This document shows positions 1 to 64,000 of a stretch of DNA of 64,000 bases, one piece after another; position 1 is the first letter of the stretch; the number at the start of each line of letters is the position of its first letter. Both the position numbers and the translations under genes were made by a program. Source of the stretch: Magnolia sinica. Taxonomy: Eukaryota > Streptophyta > Magnoliopsida > Magnoliales > Magnoliaceae. Location of the stretch: positions 92,437,501 through 92,501,500 of the forward strand of contig NC_080573.1 in assembly GCF_029962835.1 (NCBI RefSeq), written 5' to 3'. The notes beneath the pieces were generated by a model. That model worked only from the letters and a program-made list of their open reading frames with translations. It searched no databases and had not been told where the DNA came from.

Positions 1-1390
1 TGGACTACATGAGTGTGAAAATCCATCAGGGGTGGGGTCAACCCACGTGGCCCACAGCTCACCAGATGAATGGATGGACGATGTGGGTAAGACCCATACA
101 TGACAAGGGCCCCACGTAATCTGGATGGACGGCGTGCTTGTCATGCTTGCTGCACTGTCCAGCAACTAGATGGTGCAGATATATACATCATGGTGCAGTC
201 CACGTAGTGGCGACTATAGTATATATTATATAATATAATATAATATACCATAATATATTATAATATATAATATAATATAATATAATATAATATAATATAA
301 CATGTCATAAGAAAAGCCACCATCCAGAGACCCCTGGATGCTTTGAACAGTGCTGATTTAACACACGAGGTCATGGTGGGTCCACAAGTGTGGCCCACCT
401 CCTAGTATAATATATATATTATATTTAATATACTAATAACGTCCAGGCCTGGATGGCTTGGACAACACATACATCAAGTGTAGCCCCACACCAAGGGTGC
501 GTCCCACCGTCCCTGGACAGTGGATGCATCACACGCATCATGGCGTGGCCCACTCTAATGGCTGGACGGCATGGATGGATCCCACGGACCTGGATAGAGA
601 GGAAAAATAAATTTTATAATGATCCAAAACTTTTGTAAACCAACCGGGTTCCAATAGCAGACATTCAATCTCCACTATTTCTTATGACATAGACCACCTG
701 AGCTCTGATTTATGGGTGAATTTTGGGGTGGCCCACTGCACTAAGGGGCCTGTGTTGATGTTCAAAACACATCACAGTGGGGCCCACAGTTAGGACCCAC
801 GGTCCTTGGCCACTATCCACAACGTAGAGGACGCTGCTGCACCGTCCTCTAGATGGCAGCAGCAGCAGCGTCAGCTACTTTTTTTTAAAAAAAAAATTGT
901 TTTATATTTTTCCATGGTTTTTCTTAGGTAAGGCCCACATCCGAAAAATCTAGTCCAGCCATTGGATTCTATGGCTCATGATGGACCAAACAAACCCAAT
1001 ATTCAAGGTATTTTGGTGTGTAAAAACATCACAGTGGGCCCTAGTAGCCTTAAACGGTAGAAATCACAATTTTCTACAGTATGGCCTGCTTGATTATTGG
1101 GTAGGCCTCATTTTTCGGCTCAACGCCTTAAATGAGCTGGGGAATGGAATGGACGGTGTGGATTAAACCCATACATCAAGGTAGGGCCTGCATGAGCAGC
1201 CCACCTAAAAGTTTGGAATCAAGTAAATAGTTTTGTTTCCAGTTCACGTCCAGCGTCCCTGGACACTAGACAGTTTGGGTCACAGCACATGTATGAGGTG
1301 AGCCTTGCTCAAGTGGGCCACCAAATGCACAGATGGTGTGGATATACATCAAGTGGGGTACGTCCAGGTGGGCCACATGGCCACATCATC
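1..1390. other. Gene-free stretch of decayed GGGCCCAC-type repeats
   Basis: No credible coding sequence. Fragments with GTGGGCCCA, CCACACC and CATACATCAAGTGGGG motifs recur, as in the long inverted-repeat family annotated elsewhere in the window (for example 52722-53146). Roughly 655-1200 is a diverged copy whose right end reads like GACGGTGTGGATTAAACCC. Its boundaries are too eroded to place. Confidence 0.5.
212..302. repeat. AT-only microsatellite (TAATA/ATAAT units)
   Basis: About 90 bp made almost only of A and T, with the five-base period TAATA best preserved at 262-300. A shorter related AT tract lies at 404-436. Simple repeat. Confidence 0.85.
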
Positions 1391-1394
1391 ACAA

Positions 1395-2209
1395 AAAAAA
1401 TGAAAAAAGGAGAGAGAGAGAGAGAGAGAGAGAGACGGTGATAGAGGGACCCCGCCACTATGGGCCTCTCATGGTTATATCACATAAATCAAAATGGGTC
1501 TCACCAACAAGTGGGCCCTAAAATAAGAATCAACAGTGGATCACCCACCTATTACACTCCTCCTTAATCCCTTAGCCTCCTTAACTCCTTGCCTTCAATG
1601 TTGATGGAGGTAGATGATGAATGAATGGTTGAGATGTGAGATGAGAGGGTGGGCCACACTTGGCTTGGGAGAGAGGAGCTTGGACATGTGGTGTTGCTTG
1701 GGAGTGAATGGGAATGAGAGAGAGGGGTAAGTGATGGGTGAAAAGGGATGGGATGATGTGGTGGTTGTAAGGAAAGGAGATGGGGAAGCATGGGCTTAGT
1801 TGAAAATTGTGTAAAAGAGGGATGGGTAGGGGAGAGAGAGAGAGAGTTGACTTGTGGAAAAAGGAGAGATGGAGCTTATACTTGAGGTATAGGGTGTACT
1901 TGACTTGAGCGATTGATTCATTGATGGGACATATTGTAGAAATTCCTTCAAAATTTGCAACGCACAGCGTTTTCCTGAAAATGAACGTGTGCCCACATCT
2001 TTTAGCCCGAGTATCGGATTGGTGCGCGAGTCATGGCATTGGAACAGCGGCGACGGCATGGTCACTAGGGTACAAGTTTCGGGTCAAGCCGACTTTGGTA
2101 TGCATGACTCGTCTTAGGATCGCACGCAAACGTCGGATACAGGTCGAGGGTTGTTGGAATTTGACTGGGAGGACCGCTGAAGCGTACAGAGACTAGGATA
2201 CAGGTCTTA
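1395..2209 (+). repeat. Truncated LTR-like copy related to the solo LTR at 14737-15699
   Basis: Blocks match the 14737-15699 solo LTR in the same order: GAGGGACCCCGCCACTAT (1446 versus 14994), GTGGGCCCTAAAATAA, GTGGGCCACAC before an AAGCTTGG-like block, GCCCACATCT (1991 versus 15470) and GGGAGGACCGC near the end. The right end CAGGTCTTACA (to 2209) matches GGGTCTCATA. The LTR start with TGTCACGCTCC is missing, so the copy is 5' truncated. A (GA)n tract lies at 1409-1434. Confidence 0.65.
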
Positions 2210-2229
2210 CAGTTGGAGTGTAAGAGTTT

Positions 2230-2600
2230 GTGTCTAAACTCACTTAGGTTCTTTCGTATAACCCTGGCTCTTCCGTAGAGCCTAAATTTTGTAGTTCTTG
2301 TGTAGGACTAAGGTTGTTAATTAGCCTAAGAAAAAACCAACCAAATTCTTTTCATAAGCCTCCGGCAGGAGAATACGTATTAGGTTTGGGAGTAGGACCC
2401 TTGCTCTTATGAAGGGCATAAATTTCAGGTTCAGAAGTAGGACCTTGGCTCTTATGTAGGGCCTAAATCATTGGGTTCATGTGTAGGACCTTAGCACGAG
2501 AGTAGAGCCTAAATTGTTAGGTTCGAGATTATGACCCTTGCTCTTGTATAGGGCATAAATTTTAGAGTCCTTGTGTAGGGCTGTAAAGGTTAGAGGTGAA
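2230..2600. repeat. Degenerate tandem repeat with a period of about 60-65 bp
   Basis: The block TAGGACC(C)TTGCTCTTATG(A/T)AGGGC(A/C)TAAAT followed by a GGTTC motif recurs four to five times with drift (for example 2391, 2440, 2485, 2530). No coding sense was found. Confidence 0.6.
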
Positions 2601-3244
2601 CTTAATCTAAAACCTCCAATAGTGAAATTCGATACACTCATGGGTTGAGTGCGTTCACCAGAAGTAGAGTAAGTAAGTAGTCGAACCACTATATATACTT
2701 ATGTTTGGAATTGTTATTTGTGTAATTATTTAATTGTGCATATATGTGTTTGAATGTTTAATTACACATGTATGATTAGCTGAATGCTTAGTGATTAAAT
2801 AGGTAGCACATCTCACATGCACATATACACTATTTATATAGATTAGTTGCTTATTTGCATATCATTTGTAATCTATGTGATTGGACCCTCTATTGGCTTG
2901 GAAGCCTTAGAGTTACATTGCCTTACTTAGTTTAATTACTTTTAGTTTAAGTTAGGCATTGTTGTTTTTAATTGGGATAATTTTAAATAGGTCTTAGTCC
3001 CCCCCCCCTTTTAGGATGTAACCTTCATTCTCTAACTCCACCTTACTTCCACACTTAAAATGCATAAGCAGTATATGAATAGAAGAGTCTGAGACTTTCA
3101 TGGGATTTTAATCTAAACTGAATGATAATTACAATTCTATGTGGGGTTTAGGAGAGATGATTCTAGAAGGTTATATATGTAGAAAAATACTTAAATCTCT
3201 ACTGGATAGACTCACTCCCAAGATAACCTAGATAGAAGAGTGTA

Positions 3245-3760
3245 GAAATATAGATGAGATGAAAGTAAAGCTACAAACATATGAACTACACTTTAAGGCC
3301 TCTTCTAGTACAAAGAAATTAACCATCCTTAAAACATCTCATAGGCATTCACATAGGCATAAAGTTATTAAATTTGAAAGTGATAATGATAACGAGGACG
3401 ATGATAAGGATTTTGAAAGAAAATTAAAAAAATCTCAAATTGAGTAGAGGGAAGAGTTGTGACAAAAAGGAGAAGATGGTTGAGAATTGTAAATGCAAAT
3501 ATGTTAAACCACCTAAGCATATCAAATGTTATAATTGTTAGGGTTATGAACATATTGCCACTGATTGCCCTTATAATGTAAGATCTAAAGGCAAGGGTAT
3601 GGCGACAATATGGGATGATACGGAAGAGTTCGAATTCACTTCGGAAGACTCCTCTACTATTAAAGACCTTTGTCACTTATGTGTCTTATTGGCCTACACT
3701 GCAGTATCCCTCCCTAAAGACTTAGGATACCATAACACCTTAAGGAGGTAATGTTAGAAG
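3245..3760 (+). pseudogene. Ty1/copia gag fragment with CCHC zinc knuckle, broken
   Basis: A readable frame starts at 3259 and ends at 3445. It carries a His-rich then acidic stretch (FESDNDNEDDDKDFERK). After a break, 3502-3600 encodes a CCHC knuckle, CYNC followed by a TAG at 3539-3541, then YEHIATDC. Next comes a WDDTEEFE motif at about 3610, the usual acidic tail of copia gag after the knuckle. Gag would coat the element RNA in virus-like particles; this copy is dead, and no pol follows it. The knuckle and WDD(S/T)E context suggests the SIRE/Tork side of copia, which is inference. Confidence 0.7.
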
Positions 3761-3889
3761 GTCCCTTAGGGCTGAATTAAAAATCTGAGGATTCTAGCCT
3801 TATCTTGTGCTTAATTAGTAAATCTAAGGATTATAACTTCATTTATATTAATAGTTTAAGCTTTAAATTTGTTGAATTTTTATATCACA

Positions 3890-4373
3890 TATTTTATCTT
3901 ACATTATCACTGATTATCCCTAATTTGATTCGTATATCTTTTGAATGACCAAAATAAGCATGTTCTATGTTTTAATGATTATATGCACCCTTTAAACCCC
4001 TGTTAGTATATGCCTTATAATTGATAAATCTATTACTTATAGAGATATTCCATGCTATGTTTTTATTAGTATATTTATGGGAACAAACTCTTTGTTAAAT
4101 ACTGACAAAAAATGGGAGAAAGATTAAGTACCACTAAAATAATGAATTCTATTTTGCAGGGTTTGTTTATTGTTGCAAGAATTGATGAGATATGTGGAGC
4201 AATTATGGGGGAGCATTACTAATGTTACATGTCTCAATTCCTGTATTTAAATTTGTAAATCATTGTAATCTTAGACACGTAAAATTTAGTATTGTTTTGG
4301 TATATCATTGGTATGAACCATAACATGGTCTACGTTAGGTTTTTGTCACGTAATTGACAAAGGTGTAGATTAT
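3890..4373 (+). other. Internal 3' end of the same copia element, with polypurine tract remnant
   Basis: This AT-rich non-coding stretch ends in ATTGACAAAGGTGTAGATTA, which resembles the polypurine tract and flanking sequence (GACAAAGGGGGAGATTG) that precedes SIRE-type copia 3' LTRs. Pol is absent between gag and this point, so the element is internally deleted. Confidence 0.5.
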
Positions 4374-4985
4374 TAGTGCACTGATTTGTGTATCGTATTT
4401 GTCAATCACATTATTACATGTGTCATGTAGTCAGTTGAGCCCTTGGAAGCTTAACCTTTTAATAGAAGGCATTCGGTTCTTGAGCATTTAGATAAGTATT
4501 GGTGCAATAAAAGCTTGGGTGATTTCATGACCATATCCCTCATCCTAAGTCTCTAAGTAAATAAGATTTAAGTTATATTTCTTATGATTTATAACTTGAA
4601 AGAGGATTCCAACCAAAATGTTGAAGATAAACTTAATCTCTACCTTGTTTTAAAGATTAGACTTGAACTTATAGTCAAATCATTCTCTAAACCCTCTAGA
4701 ACACCCATATAGGTGAATCCTGTATGATTACAACATTCCCACTTATTGTAGGAGAACTCACCAACCTCCCATCACCTTGGTCACCGAAAGGAGCATCTCA
4801 TGCAAGGTGGTTGATCTTTAAGCTGAAGCATTGACGATGCATTGACATCACGATCGAGGGGAGCTGATTAAAGCACGAAAGAACATTGATCAATCAACCT
4901 GATAAGGCACTATAAAAGGAGCTCAATCCAACAAGTTGTCATTTATAAAGTCTATGTAAACTCCTTGTGTATGTTCAGCTTTAAC
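4374..4985 (+). repeat. Probable copia 3' LTR
   Basis: It starts TAGTGCA right after the polypurine-like tract; TG to TA decay of the first dinucleotide is likely. A promoter-like CACTATAAAAGGAGCTC lies at about 4909-4925. The right limit is uncertain. No matching 5' LTR was recognised upstream. Confidence 0.45.
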
Positions 4986-5019
4986 ATTTATAATCTTTAG
5001 AGCTCAATCCAATCGGAGT

Positions 5020-5130
5020 CTACCACCGGAGTTTACACGCATAGCCCATGGCCCACCACGTGTAAACGCCTTCATTCCCTAGCTCTGCCAAGTTTCCACG
5101 CATAGCCCGTGGCCCACCACGTGCAATTTC
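5020..5130. repeat. Two copies of a CACGCATAGCCC-GTGGCCCACCACGTG block
   Basis: The block at 5036-5061 (ACGCATAGCCCATGGCCCAC) recurs at 5098-5122 with one change. This is a short local duplication in repeat DNA. Confidence 0.6.
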
Positions 5131-5307
5131 AAAAGATACTACCTCATCTACCAAAAACACACCCCTCATAAGTTGTCTTTGTTGGATGGACAGTCCTTTT
5201 TTTCCTGCTCCAATCATGATAGGCCCATATGGTTGCATGGTCTAGTCATCCAGACCATCTAGATGGGACTATTGGGGAGGAGATGCCACCCAATAGAACA
5301 TTCCCGG

Positions 5308-5890
5308 AGTGTTGTGGGACCCATTGTGTTGTGTATATGTCCTCTAAGACATTCATCACATGTTTCCAACTTTAATGAAGCAAAACAACAAAAATTAGGC
5401 CATTCCAAAGCTCAAGTGGGCCACGCCATGTGAATTTAGGATGGGGATTGAGTACTACCCACACCCGACTCTAGCTAGGAATTGACGAGTTTTGAGGGAC
5501 CAGTGGATTTTATCCCCATCGCTCTTCCAATTTTCCATATCATTTTAGGTATTAGCCAAAAATGAGGCAGATCCAAGGCACAAGTGGATCACACTATAAA
5601 AAGAAGCGATGCTAATGGCACCCACCATTGAAACCTTCCTAGTGTCCACTGTGATGGTTAATTTCCATCTAATCTGCTAATAAGGTCACATGTACCCGAA
5701 TTAAGGGAAAATATGAATATAAGCTTGATCCAAAACTTTTGTGGCCTCTAAAAACTTTTTAGGGATAGATGTTTAATTCCCGTTGTGTGGTCTACTTAAG
5801 CCTTGAAACTGCCTCATTTTTTGGGCTTGTACCATAAAATGAGGTAAAAAAATTAATAAACAATGTGGATAAAACCCATACACCACGGTT
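5308..5890. repeat. Diverged GGGCCCAC-family inverted-repeat element
   Basis: It holds the family's internal landmarks in order: AGCTCAAGTGGGCCAC, ACCCACCATTGAAACCTTCC, CTTGATCCAAAACTTTTGTGG, a GTGTGGTCTACTT block, and a right end reading GTGGATAAAACCCATACACCACGG. The left end is poorly preserved. Confidence 0.55.
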
Positions 5891-6005
5891 ACCCCTTGTA
5901 GCCCTTGTTCGTTTGTAGCTAAGGAGAGGTGAGGGTAGTACCTAATCCATGTCTGGGAATTTGCATTATTCCCTTGTTGCTTGGATTTGGTAGTGATGCC
6001 ATGAC

Positions 6006-6421
6006 TAGAGCTGGCCAGGACTCGACTCGACTCAGTGGATCCGAATCGACTGACTCGGTCGGATCCGACTTGACCCGAACTGAATGCCAGTTTCGAATCA
6101 AATCGAGTAGACCCACGCAGATCCGAATTCCAACCGAGTCGAGTTCGGGTTATATGGTAACCTGACCCGACTCAAACCGAAATCCGATATGGTCGAACCC
6201 GATCCGATCCGATCCGAAACCCAACTTGGACTGGTAATCGGGTAGTATATATTCAAAAGAAAAAAAAAATCCTAAACCTACCCATTCCTAACCCTAGTAG
6301 CTGGCCGCCGCACCTAATTTGATCCCGGAGTCCGGTTCCTCCTCATCCTCCTCCTCCTCCTTTGGCACCCTTTCGTATGGCTCCTCATCCCCATCCTCCT
6401 TCGGCACCCTTCCGCCCGATT

Positions 6422-6479
<58 letters not shown>

Positions 6480-6940
6480 CCGTCCACATAGGCAGCAGCC
6501 CAGGTCCGGTCACCTGTCTGTATAGGCAGCAGCCCCGGTTCGGCCACCCGTCCGAACAGCAGCATTAACATACAGGTAATTTCTTTTTATTTTTATTTTT
6601 ATTAAATGGCCTGGTCCGCTGTGATTGATCAGCCTGGCCCAATGTGGTTCATCTGGGCCGACTCGGGATCGGCCTGGGTTCGCTCTGTGGTGCGGCCGGC
6701 CTTGACCCGATCTAGTTGAGCTTTTGACCTAATCCGAACCATAGCCAACTTGATCTAACTCGGTATCTCTGACGAAGTTGGACTCGGTTCGGATCGGCCC
6801 AACCAAGATCCGGTTAGGATCGAGTCAGGCCTGCTGGACTCGGTACCGAGTCGGATCGAGTTTGGGTCAAGGGTTTCACAATACCGGATCGAGTCGAGTT
6901 GGACCTAACTCGGTCCGACTCGACTCGATGCCCACCTCTA
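6006..6940. mobile_element. hAT-type non-autonomous element with exact 8-bp target duplication
   Basis: The left end is TAGAGCTGGCCAGGACTCGA and the right end, reverse-complemented, is TAGAGGTGGGCATCGAGTCG. Both begin TAGAG and continue into inverted GACTCGACTCG-rich arms. The flanks are GCCATGAC at 5998-6005 and an identical GCCATGAC at 6941-6948. An 8-bp duplication with TAG...CTA ends is typical of hAT transposons. The middle holds a (CT)n tract (6423-6476) and no transposase. The open frames here are by-products of the low-complexity sequence. Confidence 0.88.
6423..6476. repeat. (CT)n microsatellite
   Basis: A nearly pure CT dinucleotide run inside the hAT element. It produces spurious Ser/Leu-rich and Arg/Glu-rich open frames on the two strands. 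Confidence 0.95.
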
Positions 6941-6977
6941 GCCATGACCGGGCTCAATACTGCCGTACTAAAAAATT

Positions 6978-7392
6978 ATGTCACCCTACCATGATGTGTT
7001 TTATCCACCACATCCATTCATTTTGCAAGCTCATATTAGGACAGGCGCTCATTTTTCCAAAGCTCAAGTGGATTACACCACATGAACCAATGGTGCTAAT
7101 GACCCCTATCATTGAAACCTTCCTCAGGCCCACCATGATGTTTTTTTTCCATCCAACCTGTTCAAAAATTCACATAAACTTGGATGAAGGGAAAACACGA
7201 AAACCTAACTTGATCGAAAACTCCTATGGGTCACAAGAAGTTTTCAATAGTAATTGTTCAATCCCCACTATTTCCTATGCTATGGTCCACTGGAGCTTTG
7301 AACGTGCCTTATTTTTAGGCTCATGTCCTAAAAGAAGCTAGCAAAACGGATAGAAGGCGTGGATAAAACACATAGATCATGGCGGGGATCAC
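6978..7392. mobile_element. GGGCCCAC-family long inverted-repeat MITE
   Basis: The left arm ACCATGATGTGTTTTATCCACC is mirrored at the right arm (GTGGATAAAACACATAGATCATGG). The interior has the family landmarks: CTCAAGTGGATTACACCACA, CATTGAAACCTTCCTCAGGCCCACC and TTTCCTATGCTATGGTCCACT. No coding capacity. Confidence 0.75.
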
Positions 7393-7509
7393 AGAGCTTC
7401 GACCAGTACCAACCAGTACCAGGTCGGTAACAACCATAGATCTATCATCACGTGGGCCCATACTGCAAACAGATTAATAGTTTAGAAACTTCAGCTAAGT
7501 TTTTCAAAG

Positions 7510-7770
7510 CCATTCATTTGCTGCTGATCATTTGATTATTGGTTGGACTAGGGCCTCAATATAGTGGTGCCGCTCTGATGGATGGATTGGATCTTGAACC
7601 TATCATTCCATGCTGGCACATGCATGGCGTGTACATTAGCAAAGCTTGCATACCACGTATAAACTGGCTGTGTTCACTCTGCCAACTGTTGCAAGCCTTG
7701 GCAGGTATGAACTTAACTTCCCACAGTTCCAATTTAATGGAACTTTCGGTGTCTACAATGTAATAATAAA
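7510..7770. repeat. Dispersed repeat, second copy at about 23745-23924
   Basis: Both loci share GGGC(A/C)TCAAT(G/A)TAGTGGTGCC followed by GATGGATGGATTGGATCT, then a GCATGGC...AGCAAAGCT block. The copy near 23.9 kb is cut off by the Tat retrotransposon LTR. Confidence 0.7.
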
Positions 7771-7957
7771 TGACGTTGGGTCAGCCTGACGGATCATTGA
7801 ACCTAACTTGGTAATAAATGGGCATCTATTCGGACATGGGCCCATTAGGCCTTACTAGGTACAAAATATTAATGCGTTGGACTCTGCCTAACTAACATGG
7901 GACCCGACTCTAAATGCGTTGGATTTGGACCACAAAACATGGTACGAGGATTCGAGG

Positions 7958-8480
7958 GGGAGCGGGATTACGTGTTACCCGGGTAACATCTTACACTGTG
8001 TTTCCCAGACCCTGGGGCCTACTTTGATATATGTGTTGCATATCCACGCCGTCCATCCATTTTTCCGTTTTATTTTAGGGCATGGTTCAAAAAATGAAGT
8101 AGATCCAATCTCAAGTGAACCACACAGTAGGAATTGAATGTCCACCATTGAAAAGTTCTTAGGAATCACAAAAGTTTTAGATCAAGCTGATATTTGTTTT
8201 TCCCATTCATCCAGGTCTGTGACTTATCAACATGTTGGATGGCAAATAAACATTACGGTGGGCATTAGGAAGTTTTTAATGGTGAGCATTCAATGACCAC
8301 TTTTTCATATGGTGTGGTCCATTGAGATATGGATCTATTTCATTTTTGGTAGCATACTCTAAAATGTGTTGGAAAAACTGATGGAGGGCATGGATATATA
8401 CTACACATACATCCAGGTAGGCTGCACAGTCGGTGTAACACTCATTACAGTGTTACCCGGGTAACACCTGATCCGCTCCC
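7958..8480. mobile_element. hAT-like element with palindrome-bearing inverted ends
   Basis: The terminal inverted repeat begins GGGAGCGG at both ends. It leads into the perfect 16-bp palindrome TGTTACCCGGGTAACA at 7973-7988, repeated at 8451-8466. The flanks ATTCGAGG (7950-7957) and ACTCGAGG (8481-8488) match at 7 of 8 bases, fitting an 8-bp target duplication. The interior (about 8010-8425) is a GGGCCCAC-family sequence, so this is either a composite or a nested insertion. No transposase. Confidence 0.75.
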
Positions 8481-8884
8481 ACTCGAGGTACGAATTGACC
8501 AGTATGGAGAAAATTACCATTGTAGACGCTACCTTTTATCCTACGTCTTTTATGAGATATCTGAAACTTAACTTCCCAACTTAGACCTTACACGGACAGA
8601 CAGCAAATTTGAGGACGTAAATACCCCTAATTTTCACCGCCATTCTCTTCCTTTCACTCCCTTTCCTTGCTCCATTTCCGGAAAAAAAAAAAAAGAGAGA
8701 GGCAAAAAATCATTTTCCTGCACGAAAGTCTGTTACTTGGATCGCACCATTCTCTCACTAGATCCCACGCTCTCCATACATCTATATTTTCTCAATTTTC
8801 TGAAAATGGTCCCTCCACGGAAGAAAGCACAAACCACAGGTATAATGTAGTATATTTCCCTAAACGGTGTAAATTTTTTGTGGG

Positions 8885-9150
8885 CTATTGAACTGCTGGA
8901 TGAAGCTCACATCTTGGTTTTCGATTCATCCATGTAAAAATCATCCTATGAACATGATGGATTACAAATAAAACATCATTGTGGGGCATAGCAAGGTTTC
9001 TACGGTGGAACCACCGTTTCCTATGATATGATCCACTTGATATTTCGATATGCTACCATTTTAAGCTTAAACCCTTACTTTAGATGGAAAAATGGATGAA
9101 CATCATCGATAGTCCACATACATTCAAGGTGGGCCCAACTCAGTTAACTC
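8885..9150. repeat. Partial GGGCCCAC-family element
   Basis: It contains TTCATCCATGTAAAAATCATC, GGATTACAAATAAAACATC and a GTGGAACCACCGTTTCCTATGA block, and ends CCACATACATTCAAGGTGGG. The left part of the family is missing. Confidence 0.55.
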
Positions 9151-9329
9151 AGTACGATAAGAGCGTACTCAGCAAACTATAAATCCAATTTGCGAGAGGT
9201 TTTGGTCCATTTGACCTACTTCTCGGCAATATGCTTGAGTCGTCGCCGACATTCCTAGTTCATGACTGGTGAAATTCCCCGAGCAATTCATAAATTTGAC
9301 AGAGATATCATAAAAATATGATGGAGAAC

Positions 9330-10670
9330 TTCCACGGATTCATGTAATGTAACAGAAAATTTTATGAACCGCTTGGTCAATTTCATTAACTACTTGGTCA
9401 AATTCACTGAAGAGAAATTGAATTTCATGTAAAGCTCGGTCAATTTCATTAACTGCTCGGTCAAATTCACCGAAGAGCAAATTGTTAGGCTAGTTCAATT
9501 TCATTTAAAGTTCATTCCAATTCATGTTAGCCTTGCTAAATTTGATGTTAGCCTCGTTGAATTTCAAGTTAGCCTCACTCAATTTCAAGCTTGCCTCGGT
9601 CAAATTCATGTTGCCTCGCTCAATTTTTAGCTTGCCTCGCTCAATTTTTAGCCTGCCTTTCTCAATTTTTACCTTGCCTCGATCAAATTCTAGGTTGTCT
9701 CGCTTAATTTCTAAGTTGCCTCACTCAATATCTACATTACCTCGCTCAATTTCTAGATTGCCTTGCTCAATTTCTACGTTGCCTCGCTAAATTTCTAGGT
9801 TGCCTCACTCAATTTCTACCTTGCCACGTTCAATTTCTAGGTTCCCTCGCTCAATTTCTAGATTGCCTCGCTCAATTTCTACGTTGTCGTGCTAAATTTC
9901 TAGGTTGTCTCGCTCAATTTCTAGGTTCCCTCGCTCAATTTATAGGTTGCCTCACTCAATTTTTACATTACCTCGTGCAATTTCTAGGTTGCCTCGCTGA
10001 ATTTCTAGGTTGTCTCTCTCAATTTCTAGGTTGTCTCACTCAATTTCTACATTACCTCGCTCAATTTCTACGTTGCCTCGCTTAATTTCTAGGTTGTGTT
10101 GTTCAATTTCTAGGTTACCTTGCTGAATTTCTAGGTTGCCTCGCTCTATTTCTAGGTTCTCTCGCTCAATTTCTACGTTGCCTCGCTCAATTTGTAGGTT
10201 GCCTCGCTCAATTTCTAGGTTCCCTCCCTCAATTTATAGGTTGCCTCGCTCAATTTCTATGTTGCCTTGCGCAATTTCTAGGTTGCCTCGTTAAATTTCT
10301 AGGTTACCAATCTCAATTTCTTGATTGCCTCGCTCAATTTCTTGATTGCCTTGCTCAATTTCACCTTGCCTCGCTCAATTTTTTAAATTTTTTCGCTCAA
10401 TTTCACCCTGCCTCGCTGAATTTCATGTTTCCTTCACTCATTTTCTACTTTGCCTCGCTCAATTTTTAGTTTGCCTCGCTCAATTTCAAACTCCCCTCAC
10501 TCGATTTCATGTTTCCCTCACTGAATTTTCAGTTTGCCTCGCTTAATTTCATGTTTCCCTCTCACAATTTCTAGTTTGCCTCCCTTAATTACCAACTTGC
10601 CTCGATAAACTTCTAATTTGCCTCGATCAATTCATGCTTGCCTCTCTTAATTTCACTTGAGTTTTATTCG
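9330..10670 (+). repeat. 21-bp satellite array, forward orientation (left block)
   Basis: The unit is close to TTGCCTCGCTCAATTTCTAGG, repeated about 50 times from 9490. At 9330-9490 there is a more diverged prelude with (C/T)TTGGTCAATTTCATTAACT-type units. Drift is mainly at the CG (CTCGCT to CTCACT or CTTGCT), as expected for methyl-C deamination. Open frames here repeat a short Leu/Phe/Arg pattern and are not genes. Confidence 0.93.
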
Positions 10671-10779
10671 ATTTATGCTTTGATTTCAACTACGTTTAAT
10701 TTTTTATGTTATGATTCATCAAGTATATAGTGAACTTTATTTTTTGATATATTTTTCATTACATGTTTGTAGGTGACAA

Positions 10780-13209
10780 TTCTTATTCTCAATTCCCCAA
10801 CCCATCCTCTAAGTGTTCATTAAAATGGTAGTTCGACATGGTGAAGGGTGGATTAGAGAAGCATGATACTCAGCTAAGTCTGTTTAAGCAATCCCCATTT
10901 TTCTTCTTATTGCACATCTCATCATTTCGATTTATATGGTTGTGTCTTTCTTCTACAGGTAAGAACTCTTTCTTTATTCTACATGATTATATTCAATTGT
11001 GGATTTTTAACCTCATGCAATCTCATTATAACATATATGGGCTGTAGAGAAATTACCGGCCTTACGAGAGTATATTATTTCGTATGTTCCCTCACAAATT
11101 TCACGTTTCATTCAATATCGAGGCTGGAAGGGTTGGAGGTACAACAAAATACATGCAATTTTTTAGAGCGAAGCTGTAAGTATATGTATTTCTCCACCGT
11201 TCACTTTGCTTAATTTGACACTTATACTCCATATATTAACATCAGTCTGGGTTCTTTTGCAGACTATATTAATAAAGAACTTGGAACCCACCCTATGAGA
11301 ATGGGAAACGGACACCGTTCGCTTGATCCGTGATAGTTTTCAGGTGAGATATTATGAACGTTTATTAAATTTTTAGTTATTTAATTCACTGTTCGATAAA
11401 CCCAATGTCATGATAAAAGTATCCCGACTCTCATATCTTCATTGATACATTTTGTAGGTCATTGAAACCCAGGATGAGGATGAGGGTAACAAGAATGATG
11501 ATGAGGATGCGGAGGGATCAACGGAAAGTGATGAAAAAGGCGTACAAGGAGAGGGATCGGGGGGGAATATCGTGAAGCCAGCTCTTTTGATGGATGAATT
11601 TAGGGTTGAGAGAGATGAATTGAAGAAGGAGAGAGAGGAGTTGAAGAACGAGAGAGATGAGCTGAGGAAAGAGAAAGAAGAGTTGAGAAAGAGAGAAGAG
11701 AAGCTCGATGAGAGGGAGGGGTTGTTGAAAGAGAAGGAAGTGTTGAAGATGGAGAGAGAAGATTTGAATGAGAGAGCATGGTTGAAGAAGGAGAAGGAAT
11801 TGTTTTTTAAGGAGAAAGAGGAGTTGAATAGGCAGATGTGTGAGTTATTGAGAGAGACTGAAAATTTAGCAAAGGAGAGGGATGACTTCAAGAAGGAGAA
11901 GGAAGATTTCTATACACAGAGGGGGTAGTTTTTAAGGTAGGAGGACGAGGAGTTGAAGAAGAAAGGGGAAGTAGAGGATATGGAAGAGAAAGAACAGGGA
12001 AATGGAGAGTTAGAGGTGCAATCGTATATTATGGCCGAGCATACTCTATTGGATGAAGCACCCGTTTCTCCTCCCATTTATGTAAGGAGAACTAAAAGGG
12101 TAATGAAGCCATCCTATTATATAGTTTCTCCATTCTTATCCCTGTCTTCGATCGATACAACCACTAACGTGGTGAGCCGACCTGAGGAAGCTATAAACTT
12201 TCATACATCTCCGATATCATTTTGTATACAAATGGATCCATTCAGGATGCTATCAACAGATGAACTAAAAGAATTAGAGAACTACTATGGAGTAAATGAG
12301 GAGACAACAACGGCTTCATGGTTCAATTCTATATGGGTAGATGATGCGTGGGTTGATAGTGTGGTAAGCATTCGTAATTGAGTGTTTATATACATTGACT
12401 TTCATATATTTATATCTTATATTCGATTATTGTTGAATCATATTACTCTGTGGATTAGGCTATCGACAAATATGTTGAATTCTTAGAAGAAATGCAGTCT
12501 GACCTTTCAATTGCATATCCCAAGGATTGCAAGTTCTGTCCCACGTATTTTACAGTAAATGTTTACTTCGGATTATCGCTAATATGTTTTTTCTATTAAT
12601 TCATATTTTTGCTACTTGTATTGATCTTTGATTACGTTTGTAATAGCTATCCCTTCAAGTAAGTATGTTGAATCTAAAGGTGTATCGAGACTCCAAGTTT
12701 GCTTCGTGCGAGGTTGGTAGGTGAGATAAGCAATGTCGTCGCAATTGCCAAGCAGTGGGATAAATCACACGTCAAGGCAATTTGGTGTTGTGAACGGGCA
12801 ATGCATTCGTCACATAACATCAAGCCTGGTTGTAATGTGTTTTATGATCATGTTTTTACTGATCGCTCAATTTCTTAAACATGGACAAGTTTATGTACCC
12901 GTGAACCATAATAACTATCATTAGTTCTCGTTGGTTGTATATCCAAGACAACAAGAGATCATTATTATTGATAGCTTAATGTCAAATGATCTCCTAAAGT
13001 ATAAGCAAAAGATCAAATTGATGACGGAGGCGCTCCCCATTCTCTTCCATGCCACTGGAGACGTCACCGCGCTTGAAGGGAAGACTTGGACCGCCAAAGA
13101 AGAGAAATCTGTGCAGAAGCAAAGCAATGGTTTTGACTGCAGCATATTTGTAATGAAATTCATCAATATACTGTGCAGTGGTGGCACCTTGGAGGGAACA
13201 AACATGTAA
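10780..13209 (+). pseudogene. Transposon-type Ulp1 (C48 SUMO-protease-like) gene with coiled coil, broken
   Basis: Exon-like blocks run left to right. About 10836-10900 encodes MVKGGLEKHDTQLSLFKQS, like the N-terminal region of plant transposon Ulp1 proteins. 11458-12363 (acceptor TTTTGTAG, donor GTAAGC) encodes an acidic segment, a long Lys/Glu heptad coiled coil (about 11605-11920) and a basic RRTKRVMKPSYY motif. 12459-12554 follows, with CKFCPTYF. 12733-13209 holds the peptidase: His in VNHNNYH, Asp in IIIIDSL, Gln-Cys in QKQSNGFDC. Ulp1 peptidases cleave SUMO-type conjugates; those carried by plant MULE and foldback elements have unknown roles. In-frame TAG stops lie at 11926, 11938 and 12922, the last where the family has Trp after the catalytic His. 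Satellite arrays flank both sides. The family call is firm; the exon limits are approximate. Confidence 0.8.
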
Positions 13210-13394
13210 AAATTCACTGCCGTTTGGAGGAAGTCGATAGTGTATGATTGTTTGTCTGTAACCTGAAAATGATACTTGATGTAGGCATGGGATGAAAAGG
13301 GAAATTTTGTGGAATGTTATATTATATATAGTGTTGTATATACCCCGTGCAATTTGTACTTCAGGAAAATTTATAATGAATGAAAATTCATAAC

Positions 13395-13878
13395 TTGTAA
13401 ATGTTCTCTCGCTCAACTTTCATGTTTGCTTTGTTGAACTTCTAGTTTGCCTCACCTAATTTCAAGTTCCCTCGCTCACCTTCTACTTTCCCTCGCTCAA
13501 TTCTAGGTTCCCTCGCTCAATTTCTAAGTTGCCTCGCTCAATTCTAGGTTCCCTCGCTCAATTTCTAAGTTCCCTCGCTCAATTCTAGGTTCCCTTGCTC
13601 AATTTCTAGGTTGCATCGCTCAATTTCTAGGTTCCCTCACTCAATTTCTAAGTTCTCTCACTGAATTTATAGGTTCCCTCGCTCAATTTATAGGCTGCCT
13701 CACTCAATTTGGTTGCCTCGCTCAATTTCTAGATTCCCTTGCTAAATTTTTAGGTTCCCTCGATAAATTTCTAAGTTGCATCACTCAATTTCTAGGTTCC
13801 CTCGCTGAATTTCTAGGTTGCCTCACTCAATTTTTAGGTTGCCTCGCTCAATTTATAGGTTGCCTTGCTTAATTTATT
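13395..13878 (+). repeat. 21-bp satellite array, forward orientation (right of Ulp1)
   Basis: Units such as TTCCCTCGCTCAATTTCTAAG continue directly after the Ulp1 gene in the same orientation as the left array. A few units are shortened to 20 bp. Confidence 0.92.
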
Positions 13879-14075
13879 AGCTGAAAATTGAGCCATGCAA
13901 ACAAGGAATTCAGTGAGGCCTCGCTCTAATTCAGAAGATAGTAAGCTTGCCATGATCGAGGCAACCTAATAATTGAGCGAGGCAAGGTAAAAATTCAGCG
14001 AGGAAGACTGAATTTGAGTCAGGGAAACATGAAGTTGAGTGAGGCAAGATGAAAATTGAGCGAGGCCTACAACCG
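13879..14075 (-). repeat. 21-bp satellite array, inverted orientation
   Basis: The same unit is now on the minus strand (plus strand reads AATTGAGCGAGGC). The orientation switch at about 13880-13915 makes a fold-back with the preceding array. Confidence 0.9.
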
Positions 14076-14640
14076 GGACTAAATACAAGTAATAGGTTCC
14101 AAAATGGTCATATTGAAGGGGAAGAAAGTATACTGAATATGTCTTATACATCAAGTCGGGATACGAGCCTACAATCGGGCCCATTACACATTTAAAGCTC
14201 TCATTGGTATAAGAGTTCCGCATAGTCTGACTACTGTCGACCGTCTAAGTTCAATCCAAGTCGATTGAACAAGTCAAATGTGGCTAACTCAGATCAAGCT
14301 GCTCCTTAATTCAAGCGGTTAGTCAATGTTCTCGAAGAGGGAAGAAAATCACGTCTCCGTAACTTGATAATCACTACGATACTCTAGCATAATGTTATCC
14401 TTTCTCGGTCAGCCTCCTCTTTCCTTACATTCCCTTCTCTTTCCCTTGCTTCTCCCTTTAGAAACCCCTAGGTTATGGGCTTTAGATTTTGGAGAGTCGC
14501 ATAGTTCAAGAGTTTCCTTGAAATTGCAAAGGGCACGGCTTAAGGCATAATATGGATCTACTGTCCGCAATGGATCTCAAGCCCAGTGAGGCCCATAATT
14601 TCCTATAGTTTTGGACTTATTGGACTTTCCTCGATCATGG
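14076..14640. other. Unique spacer within the satellite region
   Basis: No gene and no satellite units until about 14640. It contains a T/C-rich tract near 14400-14460. Nothing else was recognised. Confidence 0.5.
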
Positions 14641-14736
14641 CAAGCTTGCATCGCTGAATTTGTAGTTTGCCTTGCTGAATTCCTTGTTTACCTGGCTCAA
14701 TTTTCAGCTTGCCTCACTTGATTCATAGGTTGCCTC
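14641..14736 (+). repeat. Short forward satellite array, left of the solo LTR
   Basis: Four to five diverged units (for example TTGCCTTGCTGAATTCCTTG). The array is interrupted at 14736 by the solo LTR and resumes at 15700. Confidence 0.85.
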
Positions 14737-15699
14737 TGTCACGCTCCAAACTCGGAAACTGGGCTCACAGAATTTTCGATCGCCGAATCCGGTGCCGACA
14801 GCCTCCGCAGCACCCCATTCTCGGCTCCCAGCATACATATGCCAAATTCCGATCCTGGGATCCTACAAGGAGGATTTTCCAACCTACATTTAACTTATAA
14901 TAAGCATAACCACAAGTTTACCCAAATCACAAAGGCAACATCATCATTATGATAAAAAGAAAAAAGAAAAGAGAGAAAGATCAGATGGTGATGGAGGGAC
15001 CCCGCCACTATAGGCCCCTCAAGGCGATACAAACCATACATCAAATGGGTCCCACCATATGTGGGCCCTCAAATAATCAAAATCAAAGAAATTTAATGCT
15101 ATGAACACACACCGTTGGATCTTAGACTCCTCCTTCCACCAATACGATCTAGAGTTCCAAGGGATGGATTTTAACGGTTGAGATGAAGCTTAGATGGTGG
15201 AGATGGGAGGTAGGAAGGTGGGCCACACCAAGCTCTCTCATGGAAGTTGGGCGATTGCTTGCTTGGGAGAAATGAGAGAGATAAGAGAAATGTAAGTGAT
15301 GGGAGTACTTGTGTAAGAGAGATAGTTGACTTTGGGAATAGGTAGTTGTACTTAAAGATGGGTGTGAGTGATGGGAGTGATGTGTACTTGATTGATATGA
15401 TTGATGGGATTGATGTGATGGATTTTCTTGGGATTAGCAATGCACGGTGTTTTTCTCGAACTAAACGCGGGCCCACATCTACTGGCAAGGGTATCGCCTC
15501 AGCGCGCGAGACGCGGCATCGGAACCGTGACGATGGCGTAGTTGCAAGGATATAAGTCTCAGGTCGAGCCGACTCTAATATATGGGACATGACTCAGGAT
15601 CACGCGCAAATGCCGATAACAGATCACGAATCGCTAAAATTCGACCGGGAGGACCGCGGAAGCCTACGGAACGGTACGGGATAGGATACGGGTCTCATA
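14737..15699 (+). mobile_element. Solo LTR inside the satellite array
   Basis: It starts TGTCACGCTCCAAACTCGG and ends GGGTCTCATA. The flanks GCCTC (14732-14736) and GCCTT (15700-15704) are a 5-bp target duplication with one change, created from the satellite unit. No internal retrotransposon genes. The 963-bp length and the TGTCACGC start fit a gypsy LTR (Tekay/Del-like), which is inference. A truncated relative lies at 1395-2209. Confidence 0.8.
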
Positions 15700-15893
15700 G
15701 CCTTGCTCAATTTTCACCTTGCATCACTCAACTTCATGTTTCCCTGACTCAAATTCAGCCTGCCTCGCTAAATTTATAAGTTGCCTCACTCAATTATTAG
15801 GTTGCCTCGATCATAGCAAGCTTGCCATCTTCTGAATTTCATGTTTGCCTCACTGAATTCCTTGTTTGCATGGCTCAATTTTCAGCTTAGAAA
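15700..15893 (+). repeat. Forward satellite array, right of the solo LTR
   Basis: The 21-bp units resume with CCTTGCTCAATTTTCACC and run to about 15890. Confidence 0.88.
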
Positions 15894-16290
15894 TTGAGTA
15901 AGACAACCTAAAAATTGAGCGAGGCAAACTGAAAATTGAGTGAGGACACTTAGAAATTGAGCGAGGTAACTTAGAAATTGAGCGAGCCAAACTGAAAATT
16001 CAATAAGGCAACTAAGGAATTGAGCAAGGCAAGCTGAAAAATGAGCGAGAGAACCTATAAAATGAATGAGGCAACATAAAAATTGAGCGAGGCAACCTAG
16101 AAATTGAGCGAGGCTAACTAGAATTTGAGTGAGGCAAACTGAAAATTCAACAAGCCAACCTAGAAATTGAGCGAGGCAAACTGAAAATTCAGCGAGGCAA
16201 CTTAGGAATTGAGCAAGGCAAACTGAAAAATGAGCGAGACAACCTATAAAATGAGCGAGGCAACATAGAAATTGAGCAAGGCAACAATCC
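15894..16290 (-). repeat. Inverted satellite array
   Basis: About 18 units in minus orientation (GAAATTGAGCGAGGCAAC). With the preceding forward block it forms a second fold-back. Confidence 0.92.
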
Positions 16291-16446
16291 TAAAACCTTC
16301 AATTCCTACCCCATTTCAATTCAAAACCCTCTTTCTTAAGGACCTAAAAACCTTCTCTCTCCAAGCTAACCACCCAAGCCTCCTTCCCTTCCAAACCCAT
16401 CTCCTTCAAAACTCCACATTCCCAAACATCCAAACCCTCTCTCCAT
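16291..16446. other. Unique pyrimidine-rich island between inverted arrays
   Basis: 156 bp rich in C, A and T (CCTTCAATTCCTACCCC and similar) with no satellite units. Inverted units resume after it. Possibly the insertion loop or spacer of the fold-back. Confidence 0.5.
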
Positions 16447-16526
16447 GCTTTGAATGAGCGAGGCAACCTAGAAATTGAGTGAGGCAAGCTAGAAATTGAA
16501 CGAGGCAAACTAGAAATTGAGCGAGG
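16447..16526 (-). repeat. Inverted satellite array, short
   Basis: Four units of GAGCGAGGCAACCTAGAAATT type before the orientation flips again at about 16526. Confidence 0.88.
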
Positions 16527-17512
16527 CCTCGCTTAATTTTCAGCTTGCCTAACTGAATTTCAAGTTTGCCTCGTAGAATTTCTAGTTTGCCTAACTGAAT
16601 TTCAAGTTTGCCTCGCAGAATTTCTAGTTTGCCTCACTCAATTTTCCATTTGTCTTGCTAAATTTCTAGTTTGTCTCGCTCAATTTCTAGTTTTCCTCAC
16701 TCAATTTTCACTGTCTTGCTCAATTTTCAGTTTCCCTTGCTCAATTTCTAGTTTGTCTCGCTCAATTTCCAGTTTGGCATTGCTCAATTTTTAGTTTGTC
16801 TCGCCTAATTTCTAGCTTTCCTCGCTCAATTTTCAGTTTCCCTCGTTGAATTTCCATCATCCCTCGCTCAATTTCTAGTTTACCTCACTCAATTTCTAAT
16901 TTGCCTTGTTGAATTTCCAGCTTACCTCGCTGAATTTTTTGTTTCCCTCGCTAAATTTTCAGTTTTGCCTCGCTCAAATTCCAGTTTGCCTCACTCAATT
17001 TGCTGTTTTCCTCGCTCAATTGCCTTTGATGCTCTTTGAATTGCATGTTTGCCTCACTCAATTTCCTTTGATCATCGTTGAATTTACAATTTGCCTTGCT
17101 CAATTTTTAGTGTGCCTCGCTGAATTTCTAGTTTGCTTCGCTCAATTTCCTCTTTGCCTTGCTCAATTTCATGCTTGCCTCACTCAATTTCTAGTTTGCC
17201 TCACTCAACTTGCAATTTGCCTCGCTTAACTTCATGTTTGTCTTGCTCAATTTCCTTTTTCCCTTGCTCAATTTTCAGTTTCCCTCGCTCAATTTCATGT
17301 TTGCCTCGTTGAATTTTCAGTTTGCCTTGCTCAATTTCCAGTTTGCCTTGCTCAATTTCCTGTTTGCCTCGCTTAATTTCCTATTTACCTCGCTCAATTT
17401 CCAATTTGCCTCGCTCAATTTCATATTAGCCTCGCTCAATTTGCAGTTTGCGTCACTTAATTTCCAGTTTGCCTTGCTCAATTTCAAGTTTTCCTCGTTG
17501 AATTTCCAGCTC
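16527..17512 (+). repeat. Forward satellite array, right-most block
   Basis: About 46 units of GTTTGCCTCGCTCAATTTCTA type with a distinct variable half (CAGTTTG, CATGTTTG) compared with the left array, so the two arrays have diverged as separate blocks. Confidence 0.93.
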
Positions 17513-17538
17513 CGTGGATTCGGAGTAGTTATCCCCTT

Positions 17539-18045
17539 GGGGCATGTTTAGTCCGTGGATTTAAATGGTGTTGAATTGTATTATAAGGGATTAACACCAT
17601 TATTGCACAATGATTGCATGACTAGAAATACTATGGTATTGTAGCCATCTAATCCCATGTTTGGGATAAAAATTTTACTACTGGAAAACATCGGATTAAG
17701 TAAAATCATGTTTGGTGGACCATAAAATTGTAATCAACTGACCAAATTCACAACGGATGTTGTTCACTTGTACACAAATATAACTAAAATGTCACATGTA
17801 ACCGATGTATATGGATGAACGGCATAAATAAATGCATGCATCAATGTGGGGCCCACATGTGTAATGGATTTCAAAATCCACAGAAATCCTGCATGGACCA
17901 AATGCAATTCCATGGGACTAAATGTAATTCCATCCCAACTAATCCCAACCTTTCCCATCCTCTCCAAATGATGGATGGAATTGCACGGGACTAAATACAA
18001 TTCTATCCCACTTGGTCCCATTTAATACCCTGCACCAAACGCCCC
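17539..18045. mobile_element. PIF/Harbinger-like MITE
   Basis: The left end is GGGGCATGTTTAGTC; the right end reverse-complemented is GGGGCGTTTGGTGC. CTT flanks it on both sides (17536-17538 and 18046-18048), a 3-bp target duplication. The interior is AT-rich with a GGGCCCAC stretch and no transposase. The ends and duplication fit Tourist-type elements. Confidence 0.7.
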
Positions 18046-18048
18046 CTT

Positions 18049-19050
18049 GAGCAATACCAGTTTAGGGAATGAGGGGTTTTGAGGGAATTGGGTTTGAAAG
18101 GAAGAATTTTTGTAAATAGAGGGCCTAAAGATGAAGAGTATTTAGGGAAATGGGGTTTAGTGGGGAGGATTGGATGCAGGTAATGGGCTTTCAGGGAGGT
18201 TTTTGGGTTTTGAGGAAGAGGGATTAGGAAAATTTCGAAATGGGGGTGTTTAGGGGTTTTAAAAAGGGGTAAAAGTGCTAAAATGGGCCCCACACGTGTA
18301 GAGGGCCCTACAAAACTCAAGCCCTAGCAGGATTGCGCCAAACTGGCGGTGGCCCTACCCGGCTCTGTTTAGATCGGTGGGGTCGCGCCAAACCAGCGAT
18401 GGCCCCATTGCCCACCATGAATGCACAACCTATGGCTACGGTTATAATCTGTAGCCATAGGTCTATGGAAATGAAAATAACTTTGAAATGTAGGGGTATT
18501 TTCGTCCTCAATTAGTCTATCCGTACATGAAAGGTCTAGACTAGGATTGTAAGTTTGGGATGGCTCAGAAAAGATGCTGGGTAAAAGGTGGCATCTACAG
18601 TGGTCAATTTCTCACCAGTATAGGTTGGTACCATGACTTTTGATCTTAAGGGAACACATCCGATGAATTGGCTGAGACTTGGGTGAGTCAGGACGAGTTG
18701 AATTGTGGGATTCATCCTGTCAAAACAATTACAATCAGCTACACGTGTCTGCCATGCAGAGACCATGCATGTACGCCCAACCATAGATTTTTAGTTTTGG
18801 CAAGTGTTGCCTGTGGTTGGGTAAAACAGACCGTTGATATTTTATAACCATTGAAGGTGGACTATGCTCCAGCTGATAGTTTTAAGATTCGTTGAACTTG
18901 GACCGTTGGACTTGTTTCTAACCGCACATTTTTTTCCTCCAAGTTTGAGGGGTAGAGCAGCATTATTGCTTTCAAATGATATGTTTACAATGCAACCGAT
19001 CAGATGAATGGCCTGAAGATCTCTCTCTATATGGTCAAGTTGCGTGGTCC
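18049..19050. other. Gene-free repeat-rich stretch
   Basis: It contains a G-rich run of GGGTTTnGAGGG motifs (18060-18260) and two copies of a GCGCCAAAC(T/C)(G/A)GCG(G/A)TGGCC block (18336 and 18388). At 18540-18790 a segment shares, in inverted form, ATTGACCA(C/G)T(A/G) and a (T/C)ACCTTTTA block with 8510-8560. No coding sequence recognised. Confidence 0.45.
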
Positions 19051-19961
19051 TATTTGATAGCTATTTAATATTGCATAATTATTCTTAATTTTATAATCTT
19101 TTGCATTTATATTAAAAGTTGATTGGCTTTTATCAGATGATTTTTCAATTTGCATAAGAATATTGGAAGTCTGAGACAATCCAAGCTAATCGTGGAGTTT
19201 TAAAGCCCACAGAGAAAGATAAAGATCAGAAGACTGAAGTGCTGAAGAAGTGAAGTTCAAATATCAAAAGACTTGGTACTTTTCGATGGAAGAAATTGAC
19301 AATCAAGCGCTTTGAATTCAAGTGAAAAGGACAGAAATTTCAATCAATCAATAGGATCTTCAATCGATTGATGTCGATTGGAAGTCAGTCGAGATTCAGG
19401 AAAATTCAAATTGGTTGCCGAATGTTTTTTAATACTTTCGAATCAAAGGAAAAGCTTTGATTGATCGTAAAACCACCGATTGCAGTCAATTGTACAGCAG
19501 TGATTGCATTAGATCGATCAAAGGTATCAATCGACAGTTCATGTTAAAGTACATAAGTGCGGGATTTGTTCAAGTCAGTAGAAAATCTCTATTTAAGTGA
19601 TGCTCCTAAGCACGTTTAGGGTATAATAGAGATGACCAAAGAAAGAAAGTAAAGGTGGATCTTCTTCTTCTTAAAGTTTTTCCATCCTCTTCGTCTATTA
19701 GTTCTTTTCTAGTTCTAGCTTTTTTTATTTTTCTTTCTTTTAAAGATTAGTTTAATTAGCTATGATTGGCTAATTTCTTAGCTGAGCCTAAAGGGTGTTT
19801 AATTCATTTTAATTCAATATTTATGGTTCGATTAATGAATTATAATTAATGTGATTGAATTTATAGTTCGGTGAAAATTTCGATTTATAAAATCTCTTGA
19901 TCTATTGTTAACTCAAGGTACAATAGATGCTTGAAATTCCTTGCGATCAATTACTTAATTT
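19051..19961. other. Possible LTR remnant into which the Athila element inserted
   Basis: Low-GC sequence with repeated ATCGATC/ATCAATCGA motifs (19330-19530), as in some copia LTRs, and CTCTATTTAAGTGATGCTCC at about 19588, a possible TATA region. No ends or duplications could be fixed. Confidence 0.3.
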
Positions 19962-20047
19962 TGAAAAGGTAAGTTATTGATGTCCTAGAGGGAAGGTGAA
20001 TAGGACAATACCAAATAATTGAAACAAAACGGGAATATATAAATAAT
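19962..20047 (+). repeat. Athila 5' LTR, segment 1
   Basis: TGAAAAGG, then GTCCTAGAGGGAAGGTGAA at 19992, matching 62802-62880 closely. It stops at the CACTA-1 insertion point; AAT (20045-20047) is the left target duplication. Confidence 0.8.
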
Positions 20048-20135
20048 CACTAGACCAAAATCCCTCTTTAGGAACGGTTGAGAACTGTTCCTAAACCAAT
20101 TAGGAACAGTTTTCAACCATGGCTAAATAGGGCAT
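20048..20135. promoter_or_regulatory. CACTA-1 left terminal and subterminal repeats
   Basis: Inverted copies of TAGGAACGGTT: TAGGAACGGTTGAGAACTG, GTTCCTAAACC and TAGGAACAGTTTTCAACC. Such subterminal arrays are transposase-binding sites in CACTA elements; binding here is inferred. Confidence 0.75.
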
Positions 20136-20822
20136 GCCGCAAAATCAATTTCCATCCCAATTTTCAAATTTTCAAAACCGACGTTATATTCCACACCCAT
20201 ATGCCACTGAGAGATAGTTCTATCAAAATCCTAGCTCCGATCGATACATCAGCCTACCAAGTACAATATGGGGATATAGCTCTGTCATATATGTTCTACT
20301 AGTTCTATGGATTCCCATGCTAGTTTTGTATCATTTAAAAAAATGGCCATGCCTCATCCTCTCCACATGATTTACTGATGTGAAACTATCTAGATCATTT
20401 AAATTGTGGGTCTTATTGTAAATAGGACATATCTAAAATCACAGTAATCAAGCAATCCCAGGCAACCAATTAATAGGAATCAAATAGATGTTTAAAAATA
20501 AAACAGTGAGTAGTCTAAATTCAAAGTGAAAAATCATACGGGTAATACTATCTTCTCAGTGCAAGTTTTTATAAATGCTATACATGCATAAAAATGAACA
20601 ACTTACAAGCAGTGAAACAGGGCCGAAAAGGGGCTCAAAATATAACCTAAAATAAGCCCCAAAACAGCATACTCACAAAGATGAAGCATACACTTGAGGC
20701 GAGGGAAACAAACCTAAAATAACTGTCAGGAAAAACCAATAGATCCAAGGCAATTTTATGGTTCTAGCGAAGAATCGAAAGTTCTATTTGGACTTGGATA
20801 CCTGTAAAAGCATTTTATAAGC
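20136..20822. other. CACTA-1 sequence without recognised gene content
   Basis: AT-rich, no convincing exon on either strand. Confidence 0.5.
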
Positions 20823-21693
20823 CTACAACAATTGATTAGCAGCAGGGCCAAATCCATGCAACTGAGGCACTTCCATCATGTGTGTCCAAGGATGAATTTC
20901 CTACAAACGAATAACATTTGTTAAAAACTTCCTTGAGCGCATGATGCAGAAACAAGAAACAAGTAACATGATGCAGAAAGAAGGAAAAAATCTAGATATT
21001 TCAACTAATTCAAAACCATTTGTCATAGAATTTTTTTTTTAGAATGTCAAATCAGATCAACCAAACCTCTGATCTCTGCATCTGAAATTTTACAGAAATA
21101 AACCAACTTAACATTTATCTGCTGCAAATACTTCCAAACTGCTTCCTTCATCAAAAGCAGCATCGATCCACAATAAACAACTTGAGGATTCTTGGATCCT
21201 TACTCTTTCTCAGGTGGTAGACTCTCAGGAGTTTCAACACCTGGTCAAGGGTTCAAGTATCCATAAGTGGTGAAATTCCACTGGCGTGAGTGTGTGGTGT
21301 GAGCATGCGTGTGTAAAATATATATATATATATATAAATTTAAAAAAAAAAAAAAAAAAAAACCCTCGAGGATTCTCAGGAATATCTAACAGGGACCCCA
21401 CATTTCCTGTCTGGCTGTGGCTTCCCAATCTCTTTGATGCAGTATTTGGCCAAATTGTCAGTAACATCAGCATGATTTTGTGCAACTAAAATGTTGTTGT
21501 CTGGATAGAAAATACATGGCCTACATTTAAGAGAGTTCCATCAGTGGGTCAGTCAATGTGCTCGTTAAGAAAATGAGAGCAGCATATCAAGCATAAAATG
21601 GCAATATCGATACCTGGGTAAAAAGGCATGTTGCCTCTCAAGTGGGGTAACTGTCACACCATTTCCATAGTGCTCCTCTAGGTAAGCAAACTG
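20823..21693 (-). pseudogene. Unidentified captured gene fragment, exon cluster A
   Basis: Minus-strand exon-like blocks in transcription order. 21614-21693 has an AAG acceptor and a CAG|GTATCG donor and encodes QFAYLEEHYGNGVTVTPLER. About 21390-21520 follows an acceptor AAATGTAG and encodes IFYPDNNILVAQNHADVTDN. 21125-21190 encodes LLWIDAAFDEGSSLEVFAAD. The last block, 20823-20900, has acceptor TTTGTAG, reads EIHPWTHMMEVPQLHGFG and ends in TAG. The first exon ends two bases into a codon and the next supplies the missing base, so the join stays in frame, which is good evidence for genuine captured exons. I do not recognise the protein. Not every block has a clean donor, and it may be a pseudogene. 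Confidence 0.55.
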
Positions 21694-22530
21694 CTTCAAA
21701 TAGATGATTATAAAAGAAATACTTCTAACCCATTAATGCAGTAGAAAACAGCCAAAAAAATTGGATGGGTTAGGATCTTTCTATCTGAATGATTTTTTAA
21801 GGCAAGGGTCACTCGTGGTCAAGACCATCTGAGCAACAATCTTCTTTACCAAAGATTGGCACAACCAAACTGGGCCCAAACGTTCAAAGTTGTGGTGTAT
21901 TGGTTAAACTAAGGTGTCAGCTCACCACTGTCAACCAAATCATGGTGACCTGTCCAACAAGTGGGGCTTAATCTGGATGGAGAACAACCACAGAAATCAA
22001 TCCTATCATTCAACTGGGTCTGGGATCTATCAAATTGAATGGTCCAATTCAATTGGGCAAAATTAGATGGTCTCAAATGATTGTGATTGTTGGGCAATGA
22101 TCCACTCATGACAGGGATCATAGTAAATGGACAGCCATAAATGCATGCAACCAAATGCACATTGAATGAATTGTAACCGTTTTAAAAAATGTTATTGTTA
22201 GTGTAGATTAGGCCAAATATTAATTAACAACTCCTACATTGCACCCTGCACATTGAAAATAAGAGATAATCATCACATACAGCAACTGTATATGAACTTT
22301 CACATTCTGCATTTTCTCCCACCAGAGTTGCGTTTGCAAAATATTCAATACATGCAAAAGGTAGAGTCACATACCATGAAACCTGTTATAGAAATTGGGC
22401 CAATCTACTCATTCGGTAGGCTATAAGTCAAAATCAATGGCCAGCTAATGGACATCTAGCTAATCACATGACATCGAGTAAATAATTATTGGTTGTTTTT
22501 TGAAGTTTTATGAAAGCTAGATTCACTCAC

Positions 22531-22694
22531 CATTATTCCAGGCATAGTCATTTTTAAAGAGAGTCTTCCCATCGGGGTTAACTCTGAAGGGCCCTTGTTC
22601 CATCATGGCTCTAATTAGGGAGGAGCATCCAGGACCTGCATATCCCAACTTCATGATGGCCACCCAAGGATCATGAGAGAACTTATTTGAAAAA
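22531..22694 (-). pseudogene. Serine carboxypeptidase-like exon fragment
   Basis: A 164-bp exon with acceptor GGTTTTCAG and donor AATG|GTGAGT encodes [20 protein letters not shown] followed by SL...[16 protein letters not shown] and YAWNN. This is the oxyanion-hole region of S10 serine carboxypeptidases (family pattern GGPGCSS, then ELGPFRVN..GKTL..N.YAWN). Here the first Gly of GGPGCSS is Ala. The catalytic Ser, Asp and His exons are not in the neighbourhood, so this is one captured exon, not a gene. It lies in CACTA-1 beside exons of other genes. Active members are vacuolar or secreted peptidases or acyltransferases. Confidence 0.82.
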
Positions 22695-23543
22695 CTGAAA
22701 ACCAGTTCACCTACCATGGCTCCCACCATATCAACATTCTGGATCACCAACCCATGGGCCTATACAAACTGAAAATGGGACCTTTGGTTTCTCTCTCTCC
22801 AAACATCTAGCTAATCACATGACAACATGAGTGTACGTAACAGAACTTTGCTTGCATCTAAATGGGACCTTTGGTTTCTCTCTATCAAAACATCTGCTTA
22901 CATTGTAGGGAGGTTTTTTCTGTTGGATTTTAGATCAATAAAAGGAATTTTTGCCATTAACTTCAAAATGGAAGTATTTTATTCCAGTCAATTGGCAACT
23001 TAGCTTTCTTAGTCTTATTATCCTAATCTCCTTCACAAGTTTGGAAGTTTTCATATATTTCTTGTGGTGTGTACAAATAATTAGGATGAATGCACAAATC
23101 AATTGCAGATTAGCCATTTAACAGAAAGACACAGGCATTGATGTCAGAAATCTGATGCAGATTAGCCATTTAAAGGATGAATGCACAGATATGATGCTGA
23201 AAAAATTAGCTTAGTTTTCCATGAGAAGAAAACAGAATAACAACAAGATGCATCTATCAAGTATATCAGGAAAAAAAATAAAAAATACCATAATTCACAA
23301 CAAAGCATGAATCAAACAAAGTAAACTTGAGAATACATGAATAAACAGAAAGGCACAAGGATTGATGTCCTCAGAAATCTAATAGCAGTGAAAGAACAAA
23401 TTACTGAGAAATCTGAAATTGTGTGCAATGATCAAACACTATTTTATGGAACTGGCACATATTAAAAAAAAAAAAAAATGAAACCTGAAATTAAAGATAT
23501 GCGGTTTTGTGACTGCCAGTAAAAGTCATTGTAAAAGCACCAC

Positions 23544-23591
23544 CTGAACATCAGCGTGGACGGCCACATTCCATTCAGCTATATAGGCTTC
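23544..23591 (-). pseudogene. 48-bp exon-like block, unidentified
   Basis: Bounded by acceptor TTACAG and donor CAG|GTGGTG, it encodes EAYIAEWNVAVHADVQ with no stop. It may belong to cluster A or to another captured gene; the protein is not recognised. Confidence 0.4.
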
Positions 23592-23924
23592 CTGTAACAG
23601 GGTAGTAGGAAATTCACATCCCCAATTTTCTAGCTCTTGAAGACCAATTCCACAAAAACATTTAGCCATACTAGTACAAACCAACTATAAAATTAGAAAG
23701 TACCATACTAGACAATACAATAACATTTCATTAGCCAAAAAACAAACATTGGATCAACCTGATTCTTGTGCTAGGGCATCAATGTAGTGGTGCCATTTTG
23801 ATGGATGGATTGGATCTCAGACCTTAGTGCAATGCTGCCACATATGTGGCATGTTCATGAGCTTCATTGCACATGCATGGCTGTAGCAAAGCTCTCAACC
23901 AAATGTCAATTTGTGGATACTTGT

Positions 23925-24716
23925 TGTTGATGCAAAAAGCTGGTGAGCCTTCCTTCTAATCTATCGCCTACACAAGGATGAGACAAAGGAGACCTTGGCT
24001 AGAGCCGGGGACCCTCCAATGCTAAAGTCAGTGATTGGACAGTGTAGGAAGGGTTTTTAGAAGGGTTTACCACGTACCTTTGATTTTGGAGACGTCCTTC
24101 TTTTATAGGAGTGAGGGGTCCCGCTGTGCAGGGATTCTTTCCCCAATCTTAGAAGATTTGATTTGATTGCAATCTACTTACGGATGCTTCCCGATCCCGA
24201 GATTTTCAGGGTTGGGAATCCTTTCACAAGATTTTCGGGACGGTATTCATGCTTCCACCATCTCTTCCTTGCTCGGCTCGGCCTTGACCGATTCTAATAA
24301 TAAATGAGTCTCGGCTAGCTGCAAGGACGGGGCTTTTTATCTTCTATCGGATGAAACAGAGTCGGCTCGTAACCGATACTCCTTCTTATTCCGATAACCA
24401 ATACTACAACCGACTTAACATGAGTCAGTTTTATGATCAATCGAGCGATTTCTAGCCTTGGGACCTTAGTTGATCCTTTAGACGTTGCTGGCTCATTTAC
24501 CGAGGCAACTTTATGTGTCTTCTATATCTTGCCTACGGCTCCTGACTCTTTGACTCTCGGTCGGAACCTCTTTTCCGCAACCCGAGTTAAGTCTCTCCTT
24601 TAGGCTTCACTGTTTTACCTTGGTCGGACCTGTTACCTCGGATCATCGGGCTGTGTCAGTAGAGTTGGTCCATTCCATAACCGAGTCTCCGGACTTGTCG
24701 TATTTTTTCCCCAACA
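23925..24716 (-). repeat. Tat element 3' LTR
   Basis: 792 bp, TG...CA ends. It keeps CCTATAAAAGAAGG (minus strand, about 24095-24108), a TATA-like motif lost from the 5' LTR. Just inside it, the minus strand reads AAGGAGTAAGGGGGCTTAC, a polypurine-type tract (24717-24735). Confidence 0.92.
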
Positions 24717-24952
24717 GTAAGCCCCCTTACTCCTTGTGTCAGCTATGTCGACACTAAGGGGTAATGAGTTTTTAAGTCGGTGTGCCCTGGAGACTAAGGT
24801 TACGATGGGGCAATTAATGCTTCTTGTGTCGTTTTTAACGTGCGTCGGTTCCTTACTCGAGGTCGCACGAGCGGACAGCCGTCAAAACATTTCGTTCGCT
24901 TATGAGCGTTGGACGCATGGCGAGGACGTTACTTGTGTCAGTTGGCGTGTGC

Positions 24953-25034
24953 CACGTGTTGGGCGGGGGAGTCGAAACAGACGACGATTCGACTCCTCCT
25001 TAAATGCCTCTGCCACGTGGCGGGGCTATAAAAG
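24953..25034 (+). promoter_or_regulatory. Promoter-like region of the antisense gene: two G-boxes and a TATA box
   Basis: CACGTG occurs at 24953-24958 and 25014-25019, and TATAAAAG at 25027-25034, in plus orientation. The first ATG of the antisense gene is about 190 bp downstream, after a CT-rich leader. The spacing and order are those of a plant core promoter; activity is inferred. Confidence 0.6.
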
Positions 25035-25215
25035 GAGCGGGACGCCATTTCCCCATTTTCGCACATCTGCTCTTTCCTCCCCCATTTCCTCTTTTTCTCT
25101 GTTGCCGTTTCCTTCACCATTTCCATTCCCTTTTTCCTTTTAGCTTCTCCGTCTGTGTGTTTTTCGCCTCTCCGGTGAGTTTTAACTCTCTCCCTCCCTT
25201 TCCTTTTCAATTTCA

Positions 25216-27499
25216 ATGGCAATGCATGGTCCTTCAAGTCCCCGAGAGGGGATTTCTGGTGATGAGGACGAACTAGACATCTCTGGAATGTCTCGGAATC
25301 GCCCTCATTACTGACGGAGATGGCGATTGGCACCAATGAAGCTTTACAGTTTTCTGAAAGGGTCTCTGAAACTTCAGCGGAGCGTCCTGCTTCGGCAGGT
25401 CCTTCTGGAGGCGTGTCACTGTCGACTGCCTCTAGGAGACCTAATCCTCCTGGGGATGACTTGGAAGAAGAGGATGAGGAATTTGAGGAAACCACTAAGC
25501 CGGTTCCTCTTAGGAGGTCGGTTCGGGTCGCTGAGTCGGCAGACGAGGAAGGGGAGGCTGCCGAGGGAGGGGAGGCTGGAGATGAGCAGAGGGGTCCGGT
25601 CCCTTCGGTCTTAACTGAGGCAGACTTGGACAGAATTCGAGTCGAGTATCATGTCCCTGTCTCAGTTATTCTTCGCCTTCCTCTCCCGAGTGAATTGCCC
25701 AACCATCCTCCTCCTAGGATGGTCGCGATTTTCCAAGTTGCCATGCAATGTGGCTTGCGTCTGCCCCTTCAACCCGTTGCTCAGGATTTCCTTTCCCGAC
25801 TCTGAATTGCTCTCGGGCAAATAGTTCCGAATGGGTGGAGGAACTTATTCGGATGTTCAGTGTTATGGGCCGAGGCAGAGCAGCCCCCATCGACCATTGA
25901 TGAGTTCCTCTATCTGTACCAAGTACGACCAAACCCTTAACAACCCAGCTGGTACTTCCTGTGTGCTTGGCGGAACAAGGGCGGTCCTCTGATAACTGAC
26001 CCTCCTCCCTCTAACAAGCACTGGAGAGAGAGGTGGTTCTGGGCGTGCGGTCGTTGGGAGACCACCAAGTCTGGGCTCTTTGGACCTCGCATTCCTCGGG
26101 CATTCTTAGAAGCAGATGACTCGGCATGTTCTTTCTGTGTCTTTTCTTGTTATGATTCTTCTAAGTCTGACTGAACGTGTTTTTGCAAACATTCCCAAGA
26201 AAAGGCCGAAGTTAGGCACCAACGCTTTAGCTCGAATCAAGGAACTGAAGACGCTAAGTCCGGAAGATCGGTCTTGGAAGAATCTTCTTCAGCCAAAGCG
26301 TCTTCTTCTCTCAAGCCTAAATTCTGTCGTGATAGGTATCCTTTATTTGTTCTGACGCATTTTTCTTGGATTTTTCCTAACTCTTTACCTTGTCTAATAC
26401 AAAGATGGCTGAAGCTCGGCCCTTTCTGAAACCGGCGTAAAAAATGAAAGCTCCTCCAGGGTCGGTGCTTCTGTCGGAGCCTCGGCCTTCAAAGAAGGCG
26501 AAGACGGCTCCAAAGGCTAAGGAGTCCGCCCCAGTCACCCCTGCTCCAGTCATCTCGACTGTCATCATGCTTTCTGACCCCGAAGAGAGGGCAGAAGAGG
26601 CAGGAGCAGTCCCTGGCGAGTCTCAAGTGGCTTCTGAGCCGGGACCCGTTGCAGAGCGAGTCTCGGAGCACAGAGGGGAGGCTTCAGGAGGGGGGATGAC
26701 TCAACAAGAGCCTTCGCCTTTCTAGTGGGTTGTGGCGGGGATGGTCTCTTGGGCCATCGCCCATGGGAGGGAGAGGGACTTTGCTAGTCTCTACAATGCC
26801 CCTTTGCTACAAACCCTCGGTCATGCGGCGAAGATACTCCTTGAAGTAATGTTTGTAGTTTCCCCTTTTTTTATGATTTCTTCTATTGGTGACTCAGTCT
26901 GGCTTCACATTTTCCTTTTGCAGTTGGCCCCTTGTTTGGTTAAGGCCTGCTCGGACCTGACCGCGGCTCAAAAACAGGCAGCTGAGGCGGAAGCAAAAGT
27001 CGAGGCTGCCTTGGCTTGGGCTGGAATTTTGTCAGGCGAATTGGGACTAGCTAGGAAGGCCGCGGCTGATGCCAAAGCCGAATGTGCTCATGTGGCTTCG
27101 CTACTGATAGAGGCTTAAGAAGAGAGTCGGCGAATCCGTCAGGCTCATGCCTCTTACACGGATAAGCTGGCTCGGACCAAGCCTGAAGCCGAGGCGGCTA
27201 TCCAGAGGGCCATCAACGAGGCCAAGGAGGCCAAGGATCAGGCCGTACAAGCCTTTCTCGGATCCCAAGAGTTTAAGGAAGAGAGGGATCGCTTGTATCA
27301 GGGTGGATATACAACTTGCATCCAACTGATGAAGCAGTCTTTTCCCGACCTTGATCTCTCAGGATTTGATGACGGTGCCTCCGGGTCTGAGGGTCAGGAG
27401 GCTGAGGCTGCCGAACCTGCTGAAGCCGCAGCTGGTGTCAAAGTCGAAACCGAGGTAGCTCCCGAGGTTACTGAGGTTGCTCCAAGTGGTGGTAGCTGA
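25216..27499 (+). pseudogene. Antisense extra gene of the Tat element (plant 'putative gypsy-type' protein family), broken
   Basis: This gene runs opposite to gag-pol. 25216 and 25320 are candidate starts. 25620-26110 encodes the conserved N-terminal domain of a family often labelled 'putative gypsy type transposon' (PF04195 from memory): RVEYHVPVSVILRLPLPS, AMQCGLRLPLQPVAQDFL, then VPNGWRNL and HWRERWFWACG. A frame change or intron near 26170 leads to LKTLSPEDRSWKNLL, and introns are plausible at 26334-26403 and 26846-26923 (78 bp, GTAATG...TTGCAG). The C-terminus is an Ala/Glu coiled coil (26930-27290) and a conserved end (DRLYQGGYTTC, PDLDLSGFDD). In-frame stops lie at 25803, 25938, about 26437, 26723 and 27116. 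The function of such Tat extra ORFs is unknown. Confidence 0.75.
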
Positions 27500-27840
27500 G
27501 TCTGAACTACTCAAGTTATCTCCTAGTGAACCTTGGAGCTAAATTTTTGGTACCATCATCAGCTCCATTTTTGGCACTCACACCAGCTCTCCAAATAAAC
27601 CGAGCTCCAGGGCAGGCTCAAGAGTATCCACAACCAAGGAAGAAGCTTGTGTGTCATGGCCGACCCTTCGTTTTATTTTTAAGCCTTTTACTCTGTTAAT
27701 GTAATGTCGAAGCAAGATATAACTTAATGTAACAAACATACTGATGAATGAATACACATGGTTTTCTTTTTCATTTTGATTCAGTTTATATGCTTGTCAA
27801 TTTTGAGTCTTTTTGAACGCTTTGCTAGGCTGACCTAGGG
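27500..27840 (+). other. 3' untranslated-like stretch of the antisense gene
   Basis: AT-richer sequence with TAATGTAATG, TTAATGTAAC and AATGAATACA motifs at 27695-27755, plausible as a polyadenylation region for the plus-strand transcript. No coding frame. Confidence 0.4.
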
Positions 27841-27844
27841 ATAG

Positions 27845-28985
27845 TAGATTTTCAAATGCTCGGCATTCCACGGATGAGGTAGCAATTGTCCGGTAAGGTC
27901 TTCCAATCGATACGTTCCTGGTTGGATGGTGCTTGAGACGACATAGGGTCCTTCCCAGTTGGGTCCCAGTGTGCCCGCACCATCTTCCTTAGAGTTGAGG
28001 AACGTTTTTCAGAGAATCATGTCCCCGACTCGAAATCGCCTCACCTTGACTCGGGCATTATAAAATCGAGTTACTTGTTGCTAGTGAGCCATAGTTCGTA
28101 GCCGAGCTCTTTCTCTTTGTTCCTCCACAAGGTCAAGTCTGAGGGCCAAGAGTTCTTCATTATCCTCTTCGCTAAACGAATTGATTCGGGCTGAAAGTAG
28201 CTCGATCTCGACTGGGGTAACGGCTTCCGAGCCATAAGCAAGGGAGAAAGGAGTTTCTCCTGTAGCGGTTCGGACCGTGGTTCGGTATGCCCACAGTATT
28301 TTTGGGAGTTCTTCGGCCCATGCTCCTTTAGCTCGGTCAAGCTTAGTTCGGAGATATTGTTTGATGATCTTATTGACTGCCTTAACCTGTCCGTTCGTCT
28401 GAGGATGATGGGGCGATGAGTATACATTTCTAATTCCGAGATTATCGCACATCTCTCGAAAGCTTCTGTTATCGAACTGCTTTCCGTTGTCAGTAACAAT
28501 AGTTCGGGGTATCCCGAACCGACAGATAATGTTTTTCCATACAAAGTCCGTGCTCTTCTGTTCGGATATCTTCGCCAAAGGCTCTGCCTCGGCCCACTTT
28601 GTGAAGTAGTCTATTGCTATGATAGCGAACTTGGTCTGGCCTTTTCCCATGGGGAGTGGTCCGATAATATCGATTCCCCACTGCGCGAAGGACCAAGGAC
28701 CGGTCATTGGAGTCAGCTCCTCCGAGGGTTACCTCGGAATAATTGCAAACCTTTGACATTTATCGCATCTTTGGACGAGTTTACGAGCGTCGTGCTGAAC
28801 GGTCGACCAGTAATATCCTTGACGTAAAACCTTGTGTGTGAGTGCTCGCCCACCCGAGTGATTTCCACAGATCCCTTCTTGGATCTCCTGTAGTACGTAA
28901 TTGGCTTCATCGGGATTTAGGCATCGTAATAAAGGAGCATAGAAATCCTTTTTATATAGTATCCCGTTAAGAATGGTGTAGTGGG
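27845..28985 (-). pseudogene. Tat integrase, catalytic Glu replaced
   Basis: Integrase inserts the cDNA into the host genome. In order: the zinc-binding HHCC region (GNHSGGRALTHK...CDKCQ, about 28745-28860), then the rve core with Asp in WGIDIIGPLP and Asp in TDNGKQFD. In the third catalytic block the plus-strand triplet CTT gives Lys in TNGQVKAVN, where the family has Glu, so the DDE triad is broken by an apparent G-to-A change. The core frame is open at 28081-28707. TAA at 28729-28731 interrupts it upstream and TAG at about 28078 downstream. A C-terminal module with GPNWEGPYVV and PWNAEHLKIYYP ends near 27845. Confidence 0.9.
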
Positions 28986-28989
28986 AAGC

Positions 28990-29560
28990 TCAGATCTTTA
29001 ATCGTCGAGCCTCGCCGTGATCTTCGGGCAACTCTCTATTGTTGAGATATCGGATGATCAGGTCGAGCCAAGTGGGTTCCGAATCAATTGTATGCATGGT
29101 CGAGCTAACTGGTTCACTGATACTCGGCTTAGCGACATACTCGATCGGAATGGACCTAAGTATGTCGTCCTCGTCGGCTGAGGCAAGTTTTGCTAATAGA
29201 TCGGCTTTGACATTTTCGGTCCGAGGGATCTGAGTGATGACGCATAGCTGAAAGTTGCCGATCAATTCTTTGGCTTTCTCCATGTATGCTTTTAGTTGTT
29301 CTTTTTGTGTTTGATACATGCTCGTAACCTAATTGACGACTAGTTGTGAATCACTGAAGACGTTAAGATGTGTAACACCTAAACTGGCCGCGAGTCGGAG
29401 GCCGAGCAATAAAGCTTCATATTCTGCTATATTGTTTGAGGCTTGAAATCCAAGTCTTAAGGCATACTACATGTAAGTCTGATCGGGAGTTTCCAAGATT
29501 ACTCCTGCCCCACTTGCTTGAGAGTTGGAGGGCCATCGACATACAACTTCCAGGGAATTG
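28990..29560 (-). pseudogene. Second (archaeal-type) RNase H of the Tat element
   Basis: The acidic residues of RNase H are present in order: YVDGPSNS (about 29530-29547), [20 protein letters not shown] and KADLLAKLAS. It would degrade RNA in RNA-DNA hybrids during reverse transcription. A second RNase H placed between the gypsy RNase H and integrase is diagnostic for the Tat lineage. Two in-frame TAG codons (about 29467, and next to SDSQLVVN near 29330) break it. Confidence 0.85.
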
Positions 29561-29639
29561 GGTCAGGCGATGACTCGGGAGAAGCGGTCGTCAATTCTTT
29601 AGTAGGCTCGGTATTCCAAGTCATTGAATCTGCTCGTGG

Positions 29640-31017
29640 TGTCACTTCAGCAATGAAGTCGGCCACGGCTTGCCCCTTGATTGTTACTCTCGGCTTGAAT
29701 TAAATATCGAATTCGCTAAGTTTAATCGCCCACTTCGTAAGTCAACCTGAAGCTTCTGGTTTCTATAGAATTTGACGCAGTGGGAGGTCGGTCATAATGA
29801 CAATGGTGTGAGCTTGGAAGTATGGCCGAAGTCGCCGCAAGAAAACTACTAGGACTAAGGCCACTTTTTCTAGAAGTGGATATCTTGTATCTGCCGGTAA
29901 TAATGCTTTGCTAATGTAATAAACGGGCAGCTGCTTTCCTTCTTGTTCTCGTATCAGAGTTGAGCTAACCGCTGCCTCAGACATCATCAGATACAACAGC
30001 AGAGCTTCCCCGGTTCAGGTTTCGATAAGAGAGGCGGAGATCCGAGATAAGACTTTAATTGCTGAAATGTTGCTTCGCACTCTTTCATCCAATCCACCGT
30101 TTGTCGTTCCTTCAGTTGTTTAAAGAATGAGAGGCATTTATCGGTAGCTCGGGACAGGAAGCGATTGAGTGCGGCTACTCGTCCGGTCAGCCTTTGTATG
30201 TCTTTGATCGTCTTTGGAGATTCCATGTCAAGCAATGCCTTGATCTTTTCCGGATTTGCCTCGATCCCTCGCTGACTAACTAAGAATCCGAGGAACTTTT
30301 CCGAGCTCATGCCGAAGGCACACTTACTTGGATTTAGCTTCATTTGGAACTTGTGCAAGATCAGGAACATTTCTTCTAAGTTGGCTATATGATCGGCCGT
30401 ATGTATACTCTTGACGAGCATGTCGTCAATGTAAACTTTCATGGTTTGGCCGATTTGCCGAGCGAATATTTTGTTCACTAATCTTTGATAAGTTGTTCCA
30501 GCGTTTTTAAACCAAACGGCATCACTCGGTAACAATAAAGACCTTTGTCAGTGACAAAGGTGGTCTTAGATTTATCAGATTGGTGCATTACAATTTGATT
30601 TTACCCTGAATAGGTATCCATCAAGCTAAGAAGTTCGTGCCCTGCAGTGCTGTCAACCATCTGATCGATCCTCGGAAGAGGGAAGCTATCCTTTGGGCAG
30701 GCTTTGTTTAAGTCGGTATAATCAATACAGACTCGTCACTTCCCATTGGCTTTCTTCACAAGCACGACATTAGCTATCCATTTTGGGTAGTATATCTCTT
30801 CTATGACTTTGTCCTTAAGGAGCTTGCTGACCTCTTCTTCAATTATAGCATACTTTTCGGGGCCGAGCAGGCGTCGCTTCTGTCGAATCGGTCGATAGGT
30901 CGGATCGATGTTGAGTCGATGAGTCATTACCGAAGGATCGATCCCAGGCATGTCCTCATGACTCCATGCAAATACGTCAGCGTAACGTTGGAGCAGAGCT
31001 ATCAGATTGTCTTTCAC
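29640..31017 (-). pseudogene. Tat reverse transcriptase and gypsy RNase H
   Basis: The RT start DVFAWSHEDMPGIDPSVMTH lies at about 30970, followed by a palm region with KVYIDDMLVKS (YIDD catalytic motif intact, about 30425-30450) and thumb FLGFLVSQRGIEANPEKI. The RNase H part has EAALLL-like decay at the start, then QLPVYYISKALL. Breaks: TGA after VKKANGK (about 30735), one base missing in the A-run of the FGLKNAG block (about 30510), and a one-base frameshift near 29998. It copies element RNA into DNA in intact relatives. Confidence 0.92.
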
Positions 31018-31107
31018 GGGTGACTACAGAGACGAGCCAATTCGCACCATTTTAGATTCATCTGTCTCAGCCAAAGGTACCGAGATAAGGTCTTCCACCG
31101 GTTGTCC

Positions 31108-31689
31108 TCATTCGTGAGTTTCAACCCGAGGGTCCAGTGACTCGATCACTGATACCTTGAGTGGAGCTTTTACGGCTGTCGCGTAACAACGTCGTGTATC
31201 TTGCTGATCTCCTTTGACGATTCTCACTCCCGACTCAGTCGAAAATTTCATGGAGAGATGGTATGTGGATACCACAGCTTGAAAGAGACTCAGAGAGGGT
31301 CGGCCGAGTATAGCGTTGTAGACGGATGACTGATCGACTATCAGAAAGTCGACCATTACTGTCACCTGATGCGGAGGGTTTCTAGCAGTAAGTGGTAGTG
31401 AGATGATTCCTTCTGGGAGTATCTGTCCTCCAGAGAATCCAACTAATGGGATACGAACCGGCCGTAATGCCGATCGTTCGGCACCCATTTTGTTGAACGC
31501 CTGAGTGAACAACACGTCAGTAGATGATCCTATGTTGACGAGTATGTGGAATACCCTTCGATTCGCGATGGTGAGAGTAATGACTAAAGCATCGTCATGG
31601 GGATGGTGAATGCCTCGAGCATCTTCATCGGTGAACGAGATATAGTATTTTTCTCTCTTCTTTTCTTTCGAAAGTCGGGCTATGATCAA
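31108..31689 (-). pseudogene. Tat aspartic protease, active-site Asp replaced
   Basis: The frame carries YYISFTDEDARGIHHPHDDA, a fold with LVGFSGGQILPEGIISLPLT, and YNAILGRPSLSLFQAVVSTY, all typical of the Tat protease that matures the polyprotein. The active site reads LVNIGSSTD, where the family has Asp-Thr-Gly; both changes are single transitions. The domain is otherwise open for 193 codons. It overlaps the gag frame end by four bases because gag is shifted upstream. Confidence 0.88.
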
Positions 31690-33323
31690 GATCTCGGACT
31701 CAGGTCGACTGATGCTCCTGGCGTGATTTTTCCAAGCATTGTTCGAGTCGCCTCCGCCTTAAGGACCGCCAACAATAGTATGGATTTCCTCCGTGGGTCG
31801 GTTGTCACTCGGGCATTCTTCCATTGTCCCGGTTCTTTCAACGTGTTCTCTAAGCCAGCCTTCTCAGATAAGTCTTTCGATCTCTTCCTTCGAGTGATAA
31901 AAATCACTCGTACTATGGCATGACCGCGATGGTAGTGGCAATATTTATCATTATTCCGTCGGTTCGGATTACTCCGAAGCTTATTCGGCCAACTGATAAA
32001 TCCTTCACTCTTGATTTCCATCAGCACCTGCTCTTGAGGTTTATTAAGCAGGTTGTATGTAGAAAACCTTCGGTCGGGTCGCTTGCCCGACTTACATTCA
32101 TCACATGTTTGGTCGTCATTACGCTTCTTTCCTCCAGCCGAGTCAACTTCCTTTTTGGCTGACTCTTTGGCTGGGGTTTTTGCGTTCTGGGCGACCTCAT
32201 ACAAGTTCTGTGTTTCCTCGACGTCCGCATATTTATCTGACCGAGTCATGAATTCAGCCAGAGTCATAGGCGGATTCTTGTCCAGGGATGCCAGAAACGG
32301 CTTATCCCTAACACCTTGCATGATGGAATTGAGTGCCGTCTCCTCTGAATGTTTTCGAACTTGGAGTAATTCAAAATTGAAACGTTTGATATAATCTTTT
32401 AGTAACTCTCCCTCCTTCTGAACTATGTTGTCCAGATGCGTAGGGGGCTTCAACTTCTTCCCACCAATGAAGTTGGTGAGGAACGCATCACTGAGCTCCG
32501 TAAACAAGGTGACGGACTTTGGTTTCAACTGCTTGAACCAAAGTCTAGCTACATTGGCTAAAGTGAAGGAAAAATCTCGGCACATTACAGCATCCGAGGC
32601 ATCATGCAATTCTATGTATGTTCGAAAACATTCAATGTGTTCAGTTAGATAGGTTTTACTGGTGAAAGGTGTGATTTGCGGAAAACGAAACCGTTCCGGT
32701 AGCCGTGCCTGCACTATTTCCTCCACAAATGGGGATGCCTTTGTTTCAGGCCTAATTTGATAGGCATCCCGACTCTGCTTCATGTCCGCAATCTATTCCC
32801 ACACTTGTCTCCTGAAGTCGTGAAGGTCGGCTTTCCAAGGTTCATCACTTTCTGTCATTCCCTCAACCGGAGGCCGACTGCACCTCCGCCAATCAATCTC
32901 ATGTCGGAGATCAGTAGGGGGCAGCACGACAGTCTTGGAATGAGTGGATGCTGACTTGGACGGACCGTGTGGCTGACTTCGCTGAGGGATCGCCGATTGC
33001 GGAGCGATAGGCTCAGGATCGGCGACTTGTTGTGGGACGTTGGTCGTCTGGGCACCGGGCTGAACTTGTTGCCGATGTATCTGTTCCAACATTTGTTTCA
33101 TGATGTTTATGTCAGATCTGAGTTCCTGGACCTCTTTATCCAATCGTCCATTGCCTCAGTTCCGCTGGGTGTTTCTCGTAGCAGCAGAGGCCACCGGATG
33201 AGCAGCGGAATTCTGACGGTTGTTGGATTGATTCTGAGTTCCTCGATTTACGCTCGTACCCAGTCGTTCAGTGACAGCAACCTCATTTAGCTCTTCTTGG
33301 ACCGTTCTTCTAGTTATCACCAT
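31690..33323 (-). pseudogene. Tat gag
   Basis: A likely start is the ATG at 33321-33323 (MVITRRTVQEELNE). The capsid core is at 32230-32720: CFRTYIELHDASDAVMCRDF, ARLWFKQLKP, YIKRFNFELLQV. It is a retrotransposon gag domain, making virus-like particles. Near 31915 the CHYHRGH motif is followed by a frameshift, after which the normal continuation (STSDFYHSKEEIERL) is in the protease frame. Stops lie at 33156-33158 (TGA) and 32793-32795 (TAG), and two more after the shift. Confidence 0.88.
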
Positions 33324-33379
33324 TAGAGCACGTTTACAGCTTCTGGATAGAGTGTGGAGAACGACTTTTTGTACAGTTT

Positions 33380-33398
33380 CCCACAGACGACGCCAAAT
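33380..33398 (-). promoter_or_regulatory. Tat primer-binding site
   Basis: Directly inside the 5' LTR the minus strand reads TTTGGCGTCGTCTGTGGG, resembling the TTGGCGCCGTCTGTGGG site common in Tat elements with one C-to-T change. The priming tRNA was not assigned. Confidence 0.7.
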
Positions 33399-34167
33399 TG
33401 TTGATGCAAAAAGCTGGTGAGCCTTCCTTCTGATCTATCGCCTACACAAGGATGAGACAAAGGAGACCCTAGCTAGAGCCGGGGACCCTCCGATGCTAAA
33501 GTCAGTGACTGGACAACGTAGGAAGGGTTTTTAGAAGGGTTTACCACGTACCTTTGATTTTGGAGACGTCCTTCCCGCCATGCAGGGATTCTTTCCCCAA
33601 TCTTAGGAGATTTGATTTGATTGTAATCCGCTTACGGATGCTTCCCAATCCCGAGATTTTTGGGGTCGGGAATCCTTTCACAAGATTTTCGGGACGGTAT
33701 TCATGCTTACACCACCTCTTCCTTGCTCGGCTCGGCCTTGACCGACTCTAATAATAGATGAGTCTCGGCTGGCTGCAAGGACAGGGCTTTTTATCTTCTA
33801 TCAGATGAAACAGAGTCGGCTCGTAACCGATACTCCTTATTCCGATAACCGATACTACAACCGACTTAACATGAGTCAGTTTTATGATCGATCGGGCGAT
33901 TTCTAGCCTTGGGACCTTAGTTGATCCTTTAGACGTTGTAGGCTCATTTGCCGAGGCAACTTTATGCGTCTTCTATATCTTGCCTACGGCTCCCGACTCT
34001 TTGACTCTCGGTCAGAACCTCTTTTCCACAACCCGAGTTAAGTCTCTCCTTTAGGCTTCACTGTTTTGCCTCGGTCGGACCTGTTACCTTGGATCCTCGG
34101 GCTGTGTCAGTAGAGTTGGTCCATTCCATAACCAGGTCTCCGGACTTGTCATGTTTTTTCCCCAACA
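33399..34167 (-). repeat. Tat element 5' LTR, promoter region deleted
   Basis: 769 bp, TG...CA. Near 33570 it lacks about 20 bp present in the other LTR, and that block contains CCTATAAAAG on the element's coding strand. Confidence 0.92.
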
Positions 34168-34507
34168 CTTGTAAACAGAGCTTATTATTGGGATTACTAT
34201 GATTTTTTGAAGGCATGAAATGGGCTCTAGGTCATGATGCATTTATTTGTTCGGTTGTAATATTGTGACTTGGAAACAGAGCTACATCATGGTTTGTTAC
34301 TGAGATTCCCAAACCAAATGAACTGCTCTTCTCTACACACGACTCTTGGCATGGTTTTAAATATTGATTTCTGAATGTGACTTTCTTGGGACAGAAACTG
34401 GTACTACTCATTCCAACCATTCCAATCAAACGATGTTGAAGCATGAATTAAAGAAAATTGTAATGTAGAATATATGTACATCATGTGCTGTGAAGGGAAA
34501 ATCGCAG

Positions 34508-34619
34508 GGCCTGTTTGGTAGACACCTGAAAATGAGTTCATCTCATTTTAATTAAAACATAACGATGATTAACTAAAATGAACTGAAATCAAATTTAGGT
34601 GTTTGCCAAACAGGCCCTA
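34508..34619. mobile_element. Short MITE with GGCCTGTTTGG ends
   Basis: About 112 bp with near-perfect inverted arms: GGCCTGTTTGGTAGACACCT and its mirrored AGGTGTTTGCCAAACAGGCC. The target duplication is not clear. A similar arm (AGGGCCTGTTTGGATTTGC) occurs at 44493. Confidence 0.75.
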
Positions 34620-35198
34620 AGATGTTTGGATGGTTGCTGTTGTTGCTGATGCAAGTGGACCTGCAATTGGTTTTGAACAGGAGTGCCACGATTTTCTAGA
34701 TTATGTTAGTTTGAGAATATCCCTGGTCTCAAATGAGTCAACGTTGGTTTATTGCCACATGTGACTGGTGGGCCCCACTGTGGATGTCCCAAGATACAAA
34801 AGTTACCACCAATGATCCTAGTCTTTGAATTAATAGGACTTACCCTTGGAATGTGGACCAACGGCCCATTGTTTATTTCCACAGTCCAGGATCTGGGTGT
34901 GGTTTCTCTACTGTGGAACATCCCCAGTAGGCCCCTACCAGATAGACAATCTGAATTTACCATCTCTTCATCACATGTATGGTCCTGACTGGCAATGGAC
35001 CAAGATCATTACAGTTATGAGGGGAATTCAGGCTCCTATGAATCATGAAAAAAAAATCACATCCTATCTATGTGGATTAAACACAATATTGTTTAACTTC
35101 TAATGAACTTCCTAAAGATTATAAAAAATAAAGAGTTCTGTTCAATTTTCTTTCAATGACTTAAGTTCCAGTCAAATGTCGGAGAAGATTACACTTAC

Positions 35199-36645
35199 AT
35201 CTTCTAGCAATTTATCAAGAACTGGAAGTGCCAGAGACTCCATGTAGTCAATCTTGTGCTCAACACCAGCCTTTTGATGACTGGCAATCCTATCTCGTAT
35301 GCTGCCTGGTTTGGGTCTATCGCTATGATCTGCATCATTATATAGTCTCTATAATGAGTAATGACAGATGAATATTATATAGATGAGAAATGCCAAGGTG
35401 ATCTCCACGTGATTTGTGGCACACTTGCCAACCTGCCAAGGTGATCTCCATTTCTTCAATTCATGCTTCAACATACTAACAAACCCGAATTGTGAAAATG
35501 ACAAAACCCCATACCCAACATCTCACTACATTGTCAATCAAAAGAAATAAATAAATAAAACCTCATTGCGACAAAATCTCCACCAAATAAAAGAACCCCC
35601 CAAAATCCCAATTTCAAAAGTTAAAAAGAGAGAAGAAGAAGAAGAAGAAGAAGAAGAAGGAAGAAGGAAGAAGGAAGAAGAAGTATATAGATGAGAAATG
35701 CCATGGTGATCTCCACGTGATTTGTGACAAAATCTCCACCAAAAGAAGAAGAAGAAGAAGAAGGGGTGCAAATATCTAAAAAAGGGTGGGGCATTGAGAT
35801 CAGTTTCATTTCTGCTTGTTGTGGCTGTTGTTGTGGTTGCTCTGATGACTGATCTGATGCTTTTTTACTAACTGGAGATTCTGGTTCCAGGTGGGACACA
35901 ATATTCTGAGCAGATCCAATTCTCAGCTGACTGATATCATACACCAAAGAAATTTGTATGCACTTCAGTAATGCAGATTGGGTTGTCTGGAATCCACTCA
36001 AATACATCAAAAGTAAAAACAATCTTGAAATTGGAGTTTTTTCAAATAATAGCCTCTATAACAGAAAAGCCATCAGAGAGAGATGGGCTTGTTTGTATGA
36101 ATCAAAAACATTGTTTGTATGAATTAAAATACTTCCTAAATTGAAGGAGCTTGTTCACCATATCTGAGATGGGCCATGCTCTCTAGCTTAAATTCTTCCA
36201 TCATAGAGAGATCATATAACTCTCTACTTGCTTCCAAATGATTCAGAGATGCCGGGGCATGTTTGACTAGTTGGGTTCTTCTATCTATATGTAACTTCCA
36301 AAGTTCATCTGATTTGAAGAAAGAAACACGGCTCAAAAGACAATTGCAGCTTGTGTTATTTAGTTCATACAAGCATCTTTACAAATGAAAGAAACAAACA
36401 TCTCACCGCCCCAAGAAGATAATCTTCGGATCTAATCGTAAAGCCCCTCTTCATGCCAGATATCAACTAAAAAATCAACCATCTCCTGCACGTACGTTGG
36501 CATGAAAAGCTATTTACATATGAAGGAATTATATGATCTTCTACCTGATGATGTTGTACACCAGTTTCCTTCTGGTTTTCAGTTTGCAGAAGAGGAGCCC
36601 ATGGTTCACTGACAAAGACCATTTTCTGTTGGGACTCGTTGCAGA
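35199..36645 (-). pseudogene. Unidentified captured gene fragment, exon cluster B
   Basis: Five minus-strand blocks in order. 36545-36640 encodes MVFVSEPWAPLLQTENQK, donor CAG|GTAG. 36407-36485 has acceptor GTGCAG and donor GTGAGA and encodes MVDFLVDIWHEEGLYD then TAG. About 36159-36308 encodes LWKLHIDRRTQLVKHAPASL. About 35775-35986 has acceptor TTCCAG and reads TTQSALLKCIQISLVYDISQ with a Gln-rich end. 35199-35329 has acceptor GATGCAG and donor GTAAGTG and encodes HSDRPKPGSIRDRIASHQKA. Clean splice sites and low stop density argue for real exons, although the TAG breaks the second. I cannot name the protein. Cluster B may be the 5' part of the gene in cluster A, now separated by the Tat element. 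Confidence 0.55.
35380..35760. repeat. Local duplication plus (GAA)n microsatellite
   Basis: TAGATGAGAAATGCCAAGGT with GATCTCCACGTGATTTGTG appears at about 35378 and again at 35687. ACAAAATCTCCACCAAA appears at 35571 and 35728. A (GAA)n tract lies at 35632-35680. Confidence 0.8.
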
Positions 36646-36756
36646 TAGACCATTCAAAAAAAAAAAAAAAACAACTCCATAAGAATATCCTTATCTCTCA
36701 ATATGTGGCCCTGCAAACTGACAATTAAGAAGAGACAGGGAAACGGTCCACATTAA

Positions 36757-38002
36757 TGATGCAGGACATGAAAATTAAATATGATATGTGAGATTTCAGG
36801 CTTAAGATCACGTTAGTTCAGAAACAATTACACAAATTCCATATCCCACATGAAAGTCCAAACATTCAATTAAGGGGAATCTATGCGGGTCCAGGCCTAC
36901 ACATGATAGGGCTGGATCAATAAAAATTATGAACCAAACAATACTCAAAGATAAGAAATAATCATCCACACATGCATGGTAATCAGTCCCTAATCCAAGG
37001 AATTCAGAAATTCCAATTCGGGGAACCCTAGCGAAAAAAAAGGGGCATAAAATTGGAGATTTGAGTAATTTAGGATTAGGATTAGGGATTTTGGGTGAAA
37101 GCGGAGTAAAAGATAGAAGAGAAACGAATCAGAGAAGTACCGCACGCATGGACAACAACGATGGCCCAGACGCACATGTGTGTGATCCCAGCCGCACGTG
37201 TGTGGGGCCCACTATTCAGAAAAAGGCTACCTTGGCCCTGGTCAGCTAGGGATGGACTCCAAAATTCCCAAATCTCAGCTCGATCCGATGTATGGTTTGT
37301 GCGTGGTGATCCACCGAAGTTTCAGCCCTCCTGTAGGGTCAAATTCTGAAATTCTGTTGTGAGGAGGAGAATTGCTGCAATAGATGATTGATTCGAAGTG
37401 TTGATGATGAGGTGAGATGAGAAGAATAGATGGTAAAAGATAGGTAGTAGACATGACGATGGATGGGGGCGAATCGGGATAGATGTGGCTTCGCACCACG
37501 GTCGTTAACCCTTTGATGAAGGGAGGGCTTCGCACCCAATTAGGCTTTACAACTCAGAGAGTAGGAAAATGCAGAATTTTTATTAATCTTCAAATGAATG
37601 AAAAGAACTACAAGGGGTGCCTATTTATAGGGAAAATCCTATACCTCAAAAACTCGCACCATGTGTGTAACCTATTACTTGACGATAAAGTAAACTAAAA
37701 TAAAAACTAAACAAAGAAATCTAAAGTATTCACGATGTTGTAAATAATAACAATAAGCAAAACCTAAAATATGAAATCAATTCGACGAGTAGGCCACGAT
37801 CATGAGATCCCATGATGGGTTTTTCTTGACTATCGGGCCCACCCTTTTGAACCAAAACTTCATATTCTAGATAGGAGACCTTCCCTGGACGTCGTCATCG
37901 AGCCAGATCGATGGTGAGGCCCTCCTTCTGCGTACGTACGTGCGCTAGGGGGGGGGGGGGGGGGGGAGTGTGTGTGCACATGTGTGCATGATGTCTCCAT
38001 CA
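36757..38002 (-). repeat. Chromovirus 3' LTR
   Basis: 1246 bp. It contains a G-only run (37950-37967) and a GT-rich stretch near the end. The mate is 39767-40985. Confidence 0.92.
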
Positions 38003-38069
38003 ATTCTCCCCGGCTGCGAAGATTTCGCCACTGGCAAAATAAAACTCTTAAACCGATCCAGGATGTCAG

Positions 38070-38840
38070 GATCAAGTTTCTGAAGCTCCTCCCTAGTGAG
38101 TCACGTGTTGTCTGAAGCTAGGCATAACTTTCATTTAACCAGGTACTTCTGAAACCCGCCGTCCGACGTAGATATTATCTGATGGTCCAGAATATCCTTT
38201 ATTTCCTCTCTAGGTGTGGGAAGGGTAGGTAGTGAGGTAGAGGCTGAGAAAATGGGTTGGGAAGGGTAGGTATGGGACGTAGTAGCTAGGAAGATGGGTC
38301 AGGACAGGTAGGTATAGGAGGTAGAGGTTGGGAAAATGGGTCAGGACGGGTAGGTATGGGATGTAGAGGTTGGAAAAATGGGTCGGGAGGGATAGGTATG
38401 GGACGTAGTAGCTGGGAAGATAGGTCGGGACGGATAGGTATGGGAGGTAGAGGTTGGAAAATGGGTCGAGAGGGGGCCATGGATCAAGGGAAAGGTCTGA
38501 TGAATCAAGATGGTTAGGTGAAAGGCTGGATAATGCATCAATGGCCCCTTAAAATGCAACTAGATCCTCCACATTGAATGTGGAACTAATTCCCATGGAG
38601 GGTGGAAGATTTGCCACATACGCGTTGAGACCGTTTCATTTTATAATTTTGACGGGTCCAACGCTAAGCGCGTGTAACTTACGAACGGACTCCGGAGGAT
38701 ACCGCTCGGGCCTGATGCGGACCATCACAGAGTCCCTTACATTGAATTCTTTGAAACATTTATGCTGGTCTGCAGAAAATTTGTAATGTTCATTACTAGT
38801 AGTGATTTCTGCCTGATTTCTTAATGCCATGAATGAATGT
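38070..38840 (-). pseudogene. Chromovirus integrase C-terminus, repeat linker and chromodomain
   Basis: 38636-38830 encodes the integrase tail (CFKEFNVRDSVMVRIRPERY, KLHALSVGPVKIIK), continuing to ISSTFNVEDLVAF and a stop near 38547. The linker then holds about six 42-bp repeats (38224-38476). After a one-base shift, EEIKDILDHQIISTSDGGFQ and KYLVK mark the chromodomain that targets chromovirus integration to marked chromatin (about 38070-38215). TGA replaces Trp after KYLVK. Confidence 0.82.
38224..38476 (-). repeat. 42-bp minisatellite in the integrase-chromodomain linker
   Basis: The plus-strand unit is near GGGTAGGTATGGGACGTAG followed by TAGCTGGGAAGATGGGTCGGGAC; about six copies. 42 bp is a multiple of three, so each unit adds 14 residues (like PSYYVPYLSLPTHF) without shifting the frame. 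Confidence 0.85.
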
Positions 38841-38855
38841 GATGTAGAAAAGACT

Positions 38856-39404
38856 CTACAGGCTCTGACGGCCTATGGGACAGTGACATAGGGACAAGAT
38901 CAATTGGTTTCTCAGGTTTATAACCAGTAAAGACTTCATAAGGACTGAGAGACCTGTGGACCTATCGACAGAACTATTAAACGCAAACTCGGCTATAGGT
39001 ATTACGGTGTCCCATGTTCTGGTTTGCTCAATATCCCTCCTAGGGGGAAACTCATCTGGTATATTATCAGGAAAGACATCATGAAACTCATCCACTATCG
39101 GAATGACCTCAGTAGGTAACTCTATACTAGCCTCTGGTGCACTCTCTCTACCCACGAGGCCACACATGTTATACCCCTCAAAATAATGGTCTTGATGTCC
39201 CTCATGGGGTGGGGGTATGAGTGCACGCCCATGACTAATTCCTTCGCCACCTACCTGAGATTGACCATCTTCCCTAATGGTGGGGTTTGTCCTGAGGGAG
39301 GCCTCTATTTGGTCAAGGTGTTGATCTATGTCTTGTTCCAAGCGCTTACCCCAAGACTCGATCTGCTGAGACAACTTGTTTAGTGACTCTAGCAATTGTT
39401 CCAT
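38856..39404 (-). pseudogene. Chromovirus deletion-fusion frame: gag N-terminus, RT start and integrase piece
   Basis: The open frame begins MEQLLESLNKLSQQIESWGK (gag-like coiled coil), passes into VDEFHDVFPDNIPDEFPPRR (start of reverse transcriptase) and then WDTVIPIAEFAFNSSVDRST (late integrase core). The joins lack all catalytic motifs of protease, RT and integrase, so this is a product of two large internal deletions that kept an open frame. Confidence 0.85.
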
Positions 39405-39751
39405 GTTTAGTGTAGGGTGCTAGCTAAAACCATGACCCGTACGTGTGGGCATACAACTTGTAACTCTAACCAAGGACTTTCTACGACGACTATATGGGAC
39501 TAAATGATCCTATGGGACTATATGAGGGAAACTACGCAGTGCTACTAAAATCCAGCAATATAGTTGTCAAAATAAAGGAATAATAGAAAGTTACAACAAT
39601 GTAAATTGCTAAATTCCTACTAACAGAAATTTCAGCAACTAATATCAGGGACTATGGACTCCTCAAAGCTACATATGATGAATTGAATGCATGATGGACT
39701 CAAACAAACTAACCCTAAACATGTAATACATTCCCCTATAAGAACCCTAAG

Positions 39752-39766
39752 CTCTGATATCAAATT
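39752..39766 (-). promoter_or_regulatory. Chromovirus primer-binding site
   Basis: The minus strand reads TTTGATATCAGAGC directly inside the 5' LTR, one to two changes from the Met-initiator site TGGTATCAGAGC. Confidence 0.75.
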
Positions 39767-40985
39767 TGATGCAGGACATGACAATTAAATATGATATGCG
39801 AGATTTCAGGCTTAAGATCACGTTAGTTCAGAAATAATTACACAAATTCCATATCCCACATGAAAGTCCAAACATTCAATTAAGAGGAATCTATGCGGGT
39901 CCAGGCCTACACATGATAGGGCTGGATCAATAAGAATTATGAACCAAATGATACTCAAAGATAAGAAATAATCATCCACACATGCATAGTAATTAGTCTT
40001 TAATCCAAGGGATTCAGAAATTCCAATCGGGAAACCCTAGGGTAAAAAAGAAAGGGCATAAAATTGGATATTTGAGTAATTTAGGGTTAGGTTTAGGGAT
40101 TTTGGGTGAAAGCGAAGTGAAAGATAGAAGAGAGACGAACCAGAGAAGTACCGCACGCGTGGACAACAACGATGGCCCAGACGCACGTGTGTGTGATCCC
40201 GACCGCACGTGTGTAGCGCCCACTATTTAGAAAAAGAACACCTTGGCCCTTGTCAGCCAGGGATGGACTCCAAAATCCCCAAATTTCAGCTCGATCCAAT
40301 GTACGGTTTGTGCGTGGTGCTCCGCCGAAGTTTCGGCTCTCCTGTAAGGCCAGATTCTTAAATTTTGTTGTGAGGAGGAGAATTGCTACAATAGATGATT
40401 GATTCGAAGTGTAGATGATGGGGTGAGATGAGAATAATGGATGGTAGAGATGGCGATGGATAGGGGCGAATCGGGATAGATGTGGCTTCGCACCATGGTA
40501 GTTAACCCTTCGATGAAGGGAGGGCTTCGCACCCAATTAGGCTTTACAACTCAGAGAGTAGGAAAACGCAGAATTTTTATTAATCTTCAAATGAATGAAA
40601 AGAACTACAAGGGGTGCCTATTTATAGGGAAAACCCTATACTCCAAAAACTCGCACTATGTGCGCAATCTATTACTTAGCGATGAAGTAAACTAAAATAA
40701 AAACCGAACAAAGAAATATAAAGTATTCACGATGTTCTAAATAATAACAATAAGCAAAACCTAAAATATGAAATTAATTCGACGAGTGGGCCACGATCAT
40801 GAGATCCCATGATAGGTTTTTCTTGACTATCGGGCCCACCCTTTTGAACTAAAACTTCGTCTTCTAGCTAGGGGGCCCTCCTTGGATATTGTCATCGAGC
40901 CAGATCGATGGTGGGGCCCTCCTTTTGTGTACGTACGTGTGTAGGGGGTGTTGTGCGTGCGCGTGTGCGCATGATGTCCCCATCA
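39767..40985 (-). repeat. Chromovirus 5' LTR
   Basis: 1219 bp, several percent different from 36757-38002 by eye, with the same TG...CA ends. Confidence 0.92.
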
Positions 40986-41059
40986 ATTAAACTTCAAACA
41001 GCTAAGATCAGTGGTGAGGATCTTCCAGACTAGGAGACTTTCTAGACAGCCTTTGCCCA

Positions 41060-41280
41060 CAGTGGGTTGCATCAGAGGTGATTTTTGAGATGGCATTCAT
41101 CCACAATAAGTTGCATTCGTACAATGGTCTGGACCTCTGAACCATGGGTCTCACTTATAAAAGCTGAAAATCTGAGGATAACATACATGTCCTTGGTGAT
41201 GACCTTATCAATTCTCATTAACATATAGATTAAATTAGCTTGGAATTTAGGATAGCTACCAAAACATGCCATTGGGAGGA
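41060..41280 (-). other. Weak exon-like block
   Basis: An open minus frame reads SYPKFQANLIYMLMRIDKVI then TKDMYVILRFSAFI. The remainder looks repeat-derived. It could be a captured exon; no family recognised. Confidence 0.25.
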
Positions 41281-41792
41281 GATATTTAGGGAAAAGATCT
41301 TAGAAAGCTTACAGGTAATGTGATTGGTTGTGGAAAAAGCTGACTGGTTGTTAGTAAATCATCGTATGTTGTGGACCAGTTGAAACATAAGATTAAATTC
41401 TTTCATTAAATTAGCTATGGACATGAGGATAATGTAATTAATATCATTTAAAAAGAAACTGTAATAGATGGCGAACACAGCAGATCATTACATTCCAAAA
41501 CTTTTAAACTGTGTGTATGGTAGAGACAGACGAGACACAAGAAACCCAAATCAATTGCACGAACACAGCAAAGTTCTTGACAATACAACAGGTTTGGGCC
41601 GTTTGGCATTTAATCGAGCATATAAGGTGCCAAAGCATAACATAACCAAATTTTTAAAAAAGATTGATGTAAACTTCACAGATTCAATCATTTGCACCTC
41701 ATTTTATAACCTACAGTCATAGACAATCTGGAAAAAAAAAATAAAAATAATCGATCTAACAGATGGATGACAGATATATATAGAGAGAGGAC

Positions 41793-41925
41793 CTGTAGAT
41801 CTTCAGGGAGATATTCGTGCTTTATGGAGAGATCCATTGAATGCTTGAGATGCAAGTGGCTAAGGCTTCCTTGATATCCATATCATACATCGGATTACAG
41901 AGATCCTCGTATCTCATCCTTGGAC
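41793..41925 (-). pseudogene. QCR7: QCR7 (cytochrome bc1 complex 14-kDa subunit) exon fragment
   Basis: Minus-strand frames give MRYEDLCNPMYDMDIKEAL and, after a short deletion with a frame change, HSMDLSIKHEYLPEDLQ followed by donor CAG|GTCCTC. Plant QCR7 has the same order (LRYDDLYDxxYxxDIKEA, then RAMDLSMKHEYLP.DLQ). The intervening PRE(V/I)VDARNQRLK segment is lost. QCR7 is a matrix-side subunit of mitochondrial complex III; this partial exon cannot encode it. It lies in CACTA-1 as one of several captured gene pieces. Confidence 0.85.
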
Positions 41926-41934
41926 ATGTTAAAA

Positions 41935-41960
41935 GAGAGAGAGATTCAAAAAAAAAAACC

Positions 41961-41995
<35 letters not shown>
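41935..41995. repeat. (GA)n microsatellite
   Basis: GA dinucleotide run at 41964-41992, interrupted by an A-rich tract. Confidence 0.9.
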
Positions 41996-42265
41996 TAGGT
42001 AAAAATATAAGATGTATTTGTATAGGCATTTGGATAGGGAGAAAATTACAAGAGTGTGAGAGGAACAATTGCAACAACGAGATGCATCTCTCTTTCTTTT
42101 CCTCACCATTCTCCGTTCTTCCTTCCCATTCTCCGTTCTTTCTTCCCCGTGCAAGGAAGAGTAGATGAGCAAGGGTTCTTTTTAGGCATGGGGTTGTTTT
42201 TGGATGTATTTGGTACTACCCATCACGAAGGAGCTGGAGACGGGCGATACTATCAGGTGCTCCAT

Positions 42266-42540
42266 GGGGCCTACTGTGATATAAGTGGTTTATCCACACC
42301 ATCCATTCATTTTTACAAGTACTTTTAGGGCATGATCCCAAAAAGGAGGAAAAACAAAGGACCAAATGGACCACACCACAAATAACGGTAGGAACTTAAT
42401 CTCCACTGTATTCTACTCTGTGGTCCATTTGAACCTTCGATCTGCCTCTCTTTTTAGGCTCATGTGCTAAAATAAGCTGTTAATATCGATGGATGGCTTA
42501 GATAAAACATGTACATCATGGTGGCCTCCATAGGTCCACC
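42266..42540. mobile_element. Short GGGCCCAC-family MITE within CACTA-1
   Basis: The left arm GTTTATCCACACCATCCATTC and right arm GATGGATGGCTTAGATAAAAC are mirrored. The middle of the family (between about TGGACCACACCAC and GTGGTCCATTTG) is deleted. Confidence 0.75.
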
Positions 42541-42574
42541 TATGGGACTATCTAAAGCTGTAGCAAAATAGCTT

Positions 42575-42682
42575 CGGTTTATATTCGTAGCTAAATAACC
42601 TATTATTCTTAAGTAGGAACGGTTTTAAACCATTCCTAAACCAAAGAGCTAGCTGTTCCTAATTAATGATTTTGGTGTAGTG
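42575..42682. promoter_or_regulatory. CACTA-1 right subterminal and terminal repeats
   Basis: TAGGAACGGTTTTAAACCATTCC at 42613 and GTTCCTAATTAATGATTTTGG at the end mirror the left subterminal motif. The terminal 15 bp is the inverted repeat. Confidence 0.78.
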
Positions 42683-42961
42683 AATATAAAATCTCAATCG
42701 TTCAAGTATTGAAACATTGATTCTAAATAATTCGTAAGACAAACTTCACCTAAAATATTTGGCAGGACAACCTTATTTCACAAATGTCTTTAAAATCAAT
42801 CTTTCAAACTAACAAGAGAAGATAAATCATTCACCACTAATAATGAAATAAAAATAACATTCATCACTAAAAAGGATTAAAGAATTCGCCACAGAGGGAC
42901 AAGGAGTTATAGTGGTTCGGTGCTTTAAAAACCACACATACTCCACTCCCAAAATTACTAC
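42683..42961 (+). repeat. Athila 5' LTR, segment 2 (between the two CACTAs)
   Basis: GGACAACCTTATTTC, then TATAGTGGTTCG and ACTCCACTCC, matching 63010-63400 in order. 279 bp in total, including both target-site bases. Confidence 0.8.
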
Positions 42962-43195
42962 CACTACGCCAATCGCCGTTTACTGAGTCGTTATTCTTTC
43001 CCGGCGGATAAAATCTGTCGTTTAAGATTCGTCGCAAAAATTAAAAATCCGTCGCTGAAATTCGGAAAACCACCTGAATGATTCATTATTTAAAACATTA
43101 GCGACGGAGGACCGAGCTCAAACCCGTGTACTGTCAACGTTCAGAAATTAACGACGGATTTGGTCCGTCGCTAAATTATCTGCGAATTAGGTGCC
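42962..43195. promoter_or_regulatory. CACTA-2 left terminal and subterminal repeats
   Basis: Repeated TCCGTCGCTGAAA, TTAGCGACGGAGG and AACGACGGATTTGGTCCGTC motifs in both orientations. These are likely transposase-binding arrays. Confidence 0.8.
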
Positions 43196-43542
43196 CGCGG
43201 ATTACAAAAAACTAGTCAGATTTGTTTGTATTTATTTTGAATCTTACACCTAATAGTCATTCAAAAAGTAATTCACACGATTATTTAATAATATCATAAT
43301 CAATCAATGATTAAACATGTGCATGCATGTTTCACCCATTTAACAGTCATCAAGACAATAATCAACACAATACCAATAAAATAGTTAACGGTCTATTTGA
43401 TGTTTTCATACTACAAATGCACATGAATGTCCATTTTCACGCTACAAATTTTTATTGCAATACAGCTTTCCATGCAGCCACATAGCCTGATATAGCCAAA
43501 CAGGCAAAATCAAAATAGCATGGTAGAAGACATTTCACATAC
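43196..43542. other. CACTA-2 sequence without recognised content
   Basis: AT-rich, no exon recognised. Confidence 0.5.
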
Positions 43543-43696
43543 CTTCTCATCACCACTCAAAAGCGAGACTTCTGTCAAGCATGTTGGCTTTAAAATTACA
43601 ATGACCCAAGGGCCAACTTATATCATCTATTCTCCAGTCCTTTGCAACTTCTGCTACTATTTGAAGCACAATTTTCTCCAAATCAAGAGCTTCCGC
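43543..43696 (-). pseudogene. Exon-like block, unidentified
   Basis: Acceptor TCTATTAG and donor GAAG|GTATGTG bound 154 bp encoding AEALDLEKIVLQIVAEVAKD, then WRIDDISWPLGHC and a late TGA. Good splice signals but no family recognised. Confidence 0.4.
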
Positions 43697-44139
43697 CTAA
43701 TAGAAGAGTAAAATAATCTTTGTGAATTGTATATGACCTCTCAAGTATTAACAAATGGGAGCTATTTACAGTAACAAAAACTAAATGGATGTACACAATC
43801 TCTGTGGTTACCTTGTAGATCCATCTACTAGATGACAAGTACAGGGTTTTATTGTTGAATCCTGCTATTTTGACACTCGCTAGTCCTGCTCCTATCCATT
43901 AATAAAATGGTCCTGCATTCTGGTGGAGAACAAAAAACAGTAATCAAGGAACAAACAAGTGCTTCTTCAAATAACAGGGAAACATAGCAATCCTGTTCAG
44001 GAGCTTCTATTAAAGAAACTGAGAATTAGAAGAGTGGATACATGTTCCCAAATTGGAAGATGGGATTAAAGCAATAGAACTTTAGAGGTAGCAAATAGGA
44101 TTAAAGCAATTTAAGACATTGGAATTTGACCTTCAGACT

Positions 44140-44252
44140 GTCCAAGACGCCAACAAAGTAAAACTGAGTTGCTTTCCACATGTCTCGCACACGATTTTAT
44201 CAATGTCAACATTCATCCAACCTGTTCTGGCACAAGCCAGTGAACTGACAGC
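44140..44252 (-). pseudogene. C3HC zinc-finger (NIPA-like) exon fragment
   Basis: Acceptor ATTTGCAG and donor GGACA|GTCTGA bound 113 bp encoding SSLACARTGWMNVDIDKIVC, then ETCGKQLSFTLLASWT. This is the start of the zf-C3HC domain of NIPA/ILP1-type nuclear proteins (CARYGW.NVD.D...CE.CG..L.F). The Cys pair of CETCG is kept. The rest of the domain, with the HxxxC part, is not nearby. In intact proteins the domain is linked to nuclear F-box or SUMO-related functions. Confidence 0.82.
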
Positions 44253-47200
44253 CTGCAAATACCCCTCTCAACAGGTTAAACACAAAAACACAGAACAAAC
44301 ACAGAAGACAGGAATTATCAAAGGACATGAGAGTACCAATAAAGGAAATGGTAAACATGTGTAACTCAAATGTCAAAGGACATGGGAGTAGCAAGATAAT
44401 TTTGATGCAGATCCAAGGGCCACCATAAGCTGAATTCTTGGACTTCTCATTTTTGCTGATTTCAACATTTGGAAGATTAGCAGCTACTTCTAGGGCCTGT
44501 TTGGATTTGCAGAAATGTAAATTGAGGAAATGACATTTCCACTATTGCATGTTTTCCTATTTCCTAGAAAGTGACATTTCCACAACTTTCCATGGCCTTC
44601 TTTGATAGAATAATAATGTACATAAAACGCCCAAAATCATAACTCGAAATCACAGGAGAATTCCACATTTGGTGTAGTGAAAATATAGCTCCTTCCAAGT
44701 TGAATTATTTAGACATATCTTTTTATCTAATATGACTTTCAATTAAAAACATTATTATACAAATATTAATTATACAGGGTGCATAAACACATAGGGACAA
44801 ATAGAAATATGTGGAAGCTACATAAATAGAACATAAATAGTAATAAAAAAATAAAAGATAAAGATAAATTAAGGTTTTCTTTAATAATAACTAGGCATCA
44901 TGATGAGTTTAACTCAACAAGTTTCTAAGAACAAAAATGAAAATAGAATTTGCTTCTCGGAAAGATTCTACTAGATAATTCCTAAATGCATTAAGATCAG
45001 GAAAATCAATCAATCATGAATTCATGATTTCTATGACCTTTGCATATATAGACTTGACATGCACAAGAAAAAGAAAAACATCCATGGTGACTACTTATAG
45101 AAGCTGGCGTGTTTATTCCACTTCAAAATATATACCTTCTACACCTACATCAGCTTGCTGGTGTATTGCAGTCCTGGTGCTAGTTTCACCATGGCCCTTG
45201 CAAATGGAAAAATAGTTTAAATAAGTTTTTCCCAAAGAATGATACTAATCACAAGAAGAAAATTAAAAAGTTGAATTTCATTACCAAGCCTCACATCCAT
45301 TACTTCGTCCATTCAAGATGGGACATCAGTGGTAGAACGGATGGATTATCTAGTCCAAAAAATAGTTTTGATAAGTTTTTCCCAAAAAATGCAAATAAGA
45401 AAGGAAGACATTCTTGTACCTGTGTCATTACATCATCCATTACCAACATTTGTATCTTACTCAACAAGTCAACAATGTACATGTGCAAAAACAAGAGACA
45501 ACGTCTGGTTAAAGGCATGACTTGTTAGTGAAATTAAAAAAAATAAAAAATAAAAAAATAAAAATAAAAATTGAAAAAGGTAAATCAATATTGTTGAGAG
45601 CAAGTGTATAGAAATTAACTGGGGTTTAGTAACCTCAATCCGACTAATTTTGTGTGTTCCCTACATAACCATTTTCGCTCTATTTTCATACATCAGATCA
45701 AAATGTAAAATAAACAATACTTTTTATGTGTTGCACAGCCAGAAACAAGAACCCTGATGAACCAAAAGAAATTCAAGTCATGGCATCTCCCTCGAGCAGC
45801 TAGTAGTTCAAGAATCATTACATGCCAAAATATCATAATAACTCCAGGCTTCCGACGTAAAAATTGCTAAAATCTCGAAAAGAAAAATCCTCAACAGGCT
45901 ACCCATAATCATTTGCAAAGCCACCATGGAGAAACTATAAATATAATCTCTTTCGGTGTTGAGGATCGTGGAACACTTGCACTCAATTCAAGAATGTCCA
46001 TTGGAAAGAACAGAAAAACATCCAAGTTTTGATGAAAGAATGGCAACGTGCAAATAAATCAAGTGTCCAATGATAGATTACATGCACATTGAGTTTTTTT
46101 TCAATAAGTTCTGGCACTTAAAAAAATAATAATAAAAATCTAATGCAATAAGCTTCAGCACATTCCATAATGAAAAAAATTCTAACGCAATAAGCTTCAG
46201 CACATTCAATAATGATGAAAGTTAGAGCTGGCAAAATGAGATGGTGTAAGTACGATCATCGTGCAAAAATGAGATTGAAAAAGGTACAAGAAAGAAGAGA
46301 TTTCATCTACCATTGTTGGTACAAAGGTTTCGAGGAGGGCAAACGAGTCGCAGGCCATTCTTCTTTACTACATGATCAAGATCATCATGCATATGACCTA
46401 TCCACATGTCAATAAAGGAGCAAAGACTTGAGATGCAAGAGACCTTTTGGTAGGTGAAAGAGGCAGCCAATGGTTTCACTGCCAAAGACCAAACATTTAT
46501 AGAATTCCATAAGCCAGCACTAGCAAGTAACCCAATCAGACCACAAATTGATGTCCGGGCACACACAATAAATTACAAATATACTGGGTAAGATCGAGAA
46601 GTAAACAATGTTACAGACATTCTGCATGGTGCATGGAAAATTTGATGGATTTACAGTAGAACCATTTCTCCCACAGTACCATTATTGTCTTTTTACAAAG
46701 TCTTAAATTAACACATTTGAGCATTTTGATACAACATAGGAGTAGGCCCCACAATCTGTCCGATCAAAGGTTTGGACCCCGCATTCTACCTGGATGGTTT
46801 TATGGGCCCTGATAATGGTTATTAGGTCATACCACTCTATTTGAGAAAAAGTACATAAAAACATGTACAGTATAGAGATGTGAGATATTTACTTACATAT
46901 TTTTAGATTCAATTGTCAGCCTCACTTGAGTCTTCGGACCAGCATATGAAAATTTGCAATCCTTGTGTTGTTGCATTGGGGTCTATCGAACAAAAAATAA
47001 AAAATAAATTTAAACTCAGTATACAAGTCAAAAGATCAAGCTCAAATAGAAGCTGAGGACGACAAGAAAGGATAGTGTAATTGTTAGCAGGACAAGTTAA
47101 GCCAAGAGGTAAAGCATTGCACCATGCCTAGCTACTGGCAGTACAATGGAGCCTAGTAGTATTTCTATTAGAAAATATTATACAGAAGGTGGATGTCATC

Positions 47201-48225
47201 GGTTTCACAAAATTAACCATGAGAGAAACAAGATATATATATCATCAACCATGTACAAATTAAAAAATAAAATCAAGAAAGAAAAGAAAGCAACTTCTGA
47301 GACTTAGAAAACAGTCCCAAACATATGTAGTCCTTAATGCTTATGACCAAATTAACCTCACTGAATGAGGTGCTGCTATGGAGTACCGTGAAAATTTTTC
47401 CCAAAGCTGGTTGTAACCCACGATGATCTGTAAGCTTGATGCTACAATCAATACTACTTGAATTACTCTCATGGTTTGTGTAAATCTCTAGATGTCAGAA
47501 ATATTTGGATTAATTTTACCATGCTGTTAACTTAAGGATACGAGAATACCAGCTAATTACAATTCCGAATGGAATAAATAGACAAGCAGCTACAATGATC
47601 TGATTTGGGAGCATTATTGAGTAGTGATAAATGAATGTTCAGCAATTAAATTCGATCAAGCATCCAAATGCATCCGAAAGTAGAATTTCTCTAGGAAGAA
47701 AAAAGAGGCTTGCACAAAAATGGCCTGCTTGTTTCAGCTCTTAGATAATTAGATAATTTTTCCATTTGGAACTAGTGTGCCGCTCCCAATCACGGAGTGT
47801 CCTTTTCTCTGCCTGGCAAGAACCACACCGACATACAACTCTAGAACAAGAATGCAATAAATATTAATAAGTAAATGGAATACATCTCCAAATCAAAATG
47901 CAAAGCACATGAATATTACAATTAGTATAACATTTGAAAAGCAAGGTATCAAACTCAGGACTTAACTCAGACCAACAGGTCACAAATTAAGCAGACCCAA
48001 GGAAATCAATTTTAGCTGGGCAATTCTCCTTTTTAGTCGTGTACAAAAAGACAAAAGGGATTCATAGAACTTGGGGAAAAAAAAAATGAAACATTTGAAG
48101 CTTACAAGTGGAGACTCAGAAAGTATGTGCCTTCCACACCAAAACACACAACCGTTATCTCGTTGGGTAGCACGAATGGCCCATTGTTGTTATTAGATCT
48201 GTTTTACAAGTTCAAACATCTATTA
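44253..48225. other. CACTA-2 interior, mostly non-coding
   Basis: No gene assigned. Weak minus-strand blocks are 47735-47800 (acceptor TTGCCAG, encoding AEKRTLRDWERHTSSKW) and 46400-46560 (SICGLIGLLASAGLWNSINV). Either could be a captured exon. A-rich simple sequence lies at 45535-45575. Confidence 0.35.
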
Positions 48226-48864
48226 GTCAAAAAGCCCATTTACAACTCGTGGAAGTATTCCTTTTTTCTGTCCATCACACTCTGACATACTTGGTCCCTG
48301 CTTCAACATGAGGACGTTACTAGATATCATCTGAATTGAAAGCAAAACAGTTCAAAATACACCACTATTTTTTTTTTTAGGATGACTCATTAAACAACCC
48401 ATTCATGAATACAATTTAATCACTTCACCTCCAAGCTGTATGTCTTCCCAGCTCCAGTCTGTTCCAAATGCATTATTTGAAGGTTACAATTTGTTAGTAT
48501 GACATGAAAGCTTTACATTACTTGCCGAAACAAACAAAACACAACATCTATCAGTTTTGCTTTTTTGTCAATATGAATATGGAAGCTACATATTGCTCAC
48601 TGGATGCATATTTTGTAGCCTGGCCTCAAACAGTACAGGCAATTCAAGGATATATCTTCGCACTTGCATACATGTGTACTACAGTGCATGCATGTTTGCA
48701 GTCATGAATTCATGCATTTACAATATGAAAAACTACAGTTAATGACAGAAACATAAAAAGAAAATGTTGGCAACCAGAGCAAGCATCATTTCAATTAATT
48801 TCTATCAACTTGCAGCTTACCTGTCCATAAGTAATGATTGTTCCATTTATTGCATTAATGGCAT
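48226..48864 (-). pseudogene. Kinesin motor-domain fragment, three consecutive exons
   Basis: The minus-strand exons are 48821-48864 (44 bp, AINAINGTIITYGQ, donor CAG|GTAAGC), 48429-48458 (30 bp, TGAGKTYSLE, acceptor GGAACAG, donor GAG|GTGAAG) and 48226-48297 (72 bp, GPSMSECDGQKKGILPRVVN). Phases are compatible and splicing would place GQTGAGKTYS, the kinesin ATP-binding P-loop, intact. The order and the CDxQKKG.LPRVV signature match plant kinesin-1-type motors. The third block runs into TAA TAG after GLFD. The upstream microtubule-binding and downstream switch exons were not found. Confidence 0.87.
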
Positions 48865-48869
48865 CTGTT

Positions 48870-49570
48870 TAGGAATAAAATTTTCAAAATTACATACAAT
48901 GCAGTAGGCTCAGACTGCATAGAAATCAACCAAAATGCCAAGCAAATCATAATTGCATTTATGATTAATTATTAACATGTTGACACTGCTACATGGTTCA
49001 AATAAACAGTGGATATCTAACTCATGCTGTAAAACACCATATAATGTATCGGAATCTCCTACTTGTGATCCACCATTTACACCCACTCTCACCGATTGTG
49101 CACATACTTTCTACTTTGGTAGAAATGGAGCCCAGTGAAATGTTAACAGAATCTATACTGCCCATCATATGCGTTGCCTCAAAAAGCCCAACCCACCAAA
49201 AATCAGAGGTTTGCTAAGCCTGTACATGTGTATGGACCTGTGCATCTACACACCAATGCATATGAGAATGTAACAAACATGTGCAAGATCTGACTGGTTC
49301 ATCAACTGTGTTGGAACGTGTAGATACTATGGTTCTAAATCAGCCCAATCGTCAGATGGAACACGTCAGATGAAACATATGTATGGAGAAAAAACAATAT
49401 TTAATTTTGTAGCTGTGGCCAACCTGATAAGGGAGCCTGCTAGATTTAGCAGATAGAGAATCTACAGCGTGACCCATCTGTTTGACTGGTTGGGCTAGAG
49501 AATATATAGTGTGATCCACTTTAGCATGTGCATTGGCGTGGTGGACAGGGTTTTACACACATCCGAGAGA
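48870..49570. other. Spacer between kinesin and transporter fragments
   Basis: No exon recognised. Contains GAGAATCTACAGCGTGACCC and related AGAGAATATATAGTGTGATCC, a small local duplication (49455, 49498). Confidence 0.4.
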
Positions 49571-49579
49571 ACTAGGCAG

Positions 49580-49874
49580 GAAAAAAAAAAAACCCCGAAC
49601 CATGTATATGGTATGCTGTGCATTTTTTACAGCAATGCTACCATTCTTCAGTGACATAAATAGTATGGTAGGAGCTATTGGGTTCATTCCATTGGACTTC
49701 ATCCTCCCCATGCTCTTATACCACATGACGCACAACCCTCCCAAAACTTCTCTAACCTTCTGGGTCAATGCTTCTATTGTTGTTGTGTTTACTGGCACTG
49801 GAATCTTGGGCGCCTTCTCTTCTGTAAGGAAATTGGTCCTCAATGCTAAAAAAATTCAAGCTTGTCAGCAGTGA
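49580..49874 (+). pseudogene. Amino-acid transporter (AAAP, GABA/LHT-like) last exon
   Basis: On the plus strand, opposite to the other captured exons. The frame encodes [40 protein letters not shown], a last membrane helix ([20 protein letters not shown]) and RKLVLNAKK before TGA at 49872. This is the C-terminal quarter of AAAP permeases of the GABA transporter type (LPFFGDI..VVGAVGFIPLDF.LPML.YN). No upstream exons with the other helices were seen, so it is a 3'-end fragment with perhaps its own 3' UTR to about 50300. Confidence 0.88.
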
Positions 49875-50640
49875 TGTTGTGGATTGATCAACAGACTTTT
49901 GTCTGGAGTTGTTTTTTCATGGCGGTTAATGTACTCATGCCGGTAGAATCTCTTACAGTTACACGTGGTGCAACTAAAAAAATGGTGTGGTGCTGACGGT
50001 GAACAAATTGAATTTTATGAACTGAAGTTGGAGTTAAAATTCTATTGTATTGAAGTATGCTGTTTGGTGGGCCATTCCAGTTTATTGTCATCTCGCATGT
50101 TTTTGTACACTACTTTTGTGAAACCATACATGAAAGATGAATTATTTGAAGAGAATTAAAGTTCTAGGTTGGTTGCATGATGAAAGATCAAGATCTGGGC
50201 CATACATGAAGGGCGAGCTGTGATGTAGTGACGCAAGGCAGGTTGTGAATGGATTTATGGAGGCCAAAGATCGAAGGACGAGATGCTACTATCATGAAAT
50301 TTAAATAACAAAAATGACAGATTCAAATGGCATTATTTAAATACAAAGTTTACTGTTTATTCTGGTTATACATGGTAGAGATAATCGTCCGCAATTGTGC
50401 AAACAAGTGCACATGAAGCAATCAGCACCATTGATATTCAATTGTGCTTGATCCAAACCATTCATAATGGTTTCTTCAATGCAGATAGCATCTGTACCAA
50501 AAGTCCAAATTCGAAGATCATAGCTGTACAATATGTGGCCTTTCCTGGTTGAATGCAAACAGTTGCCCTATTCAATTTTAACCATATCTTTTTTCCCCAC
50601 TAATCAAGGGTTAGGATTTCCTTTCGGGAGTATCTTTCGT
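49875..50640. other. Probable 3' flank of the captured transporter gene
   Basis: Non-coding. No repeat ends recognised. Confidence 0.35.
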
Positions 50641-50649
50641 GCACAGGCC

Positions 50650-51260
50650 ATCCACAGTAGGATCCATAATACCTGAACAATGGGCCCCATACGCTTGTAA
50701 CCCTGTCTTTCACGGGAGCCGTGCGCGAGGGCTGTTAGGCAAAGTTTTGGATCAAACAAGAAACAGCTGTGATTGAACGCCTACCATTAGAAATTTCTCA
50801 AGGTCACAAAAGTTTTGGATCAAGCTGATGTTTGTGACCCCAAAGAAGATTTTAATGGTGGGGTTCAATCATCACTATTTTCCTATGGTGTGGTCGACTT
50901 GAAATTTGGATTTTTTTTTTTTTTTTTTATCTCACCCTAAAACAATAGTTTAAAAAAATAGATAAATGGTGTAGATAACACGTGCATCATTGTGGAGTCC
51001 ACGTATCACCGTCCAATAGCCACATCAGGTGTGAGACTCTGTAAGGCCCATATGATACATGGGTTATGTCCCATTCATTCATTTTTTTTTTCCCAATCAT
51101 TTTAGGGCAAGTGGGCGCACGATGGGAAATATTTGAGATAATAACATCCACTATCGAAACCTTTCAAGCCTATCGTGATGTTTATTTGTCATCCAACCTA
51201 TTCATAACATTACATAAACCTAGGTAAAAGGAAAACACAAAGAACATGCTCTTGTGAGGA
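50650..51260. repeat. Two partial GGGCCCAC-family elements
   Basis: 50760-51020 holds GAACGCCTACCATTAGAAATT, TTTTGGATCAAGCTGATGTT and an end with TAACACGTGCATCATTGTGG. 51040-51250 holds the opposite half with a CATTCATTCATTT block and ATTTGTCATCCAACCTATTC. Confidence 0.6.
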
Positions 51261-51699
51261 GGTGATTGGCAAAGAACATGCCAATGTAACATGGATGTGC
51301 TAGATCCAGGCCATTCATCAGGTGGGGCAACCTATGAACATCCCCTGGTGCAAAAAAATAACGTGAGCCACTATCCATTCATCAGATTGGGCCACATCAG
51401 TATGAGAAAAATGGACTCCAAGAAAATGATCAACGGTCTATATTCAACATACAAACATGATCCACCTGATGAGTGAACCAGCCTGATTTTTGGGCCAAGG
51501 CATGTTCTTGGTGGGCCCACCTGAGACATACACATGACATGATGGCACGAATCCCATTAAGATTTCTATACATCTGATGTATGATGCATGCAACGGTCCA
51601 TCCATTATTTACCATTTTCTAATTCATCTTCCTCTACAGCTTTTGAGGAAAATACTTCACAAGAAGTGGGCCCGACTTTGATCTCTAAACAGGAAAAGA

Positions 51700-51960
51700 A
51701 CACCAAAAACAGCAAAATAAAATAAAATAAAAACAAATAAAATTAAATAAAATAAAAATAATCACCATGTAAGCCTTATTCCAATTAATTGGGGATAGCT
51801 ACAGGAAACCTATTCTACCATTCCAATCTATCAAGGGCCAGACCTCTACTTAAGAATCACCCATTTGGAATCACCCATTTGGAATAACCATTTGGAATCA
51901 CCCATTTGGAATAACCATTGGCGCTGGGGTTTCCAATCATGTGGGTTCCGAATCCAGGGG
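51700..51960. repeat. AAAAT-rich tract and 17/15-bp TTTGGAAT tandem repeats
   Basis: (AAAAT)n-like sequence at 51713-51760. Then ATCACCCATTTGGAAT and ATAACCATTTGGAATC units alternate five times at 51853-51920. Confidence 0.8.
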
Positions 51961-52037
51961 GTTCCGAATCATGGCGCTGGGAGAGAGAGATTGAGAGAGA
52001 ACCACCACTATCAATCGATTTAGAGAACCACCACTAT

Positions 52038-52043
52038 CAATCG

Positions 52044-52092
<49 letters not shown>
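52038..52092. repeat. (GA)n microsatellite
   Basis: Pure GA run at 52048-52091. A duplicated ACCACCACTATCAATCGA(T/C) lies just before it (52000, 52026). Confidence 0.95.
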
Positions 52093-52402
52093 ATTACCTG
52101 ATGTACGTGAAGAGATCGACAGGAAGAGAGGTGGGAGAAATCTCTAGGGCCGGCGCTGGGAGAGGGACAGACGGAAAGGAGATTGGATGAGAGGGAGAGA
52201 GAACAGGGGTTCCTCGTTTCAGGGGACGTGGATTTCGTGCTAAAGGAGGCATGCTAACCTACGCACGTGCGCACCTTTGCAAACGTGTTATTTGTGTTGA
52301 ATCCGAACGGTCCATAAGATGTATAATCCCATGAAATCTTAGGGGGTGAATTTTCACCCTGATCTAAGATTCTGGTGGGCCATAGAAAATAGAAATGCAA
52401 AT

Positions 52403-52665
52403 CAAGGAAGAAACTGTTTGCATATTTCATGGCCAACTGAAGTCTTGGTTCAAAGTAAAATTGATAGCAGTAGGTTTTATGAAGTTCTGCTGCATGTGGG
52501 CCATTCAGATTTTAGAGACTCAAAATGTGTGATGAGTTCTCAAGGAAGAAACTGTTTGCATATTTCATGGCCAATTGAAGTCTTGGTTCAAAGTAAAATT
52601 GATAGCAGTAGGTTTTATGAAGTTCTGCTGCATGTGGGCCATTCAGATTTTAGAGACTGCAGGTC
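52403..52665. repeat. Tandem duplication, 138-bp period
   Basis: AAGGAAGAAACTGTTTGCAT starts at 52405 and again at 52543. The copies share the next 120 bp or so (for example CTGCTGCATGTGGGCCATTC) with a C/T difference in GGCCAA(C/T)TGAAG. Confidence 0.92.
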
Positions 52666-52721
52666 AGCATTCCACGTGCTAAACCCTTTCGCAGATAAGT
52701 TCCTGCACAAGGATGCTGGGT

Positions 52722-53146
52722 GGGCCCCAACATGACGTACGTGTTTCATCCACGCCGTCCATCTATTTTTCTAGATAATTTGATGGTGTAAGACCAAAAA
52801 TGAGGTATATCCCAATCTCAAATGGACCACATTACAGGAAACAGTGTTGATGGACCATTAAAAACCTTTTGGGGGTCATAAAAGTTTTGGATCAAGCTAA
52901 TCTTTGGTTTTTCCCTTCATATGGTCATGTATTACCTAATCAATAGATTGGATGTCAAATAAACAGTACAATGGACCTTAAGATAGATTTTAATGGTGGA
53001 TATCCAATCGCCATTGTTTTCATGTGGTGTGGTCCACCTGAGATTTATGTCCCATTAATTTTTGATATAAAATTGTAAAATAATTTGAAAAATGGATGAA
53101 CAGAATAGATGAAACATGTACATCATAGTGAGCACTGACCACCAGC
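52722..53146. mobile_element. GGGCCCAC-family long inverted-repeat MITE, near complete
   Basis: The left arm GTGGGCCCCAACATGACGTA and CGTCCATCTATTTTTC is mirrored by the right arm GAAAAATGGATGAACAG and TACATCATAGTGAGCAC. About 425 bp, non-coding, with the family landmarks TTTTGGATCAAGCTAATC and GGTGTGGTCCACCTGAG. Confidence 0.8.
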
Positions 53147-53227
53147 CACGAGGCTAGTGGCAGGGGGAGTAGCTATTCTGTTTCCTGCCAAATGAAGGAG
53201 ATGAATAGTTGGCTTACGTCAGCAAGT

Positions 53228-53670
53228 TATGTGGGTCCCATCGTGAGGTATGTATTATATCCAAACTATCCATCCAATTGGCGAGCTCGTCGTAAGGCTT
53301 GAGACAAAAAATAAGACAGATTTAACCATCAAGTGGACCACACTGAAAAAAGCAATGGGGGATTGAACGTCTACCATTGAAACCCTTTTGGGGGCCATAA
53401 AAGTTTTGGATCAAGCTGCTCTTTGTTTTTTCCCTTCATAAGGGCTTGTATGATCTAAGTAATAGATTGGATGTCAAATAAACAGTATCGTGGGCGTTAA
53501 GAGGATTTTAATGGTGGATATCCAATCAATATTGTTTTCCTATGATGTGGTCCACCTTAGGTTGATATTCCTATCATTTTTTCAATCAAGCCCTAAAATG
53601 ATCGGTAAAAATGGATAAACATAATGGATGAAATACATACATCATGATGGGGCCCACATAACACCGAAGA
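53228..53670. mobile_element. GGGCCCAC-family long inverted-repeat MITE, near complete
   Basis: Left arm TGGGTCCCATCGTGAGGTATG, right arm CATACATCATGATGGGGCCC. The interior is close to 52722-53146 (for example TAATAGATTGGATGTCAAAT). Confidence 0.8.
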
Positions 53671-53724
53671 CTGGCCAACAGGCGGGTGGCAGGGGACTAG
53701 TCTATCCGTTCCCATCAATTCTGG

Positions 53725-54545
53725 TATCTGTGGTGCGGTCCATTTAATCTTTAGATATGATTCATTTTTTGAATAATTCTCTGAAATGATCTTGAAAAAT
53801 GGATGAACAGTATGGGTTGATCCCAAATTTTCAGTAAATCCAAAACTCAAGTGGACCATGCCACACGAAACAATGTAGAATAATGATTTCCACCATTGAT
53901 ACCTTCCTTGGGTCTACAGTAATGTTTATTTGCCATCCAACCTATTAATAATATCAAATATATATAAATGAAGAGATAACACAAACATCAGCTTGATCCA
54001 AAACTTCTATGGCCTCCAAGAAATTTTCAATGGTAGAGGTTCAATCACACTATTTCCTGTGGTGTGGTCCACTTGAGCTTTGGATATGTTTCATTTTTGT
54101 TCTTTAGACCTCAAATTATTTGTTAACATGAATAAATAGAGTGGATAAAATAAATAAATAACGGTAGACCCCGAAGAGTTTACTCTGGTAAGGGTAATGA
54201 CTAACTTAAATGTAGAAGGGTTTCCTTAAAACATTCATAATCATATATTGGGCTTACCTTAATGTGATTCATATATCCAACCCACTCATTATGTGTGTCC
54301 CACTTGGATGAGGGGTCAGACCAAGTTTTAGCCATATCCAAAATTCATGTGGGCCCCACCAAGTGCTTTTATATTTTTTTAAGATGTCTTGACATGGTTT
54401 TAGATGGTATGGCCCACCTGAGTTTTGTTTACGGATGATTTTTGAGATATCTCATAACCTAAAGGGGACACATTAAATGCACGGTGTTGATGTTCGACAC
54501 ACATCATGATGAGGCCCACAAAACTTACTAACATCAATTCGTAGG
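53725..54545. repeat. Further GGGCCCAC-family copies, partial
   Basis: 53740-54180 keeps CTCAAGTGGACCATGCCACA and TTTCCTGTGGTGTGGTCCAC. 54240-54540 is a different subfamily ending ACACACATCATGATGAGGCC. Confidence 0.6.
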
Positions 54546-54829
54546 TTCTCGCGAGGTTAATAAGTTGGGTCACAATTTTGACAATAATATTTATCCCAGT
54601 TTATATATATAGTCCATTCACTCTAATTTATTGATCAATACCCTCAATTTGACTAGTTACTCGCCCCAATCAAGCTAGCTACATGTGAGAAAGGTATTGT
54701 GAATACAAGACTGATCAACAATTTGAGTGAAATTTGATTTAAACATATGAAGTTATTTACTCTTCAATCTGGACTAATTCGATTGTCCAAAAACGGTTAA
54801 ATGTTCAATTAGTGGATGTGCCTAATAAT

Positions 54830-55760
54830 TTATTAAAAAATATTTTTTTTCACAAATAAATTTCAATTTTCATTTAAAAATTACATTTTTTTCAAAATGT
54901 ATATTTTTTTACTCTAAATTTTTCTTTGAAAACTTTTAACAAAATATCATTTTTATTATAAAATATTTCAAAAAATAAATTAAAATACAAATTTTGAATT
55001 TTTATTTTCAAAATATCTTAAATTTTCACAATTTTTAATTTTTTTCCCAAATATTCTAAAATGCCGATTTTTTTTTTTCTTCAAAAGCATCATGTTGTTT
55101 TCAACTTTTCAATTATTTTTTTAAAATTATATATATATTTTCAAAATCTTAGTGTTTTTATAAATAACTTTTTCTTTTAATTTCGAATTTTGAACATTTT
55201 CAATTAATTTTCAAAATCACAAAATTTTTCAACTTATTGATTTTTCGTTTCAAAATGTTTGTTTTTTGATAAAGTATCAATTTTTTAATATCGTTTTATT
55301 TTAAAATTTTCACTTCTCCATTTTTTTAAAAGCATTTTATTCGAACTTGTTAATTTTTATTGAACTTCACAAATTTTATTTTATTTTTTTTCAAATTTCA
55401 AACTCTCATTTTTTTTAAAAAAAATATTTTCATTTTTCAACATTGTGAAAATTTTCACATTTTTAAAAATATTTTTAATTTTCTTTTTCAGGATATTATT
55501 TTTTCTCAAAATCAAATGCTTTTTTTTTTTTTTTTTCAAATTTATCAACTTTATAAAATATTCTTTTTTGTTCCCACAAAATAGATTTTTATTATATCAC
55601 GATTTTTATTTTTTCAAAATCTATTTTTTTTCTCAAACATTGTTAAACTTTTTTAACTTCTTAATATTCTTTTTCATGTGATATTACAAATCATTTAAAT
55701 ATTAGTTTTAAATTAAAAAATAAAAATAAAAATTCCACTCATTTGATATAAAAACAAAAT
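54830..55760. repeat. T-rich low-complexity tract
   Basis: About 930 bp of mainly T and A with TTTTCAAA and TTTTTTCAAAAT themes, bordering the right subterminal region of CACTA-2. Its open frames encode only Phe/Ile/Lys-rich strings and are not genes. Confidence 0.85.
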
Positions 55761-55924
55761 AAATTTTCTTTTTGCATTCAATCAATTGTTAAAAAATAAT
55801 CTTAGATACAAATATGTACAATTAAACCACTGAAATTCTATTAAAAAACAATTATTAGACTACAAAAAAACTTAATTTTCCACCATATTCTAAAAAAATG
55901 AAAAAAATAATGTCAAGGCAAAAG

Positions 55925-56260
55925 TCCTTTTACGACGATCCGTCGCAAAAGCAACTGAAAAGCGCGCCATTTGGTATTTTGGGTGGGAATTTGTGACTAT
56001 TCATTTTCCGTCGCCAAATCAAAATTTGCAACGGATTTCGTCCGTCGCCTAGTTACAACGGACAAAAATCCATCATAAATCAAATTTTAGCGACGGATTT
56101 TGGTCCGTTGCTAAATTCTGCGACGTTCGGACTACGATATTTGAGAAAGACGAGCTTAGCAACGGACTTTTTCCGTTAGCGACGGATTAAATTCGTCGTT
56201 AAACCAAGAGATTTTTGCGATGGACGAAGTCCGTCGAAAATTGGCCATTTTGGCGTAGTG
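55925..56260. promoter_or_regulatory. CACTA-2 right subterminal and terminal repeats
   Basis: At least eight TCCGTCGC/GCGACGGA motifs, with paired inverted units such as TAGCGACGGATTTTGGTCCG TTGCTAAA. The end is GGCCATTTTGGCGTAGTG. Confidence 0.85.
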
Positions 56261-57793
56261 TACCCCCGTAATGTTGGCTTTTACTATAATAAGATTTTTT
56301 TCAGGTTCACCTTAACAACCTAATACAGTTCCTTGTGATTTTCAAGGGCTTCCCACAATAAAATCTCTTTTTTATTTACACAGGTAATCACAAAAAAAAT
56401 AAAACCCACTTTGTGATTTTCATGGGCTGTCACAAATAAAAACCTACTGACATTTTCACAGGTTATCTCAGAGTAACCTAAAATGAAATAAAGTAAAATA
56501 ATTATCTTCAAATGTAGATTTGAAGATGTAGTATAAGCTTGTAGCAGAGATCTTCTTTCTTGTACGTAGAGGATGCAGTATTCACTCAACAGAAAGAGTA
56601 TAGGGTTCTAAAGTATTTTGTGAAATGAAAACTCTAATGCTACTGATTTAATTCTTTTAAATCTCAAGAGGAGTATAAACTACTCTCTAAAATGAGATTG
56701 AAATAATCTTGAGAAAAAAGAAATTGAATAATCTTAAAAAGAATTTATAAATACTGCACAATATGCTTACCGAGGACCAGAGCTTTTCTCTTGCAGAAAG
56801 TTTAGAGTAATTTTTCATTGTTGTTTAGAATGAGAGAATGCCTTTATTTATAGTTAAAGGGTTTGGAAATTCAGCTGGATTAAGAGTAGGTTCGGCTAGC
56901 CGAATTCCACCGAATCTATTCCAATGACTAACGGATTATGCGGGATAAAATTTATCCAAAATTCAGTTGGCTGAATGTCCAATTCGGTTGGCCGAATTCT
57001 CCCATTCGGCTGGCTGACTTCTCGTAAAATTCAAAATTTTGCATTGTTGGAATTTGACCCGAACTTCACTCGGGTTGGCCAAATTTCAAGTTATGCTGAT
57101 TGAATTTTCAACAGATTTTAATTTTTAGCCCGAACCTGAAGTTAGGTTAGCTGAGGAATTTAGGCTGGCCGAACCAGAATTAAGTTGACTGAACTTTAGA
57201 GCAAAAATGAATGAATTTTTTAAAGCACCTAAGGTCTTTTTAAGGTTATATCACATGTTGGTTAGCGAATACAGAGATCAACTAGTATGAAACCGAGCAA
57301 CGTATTCTTGAGATGATAAGTTAATCTTGAGCTGATCTTCAGACATGTATAGTAGTTGTGATCTAAGCGTACTTATGATCTGATCGGTATCACTTCGTCT
57401 CATGAAATTTGACAACCTTATGTATGCTAAACATACAAGCACATACAAATTCTTTTTATAAGACTAATCAATTGCGATTCATATCTTATTTGGAAATCAT
57501 TATTTGATTTAAATTTTTTATCTTCCAATTAGAACAAATCCTTATTCGATTCCAATTGAGTAATAAGGTTGGATTAACGAATTAGCATTGGGGATTGATT
57601 GATACTTGAAACCTTACTTTTATTTTATTATTGTTTTCTACACAATTAAAATTCACCTGAATGGGAATAACTTAAATTTATTCTAGTTTTAGTAGTGTTT
57701 TTACCCTCTTGTCCCTGTGGATTCACTTCGGACCTACTAAATACTTTACTACTTCAATACCTACACTAAGTGTGCAATTTTAGGATTGTAACA
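56261..57793 (+). repeat. Athila 5' LTR, segment 3
   Basis: It continues the LTR after the CACTA-2 insertion and ends in GGATTGTAACA, directly before the primer site. It contains TATTTATAGTTAAAG at about 56849, comparable to CTATTTATAGGTGAGAAG at 63975 in the other LTR copy. Confidence 0.7.
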
Positions 57794-57799
57794 TGTTTT

Positions 57800-57817
57800 T
57801 GGCGTCATTGCCAGTGA
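57800..57817 (+). promoter_or_regulatory. Athila primer-binding site, decayed
   Basis: TGGCGTCATTGCCAGTGA differs at four positions, mostly C-to-T or G-to-A, from the tRNA-Asp-type site TGGCGCCGTTGCCGGGGA used by Athila elements (family knowledge). Confidence 0.75.
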
Positions 57818-58117
57818 TTGTGGTTTAAAAACACTTTAAGATGGGTTTTTCTATAATTTCTATTTTTATATAAGATTTTTTTGTTTATTTTATTACTACT
57901 AAATTCCTTTGTTTGATGTTCTGTAGGATTGTCTTAAATCGTGTCTTATTCTTGGTTAACATCCTTACCTCATTCTATTTTAATTGCTTTTCTAGATAAT
58001 TGTTTCTATTTTTTTCAGGGTTTAGATTTAATTTTAGGATTTTCTCTGTGTTCATGCCCAAGTGGACACATGATCACACAAAAGCGTCTTCTAAGCGAAT
58101 GAATTTTAGTTGAAGGG

Positions 58118-58572
58118 ATGTCCAATCACCATGTTAAAAAACGCCCTGATACTTGTGAATTAACCAGAACCATGGTTGAGAATGAACCAAACCAAGATGA
58201 GAATAAAGTGAATAATGTCCCACCAGTTAGGACTTTACGTGACTACCTACAACTTACAAGAACAACCACTCCCTCTTGTATGGTTTTTCCAGTAAATGTG
58301 GGTAACATTGATTTTAAACATATTTAGTTGCTTCTAAAATTTCACTTGATTCTGAAAGTCCATGTTTGCATCTAAAAGAATTCGATGAGATTGTACCCAC
58401 TTTGCATTACAACAATGTCTCTGAAGATGTAGTGAGGGTGAAATTATTTCCCTTCTCCTTTAAGGAGAGCCCAATCATGGTTACACTCCTTGAGGGCAAG
58501 AATCATCAAGACATGATCTGAGATGACTACAGAATTCATTTATAAGTTTTTCCCTGTTTATAAGACTAAAAC
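58118..58572 (+). pseudogene. Athila gag, 5' part
   Basis: MSNHHVKKRPDTCELTR is followed by RTLRDYLQLTRTTTPSCMV, the typical Athila gag start, and a TAG at 58325. Shifted frames continue with EFDEIVPTLHYNN, EDVVRVKLFPFSFKES and EMTTEF up to 58572, where the solo LTR interrupts. It is a capsid-type protein in intact elements. Confidence 0.85.
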
Positions 58573-61500
58573 TGTAACGCCCTGAAATTCGGGGGTCGAG
58601 CATAACTCAGCTCCCAAGTTTCAAAATATCACTTATGCAACATATGCAATGATGGATGTATGTTGTCTGTATGAGTGCATAAAATATGGAGTAGATTAAG
58701 CCAAACTGCAAACATAATCCAAGGATAGGTGAAATCTGCAAGCGGAAGACTGAAGAAACATATATGTATATTTATATAAGTCCCTGTGATATGTATGCTC
58801 TGCCAGGTCATAATTACAAGTGTTTGTTTTCAAAATATAAGTATCAAAATGAAATCATCCATTACAAAAGAAACCCAGAATCCTCGTGCTCAGGGCACGA
58901 CTCACATGAACCCGCCTGAGAACTACATAAAAGAAAATGCGTCCTCGTCATCCTCATACTCCTGCTCTGCCTCGGAGGTCGCATCATCATCTGCATCTAA
59001 GACAGAGTCTGGTTGGTGTTAAAACACCGTCCCAGAATGTAGGAGTGAGTGATCAACTCAGTGGAACTATACAGTAAAAGTTAACATATTATCAAATCAA
59101 TCAAGCAGTAATGATAAGGCAATACAATCAAACACGTCCTAATTACTCTTGTTAATGAAGGATGTATGTAGAAATGATGCATACTCTCGCCTGCACTCCC
59201 TCAGCGTCTTCATTTTACGGTACGCATGACAACCTCCCGCAGTGCTCCACGACGCCAAAGCATATGCAATGCGGTGCATGAACATGATTACTAAGTTGTT
59301 ATTAGTCCTTTTCATACAGTAGGATTGGGAAGCTAAGGTACCTTCCTCATATCAATTCCCAAACGGTGATCCATTCTAGGGTCGTCAGTCCTAGACAATC
59401 TCATACGATCATATGGTTCTAGGTCGCTGCAAAGGGCTCGTCACCAATCAATGCATGCTTAGTCATACCTTAGTTGCTACACTAAGGCTCGTCACCTCAA
59501 TGCAGTATCAAGGTATGCTCGAGGGTACTACAAAGGGCTCGTCACCAATCAACGTAGGCTGACAGCGCTAATATAGTGTCTCATACCACCATAATCGGCT
59601 CACGAGTCTGGTGTGCTCACTGGTCATACGGGGAGGCTCGTCGCCCCAGTATAGGCCGACAGCTCGACCACGGTGTCCCATACCACCATGTCCGGCTCAT
59701 GAGTCTTAGCGGATCAAGGTACAATGGTTAACGGGATTGCATTGGTAAGTTTGGTACCCTAGATTCAAACAGTAGCGTACATACATGGTGCACATCCACC
59801 GGGACAATCAGGTTACTTGATGAGCTCGACTAGCACGAGCGCACTTTGAGTTGAACGACATAGAGTGCGCAAATACTCTGTGTGGCCAAACCATTGCCGA
59901 CAACCCTAATACGACTCGGGTTTATCAAACACGTCCTTCGTGGCGAAAACAACCTCGGCCACGAACTCAAGGTTTGTTACCGATTCCCTGGACTATTTCA
60001 TAGTCCCAAACACATTCAAGTATAACAGATGTTCATACCCGCAATTCAGAATAGTAATGGATCAACAATTCTAATCATACAGTATGTGAGCATTTGATGA
60101 ATATCAACTTAACATGGATTTACACATAAGTAGTGCCGAATTTAAACAACAAGGAATGTAAATTGCATGTAAGAAATCATACACACCAATAAGATAGTTG
60201 AGAATCTCTTCTCAACGCCCGTAAACAGGATAATATATTACACACTTGATCATTCAGACATTTCTACAAACACTTAAACTACATATTCCAACATACATGA
60301 CGTATGTTGGTGATAACACAGATTTGGACAATTCCTTTGGCCAAGGAGTTGATACACATACAACTAGTACAAATACACGACAATTAATCATGACAAACAC
60401 ATATTCGTATTTCATACGTATACGATACTTTCTACATATACAAGGAATACACAAATCTCAATATAGCTCATATATATCAGGAACGCAATACAAACATCGC
60501 ATTTGACATGTGAAATTTCACCCACAACAATAATAAACCATTAACCGACATTGAAAGCCTTGAAAACCATAACCTATACGAATATAGTCCGCACCTTAAA
60601 TCAGAAAGTGCGCAACAGATCTGATTCAGATGATAAGTATTCGTCAACGGCGACTAGATAACCTAAGGCATGAATGAAATGAGCTACATCAACACTTAGA
60701 CTATTCTAAGCTCCAAAACAGGCTAGGGTTTGATTGACTTACCCAAGAATGAACTTAGAATAGCTGGAATAACGATTCAGATGTGATAGTTTAGATACGC
60801 AGAGTAACAGGGAAGAATCTTAAGATGATTCACCAACTTCTCTCTCACTTTCTCTCTCTTTTCCTCTCTCTCTTAGCTAGGGTTTAGAAAATTCGTATGG
60901 AGTTGAGAGTGAGGGTTTTAAGGTCTTTATATAGGCTTAATATTGATAAAAATAGCCCAAGGGCCAAGGTATACTTAAGTTATAACCAAATCGGATCTAT
61001 TTCGATCCAACGGAGCACTTCTGGAGGTCCTTTTTTCACGTGGGTCAGACTTAAGCTCATTGACCATGGATCTAGGTTAGGCTGAGTTTTTGTACCGATC
61101 GGATTTATAGATCAGCCGTGGCGGACCAGTTTTAATTCAATGGTCACCGAAACTCGATCAGGCCCACCGGCACTTTGACATGTGTGAGCCATCTTTCCTG
61201 ATCCGAGGGTGAATTTGGGCCAGAATCCAACGGTCAGAATGCTTAAAATCGGTGCGCAAGCGACACGATTCAAATTTCATAAATTCATAATTAATTTCTC
61301 ACCTTTCTCACACTCTTTACTTCGAACTCAAGCAAATCGTCTCAGGACATCATCTGGACTTGATTTTTGAGGTGATTGTCAAGCCCAACAAAATGATCAT
61401 AATTGTCTAAGATCATCGCTATCGGACTTTCGACATGCGGTCCAGGTCCGATACAAAGTTTCCAAGTACTCCCGAGAGCAACTGGATTTAGCGTTGAATC

Positions 61501-61682
61501 CTAGATTTCAGGGTAATATAGCGCTAACGATTCTATAGGTTTGGGGTGTTGCAGATTAAATTTAAAGTGATTAGTGCTAATTTCACAAGTAATCGAGTTT
61601 AACACTAGTTAACCCACATTTAACTTCTAAAGAATTTGAGGTAGTACTCGGGTTTTTGCACAAAGTTTTTCGGGTCATTACA
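58573..61682 (+). mobile_element. Large solo LTR (about 3.1 kb) inside Athila gag
   Basis: It starts TGTAACGCCCTGAAATTCGG and ends CGGGTCATTACA. AAAAC (58568-58572) and AATAC (61683-61687) are a 5-bp target duplication with one change, and gag homology resumes exactly after it. The long LTR with TGTAACGCCC suggests the Tekay/Del group (inference). A probable TATA region is TCTTTATATAGGC at 60920. No internal genes, so it is an LTR-LTR recombination product. Confidence 0.85.
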
Positions 61683-61687
61683 AATAC

Positions 61688-62703
61688 ATTGAGACGTAAT
61701 ATCATGAACTTCTCCTAAAAGGAGAATGAAACCTTTTTTAGTATTGGGAACATTTTAACAAACTCCTACTTACCTGTCCATATTATGGTTACGAAACATA
61801 GTGAATGATTAGCTTTTTGTATGATGGTTTGAGCTCAAACATGGAACAATTCATAGCGATGGTGTGTAATTGCGATTTTATGAGCAAGGATCCCGATGAG
61901 ACTTGCAATTATTTTAATTTTTTTTAGCAAAGAACGCCCAACCTCGGGATACATCTAATAAAACAAATGAGACCAAGCCTATGCCCAAGAAAAATGGAAG
62001 TATGTACATATTGAAGGAAGATGATGATGTTAATGCAAAGATAGTGGGTCGTGTAAGAAAAGTAGAAGCCTTGGAATTAAGGAAAGTCGATGTGGTTAAA
62101 ACCAATGAGATTGTTGAAAGTTCTTATAGTATTTGTGAGAGCAATGTACATATGACTAAGGATTGTCACACAATCCCTGCCTTCTACGAAGTGTTGCGTG
62201 ATCAACCCAATGCCATGAATGCTTACTAAAGGCCCTTTAGTGCTTAAATGTCAACCATGTACAATCCTAATCGGTGGAACCATCCTAACTTTAGTTGGAG
62301 AAATGAACCCACTGCTAATGCGGGCAATAATCCTCAAGGGTCCTCTATAGTACCCCTTATGTGCCCCCACAGAAGAAGACCTTAGAAGAACTTTGCAAGC
62401 ATTCATGCATGAACAACATAAATCAATCAGAGCGCAATGCAAATCCTCCGAGAGCATAAATCTTTAGTTGAGAGAATTGAATCCTACCTTAATGTTAGGG
62501 TGAAAGGAACTTTTCCTACTCAACTACAACCGAATCCCAAAGGGCAATATGAAACGAGTGATCCAAATTCTTCTAATCCCCATGTTGAGCACGTTAAATT
62601 TGTCATCGCGCTTGGAAGTGGTAAAGTGATTGAAAAATATGTTCCAAAGAAGGTTGAAAAACCTAAGGAATCTTTTAATCTAAGAGCAATGGTAAATCGG
62701 TGA
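61688..62703 (+). pseudogene. Athila gag, 3' part with zinc-finger-like region
   Basis: Frames resume with LRRNIMNFS, KENETFF, LLTCPYYGYET and MSKDPDET, all Athila gag signatures, with several stops. The frame at 61981-62229 has NAKIVGRVRKVEALELRKVD and ICESNVHMTKDCHTIPAF, where the first Cys of the usual CxxC is missing. 62437-62703 carries LQPNPKGQYETSD. Protease, RT and integrase do not follow. Confidence 0.85.
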
Positions 62704-62801
62704 TGTTCAACATGAAAAAGAGTCTGAGCATGGTCATAAGGTGGTACCCTCGTTCCCTCGGTGGTTACTCTCATCATAACCACCGATTAATAATCAAGTT
62801 T

Positions 62802-64000
62802 GAAAAGGCCAAGCTATATGTCCTAGAGGGGGGGTGAATAGGACAATGCCAAATAAAAACTTATAACAGCGGAATAATAAAGAAAATGATAGCCAAATTA
62901 AATAACAATGCAGGAAAGAAAAACAACCTCAAAATTCTGATCTTGAGAGGTTGATACAAACGTTGTTCTAAGGACAACCTTACACCAAAAACAGAGTTTA
63001 TGGTAGGACAACCTTATTTCTAGAAAGGTCTTTGTATCAAGTCTCAAATCGAAGAGGAATACAGAATTAAATACAAACTGAAATGAAATAACTTGTAATT
63101 AAAAATGTATTGTTCTAGGGACAGCCATACACCATAAAAATGGCAGGGCAACCTTGCTGGAACAACTTTCAAATGAAATTGAAAATCAAGCTTATAAAGG
63201 AATAGCAGAAAGTAAATTCTAAGCTATTACAACATTCTCACAAAGCTTGAAATAATTACAACATTCACCACCATACATACATCCCACAAAAATTAATTAA
63301 AAGATTAAAAGAATAAATCAATCAACCACAACTCAAGGGATTATAGTGGTTCGCCTGTGTGTTCACCAACTGTTAAACAACAGCCACACAAAAAGCTACT
63401 CCACTCCTAATATCCTCACACAGGGATATTAGCATTCACTAAAAATAGGTTTTCCCAGGGTTCACCCAAAACCCTTACAATTGTGTCTTTGTATGTGGGC
63501 TTACACAATTAAAAACCCCTCTTCTGTTTTTTCCTGTCTTTCCTCAGATAACCAAAATAACAAGATTTTTCTTGCAAATCTTGAAAGAAACAAAAATAAT
63601 AGAAAGGAATTTACAATATGTAAAATACCAATATCTCCTTCATTGTAGCAGCCCGGTAGAACCAAATCAGAGTAGATGATTGAATGTCCAAGTTCAATGT
63701 CCAGACTCGATTACAATGGTTCTAATTCTAATAGATTTTAAATTAAACCAAATAGGGCTTGCCTTAATTGATTTTGATTCCAAAGAAAGGGAATAATAAT
63801 TCCTCTTTATCAAATCGATTGGAATATAAGAAACAAAATCAATTAAATAAAGCTAAGGAAAGAGAATATTAAATAAGCACACTTAGCTTAGATGGAACAC
63901 GAATTATCTCTCGAAGTTCGACAAAGATTGGCTTGAATACTTTAATTAAATCGATAATTTCTTCCGAGATTCGTGCACTATTTATAGGTGAGAAGATCGG
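62802..64000 (+). repeat. Second Athila LTR copy, cut by the window end
   Basis: TGAAAAGG, then GTCCTAGAGG(G)n and GTGAATAGGACAAT, GGACAACCTTA twice, GATTATAGTGGTTCG and TACTCCACTCC, in the same order as the split 5' LTR. Most likely the 3' LTR of the same element. The right end and target duplication lie outside the window. Confidence 0.75.

Follow-up and report, generated by a model that had tools for sequence, protein, structure and literature searches.

Transposons of the CACTA superfamily that carry pieces of host genes have been described in soybean, morning glory, Arabidopsis and maize, and the statement of the initial annotation that multi-gene Pack-CACTAs have precedents is in line with published elements of the same build (PMC1947982, PMC5105172, PMC8903248). 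Tgm-Express1, the CACTA element of the soybean wp allele, is 5.7 kb long, contains five gene fragments with introns and sits in an intron of F3H, where chimeric spliced transcripts have been demonstrated (PMC1947982). Elements of the Tpn1 family of Ipomoea nil average 7,081 bp in length, as calculated over 339 elements (PMC5105172), and Pack-CACTA elements have been documented in Arabidopsis and maize, with packFinder asking for clustering with related copies (PMC8903248). In Magnolia ashei, a CACTA element has been reported that was placed by its transposase domain (PMC8978399). Within the best-ranked open-licence literature, we found no description of the element presented here, or of CACTA gene capture in Magnolia or Liriodendron, in line with the earlier statement that it appears undescribed.

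The interval 20048-42682 of the 64-kb stretch of Magnolia DNA analysed here (the window) is, in all likelihood, a single Pack-CACTA-type transposon, a non-autonomous member of the CACTA (En/Spm) superfamily. Its closest parallel is Tgm-Express1, with which it shares the superfamily and the preservation of canonical splice sites, whereas the Magnolia core is larger (8.15 kb versus 5.7 kb), is split by two retrotransposons, contains different genes and is known from its sequence alone (PMC1947982). As in the Tpn1 elements, a non-autonomous CACTA has retained its terminal regions, with genic DNA of the host taking the place of its interior, but Tpn1 has 28-bp terminal inverted repeats (TIRs) and subterminal tandem repeats of 122 and 104 bp, in contrast to the 15-bp TIR match and the short 11-bp motifs found here (PMC5105172). 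CACTA elements of Chenopodium likewise hold host gene fragments, yet, unlike the Magnolia element, they still possess transposase domains, and their captured fragments derive from Neprosin or AP2 (PMC8978399).

The element is bordered by the trinucleotide AAT on both sides (20045-20047 and 42683-42685) and has TAGGAACGGTT-type motifs at both ends. The left TIR, CACTAGACCAAAATC (20048-20062, plus strand), is identical in 14 of 15 positions to CACTACACCAAAATC, the reverse complement of the right TIR (42668-42682, minus strand). When the window was scanned for pairs of CACTA and TAGTG that match at 12 or more of 15 positions and are spaced by 0.5-30 kb, four pairs passed, of which only the pair at 20048-42682 is accompanied by a 3-bp duplication. 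Pairs with at least 14/15 identity occurred five times in 200 order-1 Markov shuffles, and none of these had a duplication as well, which confirms the matching ends and the AAT duplication that had been noted initially. Thus, three features of a CACTA (En/Spm) element are present together, namely TIRs starting with CACTA, a 3-bp target-site duplication (TSD; AAT/AAT) and subterminal motifs in both orientations.

The subterminal repeats comprise three TAGGAACGGTT-type motifs of alternating orientation on the left (20069-20111) and two of opposite orientation on the right (42614-42638), and the left end in addition forms 33-nt inverted arms with 85% complementarity (20062-20094 and 20100-20132). 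The degenerate 11-mer TAGGAA[CT][GA][GA]TT and its reverse occur five times in the 64 kb (20069, 20083, 20101, 42614 and 42628), and all five sites lie at the element ends, so that the repeats proposed for both sides hold up in their strict form. The shorter motif GGAACNGTT and its reverse recover four of these sites plus one outside them, at 32689 within the first of the nested retrotransposons (LTR1), and TAGGAACGGTT with one free mismatch recovers the same five sites plus two that fall within the paired long terminal repeats of LTR1 (24045 and 33519). Both the small number of motifs and the presence of looser forms inside LTR1 count against the Pack-CACTA reading.

The sequences flanking the element align, colinear and in order, to one related repeat on the plus strand of the window (62784-63105), the left flank to 62784-62884 and the right flank to 62943-63105. 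Alignment scores were 91 for the left flank (maximum of 300 shuffles, 40) and 63 for the right flank (maximum of 300 shuffles, 42), and elsewhere in the window neither flank scored better than 34.5. This shared order assigns the two ends to a single insertion, and the element is seen to be inserted in a repeat whose related, element-free copy lies in the same window. The search for an empty site that had been suggested was accordingly answered in part: an element-free relative with colinear flanks is present, but a base-by-base read-through is prevented at its junction, where 58 of its bases fail to align, versus 26 next to the right end of the element, which counts against it as a strict empty site.

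Two LTR retrotransposons lie within the element, each with a perfect 5-bp TSD and TG...CA termini. LTR1 (23925-34167, minus strand) is flanked by CTTGT, has an LTR divergence (K2P) of 0.058 and carries minus-strand gag, reverse transcriptase and integrase domains. LTR2 (36757-40985) is flanked by ATTAA and has an LTR K2P of 0.092; the single piece of its short internal region that was scanned gave no Pfam hit. The cut points 23920-34167 and 36752-40985 proved exact, and removal of both insertions leaves a core of 8153 bp, in agreement with the earlier estimate of about 8.2 kb. That the element had been hidden by later insertions is likewise supported, and elements of which 8 kb are spread over 23 kb in this way can be overlooked.

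The core carries pieces of five host genes that are unrelated to one another, and each of these pieces lies on the minus strand. The serine carboxypeptidase and QCR7 exons of the initial annotation were confirmed. The serine carboxypeptidase (S10) exon (22531-22635), flanked by the acceptor-like GGATATGCAG and the donor-like GTGAGTG, matches PF00450 (2.8e-10) and solved S10 structures (from 1.8e-8). The QCR7 exon (41793-41918) is interrupted midway by a frame break and lacks residues there. The two exon clusters that had been left without a name can now be named, one as two consecutive exons of a MAPK and the other as adjoining exons of TGA2.2 and an O-methyltransferase, which raises the count from at least three to at least five unrelated genes. 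The MAPK15/16-type kinase fragment consists of a first exon piece (matched part, 21614-21702) and a second exon piece (21388-21520), the homology ending inside the protein at 21388, and both were matched in tblastn by the Magnolia sinica protein P0002 (6e-29). Between them lies a retained 93-bp GT-AG intron (21521-21613), the removal of which restores the reading frame of the relative with 59 of 74 residues as in Magnolia sinica and no stop, and hence substantiates the claim that captured exons retained introns. Queried alone, 21379-21540 had returned a single PDB match, an antibody chain at E 0.81, and the longer query identified the kinase. The TGA2.2 bZIP transcription factor exon piece (35807-35926) was matched over 35807-35917, where 35 of 37 residues agree with those of Magnolia sinica; in this tblastn search, run at E 100, one match was used (3e-8), the next best was at 0.25 and the remainder was discarded as chance. 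The CCoAOMT-like O-methyltransferase exon (35199-35329), flanked by the acceptor-like TGATGCAG and the donor-like GTAAGTG, scored 20.4 bits in Pfam, below the curated cut-off of 22, and has an internal frame break, with two frames that match solved methyltransferases in order. Given the frame breaks in the QCR7 and methyltransferase exons and the residues missing from QCR7, part of the cargo is decayed.

As had been claimed, no transposase was found: a Pfam scan of 40 ORF pieces, a subset of the core ORFs, detected no such domain, and with host coding DNA inside, this is the composition of a Pack-CACTA (Pack-TYPE) element. Four exon-like ORFs on the minus strand (36139-36378, 36470-36697, 23529-23684 and 21050-21199) gave no convincing relative and were left uncounted; the first, the only one compared with a large protein database, returned five candidates, none at E<=1. 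Pfam rows for Imm70 (0.054), Syntaxin-5_N (0.95), DUF2754 (0.096) and CRAL_TRIO_2 (0.084) were dropped as chance, and Rfam gave no matches at gathering scores within the window.

The reading as a gene-capturing CACTA that took up exons, together with introns, from several unrelated genes has its strongest independent support in the colinear flanks of the second repeat copy and in the GT-AG intron of the MAPK fragment. That the two ends stem from separate CACTA elements, or resemble each other by coincidence, with unrelated DNA between them, is extremely improbable: CACTA and TAGTG are common words and another CACTA-like end begins at 42962, just outside the element, but 14/15 identity with a duplication was absent from 200 shuffles, the 11-mer is confined to both ends, and the flanks are colinear. 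A decayed autonomous CACTA that lost its transposase genes, or had them mutated beyond recognition, and carried some captured exons without being a Pack element from the start would agree with the large share of unassigned core sequence and with the exon-like ORFs that have no relative. We consider this very unlikely, as five host genes are still recognisable in a core whose 40 scanned ORF pieces hold no transposase domain.

Somewhat less remote, but still unlikely, is a history in which another mobile element, such as a Helitron, a Pack-MULE or a small TIR element, gathered the fragments inside an ordinary CACTA shell. Small dispersed repeats are present in the core, a 58-nt palindrome at 34498-34626 resembles a nested MITE, and a 24-nt inverted pair (34433-34456 and 35451-35474, 96%) encloses the methyltransferase exon; this pair, judged by eye, lacks a target duplication. 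The gene fragments, moreover, are spread across most of the core (21.4-41.9 kb) and not gathered in a single sub-block. The 3' hairpin followed by CTRR that marks Helitron gene capture is missing as well, in that a strict scan (CTRRT preceded by a perfect, GC-rich stem of 7-11), which had no positive control, detected no such Helitron-like 3' end on either strand of the three core segments.

Under the preferred reading of a gene-capturing CACTA, introns were kept as in Tgm-Express1, as seen in the 93-bp MAPK intron and the splice-site-like flanks of the serine carboxypeptidase and methyltransferase exons, and we infer that genomic DNA was the source of the fragments and that several rounds of capture were probably involved. 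Uptake might have proceeded, for example, through neighbouring copies moving as one hybrid element or through gap repair, and transposition would have relied on recognition of the ends and subterminal motifs by a CACTA transposase supplied from another locus. The element is old, and after its insertion it would have remained where it was, decaying as LTR2 and LTR1 inserted into it. The locus thus adds a well-delimited multi-gene Pack-CACTA with a relative timeline of capture, insertion and two retrotransposon hits, and the parental genes of its fragments should be traceable in the same genome.

No working protein was recognised in the element, and any effect it has would be mediated by chimeric transcripts or small RNAs. 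We speculate, as a rather doubtful possibility, that it may have acted as a portable cassette of exons. Transcription entering from the right or originating outside the element would then have given chimeric QCR7-TGA2-OMT-SCP-MAPK transcripts, much as Tgm-Express1 gives chimeric transcripts in soybean. If so, orientation-sorted exon cassettes would be a recurrent outcome of CACTA capture, in Magnolia too. This idea is prompted by the arrangement of the cargo, in which all five fragments share the minus orientation and several have good splice sites.

The CACTA-type transposon that the initial annotation had placed at 20048-42682 is borne out by its ends, an AAT duplication and colinear flanks, the claim having been split into ends, flanks, nested insertions and gene content, each of which we checked alone. 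Reverse-complemented, the right end reads CACTACACCAAAATC and shares 14 of 15 bases with the left end (CACTAGACCAAAATC); both ends are bordered on the outside by AAT, a 3-bp duplication. Such a duplication accompanies one of the four CACTA/TAGTG pairs in the window (at least 12/15 matches, 0.5-30 kb spacing), namely the element's own, and 200 order-1 Markov shuffles gave five pairs at 14/15, none of them with the duplication too. In addition, a degenerate subterminal 11-mer occurs five times across the 64 kb, with three sites no more than 64 bp from the left end and two no more than 69 bp from the right; looser searches added one site for a 9-mer form (32689) and two for a one-mismatch form (24045 and 33519), inside the nested retrotransposon LTR1. 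Just right of the element, from 42962 onward, another CACTA-like end (CACTACGCCAATCGCCG) is followed by CGTCGC-type motifs, and no partner for it with at least 12/15 matches was found within the window.

The left flank (19944-20046) aligns to 62784-62884 with a score of 91 against a shuffle maximum of 40, and the right flank (42709-42873) to 62943-63105 with 63 against 42 (300 shuffles each), strand and order being preserved; elsewhere in the window neither flank scores above 34.5. Given this colinear, same-strand alignment to the related copy at 62784-63105, with scores above the shuffles, the two flanks belong to one repeat copy that was interrupted by one CACTA insertion. At the junction, the related copy has 58 bases between the two alignments, compared with 26 by the right end and 1 by the left end, and there is no base-by-base read-through.

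The proposed interruption by retrotransposons also stood, in the form of two LTR elements with target-site duplications, each starting with TG and ending with CA. On its minus strand, LTR1 (23925-34167, duplication CTTGT) encodes gag, reverse transcriptase and integrase domains; LTR2 (36757-40985, duplication ATTAA) gave no Pfam match in the one piece scanned. The two LTRs of LTR1 differ at 42 of 769 sites (K2P 0.058) and those of LTR2 at 104 of 1217 (K2P 0.092), and thus the LTR2 insertion looks to predate LTR1, while by nesting the CACTA element predates both. Removal of the two leaves a core of 8153 bp.

The captured exons, of which at least three genes had been claimed, are real, and their count is higher, with five genes identified. 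The serine carboxypeptidase exon (22531-22635, minus strand, flanked by GGATATGCAG and GTGAGTG) matches PF00450 at 2.8e-10 from the GPGCSS motif onward and 14 distinct PDB sequences of the same fold family (E 1.8e-8 to 0.003). A MAPK15/16-type fragment consists of two exon pieces around a 93-bp GT-AG intron; joined together, these pieces contain no stop, and 59 of 74 residues match. The fragment's read-through stretch matched 24 of 30 candidate proteins at E <=0.01, all 24 with protein kinase domains and the informatively named ones MAPKs (best 1.3e-26), and tblastn of three of these relatives against the window (E 1) matched its site alone. The O-methyltransferase exon (minus strand, flanked by TGATGCAG and GTAAGTG) matches the caffeoyl-CoA O-methyltransferase 8gxn_B in two successive frames, the first covering residues 95-117 (E 0.0039), the second residues 112-140 (E 0.0018; best chain in that search 3.7e-6), and is thus a single exon with a frame break. 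Among five candidates, one TGA2.2 bZIP protein matched (1.1e-9), with 35 of 37 residues identical over 35807-35917; for this piece, as for the MAPK piece, the closest protein relative is from Magnolia sinica, which suggests Magnolia or a closely related plant as the probable source of the window. Residues 32-52 and 65-89 of 8bep_F (QCR7) match in two abutting frames, so this exon has a frame break and lacks residues. All five fragments lie on the minus strand, for which the chance is 1/16 if orientations are independent (both directions counted). For the exon-like minus-strand core frames 36139-36378, 36470-36697, 23529-23684 and 21050-21199 no relatives were identified, and these may represent further captured fragments.

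No transposase was found in 40 core ORF pieces from both strands (Pfam, E 1; many short core ORFs were left out), where the meaningful matches were the peptidase and the methyltransferase, the latter under its curated cut-off; four further weak rows were dropped. The locus is best read as a non-autonomous CACTA element with captured genomic pieces, which would have taken these up, each as one or two exons plus intron flanks, and been mobilised in trans by a transposase encoded elsewhere. In the published Pack-CACTA model, adjacent insertions are mobilised as one hybrid element (PMC8903248, PMC13317346), and this is one published possibility for capture here. Since two of the five fragments carry frame breaks and two retrotransposons have landed in it, the element has been a relic for a while.

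Gene-carrying CACTA elements are published from soybean, Ipomoea nil and Chenopodium; the type is thus already known, and ours is a new example. According to these reports, soybean Tgm-Express1 is 5.7 kb long and carries exon and intron segments from five unrelated genes, which are spliced to give chimeric transcripts (PMC1947982); in the Tpn1 elements of Ipomoea nil, on average 7,081 bp long, host genic DNA has taken the place of the interior (PMC5105172), and Chenopodium elements hold captured fragments (PMC8978399). The likeness to Tgm-Express1, as there described, extends to pieces of five unrelated genes, intron included, in a core of 8153 bp versus 5.7 kb.

Other repeats were seen in the core and around it. 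The methyltransferase exon is bracketed by inverted 24-mers (34433-34456 and 35451-35474, 96% complementary), and 58-nt palindromic arms (CAGGGCCTGTTTGG...CCAAACAGGCCCTA) at 34498-34626 resemble those of a hAT-type MITE that inserted into the core. Among the matches listed, small dispersed pieces about 70-78% alike (7260-8100, 42262-42524, 23771-23862 and 54058-54172) are common to the core and the rest of the window, and diverged minisatellite-like arrays at 9358-10654, 13408-13875 and 15700-17513 form one repeat family in partly opposite orientations.
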